Below, one piece after another: positions 1-64,000 of a DNA stretch of 64,000 bases. The stretch is from Chitinophaga pinensis DSM 2588 (lineage in GTDB: Bacteria > Bacteroidota > Bacteroidia > Chitinophagales > Chitinophagaceae), in contig NC_013132.1 of NCBI RefSeq assembly GCF_000024005.1, positions 2,660,001 to 2,724,000 on the forward strand, in the 5' to 3' direction. Below the pieces are notes generated by a model. The model did no database searches. It was not told the DNA's origin and saw nothing but the letters and a program-made list of their open reading frames with translations. Within the stretch, counting starts at the first letter, position 1. Each line of letters begins with the position of its first letter. A program made the translations under genes and the position numbers.

Positions 1-2403
1 AAGTCACTGGTGGACAGAAATAACCCGAAGCTGGAGGAAGTGCTGCGGGAGAAATACAAGGCAGTATTTGTGGATGAATTCCAGGATACTGACAGGATGC
101 AGTACGAGATCTTTGAAAAAGCTTTCGGAGAAAGCACCATCCTGTTTTATATCGGTGATCCCAAGCAAAGTATCTATGCCTGGCGTAAGGCGGATATCTT
201 TACCTATTTCAAGGCCAGGGCCAGTGTACAGCATGTATATGGTATGAACCGTAACTTCCGTTCATCTGAACCTTTTATTGCGGCGATGAACCAGTTCTTC
301 CTGCCCGTACCTGGATTTGATACCTTCTATTTTGAAGGAGAAGGCAGTGCCATCAACTATATCAAGGTAGATAGTCCGGAGAGCAATACCAAAGGATTAC
401 TTTTCAGAGGAGATGAACCGGATGTGCCGATCTCCGTTTTTAACACATCTAATAGCACAGAACTTTCTGAGAGTGTGGCCGCACAGGTCGCAGCTTTACT
501 GAGAAGCGGGGAATATTTTATCGGTGATGAAGATGAACGTCGTCCTGTAAAACCATCTGATATCGGTATCCTCGTGCGTACCGGCCGGCAGGGCAGGGAA
601 GTAAAGGCACAGCTGGCGAGACTGGGTATACCTGCCGTGACGGTAGATGATGCAAAGGTATTACAATCAGAAGAGGCGACTTACCTGTTATACCTGATGG
701 AGGCGATGCTGGCGCCTGACAGGTCTTCCATCAACCGTGCCCTGTTATCGCCTTTTACGGGTCTGAAACTGGAATCCGTACTGACACTGGATGATGAAGT
801 AACGCTGGGCTTATTCGGCAACTATAAAAACAGGTGGCAGCAGGATGGTATCTATACCGCAATGATGGATTTTGTAACCGACTTCAATGTGCGTAACGTA
901 TTGCTCCATGCACATACAGAAAGTGGGGAACGTATCATTTCCAATCTCTTTCAGCTGACGGAACTGGTACACCAGATCCAGAGCCGTAAGAACCTGTCTA
1001 TGACAGAACTGGTATCCTGGCTCAAACGTGGTATAGACGGAATGGCCACAGAAGGTGACGAGTATGAGCAGCGTATGGAAAGTGATGAAGAAGCGGTGAA
1101 TATCGTGACCATTCACAAGAGTAAAGGACTGGAATACAAAATCGTGATGGCGCCTTATCTCGACTTTGTAGAAAACAAGTATATAGCGTTTTTTAGTTTC
1201 CGTGACCCGCTGACTGGTGATTATGTAGGTGTGGAAAAGAAGCGTATGACAGATGAACAGCAGGCTTCTTATGCACGTCAGGCAGAGCAGGAGAACAGAC
1301 GTTTGTTATACGTAGCTATCACCCGTGGTGTGTATAAATGTTTTGTATTCCGGAATAACTATCATAAAAAATCTACCCTGCTTACTTTCCTGGAAGCATT
1401 AGTGGCAGCAGCGCCTTCTCCTGACATTATCCGTTTTGAAGAAGGAATGCCGGTAGCGCCTGAACAGCAGGCCGGCAATAAGGTCTTACCACTCGCTCCG
1501 GTTGATCCGGATATGCCTGTCAGGTTTGTGCTGAAAGAACAGAACTGGCGGAAGATGAGTTATACCATGCTGGCGGCAAAGGCGGAGCATAATCTGCGGA
1601 CAAGGGCTTCTCAAAAGGAAGATCCTTACGAAACCTTTATTTTCCACACATTGAAACGTGGCGCGAAGACGGGGAATCTGCTGCACTTCCTGTTTGAGAA
1701 TATCAATTTCTCTGAGGATAGTCGCTGGGAAAAATGGATCACAGAAACAGTACGCCGTTTTGTACCCGGGCAGCAGGACTTATATGGCCCGATGTTGAGA
1801 CAGTTACTGGAGCATGTGTTACAGACAGATATTACGGTAGATGGACGCACATTCCCATTGGCGGCTATCATCTGGCATAAACGTATCCCTGAGTTTGAGT
1901 TTGACTTCCCGGTATCCGCGTTTTTCCCGGATATGCTGAACGGTCTTTCTGATGACAGAACGAGTGTAGTCGTACGTCGTTTCCATGAACAGGGCAGCAG
2001 TGAACTGGAAGGTATCATGAATGGGAAAATGGACCTGTTCTTTGAGCACGAAGGCAGGTATTATATCCTTGACTGGAAATCCAACTATCTGGGAGGAACG
2101 CCGGAAGATTATACACCGACCGCTGTATCCGCAGCGATGAACGAAAACAACTATCACCTGCAATACCTGATTTATACGCTGGCAGCTAAGAAATACCTGG
2201 AGAGCCGCTTACATGCATTTGACTATGAAACGCAATTCGGCGGGGTGATCTACTGTTTTGTCAGGGGCATAAGAAAAGGGCAGTCTACCGGTATATTTAC
2301 CACTAAACCACCCTTATCTAAAATATTACAGCTGGAAAGTAGTTTGTCTCCCAATGTAAACAGGAAACAACCTCCTCAGCAAAAACTATTCGACATCTAC
2401 TAA
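1..2403 (+). CDS. RecB/AddA-like UvrD-family helicase-nuclease, C-terminal part (5' end outside window)
   Basis: ATP-dependent DNA helicase-nuclease of the RecB/AddA type, which processes double-strand ends for recombinational repair in the cytoplasm. The frame is open from base 1 (codons for KSLVDRN), so the GTG at position 10 is not a real start and the N-terminal ATPase part lies upstream. Visible helicase motifs are the Walker B-like VDEFQDTD (near base 75), GDPKQSIYAWR (near 160), VNIVTIHKSKGLEYK (near 1100) and RLLYVAITRG (near 1300). The C-terminal RecB-family nuclease is shown by GKMDLFF and ILDWKSNY (near 2030-2085), with the expected Asp and Asp-x-Lys metal ligands. Its 3' end overlaps the convergent minus-strand gene by 18 bp. 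Whether the partner is of AddB or RecC type cannot be seen here. Confidence 0.9.
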   Translation, partial: KSLVDRNNPKLEEVLREKYKAVFVDEFQDTDRMQYEIFEKAFGESTILFYIGDPKQSIYAWRKADIFTYFKARASVQHVYGMNRNFRSSEPFIAAMNQFFLPVPGFDTFYFEGEGSAINYIKVDSPESNTKGLLFRGDEPDVPISVFNTSNSTELSESVAAQVAALLRSGEYFIGDEDERRPVKPSDIGILVRTGRQGREVKAQLARLGIPAVTVDDAKVLQSEEATYLLYLMEAMLAPDRSSINRALLSPFTGLKLESVLTLDDEVTLGLFGNYKNRWQQDGIYTAMMDFVTDFNVRNVLLHAHTESGERIISNLFQLTELVHQIQSRKNLSMTELVSWLKRGIDGMATEGDEYEQRMESDEEAVNIVTIHKSKGLEYKIVMAPYLDFVENKYIAFFSFRDPLTGDYVGVEKKRMTDEQQASYARQAEQENRRLLYVAITRGVYKCFVFRNNYHKKSTLLTFLEALVAAAPSPDIIRFEEGMPVAPEQQAGNKVLPLAPVDPDMPVRFVLKEQNWRKMSYTMLAAKAEHNLRTRASQKEDPYETFIFHTLKRGAKTGNLLHFLFENINFSEDSRWEKWITETVRRFVPGQQDLYGPMLRQLLEHVLQTDITVDGRTFPLAAIIWHKRIPEFEFDFPVSAFFPDMLNGLSDDRTSVVVRRFHEQGSSELEGIMNGKMDLFFEHEGRYYILDWKSNYLGGTPEDYTPTAVSAAMNENNYHLQYLIYTLAAKKYLESRLHAFDYETQFGGVIYCFVRGIRKGQSTGIFTTKPPLSKILQLESSLSPNVNRKQPPQQKLFDIY

Positions 2404-3291
2404 CACCGTCTGCCGTTGCTGTTCCAGTTTAGCCTGTACCAGTAATGCGTGCAGTACCTCCGTGGAAAACCCATGTAACAACAGTCTGAACGCCGCACCT
2501 GCCATTGGCAGTGGTATCATCGGGTGTTTGTTATTGAGCGCTGTCAGTTTTTCCGGACAATCCATAATGGTCGCCGCATAAATACCAATCACTTCATCCA
2601 GTTGCAGCGAGTTAGTCGCGCGCCAGAAATCGGCATCTGTTAAGAAGAACTGGTATACCGGTGTGAATATCTCTATCGCTGTACCCAGGTCGATGAAGTT
2701 GGTCCACCGGTGACGAAACTGTTCAAAAGGAATCGGAGTGGTGGATATCGCACTGAAATCAGGCTTTTCCTGTTTACTGACCTTTACTCCTTTCTCGTCA
2801 ATCGCCTTATTCAGGTTAATGATAAAGTTATACAGGTTCAGGTCGTGTTCCAGGAAGAGGTTATCCCTGACATGACTCACCGCCGTTGGCTTCAGTGGAT
2901 TCATGGGAATATTTTCTGCTCCCCTTACATTATCCTTAATAAAGCGTAAGACCTCAGAACCCAGGTAAAAATGCCGTAAGATCAAAAAGTTGGCCTCCGG
3001 GGTGATAAAGTATCTCATGCCCCAGTAAAGGCTCTTATGCAGCATTTTGGGGGCATTGATCAGATTGGGGATAAAGATCTTAAAGATCTGCATCAGCACA
3101 ATACTGATCCTTGCAAAGGCTTTTATCACCGGATACAGGAACTGCCGGCTTTTAGTAGAAGAATCGTACAGGAAAGCGGCTTTCGCATCCGGATTGAAAG
3201 GGATGCTTTTATCCAGGAAGAGCGCGTGCCAGTGACTCGGATTACGCGTGTCATGCGGCATCTGCTCATAGTACTCTTTGGTATGTAACAT
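2386..3291 (-). CDS. Conserved protein of unknown function (301 aa), downstream of the ketosynthase gene
   Basis: I do not recognise a characterised family. The protein has no signal peptide. Residues about 55-80 are markedly hydrophobic (around ISIVLMQIFKIFIP) and may associate with the membrane. Several His and Asp residues sit in motifs that look conserved (NPSHWHALFLD near the N terminus, LFLEHDLNLYNF mid-protein), which would suit a metal-dependent or lipid-modifying enzyme, but this is not demonstrated. It starts only 13 bp after the stop of the ketosynthase gene on the same strand, so the two are almost certainly co-transcribed and probably act in one lipid, polyene or resorcinol-type pathway. 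Its 3' end overlaps the recB-like gene in convergent orientation. Confidence 0.75.
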   Translation of the reverse strand: MLHTKEYYEQMPHDTRNPSHWHALFLDKSIPFNPDAKAAFLYDSSTKSRQFLYPVIKAFARISIVLMQIFKIFIPNLINAPKMLHKSLYWGMRYFITPEANFLILRHFYLGSEVLRFIKDNVRGAENIPMNPLKPTAVSHVRDNLFLEHDLNLYNFIINLNKAIDEKGVKVSKQEKPDFSAISTTPIPFEQFRHRWTNFIDLGTAIEIFTPVYQFFLTDADFWRATNSLQLDEVIGIYAATIMDCPEKLTALNNKHPMIPLPMAGAAFRLLLHGFSTEVLHALLVQAKLEQQRQTVLVDVE

Positions 3292-3304
3292 GTGAATATC
3301 TTTA

Positions 3305-5176
3305 TTAGAAATTGTCCAGCTCCTCCAGCTGCATCCTATAAAGTCTTGCTACCACTTTGGCTGTTTTGACGATCTTCTGTGCTATTGCCTGTGTCAGCAG
3401 GTCAGACTGTATAGCATTCTCGAAACGTTCGAAATGGTTGTCGTTGCTGTCGCTGCTTTCATGATAGATAAAGAAGGATACCTGGTCCGCATTCAGCTGG
3501 AGCTGTTGCTGGATGGCGCGTCCCCATTTACCGGATACCCTGTTGCCCAGTCCCTCGATGATAAACATGCCACCTAAGAGATCAAAAGGGTCAGGCTGAC
3601 TGGCCCGCTGGAACATATAGGCGCTCAGCGCTTCACTACCAATATTCTTCTCACCTGTATACAGGTCTTGTTCATTCCCGCCACAGTTAATATAGTTCTT
3701 TTCCAGGATCTGATAATCGCGGTGCTCGTCAGAAGAATGCCTGATAAAAGAGGAACGTACATGGAAATATTCCATACTGACATTGGAGGCTGCACGTGCG
3801 ATCCATTGGGAACCGTCAATCACCTGCTGACGAAGATTCAGCAGCAGGCGTTTGTATTCTTCCAGTGTCAGCTGACCGTTGAATATCCGCTTTACGATCG
3901 GTACCTGTTGCAGGGAGCGTTCGAAGTCAAACCATACGCCGGTCAGTTGTCTTACCAGCCATTCCTGTACCGGTTTCTGCTGTGTTCTGATTGCCGGCGC
4001 CTTGATAGTGGCGATATCTTCGGTGACTACACCCGGAGCTGCCGGGGCGACTACTCTCAGCATCATGTAACCAGTGATGAAACGGCCACTTTCGGGTACC
4101 ATACAAAGCACCTGCTGGCCATGTTTCAGTTTGCCGCTGTGCAGCAATTCATCCAGCATCACGAAGATGGAGGCTGAACCGATATTACCGACTGTGTATA
4201 AGTTGGTAAACCATTTCTCTGCCGGAATATCTGCACCGCCTTTCTCTAACAGATCAGTGATCTGTTTTTTGAAATGATGGGAGGAATAATGGCATACCAG
4301 CCAGTCGATGGCTTCAGGTGCGATCTTCTTTTCATCTACCAGTTCAAAGAAGCGTTGAATGCCCAGTTTAACAATGTTATCCACCAGTTGCATGTCCTGC
4401 TTCAGGTTGATAGCGCCGTCTTTATCGGCGGCACTCATGCTCTCGTAATCCAGCCAGGTTTTACTAATGCTGCCATCTGCCTGTTTGTTGGTACCGGTAT
4501 ACATACAGAGGTCATACTGGTGTGCATAGGAACGGAGATCGATCCATTCAATTTCCAGGGATACGCCTGTACGGGAAGGAACAGGTTGTAATAACATAGC
4601 GCCTGCACCATCACTCAGCATCCAGCGGAGGAAATCAATATCCGCAGGTAATGCAGCGTCCGTGCCAACGATAGATTGGCCTGCAAAGCGGGAAGCTTTG
4701 AACATCCTGCTGGGCAGTTCTGCAGCACAGGATACAGCGTTACGCGACTGACCTGCCTGTACATGCATATAAGCATTTTGTATGGCCATGATGCTGGCAG
4801 CACAAACACTCTGGTGTGATGCCAGTGTACAGGTGCCGATACCGCTTTCTCCCTGTACCATACTGGCGAAGCCGGGCACGGGCAGATCACTTTGTGTGGT
4901 AGCGGTACTGAGGAAGTCTATATTTTGTTTGCCCGCAGCAGCGCCTTCCAGGCAATCATCAATCGCTTTGGATGCCATTTCATAAGCCTGATGGGTGGTT
5001 TGCTGCTGTGTATCGAGCGCATAATAACGTGATTTGATACCATTCTTTCTCAGGAAAATATCTTTGGTACGGGATGACTGTCCGTTAATTCTGCCCAGGT
5101 AGTCTTCCATCGCTTCATTGGGGATAGCAGTATTGGGTAAAAATTTTCCGGTAGCCGTGATAAATACTTTGTGCAT
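3305..5176 (-). CDS. DarB/FabH-like ketosynthase III with fused heme-oxygenase-like C-terminal domain
   Basis: Residues about 1-385 form a thiolase-fold ketosynthase III. The Cys-His-Asn triad is visible as C125 (HQSVCAAS), H296 (VCHYSSHH) and N331 (TVGNIGSAS). Such enzymes condense acyl-thioesters, and the DarB/StlD branch makes dialkylresorcinol or flexirubin precursors. Residues about 400-623 form a helical domain with clustered acids and histidines (RHSSDEHRDYQ around 479-488, IEGLGNRV, FIYHESSDSNDNHFE), resembling TenA/heme-oxygenase-like di-iron oxidases. The frame extends to an ATG at 5236, but a strong terminator lies at 5218-5249 and the extra 20 residues look unlike the family, so ATG 5176 (MHKVFITATGKFLPN) is preferred. 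No DarA-like cyclase gene is adjacent. Ketosynthase confidence is high; oxidase activity is inference. Confidence 0.85.
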   Translation of the reverse strand: MHKVFITATGKFLPNTAIPNEAMEDYLGRINGQSSRTKDIFLRKNGIKSRYYALDTQQQTTHQAYEMASKAIDDCLEGAAAGKQNIDFLSTATTQSDLPVPGFASMVQGESGIGTCTLASHQSVCAASIMAIQNAYMHVQAGQSRNAVSCAAELPSRMFKASRFAGQSIVGTDAALPADIDFLRWMLSDGAGAMLLQPVPSRTGVSLEIEWIDLRSYAHQYDLCMYTGTNKQADGSISKTWLDYESMSAADKDGAINLKQDMQLVDNIVKLGIQRFFELVDEKKIAPEAIDWLVCHYSSHHFKKQITDLLEKGGADIPAEKWFTNLYTVGNIGSASIFVMLDELLHSGKLKHGQQVLCMVPESGRFITGYMMLRVVAPAAPGVVTEDIATIKAPAIRTQQKPVQEWLVRQLTGVWFDFERSLQQVPIVKRIFNGQLTLEEYKRLLLNLRQQVIDGSQWIARAASNVSMEYFHVRSSFIRHSSDEHRDYQILEKNYINCGGNEQDLYTGEKNIGSEALSAYMFQRASQPDPFDLLGGMFIIEGLGNRVSGKWGRAIQQQLQLNADQVSFFIYHESSDSNDNHFERFENAIQSDLLTQAIAQKIVKTAKVVARLYRMQLEELDNF

Positions 5177-5216
5177 GCAACTACTTTTACTAAAATATGG
5201 GTATTGTCCTGTTAAC

Positions 5217-5249
5217 AAAAAAAATCCCTGCTCCATCGCTGAAACAGGG
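5217..5249 (-). terminator. Rho-independent terminator between glycosyltransferase fragment and ketosynthase
   Basis: On the minus strand CCCTGTTTC pairs with GGAGCAGGG (two G-U pairs) around a 6-nt loop and is followed by A and eight T residues. It ends transcription from the truncated glycosyltransferase gene. Because it overlaps the longer reading frame of the ketosynthase, it argues for the start at 5176. Confidence 0.8.
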
Positions 5250-5289
5250 TAGAAATATATATAAAATATTATAAAATAGGCGGATGTAA

Positions 5290-5997
5290 CTAGATTTTTA
5301 GCAATTCTGCAACATATCCGGCATTCACGGTAAGCGGCGCATCTGCCTGTAAAACCTTATCGGCATGAAGCGCAATACTGTCTGAAAAGTTATTTCCCTT
5401 TTGCTGAACACCGTATCGCCTGCATATATCCTTATACGCACGGAAGGGTTGATTGAACAGTATTTTATCTGCCATGAAAGTGGCCAGCGTCAATTGTATA
5501 ACGCTTCGCCATTTGTGTACAATACCCGTTTTCGGTATTTCGTCCCTGACAGCTGTCGCACCAAAAGTAAGCACTGGTATCTGTAGCTTGTTGCGTACAA
5601 TCGGACCGGCACTGAACATGCCGTCTGTGATCATGATATCAAATGGAAAAATGTCCCGTATATCGCGGATATCTTCATAGTATTTCGTTGCAGGCAGTAT
5701 GAAGTAATGTAACATATCAAAATTCATACGCGCCGTTTCGTTACTGATGTTTTTCCGCTCCGGTAGCATATCATCTATATTCCGGCTGTTCACATCTTTT
5801 GCTCTTTTCAATGGATAACTGTAGATCATCAGTTGATGGAATAGTTGCGTGTAACATTTCGATGCATACCATCTTACATCACAGCCTGCATGTTGCAGGT
5901 ATTGGGCAAAACCGGTGAGGGGGTGAATATACCTGTCGCCTGATACTGTTGCAAACAATATCTTGCTGCCGGCAAGTTGTTGTGTACTACTTGTCAT
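5290..5997 (-). pseudogene. Truncated UGT/MGT-type glycosyltransferase (N-terminal half only)
   Basis: The 235 residues match the N-terminal acceptor-binding half of GT1/MGT-type glycosyltransferases: an early KILFATVSGDRYIHPLTGFAQYL (residues about 12-34, cut here in description only by its first strand and loop), then a DIMITDGMFSAGPI segment followed by a strand of the LQIPVLTFG type. Family members are usually near 400-440 residues and carry a C-terminal nucleotide-sugar-binding domain with a Gly/Asn/His/Glu-rich motif; none is present before the stop at 5290. Either the 3' half was deleted or the short product has another role. It lies upstream of the ketosynthase operon but is separated from it by a terminator. 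I read it as a probable decayed gene. Confidence 0.6.
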
Positions 5998-6219
5998 AAA
6001 AATCGAAAGGATGTGTATTGATTAAACCTGAAAAAGTATACCTGAAAATGGTTATTCCTATGTCAGGATGAACAGTGGAAACGTGTCGTGCGGTTTCAGC
6101 GTAGGTCTGTAAATAGCTACAAATCTAAACGTTTTATTGAAAAAACAATATTAAAATCCGGCAGCTGTTAATTGTCATGATAACACCTTATTTTTATAGC
6201 CTTTAAAGATTCACGTTCC

Positions 6220-8544
6220 ATGTGTAATATGAAAGACTGGCATATATCGCGTACTGTTGCGCTGTTAACGGTGTTTATAGTTTGTTGTATGCAGCGGACT
6301 GTTGCACAATTTAACACTGTATCCCGTTATGATGTTATCTGGAATTCCCAGAGTCGCCATGCAGGAGAATCTATGCCCTGTGGTGGTGGCGATATCGGAT
6401 TGAATGTATGGGTGGAGCAGGGAGATCTGTTGTTTTACATATCGCGTAGCGGAACTTTTGATGAAAATAATGCCATGCTCAAACAGGGGCGGGTAAGGAT
6501 AAAATTATCTTCTGGTCCTCTCAGTAACGAGGGATTTATACAACAATTGAAGTTAGCGCAGGGGTATATCAACGTACATGATGCCAATACTGATATTGAT
6601 ATCTGGGTGGATGTATTCCATCCCGTTATCCATGTGGATGTGAAAAGTGCAAAGCCGGTAAAAGTAACTGCCACATATGAATCCTGGCGATACCAGGACC
6701 ATCTGATCACGGATAACCGGGAATGCAGAACAAACTCCTACAAACGTTTACAGTCTTTCCCTGTAATTACCTATAAGGATGATATCCGTTTCCAGGGTAA
6801 TGAAGTGCTGTTCTATCATCGTAACCGCTCAGATGTACAGGATGTATTTAACTATACCGTAGACAAGGAAGGCATGAACAGCGTAAAGCAGGCAATGTAT
6901 GATCCGCTGCGCAATAATACGTTCGGTGGTATCATGCGTGGAGAACAGATGGTAGCAGCAGGCGTGGATTCCGGGAAATATGCGGATGCTGCTTTTTATG
7001 CCTGGTCTTTGCAGAGTAAAAAGCCGGTCCGCCGACAGCAACTGAGCATCGGACTGGAAGTAGCGCAGACTGAAAGTCTGACGCCATGGCTGCAGGCATT
7101 ACAACAAACCCTCCAGCAGGCTGAAAGCAATGTGACGTCTGATCGCCATAAGACGATGCAATGGTGGCAGGAATTCTGGGACAGGAGTTATATCCATATC
7201 GATAGCAAAGACAGCGCTGCCGTGACAGCAGGCCGAAATTACCAGTTGTTCCGGTATATGCTGGGTTGTAATGCGTATGGTCAATGGCCCACTAAATTCA
7301 ATGGCGGCCTATTCACATTTGATCCGTGTTATGTGAATGAGGAACTGCATTTCTCGCCTGATTTCCGCCTCTGGGGCGGAGGTACGATGACTGCACAGAA
7401 CCAGCGTCTTGTGTATTATCCCTTTCTGAAGAACGGTGATTTTGATATGATGAAAGCGCAGTTTGATTTTTACCTCCGTACAAAAAGGAATGCCGAGTTA
7501 CGCAGTGAAACTTACTGGCACCATGCCGGCGCCTGTTTTACGGAGCAGATCGAAAACTTCGGATTGCCCAATATCTTTGAATATGAACTGAAAAGACCTG
7601 CCGGTGCTGATCCCGGTGTGGAATACAATGCCTGGCTGGAATACCAGTGGGAAACGGTATTTGAATTCTGTCTGATGATGCTGGATATGCATAGCTATAC
7701 AGGTGTCAGTCAGCCGGAACACCTGGCATTTATCGAAAGCTGCCTGAACTTCTATGATGAACATTACCGGCAACTGGCCAGGAGGAGAGGAGTACGGGAA
7801 CTGAATGAGCAGGGACAGTATATACTTTTCCCCACATCCGCAGCAGAAACCTTTAAGATGACCTATAACTCCACTACTGTGATCGCCGCTTTAAAGGTGA
7901 TTGTGGAAAGGATGCAGGCGTTACCCGACATACAGCAGGATACCCTCCGCAGTAAAAAGTTGCTGCAACTGCAACAGCGTATTCCACCAATCGCATTGAC
8001 AGCGTTTGAGGGGCATCAGACGATTGCCCCTGCACTGGCCTGGGAGCGGGTACAGAATTCGGAGGCGCCACAATTATACCCTGTTTTCCCCTGGGGAATA
8101 TACGGAGTGGGGAAACCCGGACTGGACATTGCGCGTAATACCTGGGAATATGATCCACATGTAGTGAAATACCGTAGCCATATCGGCTGGCGGCAGTATA
8201 ATATTTTTGCCGCCCGTCTGGGACTGACGGAAGCAGCCGCCCACTTTACCCAACTGAAATTTGCAGATGGTCCGCATCGCTTTCCTGCTTTCTGGGGTCC
8301 CGGTTTTGACTGGACGCCTGACCATAACTGGGGCGGTTCCGCCATGATTGGTTTACAGGAAATGCTGCTGCAGACCGATGGAAAGAAGGTTTATCTGTTA
8401 CCCGCCTGGCCGGCAGACTGGAATGCCGCCTTTAAGCTCCACGCTCCTTATAACACCATCATAGAAGCGAAGATCGTCAATGGAAAAGTGACCGTATTAA
8501 AAGTGACACCCGCTTCCCGGAAAGCAGATGTGGTCATCCTGTAA
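6220..8544 (+). CDS. Secreted DUF5703-type glycoside hydrolase (GH95-like architecture)
   Basis: A predicted exported glycosidase of 774 residues. A hydrophobic stretch (VALLTVFIVCCM) ending at TVAQ near residue 30 is a signal peptide; ATG at 6229 is an equally good start. The N-terminal beta-sandwich region (YDVIWNSQSRHAGESMPCGG onwards) resembles DUF5703/GH95 N domains. The central and C-terminal part, with many aromatic and acidic residues (FSPDFRLWGGG, HIGWRQYNIFAARLG, GPGFDWTPDHNWGGSAM), fits an alpha/alpha toroid glycosidase followed by a small beta domain. The substrate is unknown; GH95 relatives act on fucosides. No T9SS sorting domain is visible, so it is probably periplasmic. The alpha-amylase gene follows 65 bp downstream on the same strand. 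Confidence 0.75.
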   Translation: MCNMKDWHISRTVALLTVFIVCCMQRTVAQFNTVSRYDVIWNSQSRHAGESMPCGGGDIGLNVWVEQGDLLFYISRSGTFDENNAMLKQGRVRIKLSSGPLSNEGFIQQLKLAQGYINVHDANTDIDIWVDVFHPVIHVDVKSAKPVKVTATYESWRYQDHLITDNRECRTNSYKRLQSFPVITYKDDIRFQGNEVLFYHRNRSDVQDVFNYTVDKEGMNSVKQAMYDPLRNNTFGGIMRGEQMVAAGVDSGKYADAAFYAWSLQSKKPVRRQQLSIGLEVAQTESLTPWLQALQQTLQQAESNVTSDRHKTMQWWQEFWDRSYIHIDSKDSAAVTAGRNYQLFRYMLGCNAYGQWPTKFNGGLFTFDPCYVNEELHFSPDFRLWGGGTMTAQNQRLVYYPFLKNGDFDMMKAQFDFYLRTKRNAELRSETYWHHAGACFTEQIENFGLPNIFEYELKRPAGADPGVEYNAWLEYQWETVFEFCLMMLDMHSYTGVSQPEHLAFIESCLNFYDEHYRQLARRRGVRELNEQGQYILFPTSAAETFKMTYNSTTVIAALKVIVERMQALPDIQQDTLRSKKLLQLQQRIPPIALTAFEGHQTIAPALAWERVQNSEAPQLYPVFPWGIYGVGKPGLDIARNTWEYDPHVVKYRSHIGWRQYNIFAARLGLTEAAAHFTQLKFADGPHRFPAFWGPGFDWTPDHNWGGSAMIGLQEMLLQTDGKKVYLLPAWPADWNAAFKLHAPYNTIIEAKIVNGKVTVLKVTPASRKADVVIL

Positions 8545-8609
8545 TAGTGGTGGCATGTGGTTTGTATCAGCTTCAGCGGTCTTTCCTCTAAAACTACAAT
8601 GAACTTTAT

Positions 8610-10091
8610 ATGAAAAACGGTACGATGATGCAGTACTTCCACTGGTATACGCCAGAGGATGGAAGTTTATGGAATACGGTGAAAAAAGAAGCCCCAAAAC
8701 TGGCCGCCCTGGGTATTAACGCCATCTGGCTGCCGCCTGCCTATAAAGGAGCGGACGGCGCCAGCAGCCGTGGATATGACGTGTATGATCTGTATGACCT
8801 CGGTGAGTTTGATCAGAAAGGGACGGTTCGTACCCGTTACGGTACCCGCGAGGAGTTTGAAGCAGCTGTTAAAGCTATTCAGGAGAGCGGTATGCAGGTC
8901 TATGTGGATGTTGTGGCAAATCACCTGATGGGTGGAGACGAAACGGAAAAGGTGACGGTACGTAAAGTAGATGCGGAAAACAGGAACGAGTTTATTTCTG
9001 AGCCGATGGAAGTCGAGGCTTATACCCGTTTTACTTATCCGGGCCGTAAAGGTGCGCATTCTGATTTTGTATGGGATCACCAGTGTTTTACCGGTATCGA
9101 TCATGTCAGCAATAGTGATGAAGAGGGCATTTTCACCATTCAGAATGAATATGGCGAAGGATGGGAGGAAGTGATAGACACGGAAAAGGGAAACTATGAC
9201 TACCTGATGGGCGCCGATATAGAATTCCGTAATCCTGCTGTCAGAGAAGAATTCAGAAGATGGGGAGAATGGTATTACAATGCGGTGAAATTTGATGGTT
9301 TCCGTCTGGATGCGGTGAAACATATTACGCCTTCTTTCTTCAACGAGTGGCTGGACCAGATGCGTCAGTATACCGGCAGAGAATTGTTTGCAGTAGGAGA
9401 ATACTGGGCGCCAGGTCAGCTGGACCTGTTATTAAAGTATATAGAAGCCACAGAGGGCAAAATGTCTTTATTCGATGCCTCTCTGCATCATAATTTCTAT
9501 GATGCTTCCCTGAAAGGAAAAGACTATGATCTGACAACCATCTTTGATGGTTCGCTGGTACAGGCGAAGCCTTTCCTGGCAGTGACGGTGATTGGTAATC
9601 ATGATACCCAGCCATTGCAGGCACTGGAAGCACCGGTGGATTACTGGTTCAAACCGATTGCTTATGCACTGATCCTGTTGCGTGAGCATGGTTATCCTTG
9701 TGTCTTTTATCCTGACCTGTATGGTGCAAAGTATACGGATAAGAATGGGGAAGGGGAGGATACGGAAATAGAACTGGTACCGGTAGAAGGACTGGAATTA
9801 TTGATTCCGGCGAGGGACCAGCACGCCTATGGTGTACAGCGTGATTATTTCGATCATGCGAACTGTATCGGCTGGACACGTGAAGGAGATGAAGAGCATA
9901 CCGGTTGTGCAGTGGTCATTTCTAATGGAGAAGAAGGGAATAAGCACATGGAGATCGGAAAGCGTTATGCCGGAAAGCGGTTTAAAGATATACTTGGCAA
10001 ACGGCAGGAGGAGATTGTGGTGGATGAAGAAGGATGGGCTGAGTTCCTTTGTGCGGCAGGTTCGGTATCTGTGTGGACATTAGCTGAATAA
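8610..10091 (+). CDS. Cytoplasmic alpha-amylase, GH13 (GH13_5-like)
   Basis: Hydrolyses alpha-1,4-glucans. At 493 residues it matches the liquefying-type bacterial amylases. It opens directly with MKNGTMMQYFHWYTPEDG, the first barrel strand, and has no signal peptide, so it acts inside the cell on maltodextrin or glycogen. The GH13 catalytic triad is visible: nucleophile D234 in FDGFRLDAVKH, acid/base E264 in LFAVGEYW, and D332 in VIGNHDTQ. Region I is VDVVANHLMGG. Residues about 400-493 form the C-terminal beta domain. The gene follows the DUF5703 glycosidase in the same direction, which suggests linked carbohydrate use. Call and start are secure. Confidence 0.93.
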   Translation: MKNGTMMQYFHWYTPEDGSLWNTVKKEAPKLAALGINAIWLPPAYKGADGASSRGYDVYDLYDLGEFDQKGTVRTRYGTREEFEAAVKAIQESGMQVYVDVVANHLMGGDETEKVTVRKVDAENRNEFISEPMEVEAYTRFTYPGRKGAHSDFVWDHQCFTGIDHVSNSDEEGIFTIQNEYGEGWEEVIDTEKGNYDYLMGADIEFRNPAVREEFRRWGEWYYNAVKFDGFRLDAVKHITPSFFNEWLDQMRQYTGRELFAVGEYWAPGQLDLLLKYIEATEGKMSLFDASLHHNFYDASLKGKDYDLTTIFDGSLVQAKPFLAVTVIGNHDTQPLQALEAPVDYWFKPIAYALILLREHGYPCVFYPDLYGAKYTDKNGEGEDTEIELVPVEGLELLIPARDQHAYGVQRDYFDHANCIGWTREGDEEHTGCAVVISNGEEGNKHMEIGKRYAGKRFKDILGKRQEEIVVDEEGWAEFLCAAGSVSVWTLAE

Positions 10092-10200
10092 TGCTGGATT
10101 CCGCCCGTATTTTAATGGCATTTCTCCTTTTATCCTAAAATAACAGAAGGAGAAGGGGTGATATATTATATTTACGGGAGAACCATTTATCAATCAGTTT

Positions 10201-11712
10201 ATGATCAGCAAAATCTTACTGCCCCTGCTGCTGGCGGGCGCTATGTTTACACAGGCGACTGCACAGACTTCTGAGGCGCAGATGAAACCCTCACCTTCCC
10301 GCTTACTGGCGATTGACTCAGCTGTAGTTACCAGGCATGAAGTAACGATCAAAGGGCAGCGTGTGCCTTATACTGCTACTGCTGGGAGCATTCCGATCTG
10401 GGATGAAGAAGGGAAGCCACTGGCAGGAGTATTTTATACTTATTATGAGAGAGAGGATGTGAAAGATAAGTCCGGCCGTCCGCTGGTGATCTCTTTCAAT
10501 GGTGGTCCGGGTACCCCTTCCGTATGGATGGAGATAGGTTATACCGGTCCGCGTATCCTGAATATAGATGACGAAGGGTATCCGGTGCAGCCGTTTGGTA
10601 TGCGCGATAACCCACAATCTATCCTGGATATTGCCGATATCGTATACATAGATCCTGTGAATACAGGCTATTCCCGTCCGGTACATAAAGATGTTCCAGG
10701 TAGTAAATTCTATGGGGTGAATGCTGACATTAAGTACCTGGCGGAATGGATCAATACTTTCGTGACCCGTAAAGGTCGTTGGGCTTCTCCGAAGTTCCTG
10801 ATCGGCGAAAGCTACGGAACCACCCGTGTATCCGGGCTGGCGTTAGAGTTGCAGGATGCACAGTGGATGTACCTGAATGGCGTGGTCCTGGTGTCTCCGA
10901 CCGAACTGGGTATAGACAGGAATGGTCCGCTGGATGCGGCTTTAAAGCTGCCTTATTTCACAGCGACGGCCTGGTATCATAAGAAGCTACCAGCTGATTT
11001 GCAGCAGAAAGACCTCAATGAGGTATTGCCGGAAGTAGAGAATTTTACGATCAATGAGCTGATCCCTGCACTGTCAAGAGGCGGTTCTCTGGATGAAGCG
11101 CAACGTAAGAGTATCGGCGCGAGGGTGGCACGTTATAGTGGTTTGAAAGAAATCGTGGTGCAGGAAAACAATCTCGATGTATCTACCAATCTTTTCTGGA
11201 AGGAACTGCTGCGCGATCAGGGATATACCGTTGGTCGTCTGGATTCCCGTTACAGGGGTATTGACAGGCAGACTGGTGGTACTCAACCTGATTATAATGC
11301 GGAACTGACTGCATGGTTGCAGGCATTTACACCTGCGATCCAGATCTATCTGCGGGAAGAACTGAACTATAAAACGGATCTGAAGTATAATATGTTTGGT
11401 CCGGTGTTCCCATGGGATTCAAAGGACAACAAGACCGGTGAAAACCTGCGTCAGGCAATTGCCCAGAACCCATTCCTGCACCTGCTGGTACAATCGGGTT
11501 ATTATGATGGCGCCTGTGATTACTTCAACGCGAAATATAGCATGTGGCAGCTGGATCCGGGCGGTAAACTGAAAGACAGGCTGAAATGGGAAGGTTATCG
11601 CAGCGGACATATGATGTATCTGCGAAAAGATGATCTGGCTGCGGCCAATGAAAATCTCCGCAAATTTATCCTTCAGTCGATACCGGCTAAGGGACAAGCA
11701 GCAAAATACTAA
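10201..11712 (+). CDS. Secreted serine carboxypeptidase-like protein (peptidase family S10)
   Basis: An alpha/beta-hydrolase of 503 residues with a signal peptide (ILLPLLLAGAMFTQATAQ). The S10 features are an oxyanion-loop ISFNGGPGTPSVWMEIGYTG, the nucleophile elbow GESYGTTR with S204, a candidate acid D440 in YDGACDYF, and H470 in YRSGHMMYL near the C terminus. Such enzymes remove C-terminal residues from peptides, probably in the periplasm here. It has no lipobox and no T9SS domain. The gene stands alone, 109 bp after the amylase, and is closed by the terminator just downstream. The family is clear; substrate preference is not. Confidence 0.88.
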   Translation: MISKILLPLLLAGAMFTQATAQTSEAQMKPSPSRLLAIDSAVVTRHEVTIKGQRVPYTATAGSIPIWDEEGKPLAGVFYTYYEREDVKDKSGRPLVISFNGGPGTPSVWMEIGYTGPRILNIDDEGYPVQPFGMRDNPQSILDIADIVYIDPVNTGYSRPVHKDVPGSKFYGVNADIKYLAEWINTFVTRKGRWASPKFLIGESYGTTRVSGLALELQDAQWMYLNGVVLVSPTELGIDRNGPLDAALKLPYFTATAWYHKKLPADLQQKDLNEVLPEVENFTINELIPALSRGGSLDEAQRKSIGARVARYSGLKEIVVQENNLDVSTNLFWKELLRDQGYTVGRLDSRYRGIDRQTGGTQPDYNAELTAWLQAFTPAIQIYLREELNYKTDLKYNMFGPVFPWDSKDNKTGENLRQAIAQNPFLHLLVQSGYYDGACDYFNAKYSMWQLDPGGKLKDRLKWEGYRSGHMMYLRKDDLAAANENLRKFILQSIPAKGQAAKY

Positions 11713-11718
11713 CAATGT

Positions 11719-11739
11719 GAGGCTCCGTTTCGGAGCCTC
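11719..11739 (+). terminator. Rho-independent terminator after the S10 peptidase gene
   Basis: A perfect 9-bp stem GAGGCTCCG/CGGAGCCTC with a TTT loop is followed by a T-rich run (CTTTCTTT). It lies 7 bp after the peptidase stop and 24 bp before the next start. Confidence 0.85.
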
Positions 11740-11762
11740 CTTTCTTTGGTGTAATATTGTGT

Positions 11763-12332
11763 ATGCAAAGGCTCCTCGCACATATCAGCAGGTTTGTCGA
11801 ACTGACGGACGAAGACAAAGAGACGATTCTTTCCATCATGCAGTACCAGCAGGTTAAAAAGAAAGAATACCTGCTCAGACAGGACGCGGTGTGTAATGCG
11901 AATTACTTTGTCCTGCAGGGTTGTTTCCGCAGGTATTACATTGATGATAAAGGCACCGAACAGACGATCCAGTTTGCTATTGATAACTGGTGGATTACAG
12001 ACTATGATAGTCTGGAGAAAAGGGCCCCTTCCGAGTATTTTATCCAGGCTGTTGAAAACGCCGAAATAGCGGTACTGGATAAAAGAGTACAGGAGGAGTT
12101 GTTTCGTCAGGTACCGGCGATGGAACGGTATTTCAGACTGGTATTACAAAGAGCCTATGCGGCGTCTGTGCAGCGTATCCGCTATATTTATGACTTCTCC
12201 GGAGAAGAGCGTTATAATCACTTCAGTAACCTGTTTCCCGAGTTTTTGCAGCGTATTCCCCAATATATGCTGGCTTCCTACCTTGGTTTTACCCCGGAAT
12301 TCCTGAGTAAGATCAGGGCTAAGAAAATCTGA
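11763..12332 (+). CDS. Crp/Fnr-family transcriptional regulator
   Basis: About 189 residues. The N-terminal part is a cyclic-nucleotide-binding-fold sensor domain (KEYLLRQDAVCNANYFVLQG onwards), and the C terminus is a short helix-turn-helix (YMLASYLGFTPEFLSKIR) as in Bacteroidota Crp-like regulators. There is no Cys cluster of FNR type, and the cNMP phosphate-binding signature is not recognisable, so the ligand is unknown. The frame also offers a TTG at 11757; ATG 11763 is the ordinary start. It is followed after 76 bp by an AhpD-like gene, a pairing common for such regulators, which suggests that it controls that gene. Confidence 0.88.
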   Translation: MQRLLAHISRFVELTDEDKETILSIMQYQQVKKKEYLLRQDAVCNANYFVLQGCFRRYYIDDKGTEQTIQFAIDNWWITDYDSLEKRAPSEYFIQAVENAEIAVLDKRVQEELFRQVPAMERYFRLVLQRAYAASVQRIRYIYDFSGEERYNHFSNLFPEFLQRIPQYMLASYLGFTPEFLSKIRAKKI

Positions 12333-12408
12333 GCGGTCTTTTCTTGAACTGGATTAAGTTTTAAGCGCCTGTAGTGTATCAACTTTGTGTCAACAAAAAC
12401 ATAAAACG

Positions 12409-12849
12409 ATGCAAACACGTTTCAATATGCCCCAGGTTGAGCCAGAAGGTTACAAAGCATTACTGGCAATGGAAAAGTACCTGCAGACGACGAAGATCGA
12501 ACCACTACACAAAGAGCTGATCAAGATAAGAGCCTCCCAGATCAATGGTTGTGCTTACTGTATCGATATGCATACAAAAGATGCCCGTAAATATGGTGAA
12601 ACGGAGCAACGTATCTATGCACTGAATGCCTGGCGGGAGACGCCATTCTTTTCCCGCGAGGAGAGGGCTATTCTGGCGCTCACGGAAGAAGTGACACTGA
12701 TCAGTCACCATGTAAGCGAAGCGACCTATAATGAAGCAATAGAGGTATTGGGAGAACAGCTGACAGCCCAGGTAATGCTGGCGGCAGTCGCCATTAACTC
12801 CTGGAACCGGATCGGTATTGCTACCAATCTGATGCCGGCAAAAAGCTAG
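12409..12849 (+). CDS. Carboxymuconolactone decarboxylase / AhpD-like alkylhydroperoxidase
   Basis: A small all-helical protein (146 residues) with the AhpD core CAYCIDMHTKDAR, containing the CxxC redox pair and the downstream His. Proteins of this type serve as peroxidase or disulfide-reductase partners in oxidative stress defence. The start at 12409 (MQTRFNMPQ) is chosen over an upstream in-frame ATG at 12385 because family members begin here. The Crp/Fnr-like gene lies immediately upstream. The subfamily (AhpD versus plain CMD) is not certain. Confidence 0.88.
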   Translation: MQTRFNMPQVEPEGYKALLAMEKYLQTTKIEPLHKELIKIRASQINGCAYCIDMHTKDARKYGETEQRIYALNAWRETPFFSREERAILALTEEVTLISHHVSEATYNEAIEVLGEQLTAQVMLAAVAINSWNRIGIATNLMPAKS

Positions 12850-12875
12850 TGTTTTGCCGTATTCCCGGCTGATTA

Positions 12876-12977
12876 CTTCGATTAAACCCTCATTACGCCG
12901 CTATTACGCCGTTATCTCTTCGCTTATGAACGAAGAGGTAACGGCGTAATAGCGGCGTAGTAAGGGTATACGTCGAA
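12876..12977. repeat. Long near-perfect inverted repeat (37-bp arms) after the AhpD-like gene
   Basis: The arms 12886-12922 and 12931-12967 are complementary at 34 of 37 positions around an 8-nt loop (CTTATGAA). The outer pair CTTCGA (12876-12881)/TCGAAG (12972-12977) extends the cruciform. Each arm contains the unit TTACGCCG twice. There is no T-tract, so it is not a simple terminator; it looks like a REP/MITE-type intergenic element or a processed RNA hairpin. Confidence 0.75.
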
Positions 12978-13159
12978 GAATAGACCGGCAATGATACATG
13001 AAGGCATGATACCTGGTTCAGGTATATACATTTACACACATCAAAAAAGCGTCAGCTGTAAGCACAGGCCGGAGATCAGCCGTATCAGCGGTAACTGGTG
13101 TACAGACAAGAGAAATCCGCTTCCCGTCGGGTGACCGGCGGGAAGAAACATTTTTACGT

Positions 13160-13348
13160 TCAGACTACCATCTTTCCTGCTATGATTTTCATCACGGCAA
13201 TACACGACCCATTTACTGTCGTTCCTTTTGCCTGTTTATTGAGTGTCCAGGTAATGCCGGCGCCGGTTGAAGCACTGGTTAATGCTGAGGGACAGGGATA
13301 AATAGCTACAGTTTCAATGTTGAACTGCTGAGCAGTACAAAGTGAATG
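13160..13348 (-). pseudogene. Possible decayed C-terminal coding remnant
   Basis: On the minus strand a 62-codon open stretch runs from just after a TAA at 13349-13351 to a TGA at 13160-13162, without an early start codon. Its translation (including AIYPCPSALTSASTGAG and NGSCIAVMKIIAGKMVV) has a protein-like, secreted-domain composition, unlike the shadow frames around it. I recognise no family. It may be the tail of a lost gene, or chance. Confidence 0.25.
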
Positions 13349-13402
13349 TTAAGGAAAATGACCGTTGCAGGAATAAAGGAGGGCCCCGGAATTTGCAATT
13401 AG

Positions 13403-13555
13403 GAATTAAAAATTAAGAATTAAGTATTAAGCTGTTTGAGTGGTCTTACAAATAGAAAAGAAGGCTTCCTCTTTTTATTTTCTATTGTATCTGATATCAT
13501 TGAACTGGATAAAGACAATAAAATAGTTAATTCTTAATTCTTAATTTTTAATTCT
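13403..13555. repeat. AT-rich inverted repeat pair of the dispersed (A)ATTAAGAATT type
   Basis: The arms 13403-13430 and 13528-13555 (28 bp, one mismatch) are built of GAATTAA/TTAATTC units and flank 97 nt. That spacer contains a further hairpin (AATAGAAAA at 13451-13459 with TTTTCTATT at 13478-13486). It sits just downstream of the minus-strand response regulator gene and may end its transcript. The same sequence type recurs at 25193-25276. Confidence 0.7.
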
Positions 13556-13571
13556 TCATTGTACAGCATTC

Positions 13572-14240
13572 TCACTGCTTTTGTTGCTGTTGAATGATAT
13601 TCCTTATTACAAATTCGGTGAGTGCATTGCGGCCGGCTATGCCGAGTTTGCCCGCAATTCTGTACCTGTGATTCTCGATCGTACGGATGCTCACATTGAG
13701 TTCGTCAGCCATCTGCTTGGTACTTTTTCCTTCCGCAATCATTTTTATAATGCGGTTCTCAGCTTTACCGAGGCGGTGATAAAGTGCCTGTTGCGCAGTG
13801 GTTGAGTTGGCCAGGGAAACGCTTCTTGTTTCATCCGGCGTGTGCACATGATTGAATTTAGCGAATCGGCCGAGGCGGGAGCGGATACTGAGCAGGAGGT
13901 CCCTCTTTCTGAAGGGTCTTGCCAGGTAGTCGTCAGCGCCGAGGTTCATCGCCATACGCATCTCCTGTTTGTTATCTTTTACGCTTATGAAGATCAGGGG
14001 AATATGGTCAAATCCAGGATCATTTCTTAGTGCCATAATAAAATGGTGTCCGCCTGTTCCTCGCAGGTGGGCGCCACAGATGATAAGGTCAGGTTGTTGT
14101 TGCTGACAGATGATGATTCCTTCTTCTTCTGAGGAGGCTGTGTAAATATCATAAGATTGGGTAATCAATAACTGCCGGGTCTGTCTCACAAATACCTGGT
14201 CCTCATCTACAAGTAAAATTTTATAGACTGCAGTATTCAT
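13572..14240 (-). CDS. Response-regulator-like protein: degenerate receiver plus LuxR-type helix-turn-helix
   Basis: 222 residues. Residues about 5-125 form a CheY-like receiver (KILLVDEDQ with acidic pocket D12/E13) and residues about 150-215 a LuxR/GerE-type HTH (IIKMIAEGKSTKQMADELNV, then SIRTIENHRYRI). At the position of the usual phospho-acceptor Asp the sequence reads PDLIICGAHLRG, with G56 where PDLIILD is expected, and the conserved Lys of the K-P-F motif is Arg (LARPFRK). It therefore probably does not take part in ordinary phosphotransfer. No histidine kinase gene is adjacent. A palindrome lies 35-52 bp upstream of the start. Confidence 0.88.
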   Translation of the reverse strand: MNTAVYKILLVDEDQVFVRQTRQLLITQSYDIYTASSEEEGIIICQQQQPDLIICGAHLRGTGGHHFIMALRNDPGFDHIPLIFISVKDNKQEMRMAMNLGADDYLARPFRKRDLLLSIRSRLGRFAKFNHVHTPDETRSVSLANSTTAQQALYHRLGKAENRIIKMIAEGKSTKQMADELNVSIRTIENHRYRIAGKLGIAGRNALTEFVIRNIIQQQQKQ

Positions 14241-14274
14241 CAGAAAAGTGTTTGCAGGTTGATATACAGGTAAG

Positions 14275-14292
14275 ATTGTAAACAGTTACAAT
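14275..14292. promoter_or_regulatory. Operator-like palindrome upstream of the response-regulator-like gene
   Basis: A perfect inverted repeat ATTGTAA-ACAG-TTACAAT (7-4-7) lies 35-52 bp upstream of the ATG at 14240. Position and symmetry suit a dimeric regulator binding site, perhaps for autoregulation by the adjacent HTH protein. Confidence 0.4.
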
Positions 14293-15662
14293 GCCCATAC
14301 ATAAAGCGGGTACTTTTCACATATGACATACGAAACGGGCCTCCGGGCAGCGGAGTAGAGCTTGTTATAACAACAGAATGGAATGGTCGTGTGCATTTTA
14401 ATTTGGTTAATATTAAGAAGTTAGCGGTAGATGCAGATACACGAGATGGCATAGTATTCCGTCGTGCATCCAGCTTCCATCAGCTGTTTAAACATGGTTT
14501 TTCAGGTAGAAGATATGGGAATGGTCTTTCCAGTGGCGTAAATATGTATAGAATAACGGGTGCGATTTCAACTAATGCTCGTCGTCATATATAAAATAAG
14601 CGCTAGTACTCAAAAAAAGGTGTGCATATACTTACTCCCTGTTCCCGCCGTGGCTGCTATTCTCAGCATAAGCGGGGACCGTTATATAAGTAAATATAGC
14701 GATTTGTTTGAATATGGCAGATTCCTGCCTGAAGGCAGTTCAAAGTTTTGGGGAAGAAGGACATTTTGCGTGTTTTGGAAGACGGGGGAGATTGCTTCCA
14801 AAAGGAAAGAATATAGTAAGGAGGTTAGTTGTTTCGGAAAGCTGCTTTTTTATCAATCCATCGATGAATGTCAATGACTTTCATTGACACAAAAGCCCTC
14901 AATATCTATCATAATCAGTTAAAATAATATTAAGAAAAAAGTGCTACTCAAAATATGCGTACAAGTACTCCCTGAAAAGTTATCCACAAAAACGATTGCT
15001 TTCAGGGTTTAAAATGTGGATAACATCGCATTTCGTGTACGCGATGAAGATAGCTATAACGTTGAGTACCTGCCTCTTTATTGTATAATGTTAAAAATAT
15101 ATTTGAATGCGCTGAACCCCTTTACAGGATGGATAATCCCTGTCCTTATATGTGCATTAAACACCATGTGAATCCTCCCGGAAAATGGCCATTTTTAGCC
15201 GCCTAAAAGGGTAGTATGAGGGCAACTTTCATTTGTAATCTTCTGATTTATAATTGAGAAGTTGAGAGGGTGGCGGGTTATTAATTTTTAAAAAGATATT
15301 GTTTTATCAATAAATATAGATATTTTTATATTCGAATTTACTATATCCCTGACTATCGGATACTAATAAATCATAATCCATAACCAATGAAAAAATCTGC
15401 CTTATATGAATTGTGGACCGCTCTGGTAGCGGTATTTCACAGGTCAGACCGTCATCACCGTCTTGCACGGATATATGTATATAATAATAAGATGACAGTT
15501 CCTTCGCGCCGTTTCTAATGAGCGAGATTAACATTGGTACAATAGCATTCAAAACATACTATCCGCAGTAATCCTAAGCCTATGCGCACAAATTGTTACA
15601 ATTCTACTCGTGTAAACCTGCTAGAAGCTATGCAGCGACGAGTTGGCCTGGTCCTTACTGAT
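14293..15662. other. Long intergenic region without a supported gene
   Basis: About 1.37 kb. Short open frames on both strands (for example 14560-14877 plus and 15307-15552 minus) look non-coding in composition and match nothing I know. The region contains the inverted-repeat nest at 14970-15046, an AT-rich tract at about 15078-15105, and two similar stretches beginning at 14609 and 14944 (both have TACTCAAAA followed about 20 nt later by ACTCCCTG). It separates the minus-strand regulator from the long plus-strand run that starts at 15663. Confidence 0.6.
14970..15046. other. Nested inverted repeats with two perfect DnaA boxes
   Basis: TTATCCACA at 14980-14988 and its reverse complement TGTGGATAA at 15015-15023 are perfect DnaA-box consensus 9-mers in inverted orientation. 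They are interlocked with CCTGAAA (14971-14977)/TTTCAGG (15000-15006) and followed by CATCGC (15024-15029)/GCGATG (15041-15046). An AT-rich stretch lies about 35 bp further on. It could be a replication origin component or a DnaA-responsive or DnaA-titrating site. No replication gene adjoins it. Confidence 0.5.
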
Positions 15663-17381
15663 ATGAAAAAATTGTCTGACCACTGCCTGTTCATGCTCCT
15701 TTTTATAGTGGGTATGGCCTGGCTGCCAGCAAAGGCAAGCTCTCTGCCGGCAGGTAAAACAGATAAAAGCAGTATCGCCTCAGGTGTAAAACCTTATACC
15801 AAGTCAGCCCAGATCTGGATGACCTATGGTTATACTCCCTCCGGTACAGATCAGGCTGTGGCCACTGGTGACAGGATCGACTACAGGATCTACATCCGTA
15901 ATACGGGTGACGAGCCGCTGACAGGTGTGCGCATTGTGGATACCATTCCGCTGCATACCACTTTCTTTGGCGCCACCAACGGAGGCGGACTGAATGGTGG
16001 TCTCTCCAATAATATACTTACCTATAATAATGTAACCATCCCTGTAGGCGCTACCATCTATGTGAATATCTCCGTGGATGTGGCGGCTAACCTGACAGGT
16101 GTTGACTATATTAATAATACAGGTTATGTTGATCTGGGCGATGGCGCTGGTCTGCGTCATACCTTCGGTCCTGGTGCTGATAATAATATCACTGCTCCAC
16201 TGGGTGGCGACAGAGGATGGCCTTCTACCAGAACACCGGTAGATAACGGTATGAATACTGTTGCCTGGAAAAGCTCTGGTTATATCGGTACAGGTCCTGA
16301 CCGTACCATCCAGACCGGCGACGTGATCACCTACGTAATACATGTAAAGAATACCGGTTCACAGACACTGACCAATATCCTGGTGACTGACTACGTACCT
16401 GTATATACGAACTTCTACGACGGTGATGAAAACGTAACACCTGATGCCAATAACCTCTTGTCATGGACTATTCCTTCACTGGACCCGGGTCAGACAACTG
16501 TCCGCACTTTCCGTGTAAGAGTAGCCACTGACCTGACTGGTGCGAAGTCAATCGATAATACTGCATATGTAAATAACGGTAACGGTAAAGGTTCTGTTGC
16601 AACATTGCCGGCTTTATCAAATGATCCGAGCCAGCCGGATCCGGGTGGTCTGGGCAAACCTTCCACTACTATTCCGATCAAGAGCGTTACTTCATTCGAA
16701 AGCTGGAAAATTGTATTGAACAGCAGCGGTGAAACAAGCGTAAACTCCGGAGAAGAACTGTCTTATATCATATATGTACGTAACACGGGTAACATCACTA
16801 TTCCATTATTACAGGTAAGTGACCCGGTTCCTGATTTCACTACTTTCCAGAGTGCTTCTGATGGTGGTCTGCACTTCGATGGTTCCAACACTGTTGTATG
16901 GGCAGTTAACAACCTGGCAGCTGGCGCAATTGCAACCCTGCACTTTAAAGTAAAAGTGGGAGATATTCCGGAAGGTATCGGAAGTATCAATAACACAGCA
17001 AGGGTACAGATAGGTGGTAACTCGGATTCTACCTCCAAACCAACTTACCATTGCGATCCGAAAGAAGCAGGTTGTGATAAAGGTACTGTAACCAGTATCA
17101 AAGCAGTGAAAGGTAAACCAGGTTTGATGATCTCCAACGTGGTGACGCCAAATGGCGATGGTAAGAATGATTACTTTTTCGTAAGAGGAATAGATAAATT
17201 CCCTAACACACAGTTGTTCGTATTCAACCGTTGGGGAGGAGTTGTATACCAGAGTAAAGATTATCAGAATAACTGGAATGCGACGGGACTAAGCGAAGGG
17301 ACCTACTATTACCGGCTTGAACTGAATGACCCTGCCACCGGTGTGACTGTTTATAAGGGTTGGGTAATGATTATTAGATAA
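15663..17381 (+). CDS. DUF11-repeat surface protein with gliding-type (CHU_C, T9SS type B) C-terminal domain
   Basis: About 572 residues. A signal peptide (HCLFMLLFIVGMAWLPAKAS) precedes three DUF11-type beta-sandwich repeats, each recognisable by an I-x-x-x-N-T-G-x core (YIRNTGDEPLTG, HVKNTGSQTLTN, YVRNTGNITIPL) followed by a VxDxxP strand. The C-terminal 85 residues open with VVTPNGDGKNDYFFV and contain VFNRWGGVVYQS, the CHU_C sorting domain that directs type B T9SS cargo to the surface. The open frame begins at 15582, but ATG 15663 (MKKLSDHC) puts the signal peptide at the N terminus. The next gene, a PorP/SprF protein, begins 27 bp later. It is probably a cell-surface adhesin or filament protein. 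Confidence 0.88.
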   Translation: MKKLSDHCLFMLLFIVGMAWLPAKASSLPAGKTDKSSIASGVKPYTKSAQIWMTYGYTPSGTDQAVATGDRIDYRIYIRNTGDEPLTGVRIVDTIPLHTTFFGATNGGGLNGGLSNNILTYNNVTIPVGATIYVNISVDVAANLTGVDYINNTGYVDLGDGAGLRHTFGPGADNNITAPLGGDRGWPSTRTPVDNGMNTVAWKSSGYIGTGPDRTIQTGDVITYVIHVKNTGSQTLTNILVTDYVPVYTNFYDGDENVTPDANNLLSWTIPSLDPGQTTVRTFRVRVATDLTGAKSIDNTAYVNNGNGKGSVATLPALSNDPSQPDPGGLGKPSTTIPIKSVTSFESWKIVLNSSGETSVNSGEELSYIIYVRNTGNITIPLLQVSDPVPDFTTFQSASDGGLHFDGSNTVVWAVNNLAAGAIATLHFKVKVGDIPEGIGSINNTARVQIGGNSDSTSKPTYHCDPKEAGCDKGTVTSIKAVKGKPGLMISNVVTPNGDGKNDYFFVRGIDKFPNTQLFVFNRWGGVVYQSKDYQNNWNATGLSEGTYYYRLELNDPATGVTVYKGWVMIIR

Positions 17382-17407
17382 TGAACTGTGATCCTAAAAG
17401 TGCAATT

Positions 17408-18418
17408 ATGTACACGACAAAAAAATGGTTTACTGTAGTATTATTACTTTGCCTTGCAGCAGGTTCCCGTGCGCAGCAAAGTGTCCAGTTCAGCCAGTAT
17501 ATTTTTAACGGATTGGCAATCAACCCGGCCTATGCGGGTTACAAGGATGTACTACACCTCAACGCTTCGTATCGCCAGCAATGGACCGGACTTGAAGGCG
17601 CTCCGCGTACCGGATCTATCTCTCTGGATGGTCCGCTGAACCGTGGTAACAAAGACGCCAACGTAGGTCTTGGTATTCAAGCGATGATGGATAACCTGGG
17701 ACCACAGAGTGCAATCTCTCTCTATGCTTCTTACGCTTACCGTATCCGTCTCGACGAAGAAGACACCCGCCGTCTTTGTTTCGGTCTCGGTGTAGGCGCT
17801 ACACAATATGGAATGGACGGTAAAGACCTGATATACGAAACAAACGGTGACCGTATCATTCCTGATGGATCTGCGAAAGCAACCACACCTGATGCACGTG
17901 TAGGCATCTATTACTATACTCCTTCTGTTTATATCGGTGTATCCGTACTGGATCTCTTATCCAAATACACCAGCTCCGGTTACAAATGGAGAGGTTATAC
18001 ATACGAAAGTATCCGCAGAAAACAGCATCTGTATGTGACTGCAGGTTACATGTTCAATGTGAACGACGAAATTTCCCTCAAACCATCAGTACTGTTTAAA
18101 AGTGATTTCTCCGGTCCTGCAGGATTGGATGCTACACTGATGATGCACATCGACGAACTGTTATGGGTAGGTGGTTCTTACAGAACAAACCTGTCTGTAT
18201 TAAACAAGAAATCTATTGTGAACAATACGGCTCTTGACAAGGCCAATGCAATCAGCGGTATCCTTGAATACTATATCTCGCCTAAATATCGCATAGGTTA
18301 TTCTTATGACTATAGCATGAACAAACTGGCAGGTATTCAGACTGGCTCTCATGAACTTTCGATCGGTATATTATTTAATTCAAAGCTATTCAGTACGTCT
18401 AATCCGCGCTATTTTTAA
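17408..18418 (+). CDS. PorP/SprF-family T9SS outer-membrane protein
   Basis: A 336-residue outer-membrane beta-barrel. A signal peptide (FTVVLLLCLAAGSRAQ) leads into the family hallmark VQFSQYIFNGLAINPAYAG, followed by amphipathic strands and the family ending (YRIGYSYDYSMNKL, then HELSIGILF). In Flavobacterium johnsoniae SprF is needed for export of the adjacent type B cargo SprB, and PorP is a core T9SS component. The position directly after a CHU_C protein suggests a partner role for that cargo. ATG 17408 is used rather than the in-frame ATG at 17381, which overlaps the upstream stop codon region and gives a non-signal extension. Confidence 0.93.
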   Translation: MYTTKKWFTVVLLLCLAAGSRAQQSVQFSQYIFNGLAINPAYAGYKDVLHLNASYRQQWTGLEGAPRTGSISLDGPLNRGNKDANVGLGIQAMMDNLGPQSAISLYASYAYRIRLDEEDTRRLCFGLGVGATQYGMDGKDLIYETNGDRIIPDGSAKATTPDARVGIYYYTPSVYIGVSVLDLLSKYTSSGYKWRGYTYESIRRKQHLYVTAGYMFNVNDEISLKPSVLFKSDFSGPAGLDATLMMHIDELLWVGGSYRTNLSVLNKKSIVNNTALDKANAISGILEYYISPKYRIGYSYDYSMNKLAGIQTGSHELSIGILFNSKLFSTSNPRYF

Positions 18419-18444
18419 TTTCTAAAAGATCATCAAATCTTTAT

Positions 18445-20781
18445 ATGCTACGACGTTGTTACGCGATATTATTGTGCACCACTCTGACGGTTCCGGTGAT
18501 GCTGTATGGCCAGGAGCAGAAAAGCGTTCGGGTAAGAGCTGATGAAGCTTTTGAAAGACAGGAATATGCTGTAGCGGCATCTCTGTATGGAAGGATCATT
18601 AATAAAAAGAAAGATAAAACTTCCATAGATCTGCTGCAACGTATCGCACTCTGCAACCGGGAAATCGGTCAGTATGAGGATGCTGCTTTCTGGTATGAGA
18701 AAATGGTCGACCGTCCGGATTGTCCGCCAGTGACATATCTGCAATACGGAGAAGTCCTGAAGAGTGTGGGTAAATATGTTGAAGCAAAACAGCAGATCAC
18801 CAAATTCACTACCGGGAAACAGGATAGTCTCAGACTGAAGAATGTGATGATGGCGGGTTGTGATAGTGCTATCGTCTGGAAATCCGGCCGTCTGGATATG
18901 GCGATGGAAAATATCAAGGAACTCAGTTCTTCCGGTTCTGATTATGTAAGCGGGGTAACAAGACAGGGTTTGCTGCTGGTATCCAACGGTTATCGTAAAA
19001 TGACCATGAATCTGTTGCCAGAGCGTAACCCGGCGATTGACACACGTACGAATCAGCCTTATTACAAAGCATATATTTTCAAACAATATTCCCAGGGTGT
19101 GGCCAACACTTTCGTAGAAGAAGTAGTGCCGCAATTATTAGCCCTGGTGCCTTATCACATCGGCCCCGTTTGTTTCAACGCAAGAGAGGATACCATTTAC
19201 GTTACACTGAACTCCTGGCAGCAGGATATTGCCAACCGTAAAAAACGCGGTCCGGTAAATGGGGAACGTGTAATGATGGTGTTCTGGTCAGTGAAAACAG
19301 GCGACGACTGGAGACCGCTGGAGCCACTGAGGGAGATCAATGCTCCTGGTTCCTCTACTGGTCACGTGGCATTGAGCCGTGATGGTAAAACCATGTACTT
19401 TGCTTCCAACAGAAAGGGCGGACAGGGTAGAATGGACATCTGGTTCAGCGAAAAACAAAAGAACGGCAGATGGGGTAAACCTAAGAACTGCGGTCCGATC
19501 ATCAACACTCCTTTCGACGAAGCATTCCCTACCTATAATGAAGATAACATGCTTTATTTCTCCAGTAAGGGACACCCCGGCCTGGGAGGGTTTGATATGT
19601 TCCGTATAAAAGGTAAAGGCGCTGAATGGACCCGTTTGCAGAACCTTCGTTATCCTTTCAACTCCGGTGGCGATGATCTGGGTTTCATCATGAAAGCGAA
19701 TATGTACGAAGGCTACTTCTCTTCCAACCGTCCAGGTGGTGGTGGTAGCGATGATATCTACCGCTTCATGGATACGCACTTCGCTGAAAGATTTGAGAGA
19801 GATCCGGGTATGCAGCCTTATAAAGAGATCGAAGCGGGTATTAAACCAGACGTGCCTGCACTCGCTGATAATACAGCGGTTGTTACAGACGTTCCGGCGG
19901 AAACAGTTGCAAAAGCCGATGGCCAGAAACAACCAACCGTCATTTCTCCAAGACAACAGGTAGTTGCACCAATTACTTTACCAACAGTAGCAGATCCTGT
20001 TCAGACCTCGTCTAAAACGACTGAAGAACCGGTTGTGACGAATCCAAGACAGGCGGTAAGTGCACCAATCGATATTCCAGGTGCTGCACCTACTTCACAT
20101 CCTGCTGAACCGGTAGTAGCTAAAAACGATCCTGTAGCAGCACCAGTGAAAGAAGAGCCGGCAAAGGAACCTAAATCAGCTGCGCCTGTAAGACGCGGAC
20201 CAGGTTCAAAAACACCAGCGCCTGTTAAGAAACCAGGTGTGAAAACACCAGCGGTAGCCGTAGCTGCACCAGTAGTAACTGCGCCTGTAACAGAAGAACC
20301 GGTAGTAGAAAAAACACCTGAAAAAGCACCTGAGAAAACGCCTGCAAAACCAGTTGAAACGGTAGCAGTCGCACAACCGGAAGCCAGACAGGAGAAAGAA
20401 ATGGACGAAATGGATGCGGCTATACAGCATAAGATGGAAGGCATGGAGTTCTACTACGACTATAACAGTGCGGTACTGACCACCAAGTCAAGAAACCTGC
20501 TGGATAGGGTAGCGGTAGTACTTAACCAATATCCTGACTGGAAACTCCTGGTTCGTTCCTACACTGACAGCCGTGGTTCTGACGCATACAACAAGGACCT
20601 CTCTGCACTGCGTTGTTATGCAGTAATTGAATACCTGGTACGTAAGGGTGTACCTTCTACGAGACTTTACTACGAAAACATCGGTAAAGATCCTGAAGAT
20701 CCATGCGGTAAAGGTGTACCTTGTACGGATGAACAGTATATGCACAGCAGACGTACAATGTTGAAAATCATTCACAAATAA
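18445..20781 (+). CDS. OmpA-family protein with TPR, PD40/WD40-like repeats and Pro/Ala linker
   Basis: 778 residues. After a signal peptide (YAILLCTTLTVPVMLYG) come TPR-like helices (about 25-150), PD40 beta-propeller repeats (about 260-440; VALSRDGKTMYFASNRKGG, MLYFSSKGHPGLGGFD), a roughly 200-residue linker rich in Pro, Ala, Val and Lys, and an OmpA C domain (about 661-778; YTDSRGSDAYNKDLSALR with peptidoglycan-contacting Asp and Arg). The same layout occurs in the T9SS protein PorE. It should hold the export or adhesion apparatus to peptidoglycan. It is the third gene of the cassette, 26 bp after PorP/SprF, and a strong terminator follows. Confidence 0.9.
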   Translation: MLRRCYAILLCTTLTVPVMLYGQEQKSVRVRADEAFERQEYAVAASLYGRIINKKKDKTSIDLLQRIALCNREIGQYEDAAFWYEKMVDRPDCPPVTYLQYGEVLKSVGKYVEAKQQITKFTTGKQDSLRLKNVMMAGCDSAIVWKSGRLDMAMENIKELSSSGSDYVSGVTRQGLLLVSNGYRKMTMNLLPERNPAIDTRTNQPYYKAYIFKQYSQGVANTFVEEVVPQLLALVPYHIGPVCFNAREDTIYVTLNSWQQDIANRKKRGPVNGERVMMVFWSVKTGDDWRPLEPLREINAPGSSTGHVALSRDGKTMYFASNRKGGQGRMDIWFSEKQKNGRWGKPKNCGPIINTPFDEAFPTYNEDNMLYFSSKGHPGLGGFDMFRIKGKGAEWTRLQNLRYPFNSGGDDLGFIMKANMYEGYFSSNRPGGGGSDDIYRFMDTHFAERFERDPGMQPYKEIEAGIKPDVPALADNTAVVTDVPAETVAKADGQKQPTVISPRQQVVAPITLPTVADPVQTSSKTTEEPVVTNPRQAVSAPIDIPGAAPTSHPAEPVVAKNDPVAAPVKEEPAKEPKSAAPVRRGPGSKTPAPVKKPGVKTPAVAVAAPVVTAPVTEEPVVEKTPEKAPEKTPAKPVETVAVAQPEARQEKEMDEMDAAIQHKMEGMEFYYDYNSAVLTTKSRNLLDRVAVVLNQYPDWKLLVRSYTDSRGSDAYNKDLSALRCYAVIEYLVRKGVPSTRLYYENIGKDPEDPCGKGVPCTDEQYMHSRRTMLKIIHK

Positions 20782-20802
20782 CCGAATACATTTTACAATA
20801 AG

Positions 20803-20837
20803 AAACGCCCTTCCGGTAATGAACCGGGAGGGCGTTT
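20803..20837 (+). terminator. Strong Rho-independent terminator closing the first adhesin cassette
   Basis: AAACGCCCTTCCGG (20803-20816) pairs with CCGGGAGGGCGTTT (20824-20837) around a 7-nt loop, followed by TTTCTTT. It lies 21 bp after the OmpA stop codon. Confidence 0.93.
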
Positions 20838-21098
20838 TCTTTATGGCAAAAAAAATTACATTTGGGATAGTACTATACCACGTTAGGTACGACACCTTTA
20901 TCAGAGAGTCTGGAATTAGGAACCAGTAGTAGACAATTAACCATAATACCTTAAAATGCCATTTTACCTGTGAAAACCGGTCTTATATCTGCACATCCCT
21001 ATTAGAGAGCAAACTGATATCGTAATATTACCTGTGGCCCGGGTATGTTAGCAGACATAAACCAGTACTTCCATATCGTCTCAAAAAAACCGTTATAA
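20838..21098. promoter_or_regulatory. Leader and promoter region of the chitinase cluster
   Basis: About 260 nt without a gene between the terminator and the chitinase start. It contains a perfect Bacteroidota -7 element TACATTTG at 20857-20864; no TTG lies at the usual distance upstream, only the T-run of the terminator. A weaker -7 candidate TATATCTG lies near 20983. If the first is used, the chitinase mRNA would have a leader of about 220 nt. Confidence 0.3.
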
Positions 21099-24000
21099 AT
21101 GAAAGTAAATTCTACCTTTCGTAGCGCGGTGTCTTACCATTATGTAAGACATGCATTGCTGCTTTTACTGCTCATGATGGGACTTTCCCCGCTCATGGCG
21201 CAGGTAACTCCGCAGGTGCCCGCTACCACGAAGAACCACAGCAAGCAGGTGATAGGCTATATCACCCAATGGGATGCGTGGAAAGATGTTGCCGGCATCG
21301 TTCCCAAAGGGGGCTATAACCAGCTGAATGTGGACTATTCGCAGTACACTATCCTAAACTTTTCTTTCTTTGGCGTGGCCAAAGACGGTTCCTTACACAG
21401 CGGGGACTTTCGTAACAAAAACATCTACCAGGTAGGCGCCGTACAGGAGCCGGGTGCACTGGTAAATGAAGATATCTACAGCAGCTGGGATATGTTCCTG
21501 TTATACGGTGAACTGGATGCTCCACTGTATTATATTTCAGAAGGAAGCTATGCCTACACGCTTGGCTACCGTAATGAAGGCAGTGGCTGGAAGAATGTTA
21601 ATACCGGCAAAACCGGTGTATTCCCTTTATCTGTACCTAAACAGGGTGGCGCACAGGGCGTACTTGACCTGGCTCACTCCAAAGGGGTAAAAGTAATGGC
21701 TTCTATCGGTGGATGGAGCATGTGTAAACACTATCCTGAAATGGCAGCTGATGCCACCAAACGTGCGAAATTCGTAGCTGGTTGCGTTGAGCTGATGAAC
21801 ATGGGCTTTGATGGTATCGATTTCGACTGGGAATATCCGAATGATCCGGGTATGAACATCGAAAGATACAGCACTGCCGATTATAATAACTTCGCTGCAC
21901 TGGTAGAAGCGGTAAGAACTGCAATCGGTCCTAATAAACTGATCACTGCTGCTTTCGCTGCTTCTCCTGCTAAACTGCAGGGTTTTAACTGGTCCCGTCT
22001 TAATAATTCCATGAATTATTATAACATGATGACCTACGACTACAATGGCGGATGGTCTAACAAAGCCGGTCATAATGCGCCCCTGTACGATTACCCAGGT
22101 GCAGAATACACTAACTTCTCTGTTGATGCAACTGTAAAAGCACTGAAAGCACTGGGCGTGAATATGTCTAAAGTAAATATCGGTGCGCCTTTCTATGGTC
22201 GTGGTGTAGTGACTTCCGGTGCAGCTGCACTGAATGGCGCTACTACTAAACGCGCTGAGACTGTGCAACCGGATGGTCCTATCCAGACCTGTGCCGACTA
22301 CACTAACTGGGCGAAAGACCTCTGGGATGGTACGCCTAACTACAGCTATATCCTGCAACAGACTTCTTCCGGCTGGACTGAAGGATGGGATGATGTAGCG
22401 AAAGTACCTTATAAAACGAAAGGCAACTATTTCCTGAGCTATGATAACGAGCGCTCTGTAGGTGAAAAGGCCAAATATATCAAGGACAATGGACTGGCAG
22501 GTGTGATCATCTGGCAGGTATACGGCGACATGCTGAACATGACCAGCAGTACCGTTGCTAAGGGCAAGCTTATCTATTGTCCTAATACTACTTCTCCGCT
22601 TGTTAACAAAATCAATGCTGTTTTTGCTGATGGTAGCACACCTGTAAATCAGGCGCCTGTAGTGAACCTGACCGCACCAACAGCAAATGCTACTTTTACT
22701 GCGCCTGCAAGTATCACTGTCAGCGCTAATGCTACTGACAGCGATGGCAGCATCAGAAGAGTACAGTTTTATAATGGCGGTACCAGCCTGGGCATTGACT
22801 CTGTAGCGCCATACAGCGTTTCATGGAGCAATGTAGCGGCAGGTACTTACAGCATCACTGCTGTAGCTACTGATAACAGTGGCGCAAGCACTACTTCTGC
22901 TGCTGTATCTGTTACAGTGACAGGCGGTGGTACTAACCCTCCGGTTGATAACAACAAAGTAGTAGTAGGTTACTGGCAGAACTGGAACCTTGCTTCCGCT
23001 CCGTACATCCGTCTGCGCGATGTAGACAGCCGTTATAATGTGATTGAAGTTGCGTTTGGTACAACCAGCAGCGATCTGTCTACTGTGAATTTTACTCCGG
23101 AAGGAACAACCGTAGCTGACTTCAAAGCAGATATCGCTACATTACAGGCACAGGGCAGAAAAGTATTACTGTCTTTGGGTGGTGAAACCGGTACACTGGT
23201 GATCAACACAGAAGCCAATAAGCAAGCTTTCATCTCCAGCATGAAGAACCTGCTGGATAGCTACAACTTCGATGGTTTCGACCTGGATATCGAAGGTGGT
23301 ACTTCCTTACAGCTGAATAATGGTGATAACAACTTCATGGCGCCAACTACGCCTAAAGTAGTTAACCTGATCGCTGCTGCAAAAGAGATCATCTCTTACC
23401 GTAAGGCACAGGGTAAAAACTGTCTGCTGACCATGGCGCCTGAAACATATTATGTACAGACCGCTTATGGCGCAACATATTCTCCGCTGGTAGGTGCATA
23501 TCTGCCAATCATTTACGGTCTGCGTAACGAACTGTCCTGGATCCAGCCACAGTTATACAATACCGGTTCTGTAATGGGCCTGGATAATAAAGTATACAAC
23601 TCTACTACTGCTGACTTTATCGTGTCTATGACTGAAATGCTGTTGCAGGGCTTCCCGGTATCAGGTACCAGTCAGACATTCCCTGCACTGCGTGAAGATC
23701 AGGTAGCTTTCGGTCTGCCAGCTGCACCAGGTGCTGCAGGTAGTGGTTACACTGCTCCGGCAGAAGTGAAAAAAGCACTGAATTATCTGACTAAAGGTCA
23801 GTCTTACGGTGGTACTTATGTGATCCGTAAAGCAGCTGGTTATCCTGGTCTGCGTGGTATCATGACCTGGTCAGTGAACTGGGATAAAGTAAACAATAGT
23901 GAGTTTGCTGCAAACTATTATCCGTATTTCTTCGGTACTACGCCGGGCAATCAGTCTCCGGTTGTAAGTATCACTTCTCCGGCTTCCGGAGCATCTTTCA

Positions 24001-25187
24001 CAGCGCCTGCTTCTATCACAATTACGGCAAGTGCTTCAGATGCTGACGGTTCTATTGCTAAAGTTGAATTCTACAATGGTGCGACCAAACTGGGTCAGGC
24101 TACGGCAGCACCTTATTCCTATACCTGGACGAACGTAGCTGCGGCTACTTACAGCTTAACAGCTGTAGCAACTGATAATGCCGGCGCCGTAACAACCTCC
24201 GCTGCGGTATCTGTTACAGTAAATGGTACTGGTGGTAATACCTGCGATGGTATTGCTGCGTGGTCAGCTACTATTGCATATAATGGCAGCCAGCAGGTAG
24301 TGTACAACGGTAAGATCTACACTGCAAAATGGTGGACACAGGGCGACCAGCCTGATACGCACAGTGGTGCTGACCAGGTTTGGGCTTATGTACGTGATTG
24401 TGGCGGTAGTAATCCTGGTAATCAGGCTCCGACAGTAAGCATCACTTCTCCATCAGCAGGCGCTTCTTTCTCTGCTCCGGCTACAGTAACCATCCAGGCT
24501 ACTGCTGCAGATGCAGACGGTACAATTGCCAAAGTTGAATTCTACAATGGCAACACCAAACTGGGAGAAGTAACTGCAAGCCCATACAGTTATACATGGG
24601 GTAACGTAGCTGCTGGTGCTTACAGCATCACAGCTGTAGCAACTGACAATGGCAGCAAGTCTACAACCAGCGCTGCTGTAGCTATCCAGGTAGGTAGCGG
24701 CAACACAGGTAACTGTGCGGGCGTAGCTGCTTATGAGCCTTTCCCGAAAGTATATAACCAGGGAGATAAGGTAGTGTATAACGGTGTCCTGTACGAAAGC
24801 CAGTCAAATGGTCTGTACAACGTAACGCCTGGTACTGCTGACTGGTGGTGGAAACCACTGGGTGCATGTGGTGCGGCGGCAAGAGTAGCTGTAGTATCTC
24901 CTGAACCTGATGGTGTTAACGCAGACAGCAAACTGGTCGTATTCCCTAACCCGCTGACAGGTACTGTGCTGAAAGTACAGATCAATGCTGCACAGGGTGA
25001 GAAAGTACTGATCGAACTGTGGAGTACGAATGGTAACGCTATCCTACGTAAACAGATCGTCGCAGGCGCTAAAGGTCAGCAGACCGTTGATCTGGATGTG
25101 TCTCAGGTACCAGCAGGTTCCTGGATACTGAAAACCAGCAATCAGCAGAGCGGCCGTAAAAGTGCTGCGAAGGTGATAAGATTATAA
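21099..25187 (+). CDS. Multidomain secreted chitinase with two GH18 domains, Ig-like and CBM5/12 modules
   Basis: 1362 residues. Order: signal peptide (1-35); GH18 domain 1 (about 48-505) with DGIDFDWE, catalytic E245; Ig-like domain (about 517-607); GH18 domain 2 (about 618-948) with DGFDLDIE, catalytic E732; Ig-like (about 951-1043); CBM5/12 (about 1048-1100); Ig-like (about 1108-1200); CBM5/12 (about 1206-1257, with WWWKPLG); T9SS type A sorting domain (about 1275-1362). Domain 1 resembles processive or exo-type chitinases with an insertion, and domain 2 the shorter endo-type, so the two may act in synergy on crystalline chitin, as known for Flavobacterium ChiA, which has a different module order. 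It is secreted or surface-bound through T9SS and leads the hydrolase cluster. Confidence 0.94.
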   Translation: MKVNSTFRSAVSYHYVRHALLLLLLMMGLSPLMAQVTPQVPATTKNHSKQVIGYITQWDAWKDVAGIVPKGGYNQLNVDYSQYTILNFSFFGVAKDGSLHSGDFRNKNIYQVGAVQEPGALVNEDIYSSWDMFLLYGELDAPLYYISEGSYAYTLGYRNEGSGWKNVNTGKTGVFPLSVPKQGGAQGVLDLAHSKGVKVMASIGGWSMCKHYPEMAADATKRAKFVAGCVELMNMGFDGIDFDWEYPNDPGMNIERYSTADYNNFAALVEAVRTAIGPNKLITAAFAASPAKLQGFNWSRLNNSMNYYNMMTYDYNGGWSNKAGHNAPLYDYPGAEYTNFSVDATVKALKALGVNMSKVNIGAPFYGRGVVTSGAAALNGATTKRAETVQPDGPIQTCADYTNWAKDLWDGTPNYSYILQQTSSGWTEGWDDVAKVPYKTKGNYFLSYDNERSVGEKAKYIKDNGLAGVIIWQVYGDMLNMTSSTVAKGKLIYCPNTTSPLVNKINAVFADGSTPVNQAPVVNLTAPTANATFTAPASITVSANATDSDGSIRRVQFYNGGTSLGIDSVAPYSVSWSNVAAGTYSITAVATDNSGASTTSAAVSVTVTGGGTNPPVDNNKVVVGYWQNWNLASAPYIRLRDVDSRYNVIEVAFGTTSSDLSTVNFTPEGTTVADFKADIATLQAQGRKVLLSLGGETGTLVINTEANKQAFISSMKNLLDSYNFDGFDLDIEGGTSLQLNNGDNNFMAPTTPKVVNLIAAAKEIISYRKAQGKNCLLTMAPETYYVQTAYGATYSPLVGAYLPIIYGLRNELSWIQPQLYNTGSVMGLDNKVYNSTTADFIVSMTEMLLQGFPVSGTSQTFPALREDQVAFGLPAAPGAAGSGYTAPAEVKKALNYLTKGQSYGGTYVIRKAAGYPGLRGIMTWSVNWDKVNNSEFAANYYPYFFGTTPGNQSPVVSITSPASGASFTAPASITITASASDADGSIAKVEFYNGATKLGQATAAPYSYTWTNVAAATYSLTAVATDNAGAVTTSAAVSVTVNGTGGNTCDGIAAWSATIAYNGSQQVVYNGKIYTAKWWTQGDQPDTHSGADQVWAYVRDCGGSNPGNQAPTVSITSPSAGASFSAPATVTIQATAADADGTIAKVEFYNGNTKLGEVTASPYSYTWGNVAAGAYSITAVATDNGSKSTTSAAVAIQVGSGNTGNCAGVAAYEPFPKVYNQGDKVVYNGVLYESQSNGLYNVTPGTADWWWKPLGACGAAARVAVVSPEPDGVNADSKLVVFPNPLTGTVLKVQINAAQGEKVLIELWSTNGNAILRKQIVAGAKGQQTVDLDVSQVPAGSWILKTSNQQSGRKSAAKVIRL

Positions 25188-25192
25188 TAGCC

Positions 25193-25276
25193 AATTAGGA
25201 ATTAGGAATTAAGAATTAAGAATTGCTGCCGTTGCAACAGTCTCAATTCTTAATTCCTAATTCCTAATTCCTAATT
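25193..25276. repeat. Inverted repeat of AATTAGGAATTAAGAATT units (32-bp arms)
   Basis: The arms 25193-25224 and 25245-25276 are complementary with one mismatch around a 20-nt loop, beginning 5 bp after the chitinase stop. The right arm runs into ATTTTTATTT, so it may act as a terminator. It is the same repeat type as at 13403-13555. Confidence 0.8.
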
Positions 25277-25383
25277 TTTATTTAGCGAGAGTCTATATGC
25301 TGCTTTTAAATCCTGTATTTCTGTAAGCTCTTTCACTTCCCTCAGAATAAATAAGGTTCACTGTTAACGCTAAATTCCAACGT

Positions 25384-26838
25384 ATGATGATGAAATTTAC
25401 ACACGTACTATTACAGGTTTTTATGATCAGCTGTCTGCTCCTGGCAGCTGGCGAAAGCGTATCTGCACAGTCAGGTATCTATGGCGGCGGTCCTATCTAC
25501 AAAAACCGCAGTTATGCAATTAATGAACTCAGAAATTCCGGTTATACCTATGTGGTGGTATGGACCATTCACATTGATGCAAGCGGTAATTTCAACTTCA
25601 ACGCGGAATTTCCTTTAGTGCAGAATGGTACTTATATCGGTGGAAATTCCTATCCGAATTTTGTGGATGATATGGCCAGACTGAAGTCAGCGCCCACCAC
25701 CATTAACCGGCTGGAATTTTGTCTCAGCGCATGGGGTTCGTCCACTTTTACCAATGTAAAAAATCTGATCGCCGCACAGGGTACCGGTAGTACCAGTATA
25801 CTGTACAAAAACTTCCAGGCTTTACGCAACACCTTTCCCATGGTGGACGCTATCGGCTTTGATGATGAAAGTGCCTATGATGTCAGCTCTGCTACCGCAT
25901 TGGCTGTGATGTTGGGTAACCTGGGGTTTAAGGTAAGTCTGGTACCGTATACGAATTCCGGATACTGGACGAGTGTGGCGACAAATACCAATAACCAGCG
26001 TCCCGGTACAGTAGACAGGATAGACCTGCAGTGTTATGCCGGTGGCGCAGGCAATTCTCCCTGTAACTGGAATTTCGGTACCATACCGGTGTATGCGGGA
26101 TTGTGGGACGCGGAGAAGTCAACAACACAGGTACAGAATCAGCTGAACACCTGGAAGAACAGTTGTGGTGCGCGTATCAAAGGTGGATTTATGTGGCTGT
26201 ATGATGATATTGATAACAGTTCCCAGACGGCGGCTTATGCCACCGCTATCAGGAATGTGTTTGGCGGCGGTACATTGAGTACGGCGGCTGTTACTTTTTA
26301 TCGTGATTGTAATTATGGAGGTCTGGCGATCAGTTTACCTACAGGCGATTATACCCTGGCGAGACTACAGTCTTTCGGCATCCGTAATGATGATATTTCT
26401 TCTTTAAACGTCAACAGTGGTTACAGTACCCGTTTGTATCAGAACGATAATTTTGGCGGTACTTCCCTTGCCCTGACAGCAAGCAATTCCTGTCTGGTTG
26501 CAGCAGGCTGGAATGACGTGGCCAGTTCCCTGATCGTACGTGCAGGCAGTGGCGCGAGGACTGCTGAAGAGGTTTCCATACAGAAGAGCGCTCTCCCTGT
26601 GAGATCCGCGAAAGGATTCCTGCTCTATCCTAATCCTGCTGCGGGTGAGTTGAAATTTCAGGCAGACGAAGACCTGAGTGGTGCACGTATACAGATCTTT
26701 GATCTGAGTGGCCGCCTTGTCATGACTGCCCGTAATATGGCGAACAGACTGGATATTTCCAGACTGCATACCGGCGTGTATACCATTGTGTTCAACAACA
26801 ATGGCAGCATGATCACCCGTCAGTTTGTAAAACAATGA
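25384..26838 (+). CDS. Secreted GH18-like barrel protein with beta/gamma-crystallin domain and T9SS signal
   Basis: 484 residues. Signal peptide 1-29 (ending SVSAQ). Residues about 30-298 look like a TIM-barrel hydrolase: the segment D155-A-I-G-F-D160-D-E162 aligns with the GH18 DxxDxDxE motif, but the second Asp is Gly158, while the last Asp and catalytic-position Glu are kept. Residues about 302-388 form a beta/gamma-crystallin domain with two calcium-clamp motifs (NDDISS at 335-340, and NDVASS). The last ~75 residues are a T9SS type A sorting domain (FLLYPNPAAGELKF, ending QFVKQ). The activity is not assignable; a chitin- or glycan-directed role is likely from its neighbours. Confidence 0.8.
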   Translation: MMMKFTHVLLQVFMISCLLLAAGESVSAQSGIYGGGPIYKNRSYAINELRNSGYTYVVVWTIHIDASGNFNFNAEFPLVQNGTYIGGNSYPNFVDDMARLKSAPTTINRLEFCLSAWGSSTFTNVKNLIAAQGTGSTSILYKNFQALRNTFPMVDAIGFDDESAYDVSSATALAVMLGNLGFKVSLVPYTNSGYWTSVATNTNNQRPGTVDRIDLQCYAGGAGNSPCNWNFGTIPVYAGLWDAEKSTTQVQNQLNTWKNSCGARIKGGFMWLYDDIDNSSQTAAYATAIRNVFGGGTLSTAAVTFYRDCNYGGLAISLPTGDYTLARLQSFGIRNDDISSLNVNSGYSTRLYQNDNFGGTSLALTASNSCLVAAGWNDVASSLIVRAGSGARTAEEVSIQKSALPVRSAKGFLLYPNPAAGELKFQADEDLSGARIQIFDLSGRLVMTARNMANRLDISRLHTGVYTIVFNNNGSMITRQFVKQ

Positions 26839-26868
26839 AAATAACCATTTAAATCGCTGATAAATCCT

Positions 26869-26901
26869 TTTGCAGGTTCTGCTTTACACTTCTTGTATTT
26901 G
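26869..26901 (+). promoter_or_regulatory. Candidate Bacteroidota-type promoter of the GH18-CBM6 gene
   Basis: TTTG (26869-26872), a 21-bp spacer, then TGTATTTG (26894-26901), one mismatch from the -7 consensus TAnnTTTG. It lies about 107 bp upstream of the ATG at 27008. Confidence 0.4.
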
Positions 26902-27007
26902 AACGTATTAAGGGAAACACTTCTTTGCCAGGAGGCGGTGGGCGGAACTTGCAATCAGTAACGCCGGTGTATGGCCGGCGCATTTTAAATCCCTCAAAAC
27001 ATAAATC

Positions 27008-28618
27008 ATGAAAGCAAAAAAATGGATGAAGGCAGGTCTGCTGTTTGCAGCAGGTTTGTTGCTGTCCGCACAAACTTTTGCACAGTTTAAAGTAGTAGGC
27101 TATATGCCCTCCTGGTCTGGTAGTGTAAGCGCTATCCAGTACAGCAAACTGACGCATATTAACTACGCCTTTGCCTTGCCTACTTCCACAGGTGGCCTGC
27201 AGCCAATTGAGAACCCATCTAAGTTATCCAGCCTTGTCAGCAGCGGACATGCCAATGGTGTGAAAGTACTGATCGCGATAGGCGGATGGAATAACGGAGA
27301 TGACGGTGCATTTGAATCACTGGCGGCCAATGCTACCTACCGTACGAACTTCGTGAATAACGTCATGAATTTTGTTAATCAGTACGGTCTGGATGGTGTG
27401 GATATGGACTGGGAATACCCTGACGCGGGTGCTTCTGCCAATAACTACCTGGCGTTGATGCAGCAGCTGTCCACAGCACTGCATAATAACGGCAAACTGC
27501 TGACAGCAGCAGTAGTAGGAACCGGTGGGGCCAGCATCCTCAACGGCGTATTTAACGTAGTCGATTTCTTAAACCTCATGGCTTATGATTATAATAATTA
27601 CGAACATTCCACTTACACTTACGCATCACAGTCACTGAGCTATTGGGTTGGCAGAGGTCTGCCGGCTTCAAAAGCAATATTAGGTGTACCATTCTACGCA
27701 CGTCCATCATGGAATAGCTATGCTACTTTGCTGGCGAATGGCGCAAATCCTAATTCCGACTATTTCGGTAGTGACTACTACAACGGTCTGCCTACTATCA
27801 GGAGTAAAACTAACCTGGCATTTGATCAGGGAGGTGGTATTATGATGTGGGAACTGTCACAGGATGCAACAGGCGCTAATTCTTTATTAAGTGCTATTTA
27901 CCAGGTGAAATTAGACCGTACTGGCACTAACCCGCCTACGGGCAGCACCCTCATCCAGGCAGAAAATTATACATCCATGTCAGGCGTACAGGTGGAAGCA
28001 ACCACTGACGCAGGTGGTGGCTCTAACGTGGGCTACATTGAAACTGGTGACTGGCTGGCATATGCAAACATCAACTTCCCTACTTCCGGCGCATACAAGG
28101 TAGAATACAGAGTTGCCAGCCAGAGCACAGGTGGTCAGTTATCACTTGACCTGAATTCCGGTGCTATTGTACTGGGTTATCTGAATGTACCAGTGACCGG
28201 TGGATGGCAGACATGGACGACTATTTCACACAATGTAAATGTTACGGCAGGTACCTACTCACTGGGCGTTTATGCACAGTCAGGCGGATGGAATATCAAC
28301 TGGATCCGCATCACCAAAGTGGCTTCCGCTGCACGTACAACTGCTGCAACGAGTGAGAAAGAACCGTTGTTTGACAACAAGGTGGTTGAAAAAGCCCCAT
28401 TACTCTTCCCGAATCCTGTTGCGACTTCCCTCAACCTGAGAGGTGACTTTAACCAGCCGGGCGGTGTCATTACCATTTATGACCTGAATGGTAAACAGGT
28501 ACTGAACGCCAAAGGGGGTGTTACCAATATCAGTGTTGATAAACTTCCTGCCGGTACATACCTCCTGGTATATGTAAAAGGCGCGAAGAGAGTTACACAG
28601 CAATTCGTGAAACAATAA
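27008..28618 (+). CDS. Secreted GH18 chitinase with CBM6 and T9SS sorting domain
   Basis: 536 residues. A signal peptide (GLLFAAGLLLSAQTFAQ) is followed by a compact GH18 barrel (about 27-310) with VLIAIGGWNNG and the catalytic DGVDMDWE, acid/base E136. A CBM6 (about 318-438; IQAENYTSMSGVQVE to NINWIRITK) follows, and the C-terminal ~80 residues are a T9SS type A domain (LLFPNPVATSLNL, ending QQFVKQ). It hydrolyses chitin outside the cell. CBM6 modules often bind beta-1,3-glucan or other beta-glycans, which suits mixed fungal walls. The next gene, GH16-CBM6, starts 80 bp downstream and carries a closely similar CBM6. Confidence 0.94.
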   Translation: MKAKKWMKAGLLFAAGLLLSAQTFAQFKVVGYMPSWSGSVSAIQYSKLTHINYAFALPTSTGGLQPIENPSKLSSLVSSGHANGVKVLIAIGGWNNGDDGAFESLAANATYRTNFVNNVMNFVNQYGLDGVDMDWEYPDAGASANNYLALMQQLSTALHNNGKLLTAAVVGTGGASILNGVFNVVDFLNLMAYDYNNYEHSTYTYASQSLSYWVGRGLPASKAILGVPFYARPSWNSYATLLANGANPNSDYFGSDYYNGLPTIRSKTNLAFDQGGGIMMWELSQDATGANSLLSAIYQVKLDRTGTNPPTGSTLIQAENYTSMSGVQVEATTDAGGGSNVGYIETGDWLAYANINFPTSGAYKVEYRVASQSTGGQLSLDLNSGAIVLGYLNVPVTGGWQTWTTISHNVNVTAGTYSLGVYAQSGGWNINWIRITKVASAARTTAATSEKEPLFDNKVVEKAPLLFPNPVATSLNLRGDFNQPGGVITIYDLNGKQVLNAKGGVTNISVDKLPAGTYLLVYVKGAKRVTQQFVKQ

Positions 28619-28698
28619 TCTGACCGCCTGCCTCCGGCAAAGAGTGTTTCCCTTATTTACAAGTCCCTTTTTATTAACCATTTAAAACAAAAACCCGT

Positions 28699-29868
28699 AT
28701 GATGCGATCATTAAAGATGACCCTTATGTTAACCGCTGGTCTGGCACTCGGTAGTAGTGTCGCGTCAGCCCAGAACTGGCAGCTGGTCTGGCAGGACGAA
28801 TTCACGAACAGTATAGGCCCTGACTGGGTATTTGAAACCGGCACCGGTTCCGGTGGCTGGGGAAACAATGAACTGGAATACTATCGCCGCGAAAATGCGA
28901 CCATCGAAAATGGTCAGCTGGTGATCACCGCAAAGCAGGAAAGCTTTGGTGGTATGAATTACACTTCTGCCCGTATGAAAACCCAGGGCAGAAAATCCTG
29001 GACATACGGTAAGATCGAAGCCCGTATCGCCATGCCATCTTTCCAGGGCTCCTGGCCCGCGTTCTGGATGCTTGGCAGTAATATCACTTCCGTAGGATGG
29101 CCGTCCAGCGGAGAGATCGATATTATGGAACACGTTAACACAGATGCCAATGTACACGGTACCGTACACTGGACCGGCACCAATGGAGGTTATGCTTCCT
29201 ATGGCAGCTCTACGCCGGTAGGTGTAACAGGTTACCACGTTTACAGTATCGAATGGGACGCCAATGCCATTAAATGGTTCGTAGACGGCGTTCAGTTTAA
29301 CGTTATCAACATTGCCGGTAATGTAGGCAGTACAGAAGAGTTTCACCGCGACTTCTTCATCCTGCTGAATTTTGCCATTGGCGGTAACTGGCCCGGCTTT
29401 ACAGTGAACAATGCAGCGCTGCCTGCAAAAATGTACGTAGACTATGTGCGCGTATACCAGAATTCAGGTGGCAACAACAATCCATTTTCCACGACTATTC
29501 AGGCCGAATCTTATAGCTCTATGTCCGGCGTTCAAATAGAACCTACTACTGACGCAGGCGGAGGATCAAATGTCGGTTACATTGAAACAGGTGACTGGAT
29601 GGCTTATCCATCAGTGACCATTCCTACAAGCGGTACTTATAAAGTAGAATATCGCGTTGCCAGCCAGACTGGTGGCGGACGTTTGTCGCTTGACGTTAAT
29701 GCGGGTGCAAATGTGCTCGGTTACCTGGATGTTCCGTCTACCGGCGGATGGCAGAACTGGACCACGATCTCCCACAACGTGACGATCAACGCAGGCACTT
29801 ATAATTTTGGTCTGTTTGCGCAGACCGGCGGCTTCAACATTAACTGGTTCCGCATCACCAAATTGTAA
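28699..29868 (+). CDS. Secreted GH16 endo-beta-glucanase (laminarinase type) with CBM6
   Basis: 389 residues. Signal peptide 1-25 (ending SSVASAQ). The GH16 domain (about 26-262) has the catalytic signature GEIDIMEH, nucleophile E139 and acid/base E144, of the type seen in beta-1,3-glucanases. A C-terminal CBM6 (about 268-389) is closely similar to that of the preceding chitinase and ends the protein at NINWFRITKL. Unlike its neighbours it has no T9SS sorting domain, so it is expected in the periplasm or released by another route. It lies between a chitinase and a metzincin gene with short gaps (80 and 41 bp), so co-transcription is likely. Confidence 0.92.
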   Translation: MMRSLKMTLMLTAGLALGSSVASAQNWQLVWQDEFTNSIGPDWVFETGTGSGGWGNNELEYYRRENATIENGQLVITAKQESFGGMNYTSARMKTQGRKSWTYGKIEARIAMPSFQGSWPAFWMLGSNITSVGWPSSGEIDIMEHVNTDANVHGTVHWTGTNGGYASYGSSTPVGVTGYHVYSIEWDANAIKWFVDGVQFNVINIAGNVGSTEEFHRDFFILLNFAIGGNWPGFTVNNAALPAKMYVDYVRVYQNSGGNNNPFSTTIQAESYSSMSGVQIEPTTDAGGGSNVGYIETGDWMAYPSVTIPTSGTYKVEYRVASQTGGGRLSLDVNAGANVLGYLDVPSTGGWQNWTTISHNVTINAGTYNFGLFAQTGGFNINWFRITKL

Positions 29869-29909
29869 ACCATCATCTTTTAACCAACATCTTCAAACAG
29901 TTTTACCCT

Positions 29910-31988
29910 ATGAGCAAAATGTTAAAATATATAGCCGGCACGTCTCTGGCGTTAATGGCAACCGCTGTTACTTTTGCACAGCAGAAAGAACCCTATCGTC
30001 TCGGAACACCTGCCGGTCTCCTGCAGGATATCCGTACCCAGGCTACAAAACCACATGCAAGACTGGTAAGCGCTGCCGAACTGAAAGTAGGTCCGGGCAC
30101 CGTGCTGACCGGTAAAGTAAATACCCGTCGTACTGATGGTAAGAACATGGAATCTATGATTGGTGAGATCGAAAACGTACCAGGTTCTTCCTTCTTCCTC
30201 CAGGTAAAGGATGGTAACGTTACTGGTAACATTATCCTGCGTAACAGCAAAAAAGGGTATAAATACTATACCGACAATACCGGAACTGCTTTTGTAAAAG
30301 AAGTGTCCCTGGATTCACTGTTGTGTATCGATTATAATAAGGCGCCACAGGAAACAGCCGGCAGAACGGCCAGCGCGAATGATGTTGCACTGGCCCTTGG
30401 CGAACTGCAAAGCCGCCCGGGTGCTAACGGTGTTGTACTGCTGGATTTCGACGGACAGTATGTATCCGGTACCCTGTGGAACAACGGTAACCCGATCAAT
30501 GCAGCAGCAGCTACATTAACAGAAGCACAACAGCTGGAAGTATGGGAACTGGTAAGTGAAGACTTCCGTCCTTTCAACCTGAATATCACTAACAGCGAAG
30601 CAGTATATAATAGCTATCCTGCCAACAGAAGAATGCGTTGCATCTTCACGCCTACCAATACAGCTGCTCCTGGAGCAGGTGGCGTGGCATACATCGGTTC
30701 ATTCAACTGGGGTAATGAAACACCTTGCTGGGTATTCAACGGTGGTGTAAAAGGTGCCGGCGATGCTGCTTCCCATGAAGTAGGCCACACTTTCGGTCTG
30801 GGTCATGATGGCCGTACCAGCCCTTCAGAAGGTTATTATGCCGGTCATGGTAACTGGGCGCCTATTATGGGTGTAGGTTATTATGTACCTGTTGTACAGT
30901 GGAGCAAAGGCGAATACGCCAGCGCTAACCAGCTGGAAGATGACCTGGCTAAAATTTCCAGCAGCACTTATGGTGTAGGTTACAGAACAGACGATGCAGG
31001 CGGTTCTATCGGTGCTGCATCTGCACTGACTGTTAACACCGGCGGCGCTGTTAACACCAATGGAGTAATCGAGCGTACCGGCGATGTGGATTTCTATAGC
31101 TTCACTACCGGTGGTGGTGCATTATCACTGAATTTTGCTACACCTACCCGTCATCCTAACCTGGATATACTGGCTACATTATATAATAGTGGCGGCGGCG
31201 TGGTAGCTACCAGCAATCCAAACGACCTTTCTGCTGCGATCAGCGCCAACCTGAGTGCTGGTACTTACTATGTATCTGTAACGGGTACCGGTTATCTGAA
31301 TCCGCTGAATACAGGTTATTCTAACTATGGTTCACTGGGTAGCTATGCGATCACCGGTTCTATTGCTTCTGCTACAGGCGCGGCCGCTACAGTATATAAA
31401 GACTGTAATTATGGCGGTTATGCGGTAACCCTGCCGGTAGGTAGCTATACCTTGTCTCAGTTGCAGGCAAGAGGTGTCGTGAATGATGACATTTCCTCGC
31501 TGAAAGTGGCCAGCGGATATGAGGTGATCCTCTATCAGCACGACAATTTCGGCGGGGATGCTTACCTGTTCAGAGGAGATTTCTCCTGCCTGGTAGACCT
31601 CTCATTAAATGGTGCACCGCTTAATCTGAATGACTGGACCTCATCTGTCATAGTACAGCCATCAACCGCTGCCGCTGCACGTACAGCAGGTACTATACAG
31701 TATATTGAGAAGGTGAAAACAGAAGAAGCTGCTGACAGCAAACTGAATGCAACCCTAAATGTGTTGCCGAATCCGTTTGTAAATGAAGTGGTTGTGAGAA
31801 CTACAGCGACTACGAAAGAGGGTTATCTCTATGTAAGTGTGTTCGCTCTGGACGGTAAAACCGTATTACCGGCGAAACGTATTGTAAATGGCGAAAGGAT
31901 TGATCTGTCAAACGTTGGAACCGGCGTTTACCTGATTAAGATCTTTAACGGTAAGGATACCGAGATCAGAAAGATCATCAAGCAGTAA
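29910..31988 (+). CDS. Secreted metzincin metallopeptidase with PPC, beta/gamma-crystallin and T9SS domains
   Basis: 692 residues. Signal peptide (SLALMATAVTFAQ), then a probable propeptide to about residue 160. The zinc motif HEVGHTFGLGHD (H289, E290, H293, H299) and the later Met-turn APIMGVGY identify a metzincin protease. A prepeptidase C-terminal (PPC)-like domain follows (about 375-487), then a beta/gamma-crystallin domain (about 493-590; NDDISS and NDWTSS calcium clamps), and a T9SS type A sorting domain (LNVLPNPFVNEVVV, ending KIIKQ). It probably degrades proteins outside the cell, for example the mannoprotein layer of fungal walls (inference). It is the last gene of the hydrolase cluster. 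Confidence 0.9.
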   Translation: MSKMLKYIAGTSLALMATAVTFAQQKEPYRLGTPAGLLQDIRTQATKPHARLVSAAELKVGPGTVLTGKVNTRRTDGKNMESMIGEIENVPGSSFFLQVKDGNVTGNIILRNSKKGYKYYTDNTGTAFVKEVSLDSLLCIDYNKAPQETAGRTASANDVALALGELQSRPGANGVVLLDFDGQYVSGTLWNNGNPINAAAATLTEAQQLEVWELVSEDFRPFNLNITNSEAVYNSYPANRRMRCIFTPTNTAAPGAGGVAYIGSFNWGNETPCWVFNGGVKGAGDAASHEVGHTFGLGHDGRTSPSEGYYAGHGNWAPIMGVGYYVPVVQWSKGEYASANQLEDDLAKISSSTYGVGYRTDDAGGSIGAASALTVNTGGAVNTNGVIERTGDVDFYSFTTGGGALSLNFATPTRHPNLDILATLYNSGGGVVATSNPNDLSAAISANLSAGTYYVSVTGTGYLNPLNTGYSNYGSLGSYAITGSIASATGAAATVYKDCNYGGYAVTLPVGSYTLSQLQARGVVNDDISSLKVASGYEVILYQHDNFGGDAYLFRGDFSCLVDLSLNGAPLNLNDWTSSVIVQPSTAAAARTAGTIQYIEKVKTEEAADSKLNATLNVLPNPFVNEVVVRTTATTKEGYLYVSVFALDGKTVLPAKRIVNGERIDLSNVGTGVYLIKIFNGKDTEIRKIIKQ

Positions 31989-32016
31989 TAATTTTCCTGT
32001 CTGACAGGATCATTTA

Positions 32017-32076
32017 AGGGCAAAAAACGGGAGTAACACCTAGAAATGGTGGGGCTTCTGTTTTTTGCCTTTTTTG
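32017..32076 (+). terminator. Terminator ending the hydrolase cluster
   Basis: AGGGCAAAAAACGGGAG (from about 32017) pairs, with a few mismatches, with CTTCTGTTTTTTGCCT (32055-32070), followed by TTTTTG. A small hairpin CCTGTC/ACAGG precedes it at 31996-32008. Confidence 0.7.
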
Positions 32077-32275
32077 TTTTCTCCTTTTCTACAGCAGTAA
32101 ATACATTTCAAATACTTTTAATTTAATTTTTTGTTATAAAATGCTATACAATAAAAAGAATTGTTACTATTTTATATGTCGAAAAGATGGAGAAAACATT
32201 GTAATGAAAACCCGGAGCCATTAAAACTGCCGTATAATTTGTACCGAGAGGGGCGAATTATATAAACGACGTGAT

Positions 32276-32860
32276 ATGAATACACAAGATGCCGAGTTAG
32301 TTATTAAATTACTTGCCGATGATGTAACAGCCTTTGATGCCCTGTACTGGAAATACCACCAGGCAGTCTACCGAAATATTTTCAAGTTTGTTAAGGAGCC
32401 CATTGCAACAGAAGATATTTTGCAGGAGGTCTATGCCAGGTTGTGGGAAAAGAGGAAAGATATTAATGCCGGTCAGTCTGTAGCCGGCTGGTTGTTTGTA
32501 ATCAGTTTTAATCTATCAGTAGATTATCTGAGAAAGAAACTACGCGAGCATACTTTTCATAAGGAGTTATACAATCTGAAGATTGACGCAGGCGACTGGG
32601 AAAACAATCCCGGTGCTTATGAAGACCAGTATCACCTGCTGGAAGAAGCCATCTCACAGTTGTCTCCCAAGAAACAGAGGATTGTCACCCTATGTAAACT
32701 CGAAGGTAAAACATACGATGAAGTAGCAGAAGAAATGAAGATTTCCAGGAACACCGTCAAAGAGCATTTATCCATCGCGATGACCCGTATTAATGAATAC
32801 ATTCAGAAGAACAAGGAGCACAAATATGTGTTGTTGCTGCTGTTGTTCCTGAAGAATTAG
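32276..32860 (+). CDS. FecI-like ECF sigma factor (SusC/SusD-linked)
   Basis: 194 residues. Region 2 is visible as YRNIFKFVKEPIATEDILQE and VYARLWEKRKD, and region 4 as SPKKQRIVTLCKLEG and TYDEVAEEMKISRNTVKEHL. The C terminus ends in a hydrophobic tail (YVLLLLLFLKN) common in SusCD-linked sigma factors of this phylum. It should direct RNA polymerase to the downstream importer operon when released by the FecR-type anti-sigma factor encoded next. The 287 bp upstream contain the terminator of the preceding cluster and a very AT-rich stretch (about 32095-32185) likely to hold the promoter. Confidence 0.92.
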   Translation: MNTQDAELVIKLLADDVTAFDALYWKYHQAVYRNIFKFVKEPIATEDILQEVYARLWEKRKDINAGQSVAGWLFVISFNLSVDYLRKKLREHTFHKELYNLKIDAGDWENNPGAYEDQYHLLEEAISQLSPKKQRIVTLCKLEGKTYDEVAEEMKISRNTVKEHLSIAMTRINEYIQKNKEHKYVLLLLLFLKN

Positions 32861-33058
32861 TTCGTAAACCCGTGACAGCCTGCCCTTGCATGATAACGAA
32901 AAGCAAGGTCAGTGCTGTTGTACAACTAGAAACATATGTCAATTATCAACCAAAATCACCGTGGACACATTATTAATAAGAATATGTAACAAATTTCGTA
33001 AACACACCCACCCATATACTGAGGAGCGCCGTATTTAGGTTAAATAATCATTAAAATA
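32861..33058. other. Intergenic gap between sigma factor and FecR genes
   Basis: 198 nt without a gene. It contains the inverted repeat CCTTGC (32884-32889)/GCAAGG (32903-32908) with a 13-nt loop and no T-run. No clear promoter was found. Confidence 0.5.
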
Positions 33059-34066
33059 GTGCAGAACAGGAAGGAATACCTAAAGCAACTGTTGCAACAA
33101 AAGGAGTGGAAACAGGAAGACCGGGATTGGCTGCTGCAGTATTTAAATGAGAACGATCTAACGGATCTGAAGGATGCAGCATCAGCAGCATATGAGGCTG
33201 ACCTGCAAAGCACAGACCCAGTATTGGAACGAGAACACTCAGCGCGCATACTGGAGCAGATACATCAGCGCATCAGCTTACCGAAGGGCGCTGTTGTGAG
33301 AAGTATGTGGTTCAGTCGCTGGAAAGTAGCTGCTGCCGCCATTATTATCCTGGTTGCAGGAGCAGGCATTCTGAGCCTGTTCAGAAAACCCGTAAAACAG
33401 CTTTTAGTTACAGCGGAGAAACAACGGAAGACATTTACACTGCCCGATGGGACTATTGTGTATCTGGAACCCGGAACGACTATACAGTATGCTACCAGCT
33501 ATGGTAAAGAAGAACGTAATGTGACACTGACAGGTGAGGCACTGTTTAAGGTAGAAAAAGATGATGCACATCCATTTATTGTAGCATCATCGCTGATCAG
33601 CACCAGGGTATTGGGTACCTCTTTTAATATGGAGGTGAGAAACAGTTCTGAGGCAAAAGTAGTGGTGCTGAATGGTATGGTACAGGTGGAGGCAAAAGGA
33701 GAGGAGAACCAGCAGGGAAAGGAGCTGATCCTGACAGCCAACAAGAGTGCGGTATATAACAAGGACACGCATCTGCTTGAAATGTCTGATGCCACAGATG
33801 ATGCACGGTTTTATTCGCAGAAACAACAAGGACGGTTTGTATATGATGGAGAAGAACTTATAAAAGTAGTAAACGACCTGCAGAGATATTATAACGCGGA
33901 GATCAGATTAGATAAACGAATACAGCACTGTGCATTTTATGGAGATGTAAACATTGTGGATGACCTGGAGAAGGCACTCGATCTGATCGCAGTGTCGCTG
34001 AACGCCAAAATCAATAAGGATAAAAATGGAAACGGCTATATGATTGCCGGAGGTAACTGTCAATAG
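33059..34066 (+). CDS. FecR-family anti-sigma factor
   Basis: 335 residues. An N-terminal cytoplasmic sigma-binding region (about 1-80) precedes one membrane helix (KVAAAAIIILVAGAGILSLF, about 90-109). The periplasmic FecR domain follows (FTLPDGTIVYLEPGTTIQYA, GEALFKVEKDDAHPF, VLGTSFNMEV), and the C terminus is the DUF4974-like domain (GEELIKVVNDLQRYYNAEI) that meets the STN domain of the SusC receptor. The start is GTG at 33059; the in-frame stop TAA a few codons upstream leaves no other usual start. It pairs with the sigma factor gene upstream and transmits the substrate signal from SusC. Confidence 0.93.
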   Translation: MQNRKEYLKQLLQQKEWKQEDRDWLLQYLNENDLTDLKDAASAAYEADLQSTDPVLEREHSARILEQIHQRISLPKGAVVRSMWFSRWKVAAAAIIILVAGAGILSLFRKPVKQLLVTAEKQRKTFTLPDGTIVYLEPGTTIQYATSYGKEERNVTLTGEALFKVEKDDAHPFIVASSLISTRVLGTSFNMEVRNSSEAKVVVLNGMVQVEAKGEENQQGKELILTANKSAVYNKDTHLLEMSDATDDARFYSQKQQGRFVYDGEELIKVVNDLQRYYNAEIRLDKRIQHCAFYGDVNIVDDLEKALDLIAVSLNAKINKDKNGNGYMIAGGNCQ

Positions 34067-34370
34067 GACAAAAGACACATCGCCAACAGTTAACCTGCCT
34101 GATGCCTTAGAATGTACTGAGCATACACATGTATGCTAGCCAGCTTGTTATTTTATTATACGTAGATTAAATATTGCACACAACCAAACTAAATCGCTTT
34201 ATGACGACTCAGGAAAGAACGCCATCCGGTTAACTATACCCTATTTGAGTTAACTCAGTAACGATAAAAATTGAACTGCACCGCAGCTGGTGCCCTATTG
34301 CCCTGGTCCCGCAAGGACTGGTAATGGAATGCTATTTCCCGAACCGAACCAAAATCAAATCATACACGAA
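34067..34370. promoter_or_regulatory. Regulatory region of the SusC/SusD operon, with 7-4-7 palindrome
   Basis: 304 nt without a gene. A perfect palindrome AGCATAC-ACAT-GTATGCT lies at 34120-34137. Just after it are TTG (34145-34147), a 20-bp spacer and TAAATATTG (34168-34176), a loose match to the Bacteroidota promoter, but an ECF promoter for the FecI-like factor may be used instead. The rest shows nothing recognisable. Confidence 0.35.
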
Positions 34371-37300
34371 ATGCTGAAGAAGGCAACCCTATCCCTCCGC
34401 CTGACCGTGCTTGCGCTGCTGATCCTGTTGTCACAGGCCATCGCAGTTCCCGCAAATGCTTCAGGAATACAGGATGCGCTCGACAAGAAGATTTCTCTGG
34501 AACTGAAAAATGTGTTGCTGAAAGAAGCACTCGACCAGATCGGTAATCTCGCAGAAGTCTCTTTTATCTATGCAGGCAACAAAACGATTGTCGGCAATAA
34601 GGTAGATGTAAACGCTCACAATGAAAAAGTGAGCGACCTCCTTAAAAAGCTGCTTAAGCCACTATCACTTTCCTATACGGTTGTATACGACCGTGTAGTG
34701 ATCCGGCCCGTTGAAAAAAAAATGGAAGGCCTCTCCGTACCGGAAAGCGAACGCCAGGTAGCACCCCGTACCCAGGACATAAGAGGTACGGTGGCGTCCC
34801 CAAAAAATGAGGCACTACCCGGCGTAGCTATTATTATTAAAGGGACTAACCGTGGTACTACTACTGATGAAAAAGGTTTTTTTCAATTGAAAGGCGTTCC
34901 TGCCGATGCCATACTGGTATTCAATTTTACCGGATATCAGCAGGAAGAAGTGAGTGTTGCCGCTTATAAAAATGGCGTAATCAACATTCAGCTGAAAGAG
35001 AAAACAACCAAACTGCAGGAAGTAGTAGTGACAGGTTTCCAGGATATTGATAAAAGCAAATTCTCCGGTGCTGCTGCCCGTATTAAAATGGATGAAGCCA
35101 AGATCGATGGTATGGCAGATGTAAGCCGTATGCTGGAAGGACGTGTGGCTGGTGTGGCGATACAGAACGTGTCCAGCACTTTTGGTACAGCGCCTAAAAT
35201 ACGCGTACGTGGCGCTACCTCCATCAATGGTGATAACAAACCACTGTGGGTAGTTGATAACGTGGTACTGGAAGATGTAGTGAATATCTCTAACGACCAG
35301 CTGTCCAGCGGCGACCCGACCACATTGCTGGGTTCTGCTGTAGCAGGTCTGAACCCGAACGATATTGAAAGCTTCGACATCCTCAAAGATGCGGCAGCTA
35401 CCGCATTATACGGCGCACGTGCGATGAACGGCGTAGTGGTGATCACTACCAAGAAAGGACGTTCCGGTTTAAAACCTGTCGTTACCTACAGTGGTAATTA
35501 CAGCACTCAGCTGAAGCCTAACTATAACAACTATAATATCATGAACTCCGCCCAGCAGATGTCAGTACTGGCAGAGCTGGAGCGGAAGGGCATGCTCACT
35601 TCCGATATACTTTCCCGTGGCGATATCGGCGTATACGGTAAGATGTATGAAATGCTGAACGCAGATGATAAAGGTAATTTCCCACTGGAAAATACGCCCG
35701 CTGCAAAACGCAAATTCCTGGAACGTTACGCTTCGGCTAATACTGATTGGTTTGATATCCTGTTTAAGACAAGCTTCATACAGGAACATTCCCTGAGTAT
35801 CTCTAACGGTAATGACAAGGGTCAGTCCTATTTCTCTACCAGCTTTTATCATGACAACGGCTGGACCATTGCAGATAAAGTAAGCCGTTATACGCTGAAC
35901 TTCCGTAATAACTACAAGATCTCTGAAAAAGTGAGCACCGGTTTCTCTGTACTGGGTTCTGCCCGTCAGCAAAGAGCGCCGGGTGCACTGTCCCGTACCA
36001 GTAACCCTGTAGAAGGGCAATACGATCGCGATTTTGACATTAATCCGTTCAGTTATGCCCTTAACACCAGCCGTACCCTGACAGCCTATGATCAGGACGG
36101 AAAACTCGAATATTTCAGAAGGAATTATGCGCCATTCAACATTATTAATGAATCGGCTAATAACTACCTGAACCTGAGTATGATGGACCTGCGTCTTCAG
36201 GGTGATGTATCCTGGAAGGTGACTAAAAACCTGCGTTACGAATTTGTAGGCGCGCTTCGTTATGTGAAATCCTCCCGCGAACACCAGATCACGGAGAACA
36301 GTAACATGGCCAACGCTTATCGTGCAGCGGACAATGCGACAATCGCGGAAAATAACAAATTCCTTTACCGCGATCCGAATAATCCGGATGCATTACCGGT
36401 GATCGTATTGCCTTATGGTGGTTTCTATAACCGTACAGAAGACCAGCTGCTCAACTTCGATTTCCGTAATAGTCTGAATTATAGCACAACGATCAATCAA
36501 CGTCATAGTATTACGGCAATGGTGGGTCAGCAGGTAAAATATGCAGACCGTCAGAATTCATCCAATACAGGTTACGGCTACCAGTATAATAATGGTGGGG
36601 TACCTTTTACCGACTACCGTATCCTTAAACAGACCATAGAGAGCAGCTTCCCATATTATGGTATGGCCAAGGATTATGACCGCTTTGCGGCCTTCTTTGC
36701 AACCGCTACCTATGGACTGGATGGTAAGTATAACCTGACCGGTACTACCCGCTACGATGGTTCCAACAGACTGGGACGCTCCAAGAGCGCCCGCTGGTTA
36801 CCAACATGGAGCGTGTCTGGTTCCTGGAATATCGATAAAGAAGATTTCGTACAGGACCTGGGCTGGGTAGATTACCTGGCGCTGAGAGGAAGTTACGGTC
36901 TGACGGCAAGTCTTGGCCCCGCTACCAACTCCAATATCGTATTCCAGACAGTTAACACGAAAAGAACACACCTCGATGAAGTAGAATCAGTGATCAAGAT
37001 CGCTCACCTTCAGAATGATGACCTGACATGGGAAAAACTCTACACGACTAACATCGGTCTGGATGGTACGCTCCTCAACAGACGACTGAACTTCTCCATC
37101 GATGCATACCGTCGTAATAGTTTTGACCTGATCAGTATCATCAAAACATCCGGTATCGGTGGTGAAACGTTCAAAGCAGCCAACTACGCAGATATGAAAT
37201 CGAAAGGTATAGAACTGCTCGTAGGCGGCGATATCATCAAACGTAAGAACTGGGGATGGAAAACCAGCGTGACCTTCGGTTATAATACCAATAAGATCAC

Positions 37301-38030
37301 CAATGCGAAGAACATCCCGCGCATCTTCGACCTCGTAGTAGCAGAAGGTGGTAACAAAGAAGGTTATCCTGTAAGGGGTCTTTTCTCCCTTGAATATAAA
37401 GGACTGGATCCGCACACCGGTGCACCACAGTTTGTTGACCAGCATGGTGGCCTGAGCAAGGATGTATTCCTGCAGGACCTGAACACGGATCACCTGGTAT
37501 ACCAGGGCCCTGTAGACCCTCCTGTAAATGGTGGTGTAAATAACACCTTCCACTATAAGAGTTTGTCACTGAACGTATTTGTGACTTATCAATGGGGCAA
37601 CAAGATCAGACTCTATCCTGCATTCAAAACAGCTTACTCCGACCTGGATGCAATGCCAAAAGAATTTTATGACCGCTGGATAATGCCGGGTGATGAGAAG
37701 GAAACACAGACACCTTCTATCCTGGATGGACTCGAGCAGGCGTTCCTGGGTGGTGCTTATCCTTACAATAACTATAACTATTCAACTGCCAGGGTAGCAA
37801 AGGGAGATATGATCCGCCTGAAAACGGTATCACTGACCTGGCTGGTACCAGCACCTGTATTGAGAAAAACAGCTTTCAGCAATATCTCAGTAACTGGAGC
37901 GGCTATCAATCCATGGCTGATCTATGCTGACAAAAAGCTGAGAGGACAGGATCCTGAGTTCTTCAACACAGGTGGTGTTGCGCAGCCGATACAGAAACAA
38001 TTTACACTATCCTTAAAAGCAGGTTTCTAA
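34371..38030 (+). CDS. SusC/RagA-family TonB-linked outer-membrane receptor with STN domain
   Basis: About 1219 residues. A signal peptide (LTVLALLILLSQAIAVPANA) is followed by an STN signalling domain (LKNVLLKEALDQIGNLAEVS), a carboxypeptidase-regulatory-like beta-sandwich (IRGTVASPKNEALPGVAIII), a plug domain (KLQEVVVTGFQ ... YGARAMNGVVVITTKKG) and a 22-strand-type barrel to the C terminus. It imports an oligomeric substrate across the outer membrane with SusD, powered by TonB, and the STN domain couples it to FecR. The frame opens at 34290, but ATG 34371 (MLKKATLSL) gives a normal signal peptide. SusD follows after 5 bp. The substrate cannot be read from the sequence. Confidence 0.95.
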   Translation: MLKKATLSLRLTVLALLILLSQAIAVPANASGIQDALDKKISLELKNVLLKEALDQIGNLAEVSFIYAGNKTIVGNKVDVNAHNEKVSDLLKKLLKPLSLSYTVVYDRVVIRPVEKKMEGLSVPESERQVAPRTQDIRGTVASPKNEALPGVAIIIKGTNRGTTTDEKGFFQLKGVPADAILVFNFTGYQQEEVSVAAYKNGVINIQLKEKTTKLQEVVVTGFQDIDKSKFSGAAARIKMDEAKIDGMADVSRMLEGRVAGVAIQNVSSTFGTAPKIRVRGATSINGDNKPLWVVDNVVLEDVVNISNDQLSSGDPTTLLGSAVAGLNPNDIESFDILKDAAATALYGARAMNGVVVITTKKGRSGLKPVVTYSGNYSTQLKPNYNNYNIMNSAQQMSVLAELERKGMLTSDILSRGDIGVYGKMYEMLNADDKGNFPLENTPAAKRKFLERYASANTDWFDILFKTSFIQEHSLSISNGNDKGQSYFSTSFYHDNGWTIADKVSRYTLNFRNNYKISEKVSTGFSVLGSARQQRAPGALSRTSNPVEGQYDRDFDINPFSYALNTSRTLTAYDQDGKLEYFRRNYAPFNIINESANNYLNLSMMDLRLQGDVSWKVTKNLRYEFVGALRYVKSSREHQITENSNMANAYRAADNATIAENNKFLYRDPNNPDALPVIVLPYGGFYNRTEDQLLNFDFRNSLNYSTTINQRHSITAMVGQQVKYADRQNSSNTGYGYQYNNGGVPFTDYRILKQTIESSFPYYGMAKDYDRFAAFFATATYGLDGKYNLTGTTRYDGSNRLGRSKSARWLPTWSVSGSWNIDKEDFVQDLGWVDYLALRGSYGLTASLGPATNSNIVFQTVNTKRTHLDEVESVIKIAHLQNDDLTWEKLYTTNIGLDGTLLNRRLNFSIDAYRRNSFDLISIIKTSGIGGETFKAANYADMKSKGIELLVGGDIIKRKNWGWKTSVTFGYNTNKITNAKNIPRIFDLVVAEGGNKEGYPVRGLFSLEYKGLDPHTGAPQFVDQHGGLSKDVFLQDLNTDHLVYQGPVDPPVNGGVNNTFHYKSLSLNVFVTYQWGNKIRLYPAFKTAYSDLDAMPKEFYDRWIMPGDEKETQTPSILDGLEQAFLGGAYPYNNYNYSTARVAKGDMIRLKTVSLTWLVPAPVLRKTAFSNISVTGAAINPWLIYADKKLRGQDPEFFNTGGVAQPIQKQFTLSLKAGF

Positions 38031-38035
38031 ATAAG

Positions 38036-39496
38036 ATGGTTATGACGAAATTTTTTACAAGAGCATCTATTATCGCAGGATGTTTGATAGCCATGGCCGG
38101 ATGTAATAAATATCTGGATAAGTCGCCGGATAGTACCTGGACAGAACTGGATTCACCTGCAAAGGTATCCCAGTTACTGGGTACCGCTTATCCTCAGGCC
38201 AACTATATTGTGTTTGCAGAAGCCATGTCTGACAATGTGGAAGATAAGGGCGCCGGTGTTACTGACAGAACGAACCTCGATCCTTATTTCTTCAATGATG
38301 TATCCGCTACGGAACAGGATTCTCCGGAATACTACTGGCAGGCCTGCTATGCTGCTATCGCGGCGGCAAACAATGCATTGAAAGCCTGCGAGGCAGCTCC
38401 CGATAAAAGCCGTTACACCGCACAGAAAGGAGAAGCACTGGTGGCAAGAGCCTATGCACACTTTATGCTGGTAACGTTTTTCTCTAAATTCTACGACGAA
38501 GCAACCGCCGCTACTGATCCGGGTATTCCCTACGTAACGGAACCGGAGAAAGTGGTGAATAAACAATATGAGCGTAAGACAGTCGCCTATACTTATCAGA
38601 TGATCGAGAAAGATCTGCTCGCAGGTCTGGCACTGATCAGTGATGAAAATTATGCAGTACCGCGCTATCATTTCAATAAGTCAGCCACTTACGCATTCGC
38701 TACCAGGTTTTATCTCTTTAAGAAAGACTACCAGAAGGTGCTGGAATATGCTAACCAGGTATTCCCTAACAATGACCTGGCCAGCAATATGCGCCCATGG
38801 AATACGACCTATAAAACACTCAGTCCTGCTGCCATCTGGGATACCTACGCTAAGGCAACAGAAAAGGCGAACCTGCTGCTGGTAGAAACCCAGTCTATGT
38901 ATGGCAGGTATGTAGCCCAATACAGATACGGACTGACCTATAATAAACAGATTGAAATACTGGGTAGTAATGTAAGCGGTGGCAGCTATGCATATCCATT
39001 ATACTACTACGGTACAAGAGATTACTTCGTACCAAAACTGACGGAGTATTTCGTAAAAGCATCCGTAAACGCAACGATCGGAGATCCTTATGTAATGATA
39101 CCGCTGTTCACTACAGAAGAAGTATTGTTTAACAGGGCAGAAGCCAATGCTTATCTCGGTAACAATAATGACGTACTGACTGACCTGAATCTCTTCGCCA
39201 GCAAACGTATCACTAACTACAACGCCGCTTCACACAGAATTACACAAACTAAAATCAGGACCTACTACGGTATTACCGATGTAAGGGGCGGTCTGCTGCA
39301 AACCATACTTGATTTCAAACGTGCAGAATATGTACAGGAAGGACACCGCTGGTTTGATATTCAACGCTACAAAGCAGCTGTTACCCATTATACCGACAAA
39401 GGTGCAAAGATGGTACTGGAAACAGGTGATAAACGCCGTGTATTACAGATCCCGTCTTCTGCTACTAATTCAGGTATCACATTGAATCCAAGATAA
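38036..39496 (+). CDS. SusD/RagB-family substrate-binding lipoprotein
   Basis: 486 residues. The lipoprotein signal has lipobox IAMAGC, and the N-terminal CNKYLDKSPDSTW is typical of SusD. The helical SusD repeat region (EALVARAYAHFMLVTFFSKF) and C-terminal core (FKRAEYVQEGHRWFDIQRYK) are clear. It sits on the cell surface as the lid of the SusC barrel and captures the substrate. ATG at 38042 (MTKFFTR) is an alternative start. It lies 5 bp after SusC and 30 bp before the HExxH lipoprotein gene. Confidence 0.95.
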   Translation: MVMTKFFTRASIIAGCLIAMAGCNKYLDKSPDSTWTELDSPAKVSQLLGTAYPQANYIVFAEAMSDNVEDKGAGVTDRTNLDPYFFNDVSATEQDSPEYYWQACYAAIAAANNALKACEAAPDKSRYTAQKGEALVARAYAHFMLVTFFSKFYDEATAATDPGIPYVTEPEKVVNKQYERKTVAYTYQMIEKDLLAGLALISDENYAVPRYHFNKSATYAFATRFYLFKKDYQKVLEYANQVFPNNDLASNMRPWNTTYKTLSPAAIWDTYAKATEKANLLLVETQSMYGRYVAQYRYGLTYNKQIEILGSNVSGGSYAYPLYYYGTRDYFVPKLTEYFVKASVNATIGDPYVMIPLFTTEEVLFNRAEANAYLGNNNDVLTDLNLFASKRITNYNAASHRITQTKIRTYYGITDVRGGLLQTILDFKRAEYVQEGHRWFDIQRYKAAVTHYTDKGAKMVLETGDKRRVLQIPSSATNSGITLNPR

Positions 39497-39526
39497 TAGC
39501 AACCATTCATACAAGAACTCACAGAT

Positions 39527-40438
39527 ATGAAACGTATAAAAATATTCTTCTTGATCCTGACAGTAGCCGCATTCGCAGCCTGTGCAAAGAAAGAAGACGA
39601 CCTCAGTGGTGTGCAAGATATCCCGGGCCTGGGTGGCGATACCTGGGTACCGGGATCTTTAGATGCCTGGTTACACGACACGATGACTGTTCCCTACAAT
39701 ATTGAAGTAAAGTATAAATGGGACCAGTTTGAGTTTGATGTTACCAAGACCCTGGTGCCTCCCAGAGAAGAGGTAGTAATCCCCGCTATCAGGGCGATTA
39801 AAAAAGTGTGGATAGATAATTACATCAGAGAAGCAGGAGCGATCTTCTTCAAGAAGTATTGTCCTAAATTCTTTATCCTGTCAGGTAGCGCCAGCTGGAA
39901 CGACAATGGAACCATTACACTGGGTACGGCAGAAGGCGGTCGTAAAGTAGTGATGTACCTGCTCAATGATTTCCGCACGAAAGAAATGCCAGGATATAAA
40001 AAGAGCGATACCGGAAACGTAAAGCAAATCTTTCATGTAATAGAACATGAATTCGGACATATCCTACATCAGACAGTGATGTACCCGGTAGAATTTAAGA
40101 AGATCTGCGCCGGTTATTACACTGGTAACTGGAACAATATCGCTGATTCCGAAGCAAGAAAAGACGGATTTGTAACAGCATATGCCATGTCCAATGAAAA
40201 CGAAGACTTTGTAGAAATGATCGCTATGATGCTCATAGAAGGAAAAGCGGGCTTTGATAGAATAGTGAACAGCATCCCGGAAGGAACCAGTGTGAATGGT
40301 AGTTCGCAGGCACAGGCAAAAGACAGGCTACGTCAGAAAGAAGCGATGGTAGTGAGTTACTTTAAAACTGCCCATAAAGTCGATTTCTATAGTCTGCAGG
40401 ACAATACCAGAAAATCCATCGTACAGCTGCTTTACTAA
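39527..40438 (+). CDS. Substrate import-associated zinc metallohydrolase lipoprotein (HExxH)
   Basis: 303 residues, with a lipoprotein signal (LTVAAFAACAKK). The zinc motif HEFGHILH (H174, E175, H178) and a later acidic NEDFVEMIAMML, a possible third ligand, match the SusCD-associated metallohydrolase lipoproteins described by TIGR04549. It may cleave a peptide or peptide-bearing substrate at the cell surface before import. The fixed order SusC, SusD, HExxH lipoprotein and DUF4302 lipoprotein is a recognised type of locus in this phylum. Substrate unknown. Confidence 0.88.
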   Translation: MKRIKIFFLILTVAAFAACAKKEDDLSGVQDIPGLGGDTWVPGSLDAWLHDTMTVPYNIEVKYKWDQFEFDVTKTLVPPREEVVIPAIRAIKKVWIDNYIREAGAIFFKKYCPKFFILSGSASWNDNGTITLGTAEGGRKVVMYLLNDFRTKEMPGYKKSDTGNVKQIFHVIEHEFGHILHQTVMYPVEFKKICAGYYTGNWNNIADSEARKDGFVTAYAMSNENEDFVEMIAMMLIEGKAGFDRIVNSIPEGTSVNGSSQAQAKDRLRQKEAMVVSYFKTAHKVDFYSLQDNTRKSIVQLLY

Positions 40439-40471
40439 GCCTTTATCAACCAAGATCAATCAACACTCCTT

Positions 40472-41755
40472 ATGAGAAAAAATCTATCATTATATTTTCT
40501 ACTGATCATCGTCGCACTTGCTTCCTGCCGGAAGGAGTACGATGATGTATTTGATGAATCGCCAGACACCAGGATCAACGAAACACTCGCTGCTTATAAT
40601 AAAACGCTTATAGGCGCTCCGAATGGCTGGAAAGCGCTGGTATATCCTTCCGCCCTGGAAGGAACTGCTTTTGGCTTTTATTTCAAATTTGACAGCAGCA
40701 ACAGAGTGGATATGTTTTCAGATTTTGATTCGGTATCTGCTGTAACTGTACGGACCAGCAGTTTCCGCCTGAAATCATTACAGCAACCTTGTCTGTTGTT
40801 TGACACCTATTCCTATATCCACGTGTTGTGTGATCCGGATGCCAGCAAGAATGGCGGATACTATGGAAAGGGTTTATTTTCTGACTTCGAATTTGCCATA
40901 GACGGCGTCTATGGTGACACCATAAAACTTACAGGACGACTGAATGGCAGTAAAGCCATTTTCGTTAAAGCTACCTCGCAGGAGGCACAGGATTATTACG
41001 ATAAAAAACGGAACTGGGAGTTCAATAAATTTTCCCGGTTCCTTACTTATTTCAAACTGCTGACTGTAGGAAGTAACAAGTACGATATATATGTTGATCA
41101 GCTGTATCGTCGTATTACTTTAAAATGGATCTCCAATAATGGCGAGAAGGAGTTCCGGACTAATTATTATTTCGATAATAATGGTATATCGTTCACGACT
41201 CCTTTCAGAGATGGCGCGGTGTCTTTTGCCAGTTTCTCTGACATCAAATGGGATGTGTCAGCACAGCGTCTGACCATGAAAGCAGGAGAGAATAGTGCGG
41301 TGATTACCAGTTCCATCAAACCCCAGGTACTGGATAAAGAAGCCGGAAAACGCTGGTACAATAGTGCTGCTGCCACTGAAAGCTACTGGGCTTCGCTGAG
41401 CGGTTTTCATGTGGATGGTGTGGACGATGCCTATGGTGTGACAAACATTGCCGGCTTCAACTTCATGTTTTACTACCCCGTTTACGATGGCGAATATGAC
41501 TTTGCAGGTATACTGCCAGCCGAGCGTCCATATGGCCCCGCTTTTACACCAGTGTTCAATACGAATGGTACCGTAACATTTGATTTTTCAGGACTCGCCT
41601 TTGGTCAGATTCCTGAAAATGAATCTGCAACCATTGGCAACATCATTACCAAATATCGGGAAAGTGAAGGCTTTTATTTCGTGCAGACAGGCGAAAGTTC
41701 CTATGACATGGTCAATGCAAAAGATGCCAGAACCTGGATCACCTGGCAGCAGTAA
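40472..41755 (+). CDS. DUF4302-family surface lipoprotein
   Basis: 427 residues. The lipoprotein signal has lipobox VALASC. The start of the mature protein (DDVFDESPDTRINETLAAY, then GAPNGWKALVYP) is characteristic of DUF4302 proteins, which accompany SusCD and HExxH lipoproteins. A role as an extra substrate-binding or handling protein at the surface is inferred from context only. The giant adhesin gene begins 52 bp downstream with no terminator in between, so transcription may continue into it. Confidence 0.85.
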   Translation: MRKNLSLYFLLIIVALASCRKEYDDVFDESPDTRINETLAAYNKTLIGAPNGWKALVYPSALEGTAFGFYFKFDSSNRVDMFSDFDSVSAVTVRTSSFRLKSLQQPCLLFDTYSYIHVLCDPDASKNGGYYGKGLFSDFEFAIDGVYGDTIKLTGRLNGSKAIFVKATSQEAQDYYDKKRNWEFNKFSRFLTYFKLLTVGSNKYDIYVDQLYRRITLKWISNNGEKEFRTNYYFDNNGISFTTPFRDGAVSFASFSDIKWDVSAQRLTMKAGENSAVITSSIKPQVLDKEAGKRWYNSAAATESYWASLSGFHVDGVDDAYGVTNIAGFNFMFYYPVYDGEYDFAGILPAERPYGPAFTPVFNTNGTVTFDFSGLAFGQIPENESATIGNIITKYRESEGFYFVQTGESSYDMVNAKDARTWITWQQ

Positions 41756-41807
41756 TGGCATTCGCCATCGCATTATTTAAAGAAAGAAATACTTAAAACA
41801 AACAGCC

Positions 41808-44800
41808 ATGAAAAATCAGCCTGTTTCTGTATTATACAAGGCTTCTTTATACCTGATCCTGTTGCTGCTATCTGGTCTGCATACTTTTGCACAGATTGAC
41901 ATCTCGATCGGGTCTAACAGCGGTGTCAATGGTAGCACCGGTTACCCCTGTCCATTGCAGGATTATTACGAAGGTTCCCGATCACAGTTCCTTTATCGGG
42001 CCAGTGAGCTGACAGCCGCCGGTATGCAACCGGGTTATATCAACGCAGTAAAGTTTACTGTCAATAGCCTGAATAGTACCGGTATTGTTGAAGACTACAC
42101 TATTAAAATTGGCAGCACTACCATTGCGACACTCGATGCCGCCAGCTGGGTACCTGTCAATACAACTGTTTTCGGACCGGTGAACTATCAGCCGGTTGTT
42201 GGTGTCAACTCCTTCAACACCTTGCCCGCTTTCTTCTGGAATGGTACGGATAATATCGTTGTGGAAGTATGTAATGGTGGCGACAACTTCACCAATAACC
42301 CAAGTGTAAGATGGACAACAGGTCTGGGTTTTAATGGCTCTCATACATTCAGGTCGGATAACCTGGGTAACCTCTGTGGTACAACAAATGTTTCCAACAC
42401 AGGTACCATGACCACTCGTCCTGATATCATCTTCAATTACACACCTGCCGCTGCGTGTACAGGTACGCCGCAGGCAGGTACGACTGTTTCGACACAGACG
42501 ACTGTCTGCTCCGGACAGTCATTTTCACTTTCCCTCAGCGGAAACACCGCTGCTACGGGTCTGACTTACCAGTGGCAGTCTTCTACTGACAATGTTAACT
42601 GGACAAACATCACGGGTGCTACAACACCATACCTGCCTAATAAGATACAGACAGTTACTACCTACTACCGTTGTGTGGTAACCTGTTCCGGTAGTGGTGC
42701 CATTGCTAATTCTACCGCTGTACAGGTCAGCAGCCCTGCACTGGTACATGGTGTCTTTACGATCAATAAAAACGCGCCTGCCGGTAACGGTAACTTTATT
42801 TCATTCAATGCAGCCTATGACTTTATAAAATGTGGTATCGATAGTGCGGTTGTATTCAATGTAGTAACCGGTAGCGGCCCTTATGACGAACAACTGATCA
42901 TTACCCCTGTGGGTGGCGCATCAGCTACTAATACAATTACATTCAATGGTAATGGCGAGACCATCACCAATCTTTCGCCAAGTACAGCAGAATGGGCAGT
43001 GATCAAACTGAATGGTGCAGATTACTTCACATTCAATAATCTCAAAATAGTACCGAAAGGTACTACGTCTTCTCAGCGTGGTATTGGTGTACAACTGCTG
43101 AATGACGCTGATTTTAATACCATCAAGAATTGTACAATCACCTTACAGGCGACCATTACTTCTTCCAGCTATGTAGGTATCGCGCTGAGCGCTTCCGCTA
43201 CAGATCCGGTAGGAAGAGGCGCTGCCAATTGTGATGACAATACTTTCAGCGATAACACTATCATCGGTGGTTACTACGGTATTACACTGGTAGGTAGCTC
43301 TTCTGTAGCCAACCAGCGTAATAAGGTGACTGGTAATACCATTACAGAGTCTTATTACCGAGGGGTATATGTACACGGTGCATTTAACGCGCTGATCAAG
43401 AATAATAAGTTCAGCCGTCCTACCCGTGATAACGTAACCACTTATGCCGCTGTTCACTTACAGGACCTGAGTACCAAAGTGATCATCGATGGTAACAGGA
43501 TCAGTAATCCTTTCGGTGGATTGCTGACCACCACTTCTTCCTTCTATGGTATCTTCCTTGAGAATGTTGAGGCTATTTCCCAGCTGGAAAACGAAGTGAC
43601 CAATAACCTGATCTATAATCTGAATGGTCAGGCAAACCGTTATGGTATCTATAACAGCAATGCCAGCAATGTTAAGATCTATCATAACACCATCTCCATG
43701 GATGGTACTTCTACTTCGACCAATAATAGTTACAAGATAGCAGGGTATATACAGACAGGCGGCGCAGCAGGTGTGGAGTTTATCAACAACATTATCACGC
43801 TGACTACTACTTCTAATATCGCGCAGTTTGGTTTGTATTATGGTAATGCTTATCCTAATAGCGATGTGATCTCTGATAAGAATGACATCTTTATCACGCC
43901 GACAGCGGCTAACAAGTACACTGGTTACTACACCAAGAATCTGCCTACTTTACCTGAATGGCAGGCTGCCAGTCAGCAGGATGCCGGTTCATTTGCGGTG
44001 AATCCATTGTACCAGGATATTGCTACGGATAACTATTCCGCCAGCAATGCCAGTCTGAATAACCGGGGTAATGTAGTGAACGTTGCAGTTGATATCAACA
44101 ATACAGCCCGTAACATCAGTGCGCCGGATCTGGGCGCCTATGAATTCACCCCGCCGCCATGCGTAACACCGCCGACAGGAGGCACCACGCAGCTGAGTAA
44201 ACAGGTTGTATGTGCCGGTACGCCGGTACTGGTAAGTCTGGCGGGTAACTCTATGGGACAGACACAGACCTATCAGTGGCAGACTTCTCCGACACTGGGC
44301 GGTACTTACACAGCCCTGGGTACTTCTTCTGAATACGCTGATACGACTATCATCGCCACCTCTACTCTGTATTACAGAGCAGCGTTGACCTGTGGCGCCA
44401 ATACCAGTTATTCAACGCCGATACTGCTGACCGTGAATGGTGCACTCGCTCCGAATACGTATACGATCGATAAAACATTGCCTACCGGTGGTCTGAACTT
44501 TACCAGCTTCAATGACGCCAAACAGGCAATGATGTGTGGTATTGCCGGTCCGGTGATCTTTAACGTGGTAGCAGGCCGCACAACTTATGAAGAACAACTG
44601 ATACTGGATTCAATTCCTGGTGCGTCTGCTGTGAATACCATCACATTCAGAGGTAACGGTAATACAATTCACTATTCCAGTGATGATGGGGCAGAAAAAG
44701 CGGTGATCAAACTGCGTAAGGCTGACCATATCACTTTTGATAGTCTGAGAATAGACGCTACCGGTACGAAGACCTACGGATGGGGCGTTCAGCTGTTCAA

Positions 44801-47800
44801 TCACGCAGATAGCAACGTGATCACTAAATGTGAGATTATTACGAAAACAGATGGTACGAGCGGAGACCACGCAGGTATCGTAATGAGTACTTCAGAGACA
44901 GATGCAGCAAGCTCCAGCAATAATACATTCAGTGTTGGTAATACCTTTAGTAAGAATAAGATCTCAGGTGGTTACTACGGTATCACCGTGATGGGATACA
45001 CTAACGCAGGTACATCCAATAACCGCATTATCGCGAATGAAATAAAAGATTACTACAGCAGAGGTATCTACGCTTCTTACACTGGCTTTACCCTGATTAC
45101 AGATAATATCCTGACCCGTCCGACCAGAACTGGTTCAGACTGGACCCTGTATGGTATCTCCCTGACCAGCAGACATAACAATGCGAAAGTGCTTCGCAAC
45201 GCAGTGTCTAATGGTACGCCTTCACCAACAACCAACACGGTATATGGTATCAGCTTTGACAATGTAAATGCAGACGATACCAAACAGGATACTATCGCCA
45301 ATAACATCATATACAATATGAATGTAGACGGTAGCCGCCGTGGTCTCTCACTGACATGGTCTACCAATATTATTGCGTTGCATAACACGATCTCCATTGA
45401 CAGAGAAGGATCTGTACAAACATGGAACACAGCTTATGGCGCATATATCTATTTCTGTAATACCAGCAAATTTATCAATAACAATATCACTGTCACCAGC
45501 ACAGGTAGCGAAGAAAAATACGCGATCTACCTGAACGGAGATGCCGATATACAGAATAATAACTACTATGTAAAAGCAGGTGGTAAAGACAACTATACCG
45601 GCTATTTCAATGGCGACCGTAAAACACTGGGTGAGTGGAAAGCTGCTACGCAGAAAGATTCTGCTTCAACTGACTACGATCCGATTTATGCTGACCTGCC
45701 AAATGGTAATCTGCAACCGGCATTCTATAAAATGGATAATACCGGTGTGCCACAGGGTGTAGCTACAGATATCCTGGGAAGAACCAGAAGTACGACTACG
45801 CCGGATGTAGGTGCTTATGAAATAAGTCTTCCATTATGCCAGACGCCGATCAATGCGGGTAAAGCAGTAGTAGCTCCGAATAACAATATCTGTATGGGTA
45901 CGCCGGTTAGCCTGGATCTGATTGAGAATACGACTGCAGGTCGTCTGACTTATCAATGGCAGGCTTCCTACTCCGCTACCGGTCCATGGGTATATATCAG
46001 CGACACCGCTTATGTACCAGGATTCAAAACAGAACTGGGTGCTAACAACTACTTCCGTTGTCAGCTGGTATGTAGCGGTACAGACACAGCATGGTCAGAA
46101 GTGGCCTTCGTAAATATGAATCAGCCGCTGATCAAGGGTATTTATACGATCAACCCGGCAGGATCCGGCAACAGGAACTTCCCTTCATTCGTTGCGGCAG
46201 TAGCAGCGATGGAATGTGGTATCGCAGGTGAGGTGATCTTTGATGTAGTGCCTGGTACTTATACAGAGCAGGTGTATATGCATAAGATCCCTGGTGCATC
46301 GGATACCAGCCGTGTTACCTTCCGTAGCCAGAATGGCGATCCTGCATCTGTTACGCTGACCTACGCAGGTACAGCAGCCAGAAACTATGTGTTGAGACTG
46401 GATAGTGCCAGCTATATCACTTATAAGAATATCACCATTACTGCTACCGATGCCACTAATGGCCGTGCAGTCGTATTTGGCGGTAACGCTGTAAAAGATA
46501 GTCTGTTGACCAGTAAGATCAATGTGCCGGTTGCGACCACAGATAATACAGCTGTAATCGGCGTATTTGCTGACGACTTCAAAGGTGGAAGCATCGCGAT
46601 CGTTGGTAATACCATTAAAAACGGTGCAAGTGGTATCCACATCTCTGGTACTTCAAACGATGACGAAGTACGTGGATTGTTAGTCGACAGTAATCATGTG
46701 AGCGGCGTATTTGCCAGCGGTATCAACATCAACTTTGTCAGCCGGCCCGTAGTATCCAGGAATATTGTGGATATCAAGAGTCCGATGACGGCATCTGGTT
46801 ATGGTATCGTATTGAGCTCCGGTGACAGTGCTTATAAAGTGATCAACAATACACTCACCATCAGCAATCTGAGTACTTCTATCTGGGGTATCGCATTGCA
46901 GGATTGTAAAGGTTCTGCTGCAGCTACCGGCCTTGTAGAAGGTAATAAGGTGATTGCTGTAACTGGTAATACCGGTATGATCTGGGCACTGGCGAACCAG
47001 GGTTCTTCTTACAACACCACAGTGAATAACGTAGTGTCTGTAAAGACCACCGGTGCAGTTGCTTACGGTTTATACAGTAACGAGGGTAATAATATTAACT
47101 ACTACAACAACTCTGTATACAATGCTTCTACAGCAGTAGGCGCGAATGTAACAGCTTATATCTCCCATACAAGTCCTGCGGATGGTAACGTGAAACTGCG
47201 TAACAATATCTTCTCTAATGAAGGTGGTGGTCTCGCAGCTGAAATTGCGCTGAGCGACTATATCAACAGTGACTACAACACTTATTATACAACAGGTACG
47301 ACGCTGATCTCCAGAAGTGGTACAGGTGATGATTATGATAACCTGACTGACTGGATTGCAGCTTCTGACCTCGATATCAGTTCCATTGTACATAAGCCTG
47401 CATTTGCAAGCATTAATACGCTGGAACCTGAGTTAACAAATCCTGATGTGTGGGCTATCCATGGTCGTGGCGTGCAGATCTCTGGCAACGATCACGATAT
47501 CAACAAAAAATCAAGACCGGTAACGCTGACTGCAGGTGTGCCTGATATGGGTGCGTACGAATTCCTGCCAACAGCAGTGCCTACAGTATTGCTGGCAATC
47601 CCAGCCACACCTGCTCCGGGTATTACACAACAGTTCCTCTATGGGTCTGACACGGTAGCTAAAATTACCTGGGATCCTAATACTGCTGTACCGGCTACTA
47701 TTAACCTGAAACGTTATTCAGGTGTAGTTCCGCCAAATCTGGCACAGGGTACGCCGTTCATGTACTTCTATACAGATGTCGATGTAACTGGTGGTGGTAA

Positions 47801-50750
47801 TTATAAATTCAACCTGGAACAATTCTATGTGGATTCCTGGCTGGGTTATATGGATAGAGAGAAGAATGTGCGCTTGGGCAGAACAGATGCTGCTAATACC
47901 TGGATCGTTAACGACAGCAGTACGGTAGACGTGGCAAGAAACATTATTGCTGATACCGCCCTGCAATACCTGGATAAATTCACCGGTCTGAGAGGTAAAC
48001 TGATCTTCGAACCGAATGGTCCTGTTGGTGCAGATACCTCGAATACTGGTACGCGCTTCTGGGTAGCATACGGTCATGACAGAAGTTTCATTACCGATAA
48101 TGATCAGAACCTGGCGCTGCACTTTGTAGCAGGTGCTACAGCAGCACACGTGGTAGTGAAAGTGAATGGTACTGCATGGGGTAAAGACTATACAGTGCCT
48201 GCAAATGGTTCCTTTACTACCGACTTTATACCAAAATCCGGTCTGAGTGATGCCCGTCTCTCTGGTGAAGGTTTATATCCTTTCGGTATCAGTATTGAAA
48301 GTGATGCACCGATCAACGCATATGCACACCAGTACAGCTCGTCTACAGCAGGCGCTACCCTGTTATTACCTGTGGGTACGTACGGTTATGAATACCGTCC
48401 GATGACTGCCCGTCAGTATGCGGATGCAGACGCCTTCTCCTGGTTCTACATCATCGCTGACAACGACAGTTCGGTTGTAGAGATTACGCCTTCGCAACTG
48501 ACAGCAGGCGGACATGCAGCAGGTGTGCCATTCCAGGTAACGCTGAACAGAGGTGAAGTGTACCAGGTATTAGGTGCATCGAAAGACCTGAATGAGGGAT
48601 ATGACCTCTCCGGTAGTATCGTTCGTTCAATACAGAACGAGAAAGGTAAATGTTACCCGGTAGCCGTATTCTCCGGTAACAGCTTCAGCTCCTTTGGTTG
48701 CGGTGGTTCCGGTGGACCAGTTGGTGCAGATGGTGATAACATCGTACAACAGAACCTGCCGGTACAGTCTTGGGGTAAAACATTCATGTCTGCTCCATCT
48801 TCCGGTATGACAGATCCGGTTCGTCTGATGAATAACATTTATCGCGTACTGGTGAAAGATCCTGCTACGATTGTGAAGAGAAACAATGCACAACTGCCAC
48901 TGAGTACCTTGATAAATAACAGCTACTATGAGTTTGAAAGTAAAGTAGCAGAGTATATCGTCGCTGACAAACCGGTAACCGTTGCACAATATTTCGCTAA
49001 TGATGGCGCATGTGGCAACGCAGCTGGTGGAGACGTAGAAATGGTCTACCTGACACCGGTTGAACAAGGTGTGAAGAAAGCTACCTTCTATCGTAATGCA
49101 GATGCAGGCGTGAGTGCCAATTTCATTTCCCTGGTGATTCATAAACAGGGTCTGAACTCGCTGCTGATCGATGGTAGCAATACATTCAGCTACACTTTTA
49201 ATCATCAGAACAGAGCTGATTATGTAGTAGTCGTGAAACGCTGGAATGCCACTGAAGGACTGAGCACTGTGAAGAGTGATTCTGCATTCACCGCTATTAC
49301 TTATGGTTTTGGATATAATGTCAGCTATGCTTACAACGTAGCTATGCAGATCAGGAACCTGAACATACAGCCTGCCTTTACAAATACAAATAATCAGACG
49401 ACTGCCAAGAATGCTTACACCTGTGCGAAGACGCCGTTCCGACTGAGTGCTACCCTGCCAATGATCCCATCAACACTGACATGGCAGCTGAGTGAAGTCG
49501 CTAACCTGGCGCCGGCAACAGATATCGTTACCAACAATCCGGTAGCTGCCGATACGCTGGTGATAGATGGTGTGACATACTACCAGTTCCAACTGACGAC
49601 AGATTATTCTTTCTCTGCTCCGGGTGATTATGTAATTCCTGTGAAAGTGACTGACCCGGCTATCGAAAGCTGTGACAATAGTATCACTACTTATCTGAAA
49701 GTGAAAGTAATGGCTGCTCCGCATGTAGACTTCGCCATCAGCTACAACGGCTGTATCAGCGATATCGCGGTACTGAACGGGACAGCAACAACAGAAAACA
49801 ATGCAGCGATCAGCAAGTGGAAATGGATGTTTGGCGATGGTACGACTGCTGAAACACGCAATGTGACCAAACAATATCCTGCTGCGGGTGAATACACAGA
49901 TACCCTGCGGGTGATCACGAAAGATGGTTGTGTGGGAGATACCGTGAAGAAGATCGTTGTAAACGAGCCAGGTGCAGCTGCACTGACGTCGGATACATTG
50001 ATTGTATGTGCGCATACGGATGCCACATTCACCGTGCAGAATCCGGATGCCAATGCTACCTACAGCTGGTATAATTCAGCCACCGGTGGTGCATTGATCA
50101 TAACAGGTACGAGCCTGGAAATCAAAGATGCGGTAAGTCCGGCGGTATACTACGTAGAAACTACCAAGGGCGGTTGTGCCGGTGTGGCACGTACACCAGC
50201 TACATTACTGGTGAAACCACAGCTGGCGGTGCCGGTACTGAAAGTAGATTCCATCGGTGTAGACCAGATCCGCTTCACCTGGAATGAAATCGCAGGTGCG
50301 GAAGGTTACCTGGTATCTACAGATAATGGTGCAACCTGGACGGCGCCATCTTCCGGTAGTGAAGGACTGGAACATGTAGTAAAAGGTCTGAAACCACAAC
50401 AGTCAGTTACCCTGATGGTGAAAGCTACTGGTTGTGAGGACAAGGTGTCACAGGCTGTTACAGGTAAGACATTACCAGACGGCGTATACATTCCATCAGG
50501 CTTCTCGCCAAATGGTGACGGTCTGAATGATACATGGCAGGTATATGGCGCTGTAGTAAGAGAAATTCATTTCATGGTGTTCAACCAGTGGGGTGAGAAA
50601 ATATTCGAATCCAATAATCAGAACCTGGGATGGGATGGAAGTTACAGAGGTAAGGCGCAGCCTTCCGGTGTATACATCTACATCTGTAAACTGAAATTGG
50701 CTGATGGTACCAGCATCGAAAGAAAAGGTACGCTCAACCTCTTGAGGTAA
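41808..50750 (+). CDS. Giant surface protein (2980 aa): three beta-helix units, IgGFc-binding-like module, PKD, CHU_C sorting domain
   Basis: Signal peptide 1-29, then an N-terminal beta domain (about 30-217). Three consecutive units of about 560 residues begin with an Ig-like domain (about 218, 785 and 1345; each with a TYQWQ-type strand), followed by a right-handed parallel beta-helix with many short polar turns (N-N, T-I-T). The beta-helix parts start near 316, 884 and 1445 with related sequences (NFISFNAAYDFIKCGIDS, NFTSFNDAKQAMMCGIAG, NFPSFVAAVAAMECGIAG). Residues about 2078-2520 form a module like the IgGFc-binding N-terminal domain (RFWVAYGHDRS), followed by a PKD domain (KWKWMFGDGTT), a fibronectin-like part and CHU_C (about 2895-2980; FSPNGDGLNDTW). 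It is a likely T9SS type B adhesin or surface glycan-binding or -acting protein. No catalytic residues can be assigned. Confidence 0.88.
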   Translation: MKNQPVSVLYKASLYLILLLLSGLHTFAQIDISIGSNSGVNGSTGYPCPLQDYYEGSRSQFLYRASELTAAGMQPGYINAVKFTVNSLNSTGIVEDYTIKIGSTTIATLDAASWVPVNTTVFGPVNYQPVVGVNSFNTLPAFFWNGTDNIVVEVCNGGDNFTNNPSVRWTTGLGFNGSHTFRSDNLGNLCGTTNVSNTGTMTTRPDIIFNYTPAAACTGTPQAGTTVSTQTTVCSGQSFSLSLSGNTAATGLTYQWQSSTDNVNWTNITGATTPYLPNKIQTVTTYYRCVVTCSGSGAIANSTAVQVSSPALVHGVFTINKNAPAGNGNFISFNAAYDFIKCGIDSAVVFNVVTGSGPYDEQLIITPVGGASATNTITFNGNGETITNLSPSTAEWAVIKLNGADYFTFNNLKIVPKGTTSSQRGIGVQLLNDADFNTIKNCTITLQATITSSSYVGIALSASATDPVGRGAANCDDNTFSDNTIIGGYYGITLVGSSSVANQRNKVTGNTITESYYRGVYVHGAFNALIKNNKFSRPTRDNVTTYAAVHLQDLSTKVIIDGNRISNPFGGLLTTTSSFYGIFLENVEAISQLENEVTNNLIYNLNGQANRYGIYNSNASNVKIYHNTISMDGTSTSTNNSYKIAGYIQTGGAAGVEFINNIITLTTTSNIAQFGLYYGNAYPNSDVISDKNDIFITPTAANKYTGYYTKNLPTLPEWQAASQQDAGSFAVNPLYQDIATDNYSASNASLNNRGNVVNVAVDINNTARNISAPDLGAYEFTPPPCVTPPTGGTTQLSKQVVCAGTPVLVSLAGNSMGQTQTYQWQTSPTLGGTYTALGTSSEYADTTIIATSTLYYRAALTCGANTSYSTPILLTVNGALAPNTYTIDKTLPTGGLNFTSFNDAKQAMMCGIAGPVIFNVVAGRTTYEEQLILDSIPGASAVNTITFRGNGNTIHYSSDDGAEKAVIKLRKADHITFDSLRIDATGTKTYGWGVQLFNHADSNVITKCEIITKTDGTSGDHAGIVMSTSETDAASSSNNTFSVGNTFSKNKISGGYYGITVMGYTNAGTSNNRIIANEIKDYYSRGIYASYTGFTLITDNILTRPTRTGSDWTLYGISLTSRHNNAKVLRNAVSNGTPSPTTNTVYGISFDNVNADDTKQDTIANNIIYNMNVDGSRRGLSLTWSTNIIALHNTISIDREGSVQTWNTAYGAYIYFCNTSKFINNNITVTSTGSEEKYAIYLNGDADIQNNNYYVKAGGKDNYTGYFNGDRKTLGEWKAATQKDSASTDYDPIYADLPNGNLQPAFYKMDNTGVPQGVATDILGRTRSTTTPDVGAYEISLPLCQTPINAGKAVVAPNNNICMGTPVSLDLIENTTAGRLTYQWQASYSATGPWVYISDTAYVPGFKTELGANNYFRCQLVCSGTDTAWSEVAFVNMNQPLIKGIYTINPAGSGNRNFPSFVAAVAAMECGIAGEVIFDVVPGTYTEQVYMHKIPGASDTSRVTFRSQNGDPASVTLTYAGTAARNYVLRLDSASYITYKNITITATDATNGRAVVFGGNAVKDSLLTSKINVPVATTDNTAVIGVFADDFKGGSIAIVGNTIKNGASGIHISGTSNDDEVRGLLVDSNHVSGVFASGININFVSRPVVSRNIVDIKSPMTASGYGIVLSSGDSAYKVINNTLTISNLSTSIWGIALQDCKGSAAATGLVEGNKVIAVTGNTGMIWALANQGSSYNTTVNNVVSVKTTGAVAYGLYSNEGNNINYYNNSVYNASTAVGANVTAYISHTSPADGNVKLRNNIFSNEGGGLAAEIALSDYINSDYNTYYTTGTTLISRSGTGDDYDNLTDWIAASDLDISSIVHKPAFASINTLEPELTNPDVWAIHGRGVQISGNDHDINKKSRPVTLTAGVPDMGAYEFLPTAVPTVLLAIPATPAPGITQQFLYGSDTVAKITWDPNTAVPATINLKRYSGVVPPNLAQGTPFMYFYTDVDVTGGGNYKFNLEQFYVDSWLGYMDREKNVRLGRTDAANTWIVNDSSTVDVARNIIADTALQYLDKFTGLRGKLIFEPNGPVGADTSNTGTRFWVAYGHDRSFITDNDQNLALHFVAGATAAHVVVKVNGTAWGKDYTVPANGSFTTDFIPKSGLSDARLSGEGLYPFGISIESDAPINAYAHQYSSSTAGATLLLPVGTYGYEYRPMTARQYADADAFSWFYIIADNDSSVVEITPSQLTAGGHAAGVPFQVTLNRGEVYQVLGASKDLNEGYDLSGSIVRSIQNEKGKCYPVAVFSGNSFSSFGCGGSGGPVGADGDNIVQQNLPVQSWGKTFMSAPSSGMTDPVRLMNNIYRVLVKDPATIVKRNNAQLPLSTLINNSYYEFESKVAEYIVADKPVTVAQYFANDGACGNAAGGDVEMVYLTPVEQGVKKATFYRNADAGVSANFISLVIHKQGLNSLLIDGSNTFSYTFNHQNRADYVVVVKRWNATEGLSTVKSDSAFTAITYGFGYNVSYAYNVAMQIRNLNIQPAFTNTNNQTTAKNAYTCAKTPFRLSATLPMIPSTLTWQLSEVANLAPATDIVTNNPVAADTLVIDGVTYYQFQLTTDYSFSAPGDYVIPVKVTDPAIESCDNSITTYLKVKVMAAPHVDFAISYNGCISDIAVLNGTATTENNAAISKWKWMFGDGTTAETRNVTKQYPAAGEYTDTLRVITKDGCVGDTVKKIVVNEPGAAALTSDTLIVCAHTDATFTVQNPDANATYSWYNSATGGALIITGTSLEIKDAVSPAVYYVETTKGGCAGVARTPATLLVKPQLAVPVLKVDSIGVDQIRFTWNEIAGAEGYLVSTDNGATWTAPSSGSEGLEHVVKGLKPQQSVTLMVKATGCEDKVSQAVTGKTLPDGVYIPSGFSPNGDGLNDTWQVYGAVVREIHFMVFNQWGEKIFESNNQNLGWDGSYRGKAQPSGVYIYICKLKLADGTSIERKGTLNLLR

Positions 50751-50810
50751 TCTAAAAAATGGTTTTATGGAGAAATGGACATTCAGATCAACCCAACTCT
50801 TTGCTTGCTA

Positions 50811-50857
50811 TTGCTCTCCGCCTGCTGGCGGGAGCAACAGCAGCAGGATGTTGCTCC
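50811..50857 (+). promoter_or_regulatory. Overlapping hairpins around the start codon of the second adhesin
   Basis: Two mutually exclusive stems share GGAGCAA. Stem A is TTGCTCTCCGCC (50811-50822) with GGCGGGAGCAA (50827-50837). Stem B is GGAGCAAC (50831-50838) with GTTGCTCC (50850-50857), a perfect 8-bp stem whose 11-nt loop holds the purine-rich AGCAGGA and the first bases of ATG 50848. This arrangement would suit control of translation between the two adhesin genes. The segment is also open in frame from 50767, so it may instead be coding. Confidence 0.4.
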
Positions 50858-53800
50858 GCAGCTGCTCCGCTGCCTTAATAATCCTGTTAACCTGTTTGCA
50901 AACCTATGGTCAGAATTTATCCAACAGAGGAAAGAGCTTCTGGGTAGGATATGGCCATCACCAGTTCATGGAGCCCAACAGAGGTAACTCGCAGGAAATG
51001 GTACTCTATCTGAGTGCAGAAGAACCTGCCAATGTTACCGTCACGATTGATGGCACCACCTGGTCGAGATCTTATTCAATTCCTGCCAATACTGTTATTG
51101 CAACAGACCAGATCCCTAAGACGGGGACCTTTGACGCAAGACTTTATTCTGTACCGCCCACTTTCGGTGGTACCGGTGGGGAAGGTTTATTCCAGCGGAA
51201 AGGTATTCATATCGTCAGCGACGTTCCTATTGTGGCTTATGCACATATTTATGGCAGTGCTTCTTCAGGAGCGACTATGCTGATGCCGGAGGATACCTGG
51301 GGATATTACTATGTTTCACTGAACAGTCAGCAGGACTACGACTTTGACTGTTTCTCCTGGATGTTTGTAGTAGCGAAAGAAAATAATACAGTAGTTGAGA
51401 TCACGCCTTCCGTACCTACCCGTAATGGTAAATTGCCTGGTGTACCATTTACTGTTACCCTGAACAGGGGAGAGATCTATCAGGTAATAGGTGCATCGCT
51501 TGGTGGAAGTGCCGGACATGAAATGACCGGTACGACTGTCAGGTCAATTGCCAATGTCAATGATACCTGTTTCCCTGTAGCGGTGTTCTCTGGCAGTAGC
51601 CGTACAGCTATTGCCTGTGCCGGTAACTTTGGATCCAGTGGGGATAACAATATTCAACAGGTATTTCCTTCGCAGGCATGGGGAAAACGTTATCTCACAG
51701 CGCCGAGTTCTGTTGATAATACGCCTAGTAGTTTTATGACCAACCCTTATAAAGTAGTGGTAAAAGATCCGACTACTGTGGTAAAACGTAACGGTGTACA
51801 ATTAACAGGTTTGCTGAATAACGCTTACTATGAGTATGAAAGTAGTAGTCCGGACCTGATTGAAGCAGATAAACCCATATTGGTAGCACAGTATATGTCG
51901 TCTACCGGCGCCTGTCCTAATACCGGCGGAGATGGTGACCCGGAGATGGTGTACCTGAGTCCTGTGGAGCAATCCATCAAAAGGATAGGGTTCTACAGAA
52001 ATAACCGGGAGAATATTAATGTGAACTACCTCACGATGATCATACCCACCAATGGTCTGAATACACTGACGATTGATGGTGTGGCTAATTCCTGGAATGT
52101 GGCGGTCCCACATCCGAATATACCGGGTTACTCCGTTGTCATTAAAAGATGGAATGCCACACAGGCCCAATGTATAGTGCAGAGTGATTCTGCCTTTACT
52201 GCTGTGACTTATGGTTTGGGGTCGGTGGAAAGTTATGGTTATAACGCAGGTACGCTCATCAATAACCTGAATGTAATCGGGGTTATCCACAATGAACAGG
52301 ATACCTCATCTTATAAAAATGATTTTACCTGTACACAAACGCCGGTTGAATTGTCCGTGCTGTTGGCATACAAGCCTACGGAGATGCACTGGAATATCAG
52401 TAAACTGGGTAATGTCGTAACGCCTAATGTGGATGTGGCACAGGTGAACCCTTTACCGGTAGGAGAAGAACTGGTGAATGGCGTACCTTATTATAAATAC
52501 ACCTTGCCAGGTACTTACCTTTTCAGCACAATAGGTAAATATGAAATTCCGATTGTTAATACACATCCAAGCATTGAGAAATGCGATCATAAAGAAGAAG
52601 TAAAGATTTCTGTAGATGTAAAACGTAAACCTACTGCTTCGTTTACCACCAACTTCACTGGTTGTACAATGGATACGGTGTATTTCAAAGCGGATAGCAG
52701 TGGTAACGGTTATACTATTGACCGTTGGAAATGGACATTCCCGGGTGGTGTACAGGATAGTGGCGCAATCGTACAACGCAGGTTCCCGGTAGGACAGCAG
52801 AATATTCAGCTGAGTGTGATTTCAAAAGAAGGTTGTCTGGCTGATACGGTAATACCTGTTAGCGTAGTCGCCATCCCTGTCGCTGATTTTACGACAGCGC
52901 CGGCTGCTGTGTGTGAAGGAGGAAGTGTGCAGCTGACGGACCAGTCTACTTACGGAGGCACAGCCCCTATCAAAAACTGGTACTGGAATTTTGGGAATGA
53001 TACAATTGCATCACTTGATAGTGCCGCAGTGCAGAAAGCGAATTACAGTAAATATGGCACTTACACAATCGCGCATGTAGTAAAAGTGAGTGAATTGTGT
53101 GTGAGTGATACGGTGAAGAAAACAATAACTGTCAATGCGAATCCTGTTGTAGGATTTACTTATCCGGATACTTGTCTGCTGGCAACCGGAGAAGTACAGT
53201 TTGTCAGCACAACGACTGTGCCTGACGGACAAGCCATCAGCACCTATGCATGGGATTTCGGAGATGCGAACGCTACTCCAGGCAATCCTAATACCGCTGC
53301 TATTGCGGATCCGTTACACAGTTATTCGCGTTTTGGTACTTATACCATTAAATATGCAGTAACCACTGCGCAGGGCTGTAAGAAAGATACCACTGTACAG
53401 GCCACCTTTAATCTGAAACCGGCCCTGACATTTGGTGCGACATTGCCTGCCGTTTGTATTAATGACAAAACAATCATCTCTGTCGCAAAAGCAAACGTAA
53501 CCAATGGCGTGACGGGCACTGGTATCTACAAGGGGAATGGTGTGTCACAGGCGGGTATATTCAATCCGTTGACAGCCGGCGCCGGTACACATACTGTATG
53601 GTATGTATTTACCGCACAGGGAGGTTGTACAGATTCTATTTCTGCCACCATCACAGTGTATCCGAAACCACAGCCGGTGTTTACTGCCAACGGAGATGTG
53701 TGTCTGGGTGAAGCAGTGAGCTTCGCAGATCAGTCTACCATCAGCACCGGAAATATTGTTACCTGGAAATGGAGCTTCGGAGATGGCACTACAGAAAACC

Positions 53801-54936
53801 GCACGGACAATACCACCTTTAATAAGACTTATACAGCGTGGAAAAACTATAATGCAAAACTGGTGACTGTCAGCGATCACGGATGTATCAGTGATACGGC
53901 TACCAGAACAGTTGCTGTACATGCGCTGCCGGTTCCTGATTTCGCATTACCAACGAATATCTGTATGCCGGAAGGTGCTGCACAGTTCAATAACCAGTCT
54001 GCAGTTCCTGATATGTCAACCCTGGCTTATCAATGGGCATTCGGTGATGGCAGTACCGCAACCGATGCGTCTCCTTTACATCATTACCAGGATGCCGGGT
54101 CCTATACCGTCGTACTGACTGCTACATCCGTATATGGTTGCAGGGCTACAAAAGAAAAAGTACTGGCTGACTTCTATACACAACCGATGGCTGATTTTAC
54201 GGTGTCGCCTGATACACTGTGTCAGGGTGCTGATAATATCTTCACAGACAGGAGTGTGGATGCTAATAATAACATCGTGTCATGGGCATGGACCTTTGGT
54301 GACGGTAGCGGTTCTACAGATCGTAATCCTGTAAAACGCTATACAGAACCGGGAGATTATCCTGTACAGCTGGTAGTTGCCAATGGCGCTGGTTGTGTAT
54401 CCGTTCCGTTTACCAGCAATGTAGTGGTATATCTGCAACCAGTTATCGATGCAGGACCGTCGTTCATTGTTGCCCAGGGCAGCCAGGTAAGATTTGCGCC
54501 AACTGTTAACGACTCTTTACTGAACTTCCGCTGGACACCACCTGATGGGCTTTCTGATCCTACTGTACTGAGACCGGTGCTGAACGCAATGGAAGACCAG
54601 GTATACACACTGACAGCGATAGGAGAGGGAGGTTGTATCGCAACAGACGAAACCTCTGTGAAAGTCTTCAAGAAAGTGAGTATCCCCAATGTGTTCTCTC
54701 CGAATGGCGATCAGATCAACGACAGATGGGTACTGACCAATCTGGCTGATTACGCCGAGTGTACAGTAGAGGTCTTCAATCGTTACGGACAACAGGTATA
54801 CTATTCCGAAGGATATAAGACGCCATGGGACGGCACTTACAAAGGCCATTTATTACCGCAGGCCACTTATTACTATGTCATTAAACTAAACAATGGTACA
54901 GCCCCAATGACAGGCTATGTAGTCATCTTACAATAA
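50848..54936 (+). CDS. PKD-repeat surface adhesin with IgGFc-binding-like N-terminal module and CHU_C domain
   Basis: About 1362 residues from ATG 50848, chosen because it starts right at the signal peptide (LRSCSAALIILLTCLQTYGQ); an ATG at 50767 would add 27 residues. Residues about 30-480 form a module closely similar to residues about 2078-2520 of the preceding giant protein (SFWVGYGHHQF, TLNRGEIYQVIGAS, VKDPTTVVKRNGVQL). Six PKD-type repeats follow, seen as WKWTFPGG, WYWNFGND, YAWDFGDA, WKWSFGDG, YQWAFGDG and WAWTFGDG. The last ~85 residues are CHU_C (VFSPNGDQINDRW). It is exported by T9SS type B, probably with one of the two PorP/SprF proteins encoded downstream. The next gene starts 21 bp later. 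Confidence 0.9.
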   Translation: MLLRSCSAALIILLTCLQTYGQNLSNRGKSFWVGYGHHQFMEPNRGNSQEMVLYLSAEEPANVTVTIDGTTWSRSYSIPANTVIATDQIPKTGTFDARLYSVPPTFGGTGGEGLFQRKGIHIVSDVPIVAYAHIYGSASSGATMLMPEDTWGYYYVSLNSQQDYDFDCFSWMFVVAKENNTVVEITPSVPTRNGKLPGVPFTVTLNRGEIYQVIGASLGGSAGHEMTGTTVRSIANVNDTCFPVAVFSGSSRTAIACAGNFGSSGDNNIQQVFPSQAWGKRYLTAPSSVDNTPSSFMTNPYKVVVKDPTTVVKRNGVQLTGLLNNAYYEYESSSPDLIEADKPILVAQYMSSTGACPNTGGDGDPEMVYLSPVEQSIKRIGFYRNNRENINVNYLTMIIPTNGLNTLTIDGVANSWNVAVPHPNIPGYSVVIKRWNATQAQCIVQSDSAFTAVTYGLGSVESYGYNAGTLINNLNVIGVIHNEQDTSSYKNDFTCTQTPVELSVLLAYKPTEMHWNISKLGNVVTPNVDVAQVNPLPVGEELVNGVPYYKYTLPGTYLFSTIGKYEIPIVNTHPSIEKCDHKEEVKISVDVKRKPTASFTTNFTGCTMDTVYFKADSSGNGYTIDRWKWTFPGGVQDSGAIVQRRFPVGQQNIQLSVISKEGCLADTVIPVSVVAIPVADFTTAPAAVCEGGSVQLTDQSTYGGTAPIKNWYWNFGNDTIASLDSAAVQKANYSKYGTYTIAHVVKVSELCVSDTVKKTITVNANPVVGFTYPDTCLLATGEVQFVSTTTVPDGQAISTYAWDFGDANATPGNPNTAAIADPLHSYSRFGTYTIKYAVTTAQGCKKDTTVQATFNLKPALTFGATLPAVCINDKTIISVAKANVTNGVTGTGIYKGNGVSQAGIFNPLTAGAGTHTVWYVFTAQGGCTDSISATITVYPKPQPVFTANGDVCLGEAVSFADQSTISTGNIVTWKWSFGDGTTENRTDNTTFNKTYTAWKNYNAKLVTVSDHGCISDTATRTVAVHALPVPDFALPTNICMPEGAAQFNNQSAVPDMSTLAYQWAFGDGSTATDASPLHHYQDAGSYTVVLTATSVYGCRATKEKVLADFYTQPMADFTVSPDTLCQGADNIFTDRSVDANNNIVSWAWTFGDGSGSTDRNPVKRYTEPGDYPVQLVVANGAGCVSVPFTSNVVVYLQPVIDAGPSFIVAQGSQVRFAPTVNDSLLNFRWTPPDGLSDPTVLRPVLNAMEDQVYTLTAIGEGGCIATDETSVKVFKKVSIPNVFSPNGDQINDRWVLTNLADYAECTVEVFNRYGQQVYYSEGYKTPWDGTYKGHLLPQATYYYVIKLNNGTAPMTGYVVILQ

Positions 54937-54957
54937 CATCTGAAAATATCGACCAAA

Positions 54958-55965
54958 ATGAGAAATATACTATCTATCATCCTGGTATTGCCCTTTCTGA
55001 TCTTCATAGGGAATACAGCAACAGCACAGACAGATCCGCATTTTTCCCAGTACTATGTGTATCCGTCATGGCTTAACCCGGCGCTGACCGGTGCATTTGA
55101 TGGCCAGTACCGCATTAGCGCCATCTATCGTAATCAATGGGGAAACATCAGCGATCCGTTTACAACGTATGGTGTTGCTGCCGATTTCACTACCAACAAA
55201 CAGTTCAATTTCGGTGCGAGTGTACTGAATCAGAAAGCAGGCGATGGTGGTTATAACTACACAACTGCTTACGGAAGCGCTTCCTACACAGGTGTACGCT
55301 TTGGCGCTGAAGGGTATCATCGCGTGGTGTTCGGCTTGCAGTTCGGTATGATCCAGCGTAAGTTTGATGCCTCCAAACTGACTTTCGGCGATCAGTGGAA
55401 TCCTATTACCGGTTACAATCCGGGTACGCCAAGTGCGGATGGTTTCAGCAGAACGTCTTCCACTTCTTTTGATGCAGGAGCAGGCGTGTTGTATTACGAT
55501 GCGGAACCAGGAAAGAAGTATAACATTTTTGGCGGTTTCTCCGTATCGCACCTGACACGTCCGACTGATCAGTTCAGCGTTAGTGGTGATGCACGCTTCC
55601 CTATGCGTTTTACAGGTCACGCAGGTGTGAAACTAGCTGTGACGGATGCCATCAGCGTAACGCCTAACGTTCTGTACCTGAGACAGGGTAATGCAGAAGA
55701 GAAAATGGCGGGTGCTTACGGACAGTTATTTGTAAATCCGATCACAGACGTATTGCTGGGTGTCAACTACAGGTTCAAAGATGCGGTATCCACACACGCC
55801 GGTTTTACTTACAAGAGTTTTACACTGGGTGTAAGTTATGATATCAATACCTCTGAACTGAGCAAGATGGCAAGAGGCTCCAACAGCTTTGAACTGTCGC
55901 TCACCTTCATTGGCAGAAAGCTTTTCAGATCACAGGAAGTGGAGTTTGTTTGTCCGCGTCTCTAA
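54958..55965 (+). CDS. PorP/SprF-family T9SS outer-membrane protein
   Basis: 335 residues with a signal peptide (ILVLPFLIFIGNTATAQ) and the family opening DPHFSQYYVYPSWLNPALTG. Amphipathic beta strands follow to the C terminus (FTLGVSYDINTSEL, then FELSLTFIG). It is likely the export or attachment partner of the adhesins encoded immediately upstream, by analogy with SprB-SprF of Flavobacterium. It differs clearly in sequence from the other two family members in this window, which suggests separate specificity rather than recent duplication. Confidence 0.93.
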   Translation: MRNILSIILVLPFLIFIGNTATAQTDPHFSQYYVYPSWLNPALTGAFDGQYRISAIYRNQWGNISDPFTTYGVAADFTTNKQFNFGASVLNQKAGDGGYNYTTAYGSASYTGVRFGAEGYHRVVFGLQFGMIQRKFDASKLTFGDQWNPITGYNPGTPSADGFSRTSSTSFDAGAGVLYYDAEPGKKYNIFGGFSVSHLTRPTDQFSVSGDARFPMRFTGHAGVKLAVTDAISVTPNVLYLRQGNAEEKMAGAYGQLFVNPITDVLLGVNYRFKDAVSTHAGFTYKSFTLGVSYDINTSELSKMARGSNSFELSLTFIGRKLFRSQEVEFVCPRL

Positions 55966-56003
55966 TATGAACCTCATCCGTCAACACGTATCAAAAGAAG
56001 AAC

Positions 56004-57788
56004 ATGAAACGTATTTTTCTTACCATAGCAATGTTTTCAGCAGTAGCCATCAGCAAGGCACAGGTAGCCTACAACTACCTGAGAGCTGCTGACTATTACT
56101 ACAAGAATGCAGAATATAGTTCTGCTGCACCTTATTATGAAAAATACCTGGCAGGCGCCAGGAAGATTGTAAGCGACGCAGCATACAGACCTTATAATAC
56201 ACAAGCCTCTGCAAAGAAGTCGCTGGCAACGGTGAGCAGTGAACAGCAGGCTATTTACAAACTGGCAGAAAGCTACCGCCTCCTGCACGATTACAGCAAG
56301 GCTGTACCCTGGTATGCAGAAGCCACTGAGTTTGATAAAACAGCTTTTCCGTTGGCAGGTTATCACTATGCGGTCGCACTCCGTGCCCTGGGAAGACATG
56401 AGCTGGCAGAGAAAGCATTTACTGATTTCCTGACTTATTATACTGTAGAAGATAATTACCGCGCTACCGCACAGCGTGAATTGCAGAATCTGCGTTTTGT
56501 AATCGCTGAAATGGCTAAACCTGATCTGAACCTGTATAAGGTAGAGAAGGCGCCTACAGTGATCAATCCTGTAGGAGCCAACTACGCGCCGGTATGGTAT
56601 AAAGAAAATGTACTGGTATTCACTTCTACCAGACCAGATAAGGATGTAAAAGGACATGCCTTCGTAAACCGTCTGTATAGCGCGGATTATACAACAGGAC
56701 AGCCTGATACTGTCCGCCATCTGGACATCCCACAACCTAAAGATGTGGACCAGGGTGTGATGGCCCTGACGCCTGATGGGAATACATTATTCCTGACCCG
56801 CTGGACAGTAAAGCAGGGTAAGAAAAGTGCGGCTATTTACAGCAGCAAGAAAACAGGCGATACCTGGACTGAGCCTGTTATACTTGATACTGTGCTTAAC
56901 GTGCCCGGGTTCAGCGCACAGCAGCCTTTTGTAACTCCTGATGGCAAGCGCCTGATCTATGCGAGTGACAGACCCGGCGGCGCGGGCGCATTTGATCTCT
57001 GGGAAGCAGAGCTGAATGGAGAAGGCACGCCTTTCTTTACAAAGAACCTGGGACCAGTTGTGAACACCCCATGGAATGAAGAAGCGCCCTATTACCATGC
57101 AGCTTCCGGTTTACTGGTATTCTCTACTGATGGTCGTGTGGGTATGGGTGGATTTGATTTCTTCTATTCAAAAGATTCAGCAGGTGCATGGTCCGCACCA
57201 GTGAATTTTGGTTATCCGGTGAATTCTGTCAAGGATGATATGTACTTCACCAGTAAGGGCAGTAAAGAAAATATTCTGGAATCGGTATGGCTGTCTTCTG
57301 ACAGAGATGCTGCCTGCTGCCTGGAACTGTTTTCACTGAAGAAGGTAGTACCACCGCCGCCGCCACCTCCACCAGCACCAAAGCCCGAACCACAGATTAT
57401 TGCACTGGAGCCGCCAACAACCGATGGACCTATTGTGCTTGAAAATGTGTACTACGACTTCAACGAGTCTTATCTGCAACCTGCTTCTTTCCCTTCACTG
57501 GACAGACTGGTAGCAATGCTGAAGAAGTATCCTAAGATCGTGATCGAGCTGAGTGCGCATACGGATAGTAAAGGTTCAAATGACCTGAACGAAAAATTAT
57601 CTGATGCACGTGCGAAGAGCTGTGTAGACTACCTGGTAAGTCAGGGTATTGAAAGTACCCGTCTGCAGGCAAAAGGATACGCTGCTTCCCATCCGGTAGC
57701 ACCAAACACCAATAAGGATGGTTCTGATAATCCTGAAGGCCGTGCGCGTAACCGTAGAACGGAATTCAAGATTCTCAGCCGCGAATAA
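56004..57788 (+). CDS. OmpA-family protein with TPR and PD40 repeats (PorE-like layout)
   Basis: 594 residues. Signal peptide (FLTIAMFSAVAISKAQ); TPR-like helices (about 20-165; YKLAESYRLLHDYSKAVPWY); PD40 propeller repeats (about 190-430; MALTPDGNTLFLTRW, LIYASDRPGGAGAFDLWEAE); a short polyproline hinge (VPPPPPPPPAP near 448); and an OmpA C domain (about 475-594; HTDSKGSNDLNEKLSDARA) with the peptidoglycan-binding Asp and Arg. It probably anchors the adhesin export complex to the cell wall. It has the same architecture as the 778-residue protein at 18445 but a much shorter linker. Gaps to its neighbours are 38 and 32 bp. Confidence 0.92.
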   Translation: MKRIFLTIAMFSAVAISKAQVAYNYLRAADYYYKNAEYSSAAPYYEKYLAGARKIVSDAAYRPYNTQASAKKSLATVSSEQQAIYKLAESYRLLHDYSKAVPWYAEATEFDKTAFPLAGYHYAVALRALGRHELAEKAFTDFLTYYTVEDNYRATAQRELQNLRFVIAEMAKPDLNLYKVEKAPTVINPVGANYAPVWYKENVLVFTSTRPDKDVKGHAFVNRLYSADYTTGQPDTVRHLDIPQPKDVDQGVMALTPDGNTLFLTRWTVKQGKKSAAIYSSKKTGDTWTEPVILDTVLNVPGFSAQQPFVTPDGKRLIYASDRPGGAGAFDLWEAELNGEGTPFFTKNLGPVVNTPWNEEAPYYHAASGLLVFSTDGRVGMGGFDFFYSKDSAGAWSAPVNFGYPVNSVKDDMYFTSKGSKENILESVWLSSDRDAACCLELFSLKKVVPPPPPPPPAPKPEPQIIALEPPTTDGPIVLENVYYDFNESYLQPASFPSLDRLVAMLKKYPKIVIELSAHTDSKGSNDLNEKLSDARAKSCVDYLVSQGIESTRLQAKGYAASHPVAPNTNKDGSDNPEGRARNRRTEFKILSRE

Positions 57789-57820
57789 GCCTATGCACAC
57801 CACTAAAAAACAAAAAGCTT

Positions 57821-58852
57821 ATGAAAAGAAAACCATTGTTGCTGCTGTTGCTGGTAGTCTTATCGCAGGGCTTACATGCACAACAACAGCCGCACTATAC
57901 ACAGTATATCCTGAATCCTTTCATTATCAACCCCGCAGTGGCTGGTATTGAAAACTACTGGGATGTAAAGGCAAGTCACCGTCATCAGTGGACAGGACTG
58001 AACGGAGCGCCGGTGACGACTTACCTGACAGTGCATGGTCCGCTTCGCAAAAGCGATTACCCTGTGGCCAGTGTAACCGGTTTAACCCCTCCGGGAGATA
58101 ATCCCAGGGGGCGGGCGTACTGGCAGGAGTACACCACTCCGCCGGCACATGCGGGTGTAGGCATGACCATCTTAAATGATAAGACAGGCCCGTTGAACAG
58201 GTTCTCCATCAGTGCAACATATGCACATCATATTCCACTGTCAACAAGACTTAGCGTTAGCGGAGGTATCTCTGTAGGTATGCAGTCTGTATCTGTAGAT
58301 GCAGCTAAGTTACAGTTCCAGCAACCAGGCGACCCGGTAGTAGCATCGAGTGCACTGCTGAATAAATGGAGACCTGAAGTGAATGCAGGACTATTGTTGT
58401 ACGGCCCGGATTTTTATTTAGGTGCGGCCGCCCAGAATATCGTTCCCCAGGAGGTTGCTTATGATAATGGTAAAGTAGTGGGCGATTCTCTTTACAGAGG
58501 GAAGCTGGTGCCGCACCTGTTTTTCTCAGGTGGTTACAGATTATGGCTGAGCGAAGATTTTACCATGCTGCCATCTGTGATGGTCAGACTGGTAACCGCA
58601 GCGCCGGTAAGCTATGATGTAAACGCAAAATTCATGTATCGTGACCGCATGTGGGTAGGAACTTCTTATCGTGTGAAAGATGGTTTTGCTGCTATGGTGG
58701 GCGTGAATATCAGTTCCACTATTAATATCGGCTATGCCTACGATTACACAACCTCTTCCCTGAATGCAGTCAGCAAGGGCACACATGAGATACTGATCGG
58801 TTTCCTGATTGGTAACCGCTACGGCGACCTGTGTCCCCGGAATAATTTCTGA
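57821..58852 (+). CDS. PorP/SprF-family T9SS outer-membrane protein, second copy of the cassette
   Basis: 343 residues, signal peptide (LLLLLLVVLSQGLHAQ) and family opening PHYTQYILNPFIINPAVAG. A loop rich in Pro, Gly and Thr (about residues 90-110; LTPPGDNPRG) is longer than in the other copies. The C-terminal strands NIGYAYDYTTSSL and HEILIGFLIG are typical. Two different PorP/SprF genes beside two CHU_C adhesin genes suggest one partner per adhesin, which is inference. Confidence 0.92.
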   Translation: MKRKPLLLLLLVVLSQGLHAQQQPHYTQYILNPFIINPAVAGIENYWDVKASHRHQWTGLNGAPVTTYLTVHGPLRKSDYPVASVTGLTPPGDNPRGRAYWQEYTTPPAHAGVGMTILNDKTGPLNRFSISATYAHHIPLSTRLSVSGGISVGMQSVSVDAAKLQFQQPGDPVVASSALLNKWRPEVNAGLLLYGPDFYLGAAAQNIVPQEVAYDNGKVVGDSLYRGKLVPHLFFSGGYRLWLSEDFTMLPSVMVRLVTAAPVSYDVNAKFMYRDRMWVGTSYRVKDGFAAMVGVNISSTINIGYAYDYTTSSLNAVSKGTHEILIGFLIGNRYGDLCPRNNF

Positions 58853-58923
58853 TCAACGGATGGAATAAACAAGCTAATAATTTATTAAACCAAACATCTT
58901 AATTAAAACACAAACAATTACTT

Positions 58924-59484
58924 ATGAAACGAATTTCCAGTTTTTTCTTTGTCGCAGTTATGTTCTCTTTAATGGTAGGTATGGCTTCCTGCGGAAAGGA
59001 TGGTGATGTAGGACCTGCAGGACCAGCCGGTGAAAATGGATCTAAAGGCGACAAGGGAGATAAGGGAGACAAAGGTGACGCAGGTTCTGCGAATATTATC
59101 TACTCCGAATGGCTTGAAACACAATTCGCACTGGATACTGCCAGCGGTGAATACGAATGGGGTGTTGAAGTACCTGAAATTACCAGTGAAGTACTCAACA
59201 CAGGACTGGTGAAAATCTATTTTAATCTGTACCTGGCTACAGATCCATTAATATCATCTGTGCCTTACGTAGAGGGAAGTCTGTATATCAGAGATTTACT
59301 GACTGAAGGTGGATTGATACTGTTGAGCAACGCCAATGTAAGTACACAGACGAACTCCTCTGGTCAGAAGAGATTCCTGGTAAGATATGTGATTATTCCA
59401 GGTGCTGCCGCAGGACGTGTGTCCAAAGGTATCAACTGGGATAACTATGCTGAAGTAAAAGCTTACTTCGGTCTGAAGAACTAG
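58924..59484 (+). CDS. Collagen-like-repeat lipoprotein
   Basis: 186 residues. The lipoprotein signal is FSLMVGMASC. Directly after the lipidated Cys come ten uninterrupted Gly-x-y triplets (GKDGDVGPAGPAG, then GSKGDKGDKGDKGDAG), able to form a short collagen-type triple helix. A globular C-terminal domain of about 125 residues follows, of no family I recognise. A trimeric stalk lifting a head domain off the membrane is the likely form. It is the last gene of the adhesin run, 71 bp after PorP/SprF and 40 bp before a terminator, which suggests a surface-structure role. Confidence 0.85.
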   Translation: MKRISSFFFVAVMFSLMVGMASCGKDGDVGPAGPAGENGSKGDKGDKGDKGDAGSANIIYSEWLETQFALDTASGEYEWGVEVPEITSEVLNTGLVKIYFNLYLATDPLISSVPYVEGSLYIRDLLTEGGLILLSNANVSTQTNSSGQKRFLVRYVIIPGAAAGRVSKGINWDNYAEVKAYFGLKN

Positions 59485-59523
59485 TTTACTAATGACCATC
59501 TCCATCAAAACCACATGTAAGAT

Positions 59524-59553
59524 GGCTGCTTTATCCAGGGCGGCCGGTTTTTT
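59524..59553 (+). terminator. Terminator ending the importer-adhesin run
   Basis: GGCTGC (59524-59529) pairs with GCGGCC (59540-59545; one G-U pair) around a 10-nt loop and is followed by GGTTTTTT. Confidence 0.65.
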
Positions 59554-59592
59554 AAACATCTTTTTTGCCCGGTATTTTAAAAAATTAATGAC

Positions 59593-60174
59593 ATGAACAG
59601 CTATTGTGACCTGACAGATGAAGAACTCATAAGATTGTACAGATCCGGCGACGACCGTGCATTTACGGCACTCGTGCACAGACATAAGAACAGGATCTTT
59701 ACAACCATCATGCTGTTGGTAAAAGACAGATGTCTGGCGGAAGATATATTCCAGGATGTGTTCATAAAGATCATCAATGCCTTCAATGAAGGTCATTACC
59801 TTGACAACAGCCGCTTTATAGCCTGGGCCGTCAGGATTGCCCATAATTGTTGTATCAGCCATTTTCGTAAAAAGACAGCCGCTTTTGCCATTATCTACAG
59901 AGATGAAATTTCCAATCAGATATACCACCAGGTTGAAAGTCAGGAACAACGTATTATCACCAGAGAAACGCACGCCTCTGTACAGATGCTCATAGATCGT
60001 TTGCCGGAAGCGCAGCGGGAAGCGCTTATTTTAAGATATTATGCCGACCTCTCCTTCAAAGAGATCGCCCAGATCGTTAATGTAGGTATTAATACCGCAT
60101 TAGGAAGGGTGCGGTATGCCGTCATGAATATGCGTAAAATGATGGAAAGAGAAACAAGCCCTGAAGTCGTATAA
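59593..60174 (+). CDS. ECF-type RNA polymerase sigma factor
   Basis: 193 residues. Region 2 is seen as LIRLYRSGDDRAFTALVHRH and CLAEDIFQDVFIKI, and region 4 as LPEAQREALILRYYADLSFK and EIAQIVNVGINTALGRVRYA. It lacks the hydrophobic tail of the FecI-like factor at 32276 and has no FecR or other anti-sigma gene beside it, so its signal is unknown. It is isolated by terminators on both sides. A link to the adhesin genes upstream or the barrel receptor gene downstream is possible but not shown. Confidence 0.92.
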   Translation: MNSYCDLTDEELIRLYRSGDDRAFTALVHRHKNRIFTTIMLLVKDRCLAEDIFQDVFIKIINAFNEGHYLDNSRFIAWAVRIAHNCCISHFRKKTAAFAIIYRDEISNQIYHQVESQEQRIITRETHASVQMLIDRLPEAQREALILRYYADLSFKEIAQIVNVGINTALGRVRYAVMNMRKMMERETSPEVV

Positions 60175-60196
60175 AAGCTCCGATAAGGAGCTTTTT
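60173..60196 (+). terminator. Rho-independent terminator after the ECF sigma factor
   Basis: AAAAGCTCC (60173-60181) pairs with GGAGCTTTTT (60187-60196) around GATAA; it overlaps the stop codon. Confidence 0.88.
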
Positions 60197-60443
60197 ACAG
60201 CTTTTATCCCCATACCGCAATCAGTGTGCAGTAGGACCTTTTTTTTAATGGCTATCTCCCTAAAAAAGCCTAAATTCATCGGGTAAACAGCAGCAAGCTG
60301 CGAGGATACTTTTGCCACTTTACAGGATACCCGGAATCATGATTGTTTGTTATTAGCCGTATAGTCAAGTTAACCAGTTTACCCGTTAGCCCGTAATCAG
60401 CAGTATCCATTCAACAGGTCTGAAATGAATTCCATATTTTCTT

Positions 60444-63062
60444 ATGAAGAGGATCTTCCTGCTCATTTGTTTTTTTTGCTGCCTGCAGGCATTGTCGGCG
60501 CAAACAACATATAACGTGTCAGGTACCATCAGAGACACAACCGGCCAGGAAATGATCGGGGCTAACGTGTGGCTGATGGCCGGACGTGACACGATGCATA
60601 CTATCAGTAACGAAACCGGCAGATTCTCTTTTCAACAGGTACGTCAGCCTATATTTACCATCCGTGTCAGTGTACTGGGATATGAGACCTGGTACCGGGA
60701 ATTTTCTTTTCAGGAAGCCGGTGCACAGATCGACCTGCCATTGATTAAACTTACCATGAAGACTAGTGACCTGAAAGAAGTCGTGGTAAAAGGAAAACTC
60801 TCTCCCGTCATCATCAAGGAAGATACCGTCGAATATCGGGCAGACCAGTACCGGCTGCGGCAAAATGCAGTAGCGGAAGACCTGTTGAAGCGATTGCCGG
60901 GTATGCAGGTGGATATGGAGGGGAACGTACAGGCCATGGGTAAGAAAATTACCAAAGTCAGGATCAACGGGAAGGATTTTATGATAGATGATATTAAAAC
61001 CCTGACCCGCTTACTCCCGGTTGATCTCATCGATAAGATACAGCTGATAGACGACTATGGAGATCTGGCCAGGGCTACCGGCAGGAAAGTCGGGGAACCG
61101 GAGAAGATATTGAACATACAGACCAAAGCAGATCTGGAAAAGGTATATCAGGCACAGGCGCTGGCGGGAACAGGCAATGATGGCCGGTATAATGCTGCCG
61201 TACTGGCTAACTTTTTCAGTGAAAAGCAACAACTATCTATCAACGGTAATACCAATAACACAACGGCGCAGGTAGGAAATACAGTTACTTCTACCGGTAA
61301 CATCAATTACCGGGGTAATTATTCGAAAGCGTTTTCCATGAACGTGGGGGTGATAGGAGGACGTACCACCAGCGAAATGGAATCCCTGAGTACCGTCAAA
61401 ACGGTCACTACTGAGGGTACATTATCCAGCGTCAACAGTAGCAATAATAACAGCCGGAATGATAATTACAACATCAATGTCGGTACCGAATACAAGCCGA
61501 AAGAAGGCGATATGCTGAATTTTAACTTCAATGTAGCAGGCAATAAGAGTTTAAATAACAGTTTAACCAGCGCCATACAAAGTGGATTACAGCGAAAAGA
61601 TCAGATCACCTCCAGTAGCAATACGAATAATACGCCTGTCTACCTGTTAGGTCTATTTGGTACACATCGCTTTTCCGGATTGGGAAGGATACTCTCACTA
61701 GGAATGTATGCCAATTCCACAAGCAATAATAATCTGCAGGATGGTATCGACAGTCTGCGTTATTATAATCCCGATAGTACAGTGGCCAAAGATTCCGTAT
61801 TGCATCAGCTGCTGGATAAGCAGAATAAGAACTTTACTGCTAACGGACAATTGTCTTATGTAGAACCCCTGGATTCTGTGAATAGTCTTGAGTTCCGTTA
61901 TTCCCTGAACTATAGCCGTACGGAGAATACACAGGACACCCGGTGGATCAATGCAGACGGAAAAATCAACCGGATAGACTCACTCAGCAATAGCTATATC
62001 TATACACAAACACAACATCAGATAGAACTGAACTACCGGCGGGCCAGGAATAAATGGGATATGACCTTCGGTATGCGGTTGCTGCCTTCGAGTCTGAACA
62101 GCAGTATGGCGGGGGGAATAAACAGGGCCGTAGTGAAAAGTAACAAGTTGGTGCCCGTGTTCCGCATACAGTACAGATTACCTAAGCAGGCCATGGTTAG
62201 TTTATCATATGCAGGTAATGTGATATTTCCGAACTATCAGCAACTACAGCCGGTGCCTGATCTGACTAATGCACAGTTTCCTATTATAGGTAATCCGGAT
62301 CTGCGACCCGCATTTGCACATTCCCTGTTTTTCAACTATCGGACGGCCGGTCTGAATACCTTGTTTGTACACATGTCCGCCAATTATACACAGGATAAGG
62401 TGGTGACAAATGTCTCACTTGTCAAGGATAGCTTTAATACGGTTAAGCAGGAGACCCGTTTTCTGAATACTGATGGCGATTATAACTTCCGCTTTATTTA
62501 TGGCTGGTCTTACCGGATTGATGATGGTAAATATAACTTGTTTGTAGACGGAAACAGTTCGTACAACAATAATATCCTCTATATGGATAACGTGCGCAAG
62601 ACAGGACAAAACCTGATGATCAATCAGTCATTCCGGGCAAATATGCTGCGGGAATGGATGGAATTGACGGGAGGTGTTGCCTATACTTACAACCGTAACG
62701 TCTATGTATTGCAGGAGAACAATATTACGAATATCAGTACCTGGAATTTTAACCTTAATGGTAAAGTCTATTTCCTGAAAACTTTCAGTATAGCAGGCGA
62801 TCTTACCAAACAGTTGAATAGCGGGTACAGCGGGGCGCTTACGGCGAATCCGATGATGGTTAACGGAACAATTGAAAAGCTGTTTTTCAAACGGAAGTTA
62901 ACCTGCCGTTTGCAGGGTTTTAATTTGCTGGACGAGACTTCCAGGTTGTCCCAGACGATCAGCGGAAATACGGTCGTTGAGAACCAGAACAGGTTACTGG
63001 GAAGATACTTTATGTTCTCTTTACAGTGTGATCTGCGATTGTTTAAGGGCGCAAAAAAATAA
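60444..63062 (+). CDS. TonB-receptor-like outer-membrane beta-barrel protein with carboxypeptidase-regulatory domain
   Basis: 872 residues. Signal peptide (LLICFFCCLQALSAQ), then a carboxypeptidase-regulatory-like sandwich (about 23-105; VSGTIRDTTGQEMIGANVWL), a plug-like domain (about 110-230; AEDLLKRLPGMQVDMEGNVQ) and a long outer-membrane barrel (OMP_b-brl_3 type), rich in Asn/Ser turns. There is no SusD partner and no STN domain. Such proteins are common in Bacteroidota and mostly of unknown cargo. It stands alone between a terminator 248 bp upstream and the bidirectional terminator downstream. Confidence 0.9.
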   Translation: MKRIFLLICFFCCLQALSAQTTYNVSGTIRDTTGQEMIGANVWLMAGRDTMHTISNETGRFSFQQVRQPIFTIRVSVLGYETWYREFSFQEAGAQIDLPLIKLTMKTSDLKEVVVKGKLSPVIIKEDTVEYRADQYRLRQNAVAEDLLKRLPGMQVDMEGNVQAMGKKITKVRINGKDFMIDDIKTLTRLLPVDLIDKIQLIDDYGDLARATGRKVGEPEKILNIQTKADLEKVYQAQALAGTGNDGRYNAAVLANFFSEKQQLSINGNTNNTTAQVGNTVTSTGNINYRGNYSKAFSMNVGVIGGRTTSEMESLSTVKTVTTEGTLSSVNSSNNNSRNDNYNINVGTEYKPKEGDMLNFNFNVAGNKSLNNSLTSAIQSGLQRKDQITSSSNTNNTPVYLLGLFGTHRFSGLGRILSLGMYANSTSNNNLQDGIDSLRYYNPDSTVAKDSVLHQLLDKQNKNFTANGQLSYVEPLDSVNSLEFRYSLNYSRTENTQDTRWINADGKINRIDSLSNSYIYTQTQHQIELNYRRARNKWDMTFGMRLLPSSLNSSMAGGINRAVVKSNKLVPVFRIQYRLPKQAMVSLSYAGNVIFPNYQQLQPVPDLTNAQFPIIGNPDLRPAFAHSLFFNYRTAGLNTLFVHMSANYTQDKVVTNVSLVKDSFNTVKQETRFLNTDGDYNFRFIYGWSYRIDDGKYNLFVDGNSSYNNNILYMDNVRKTGQNLMINQSFRANMLREWMELTGGVAYTYNRNVYVLQENNITNISTWNFNLNGKVYFLKTFSIAGDLTKQLNSGYSGALTANPMMVNGTIEKLFFKRKLTCRLQGFNLLDETSRLSQTISGNTVVENQNRLLGRYFMFSLQCDLRLFKGAKK

Positions 63063-63090
63063 TGGATCCTTGTTATGAAAAGGCAAATAA

Positions 63091-63124
63091 AAAAGGCATG
63101 TAGTGGTAACGCTATATGCCTTTT
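63091..63124. terminator. Bidirectional terminator between convergent genes
   Basis: AAAAGGCATGTAG (63091-63103) pairs with CTATATGCCTTTT (63112-63124) around an 8-nt loop, with A-rich and T-rich flanks. It serves both the barrel receptor gene and the minus-strand aldolase gene. Confidence 0.85.
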
Positions 63125-63143
63125 CTTTATGTAATTCGTACTA

Positions 63144-64000
63144 TTAAGCAATATCAATATCCTTTGATAAATAAACGTCCTGTATGGTGTGCAGCAGTGA
63201 TACGCCTTCTTCAAACGGACGCTGGAATGCTTTTCTTCCTGAAATAAGTCCCATACCACCTGCACGTTTATTGATAACGGCTGTTTTAACGGCTTCTTTC
63301 AGATCTCCTGCGCCGGATGATGCGCCGCCTGAATTGATCAGTCCTATACGACCACTATAACAGTTCAATACCTGGTAGCGGCAAAGATCAATCGGGTGAT
63401 CAGTAGCCAGATCGGTGTACATTCTTTCGTCCAGTTTACCATAGCTGCTGTTACCCATATTAAGTGCCTTGTATCCGCCATTATTTTCAGGCAGTTTCTG
63501 TTTGATGATATCTGCCTGTATGGTTACCCCCAGGTGATTGGCCTGGCCGGTAAGATCTGCTGATATGTGATAGTCTTTCCCTCCGGTTTTGAAGGCGTCA
63601 TTCCGCAGATAACACCAGAGGATAGTCGCCATACCCAATGAATGTGCTTCTTCAAATGCAGCGGCTACTTCTGTAATCTGCCTCCGGGCGTCTGAAGAAC
63701 CGAAATAAATAGTAGCACCGACGGCAACAGCGCCCAGATTCCAGGCGTCTCTTACGGTACCAAACATAATCTGCTCATAGCTGTTGGGATAGGTGAGCAG
63801 TTCATTGTGATTGATCTTAACGATAAAAGGTATTTTATGCGCATACTTACGAGACATAAGTGCGAGTCCGCCGTAAGTAGTCGCCACACCGTTACATCCT
63901 CCCTCGATGGCTAGTCTGACGATGTTTTCCGGATCAAAATACATAGGATTGGCAGCAAATGAGGCGCCTCCGCTGTGTTCGATTCCCTGATCTATAGGTA
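63144..64000 (-). CDS. fbaB: Class I fructose-bisphosphate aldolase (FbaB/DhnA type), 5' end outside window
   Basis: Cleaves fructose 1,6-bisphosphate to dihydroxyacetone phosphate and glyceraldehyde 3-phosphate in glycolysis, by Schiff-base chemistry in the cytoplasm. The frame stays open from the internal ATG at 63944 to the window edge and reads [18 protein letters not shown], the family's N-terminal substrate loop, so the start lies beyond 64000. Other family segments are [48 protein letters not shown] and [12 protein letters not shown] near the C terminus. The visible 285 residues are most of a protein of usually about 300-350. Confidence 0.92.

Follow-up and report, generated by a model that had tools for sequence, protein, structure and literature searches.

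A conserved gene run joining a SusC/SusD import core to a type B adhesin cassette in Chitinophaga, and its possible control by nutrient sensing

Introduction

Downstream of a FecI/FecR pair in Chitinophaga pinensis DSM 2588, a SusC/SusD import core is followed on the same strand by two giant adhesins, PorP/SprF proteins, an OmpA-domain protein and a collagen-like lipoprotein. Do these genes form one unit, in which surface adhesion would be tied to nutrient sensing, or two neighbouring operons that happen to share an ancestry? The initial annotation had proposed a single possible operon under the FecI/FecR pair and knew of no described system of this composition. The locus was re-read within its window, the whole analysed stretch of 64,000 nucleotides (NC_013132.1, positions 2,660,001 to 2,724,000), and compared with related genomes. 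The features concerned are as follows (window positions; basis in brackets).

15582..20781, + strand: upstream type B cassette (Pfam, synteny)
21099..31988, + strand: FCWUL enzyme block (Pfam; Cpin_2184-2188 by order and domains)
32276..32860, + strand: FecI-type ECF sigma factor (Pfam, NCBIfam; Cpin_2189 by order)
33059..34066, + strand: FecR anti-sigma factor (Pfam FecR and FecR_C; Cpin_2190 by order)
34269..34344, + strand: conserved structured leader upstream of SusC (covariation across relatives)
34371..38030, + strand: SusC/RagA TonB-dependent transporter with N-terminal STN signalling domain (Pfam, NCBIfam; Cpin_2191 by order)
38036..39496, + strand: SusD (Pfam; Cpin_2192 by order)
39527..40438, + strand: substrate import-associated zinc metallohydrolase lipoprotein, Mx1 (Peptidase_Mx1, TIGR04549; Pfam, NCBIfam)
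40472..41755, + strand: DUF4302 lipoprotein (Pfam, structure model)
41808..50750, + strand: adhesin 1, Adh1, 2980 aa (Pfam, repeat analysis)
50848..54936, + strand: adhesin 2, Adh2, 1362 aa, with IgGFc_binding, five PKD_4 and CHU_C (Pfam)
54958..55965, + strand: PorP/SprF-family shuttle a (Pfam, NCBIfam)
56004..57788, + strand: PorE-like protein with PD40 propeller, OmpA domain and weak TPR matches (Pfam, NCBIfam)
57821..58852, + strand: PorP/SprF-family shuttle b (Pfam, NCBIfam)
58924..59484, + strand: collagen-like lipoprotein, Coll (Pfam match under cut-off)
59523..59553, + strand: intrinsic terminator (scan; similar hairpins in several relatives)
59593..60174, + strand: second ECF sigma factor, Sig2 (Pfam)

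Results

Composition of the gene run

Re-reading of open reading frames, gaps and strand gave the ten-gene run as first claimed: ten genes on the + strand between 34371 and 59484, SusC first and Coll last, separated in order by 5, 30, 33, 52, 97 (or 16), 21, 38, 32 and 71 bp, the shorter value before Adh2 applying if a possible earlier ATG at 50767 is used. The terminator placed after the run was likewise recovered by the terminator scan, as a hairpin at 59523-59546 with a T run up to 59553. The protein names in the run are backed by Pfam with the exception of the collagen match; Coll scored 24.5 bits against the collagen repeat PF01391, under the cut-off of 27.2, so that "collagen-like" is used as a name only.

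The import core contains the SusC/SusD pair by which a polysaccharide utilization locus is recognised (Pfam, NCBIfam), and the SusD product is reported to bind beta-1,3-glucan (PMC10449523). The STN domain of SusC scored 31.0 bits against a cut-off of 28.4 when the N-terminal 140 residues were scanned alone, and was unlisted at E 0.001 in the Pfam scan of the whole protein; ECF sigma factor, FecR and an STN on the transporter, the three parts of FecI/FecR signalling, are thus all present by Pfam. Mx1 matched TIGR04549 at 299.9 bits (cut-off 75), with the HExxH motif present as HEFGH in the translation and relatives in the PDB (4l7a, 9urd), while a confident model of the DUF4302 lipoprotein tentatively indicates a fold of three calycin-like barrels.

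In the adhesin cassette, Adh1 contains internal repeats that resemble one another weakly and give right-handed beta-helix matches, together with IgGFc_binding, PKD and Ig_7 domains, and ends in a C-terminal CHU_C domain, the type B signal of the type IX secretion system (T9SS). Type B export is recognised by such a C-terminal CHU_C and a neighbouring PorP/SprF gene, and both were found here. The OmpA protein reached 245.6 bits against the PorE model NF052230, for which the cut-off is 600, and is therefore labelled PorE-like; PD40 and OmpA are present and TPR is matched weakly.

Enzyme block and putative ligand

The FCWUL enzyme block comprises ChiA (two GH18, CBM5), a putative peptidase (25384), ChiB (GH18-CBM6), Glu16A (GH16-CBM6) and an M12-like metallopeptidase (29910), the crystallin matches of 25384 and 29910 being under the Pfam cut-off. 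Induction of chiA, chiB and glu16A on fungal necromass has been reported (PMC11497827). The upstream type B cassette consists of a CHU_C/DUF11 surface protein, a PorP/SprF protein (17381-18418) and an OmpA/PD40 protein (18445-20781), and its relatives stand before ChiA in 10/10 enzyme-bearing loci read (synteny).

Glycan-active enzymes of this kind accompany the run in the window and nine relatives. A search for relatives of the window's block found no whole block within 20 kb upstream in 11/11 sister loci tested, G008, 5/5 class II loci tested or G129, the last giving one weak ChiB-like hit on the opposite strand. Judged by this distribution, only one subclade has the chitinase/glucanase block; since the sister-clade and G008 loci stand without it, their substrate may be other than the fungal wall.

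The same 11 sister loci bear on the function of the giant proteins, which could be encoded in one operon and serve cell-cell cohesion, a coat, or polymer processing or capture by their beta-helix domains, instead of gripping fungal walls. No domain specifies a ligand, and the beta-helix and IgGFc_binding matches define none. In the C. pinensis subclade, however, the run stands beside chitinase and beta-1,3-glucanase genes and includes a SusD that, by order, is the one reported to bind beta-1,3-glucan, and we consider this alternative unlikely.

Sigma factors and leader RNA

The FecI/FecR pair stands upstream in 22/22 intact class I loci read, and in both g93 loci at only 25-27% identity. Within the stretch fetched, all six paralogous class II loci are devoid of FecI/FecR relatives and have a SusC without the STN region; STN region and FecI/FecR thus occur together in 22/22 class I and 0/6 class II loci. 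The proposed FecI/FecR control therefore gains backing in class I and none in class II, and is likely, from gene content, to be a feature of one paralog class only, that with an STN-bearing SusC. As class II retains the run although both FecI/FecR and STN are missing, such control is not essential to it. Sig2 follows Coll in 22/22 class I loci and G008, and no relative of it was found in the fetched stretch of the six class II or two g93 loci.

The leader upstream of SusC has a conserved structure that combines a CTGC/GCAG stem with a covarying hairpin; CTATTTCCC comes next, and one strong copy of the leader is present in the window's genome. Rfam 15 gave no match at gathering score anywhere in the window, leader included; the sole listing for 34000-34500 was InvR on the other strand, at E 0.55 and far under the gathering score.

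Conservation and origin of the joined locus

The co-occurrence of DUF4302 with CHU_C adhesins was followed across related genomes, DUF4302 being sought in 80 of at least 99 IgGFc-positive genomes besides the window's own, among the matches listed. DUF4302 lies just upstream of the IgGFc-adhesin group, at a near-fixed distance, in 47 of 50 Chitinophaga groups among the matches listed; the subset searched after the pattern was seen gave 18 of 20, again among the matches listed. The recurrence of a near-constant distance genus-wide places this adjacency far beyond chance, and the two halves, whose permanent separation in related genomes would have spoken against a unit, are neighbours across the genus. 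A second G028 copy, of equal score, comes from a different contig of an assembly whose listed contamination is 7%; it counts in the linkage tally and is left out of the trees.

Across 30 loci, the trees of the two halves have 26/27 splits in common, and their distances correlate at 0.94, a value equalled in 0/1000 permutations; this congruence may reflect linkage alone. Class I and class II paralogs of the same genomes have the SusC-to-Coll order in common, which does not extend to FecI/FecR and Sig2, and in loci of both classes SusCD is accompanied more steadily by the adhesin cassette than by the enzymes. The fetched set covers these loci with the exception of the G019 upstream stretch and the class II locus G026.

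Two adjacent operons, SusC-DUF4302 and Adh1-Coll, could also be transcribed separately, their adjacency reflecting common ancestry without joint control. A loose scan placed a weak hairpin of five pairs, followed by a T-rich tail, at 41755-41768, at the window's DUF4302/adhesin gap; the Adh1-Adh2 gap is 387-448 bp in 9/30 joined loci and the DUF4302-Adh1 gaps of g93 are 285 and 434 bp, leaving room for inner promoters. Moreover, two of seven standalone cassette loci (G061, G225) adjoin another SusCD locus, where the cassette stands as its own unit behind an unrelated alginate lyase-SusC-SusD-esterase locus, across gaps of 488 and 473 bp that contain a terminator-like hairpin with a T run. The joined loci differ: the DUF4302-adhesin gap is 21-74 bp in 28/28 Chitinophaga loci read (starts set by homology), and under a stricter scan that gap is free of terminator-like sites in 30/30. 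Over the run as a whole, such hairpins occur in 1/270 internal gaps (18,606 bases) versus 14/30 stretches after Coll (3,834 bases), shuffled controls giving 0.3 and 0.13, respectively; the hairpin scan found no terminator after Coll in the other 16/30. Upstream flanks are rearranged between subclades and the run itself is not. Adjacency, short gaps, near-zero internal terminators and congruent trees together support treating the two halves as a single unit at the comparative level.

Loci with only one half point to how the unit arose. In the first 36 genus genomes, 43/71 DUF4302 hits are unlinked to adhesins. Among 28 unlinked loci fetched (21 in the genus, covering 24 of those 43 hits and including the third copy of the window's genome, and seven in other genera), 11 consist of the import core plus Coll without adhesins, Coll coming after DUF4302; in L115 it lies 981 bp past DUF4302, and in L119 the match spans 38 residues only. 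Conversely, the full five-gene cassette occurs without Mx1, DUF4302 and Coll in 4/7 standalone loci read. From this gene order, the joined locus looks like an older SusC-SusD-Mx1-DUF4302-Coll locus that received an Adh1-Adh2-PorP-PorE-like-PorP cassette by insertion between its last two genes. With Coll part of the import locus in 11 relatives, a break before Adh1 would cut it off from the import genes, and separate transcription of the halves appears unlikely.

Discussion

Taken as a whole, the locus is probably best explained as a conserved unit formed by cassette insertion, constituting in C. pinensis an unrecognised downstream part of the FCWUL, a polysaccharide utilization locus, and working broadly as proposed below. 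The composition of the run suggests a cell that makes its own grip upon tasting food. SusD is published as binding beta-1,3-glucan at the surface (PMC10449523); the loading of SusC would be relayed by its STN domain to FecR, which would free FecI. FecI and the leader RNA might then drive a single SusC-to-Coll transcript; the adhesins would leave the cell through the T9SS, be picked up by the two PorP proteins and be fixed to peptidoglycan via the PorE-like protein. So anchored, they could keep the cell attached to the fungal wall as it is fed by the enzymes and SusCD. More tentatively, the run may thus be a nutrient-gated adhesion operon, in which a SusCD/FecI/FecR beta-1,3-glucan sensor and a new genus-specific leader RNA would act on one transcript for importer and wall-anchored T9SS adhesins, with grip only on tasting fungus.

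Anchoring of type B substrates through PorP and PorE has been described (PMC9143113, PMC12618676), and, despite the CHU_C signals and neighbouring PorP/SprF genes, it is very improbable that the giant proteins are SprB-kind gliding adhesins moved across the surface, as the PorE-like gene lies between the two PorP genes, in Flavobacterium johnsoniae no PorE-like gene reportedly accompanies the genes for the moving substrates, and anchoring was static with a CTD linked to PorE (PMC12618676).

If this explanation holds, the published locus would be redrawn, with SusC-Coll as its conserved core and the chitinase/glucanase block as an accessory of one subclade; nutrient sensing and T9SS surface adhesion would be tied in one unit, and the adhesins would gain a testable target. 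Public C. pinensis RNA-seq on fungal necromass and glucose exists (accessions in PMC11497827), and one group has described the species as not readily tractable (PMC13070061).

The locus can be placed against four known systems. The view that no such system had been described does not stand for its first part: the published FCWUL, Cpin_2184-2192, already has FecI, FecR, SusC and SusD at its 3' end, and window positions 21099-39496 match it in order and domains, with both the ECF sigma/anti-sigma pair and the SusC/SusD pair included (PMC10449523). As published, the FCWUL stops at SusD, whereas the conserved run continues eight genes beyond; the main text of PMC11497827 names Cpin_2184-2192, and the tags Cpin_2193-2201 are absent from it. 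The eight-gene extension thus appears undescribed so far. Like PG1035-PorP-PorE of Porphyromonas gingivalis and Fjoh_3952-3951-3950 of F. johnsoniae, the cassette sets CHU_C proteins beside PorP/SprF and a PorE-like OmpA protein; unlike them, it encodes two substrates of giant size together with two PorP proteins, and lies within a SusCD import locus. The SusC-SusD-Mx1-DUF4302 core is common to SusCD-TIGR04549-DUF4302 loci, and many relatives have it without adhesins, whereas here the cassette sits between DUF4302 and the collagen-like lipoprotein. Finally, sigma factor, anti-sigma factor and an STN on SusC resemble FecI/FecR signalling with STN-bearing TonB-dependent transducers, from which the locus differs in its predicted targets, surface adhesins, and in the conserved structured leader upstream of SusC.

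Architecture and conservation of the joined locus

The ten genes from SusC to the collagen-like lipoprotein lie on one strand with gaps of 5-97 bp and are followed by a terminator, as the initial annotation had described. The gene names are backed by Pfam, with the collagen match falling under the Pfam cut-off.

34371-59484, one strand: ten-gene run (SusC, SusD, the HExxH metallohydrolase Mx1, DUF4302, the giant adhesins Adh1 and Adh2, PorP, PorE-like, PorP, the collagen-like lipoprotein Coll)
41808-50750: Adh1, with long internal repeats (~28% identity) and beta-helix matches
59523-59553: terminator 3' of the run
59593-60174: Sig2, second ECF sigma factor, just past the terminator, a position 3' of the run that it holds in class I loci

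The linkage of DUF4302 to the adhesins was widely conserved in the genus. The first 36 Chitinophaga genomes held 29 IgGFc pairs, spread over 22 genomes, and DUF4302 lay upstream on the same strand in 28 of them, 7066-7140 bp away domain to domain. One more linked IgGFc group was found in genome G064, and 18 of 20 groups were linked in 22 genus genomes added later (7043-7159 bp, once 7902), giving a genus total of 47/50; the unlinked groups were those of G008, one of the two in G264, and the single adhesin of G267. The converse fails, however, with 43 of 71 DUF4302 matches in the first 36 genomes lying away from adhesins. Among the 79 family genomes outside the genus searched for both DUF4302 and IgGFc, DUF4302 stood beside an IgGFc pair in two, among the matches listed, both belonging to one other genus (g93), and 23 genomes from other families yielded no DUF4302.

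Two paralogous classes were distinguished. The 22 intact class I loci read, including the window, share the order FecI-FecR-SusC-SusD-Mx1-DUF4302-Adh1-Adh2-PorP-PorE-like-PorP-Coll-Sig2. The six class II loci, hosted by genomes that also hold a class I locus, keep the SusC-to-Coll order; their SusC lacks the STN region, and relatives of FecI/FecR or Sig2 were not found in the stretches fetched. A paralogous class II locus (L009 and L010) lies ~0.6 Mb away on the same chromosome, with no FecI/FecR relatives nearby. In G008 the import part is mostly gone and the adhesin genes remain open; ahead of them (L017 10773-12044), a natural in-frame chimera joins the SusC STN and carboxypeptidase-regulatory region to the Mx1 C-terminus, without HExxH.

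Each half also occurs alone. Of the 28 unlinked DUF4302 loci examined, 11 carried SusC-SusD-Mx1-DUF4302-Coll without adhesins, including four from other genera. Seven standalone Adh1-Adh2 pairs without DUF4302 were read, all in other genera: four had the full five-gene cassette, one missed the second PorP and two had the adhesins alone, with no Mx1, DUF4302 or Coll near any of the seven. Two full cassettes (G061, G225) stand behind an unrelated locus.

L087 12738-19707; L091 1976-8905: cassette after an alginate lyase-SusC-SusD-esterase locus, in two other genera

The intervening gaps (488 and 473 bp) contain a terminator-like hairpin with a T run, and judged by sequence, cassette and lyase locus are neighbours rather than one unit. 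SusCD loci may have attracted the cassette repeatedly; for the joined locus, the simplest history is its insertion, once or twice, between DUF4302 and Coll.

Signs of a single unit

The DUF4302-Adh1 gap measured 21-74 bp in all 28 Chitinophaga joined loci, and 285 and 434 bp in g93. Terminator-like hairpins occurred in 1 of 270 internal gaps and after Coll in 14 of 30 loci (0.05 versus 3.65 per kilobase, a contrast that holds though the post-Coll stretches are longer), with shuffled sequence giving 0.3 and 0.13 matches, respectively. Internal stretches of at least 95 bases held one in 1/42 cases. The first 60 bp past Coll did so in 1/30; the terminators therefore sit further downstream. Import-half and adhesin-half trees had 26 of 27 splits in common, with a distance correlation of 0.94 matched by none of 1,000 permutations. 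Since linked inheritance alone can make trees congruent, this favours co-inheritance and is no argument for co-transcription.

A conserved leader upstream of SusC

A stretch 5' of SusC is conserved in class I loci (34269-34344 in the window). A covariance model built on 22 sequences gave one strong hit in the window's genome, at 80.9 bits with the runner-up at 19.6, and matched 39 of 60 genus genomes, the G025 match (22.5 bits) being probably due to chance. In 16 genomes outside the model, 13.9-15.1 kb separated the leader from the IgGFc domain of the first adhesin downstream. Pairing reached 97.9% of cells across the 18 matches from these genomes, where slid controls gave 24-49%, and both sides changed in 7 of 11 pairs, in an alignment fitted to the model and thus leaning to structure; the model-building set behaved alike (93.0% versus 21-48%). 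For one measure, further pair types, neither set rose above its shuffles. Searches beside SusC in class II (three loci) and g93 (two loci), and in the G008 locus, gave nothing at E ≤ 1. Rfam gave no match to the leader at gathering score. The covarying leader is possibly a new regulatory RNA family. It is doubled, ~210 bp apart, in three genomes (L161 165-454; L160 171-461, second copy weak at 21.7 bits; G024:C15:562695-562983).

Proposed mechanism

Passages of one study describe type B proteins binding PorP, and PorE linking PorP to peptidoglycan (PMC9143113); in F. johnsoniae, part of another attributes static anchoring to a PorE-linked type B CTD (PMC12618676). Because the same type B/PorP/PorE arrangement is found here, the run's adhesins are predicted to be fixed in place rather than moving. 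From the general working of STN-FecR-FecI signalling, induction by the SusCD substrate is predicted. In C. pinensis, beta-1,3-glucan would be that substrate, and from substrate induction and fixed adhesins we infer adhesion to the fungal wall.

Relation to the published fungal-wall locus

Upstream of the run lie enzyme genes and a further cassette:

21099-31988: two GH18 chitinases, a GH16-CBM6 glucanase and two putative peptidases (Pfam)
15582-20781: cassette of type B protein, PorP and PorE-like genes, 5' of ChiA

Glu16A (28699-29868) lacks the T9SS tail that the other enzymes have, as a passage of PMC10449523 also notes. The ten enzyme-bearing class I loci form a single clade, with the block present in 10/10; in G013 and G035 it includes a further ChiA-like gene and lacks a ChiB match, and in G064 it lacks a match to 2185 (the gene at 25384). 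It was absent from all 11 sister-clade loci read 20 kb upstream (clade of 12), and upstream in G008, five class II loci and G129, in a search for relatives of this block rather than other enzyme families. By this distribution, the enzymes appear accessory to the run. Relatives of the 15582-20781 cassette precede the block in 10/10 loci, and it may be part of the same fungal-wall programme.

The excerpted text of PMC10449523 reports beta-1,3-glucan binding by SusD of the fungal-wall locus (FCWUL, Cpin_2184-2192), and that of PMC11497827 places chiA, chiB and glu16A among the genes most strongly induced by fungal necromass. For Cpin_2193 to Cpin_2196 (tags past 2192 being our own count along gene order), a search of open-licence literature found no paper. 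The initial annotation knew of no described system of this composition, a view that needs correcting: because the enzymes and SusD match the published FCWUL, the system is the 3' end of that described locus together with eight genes beyond its published boundary.
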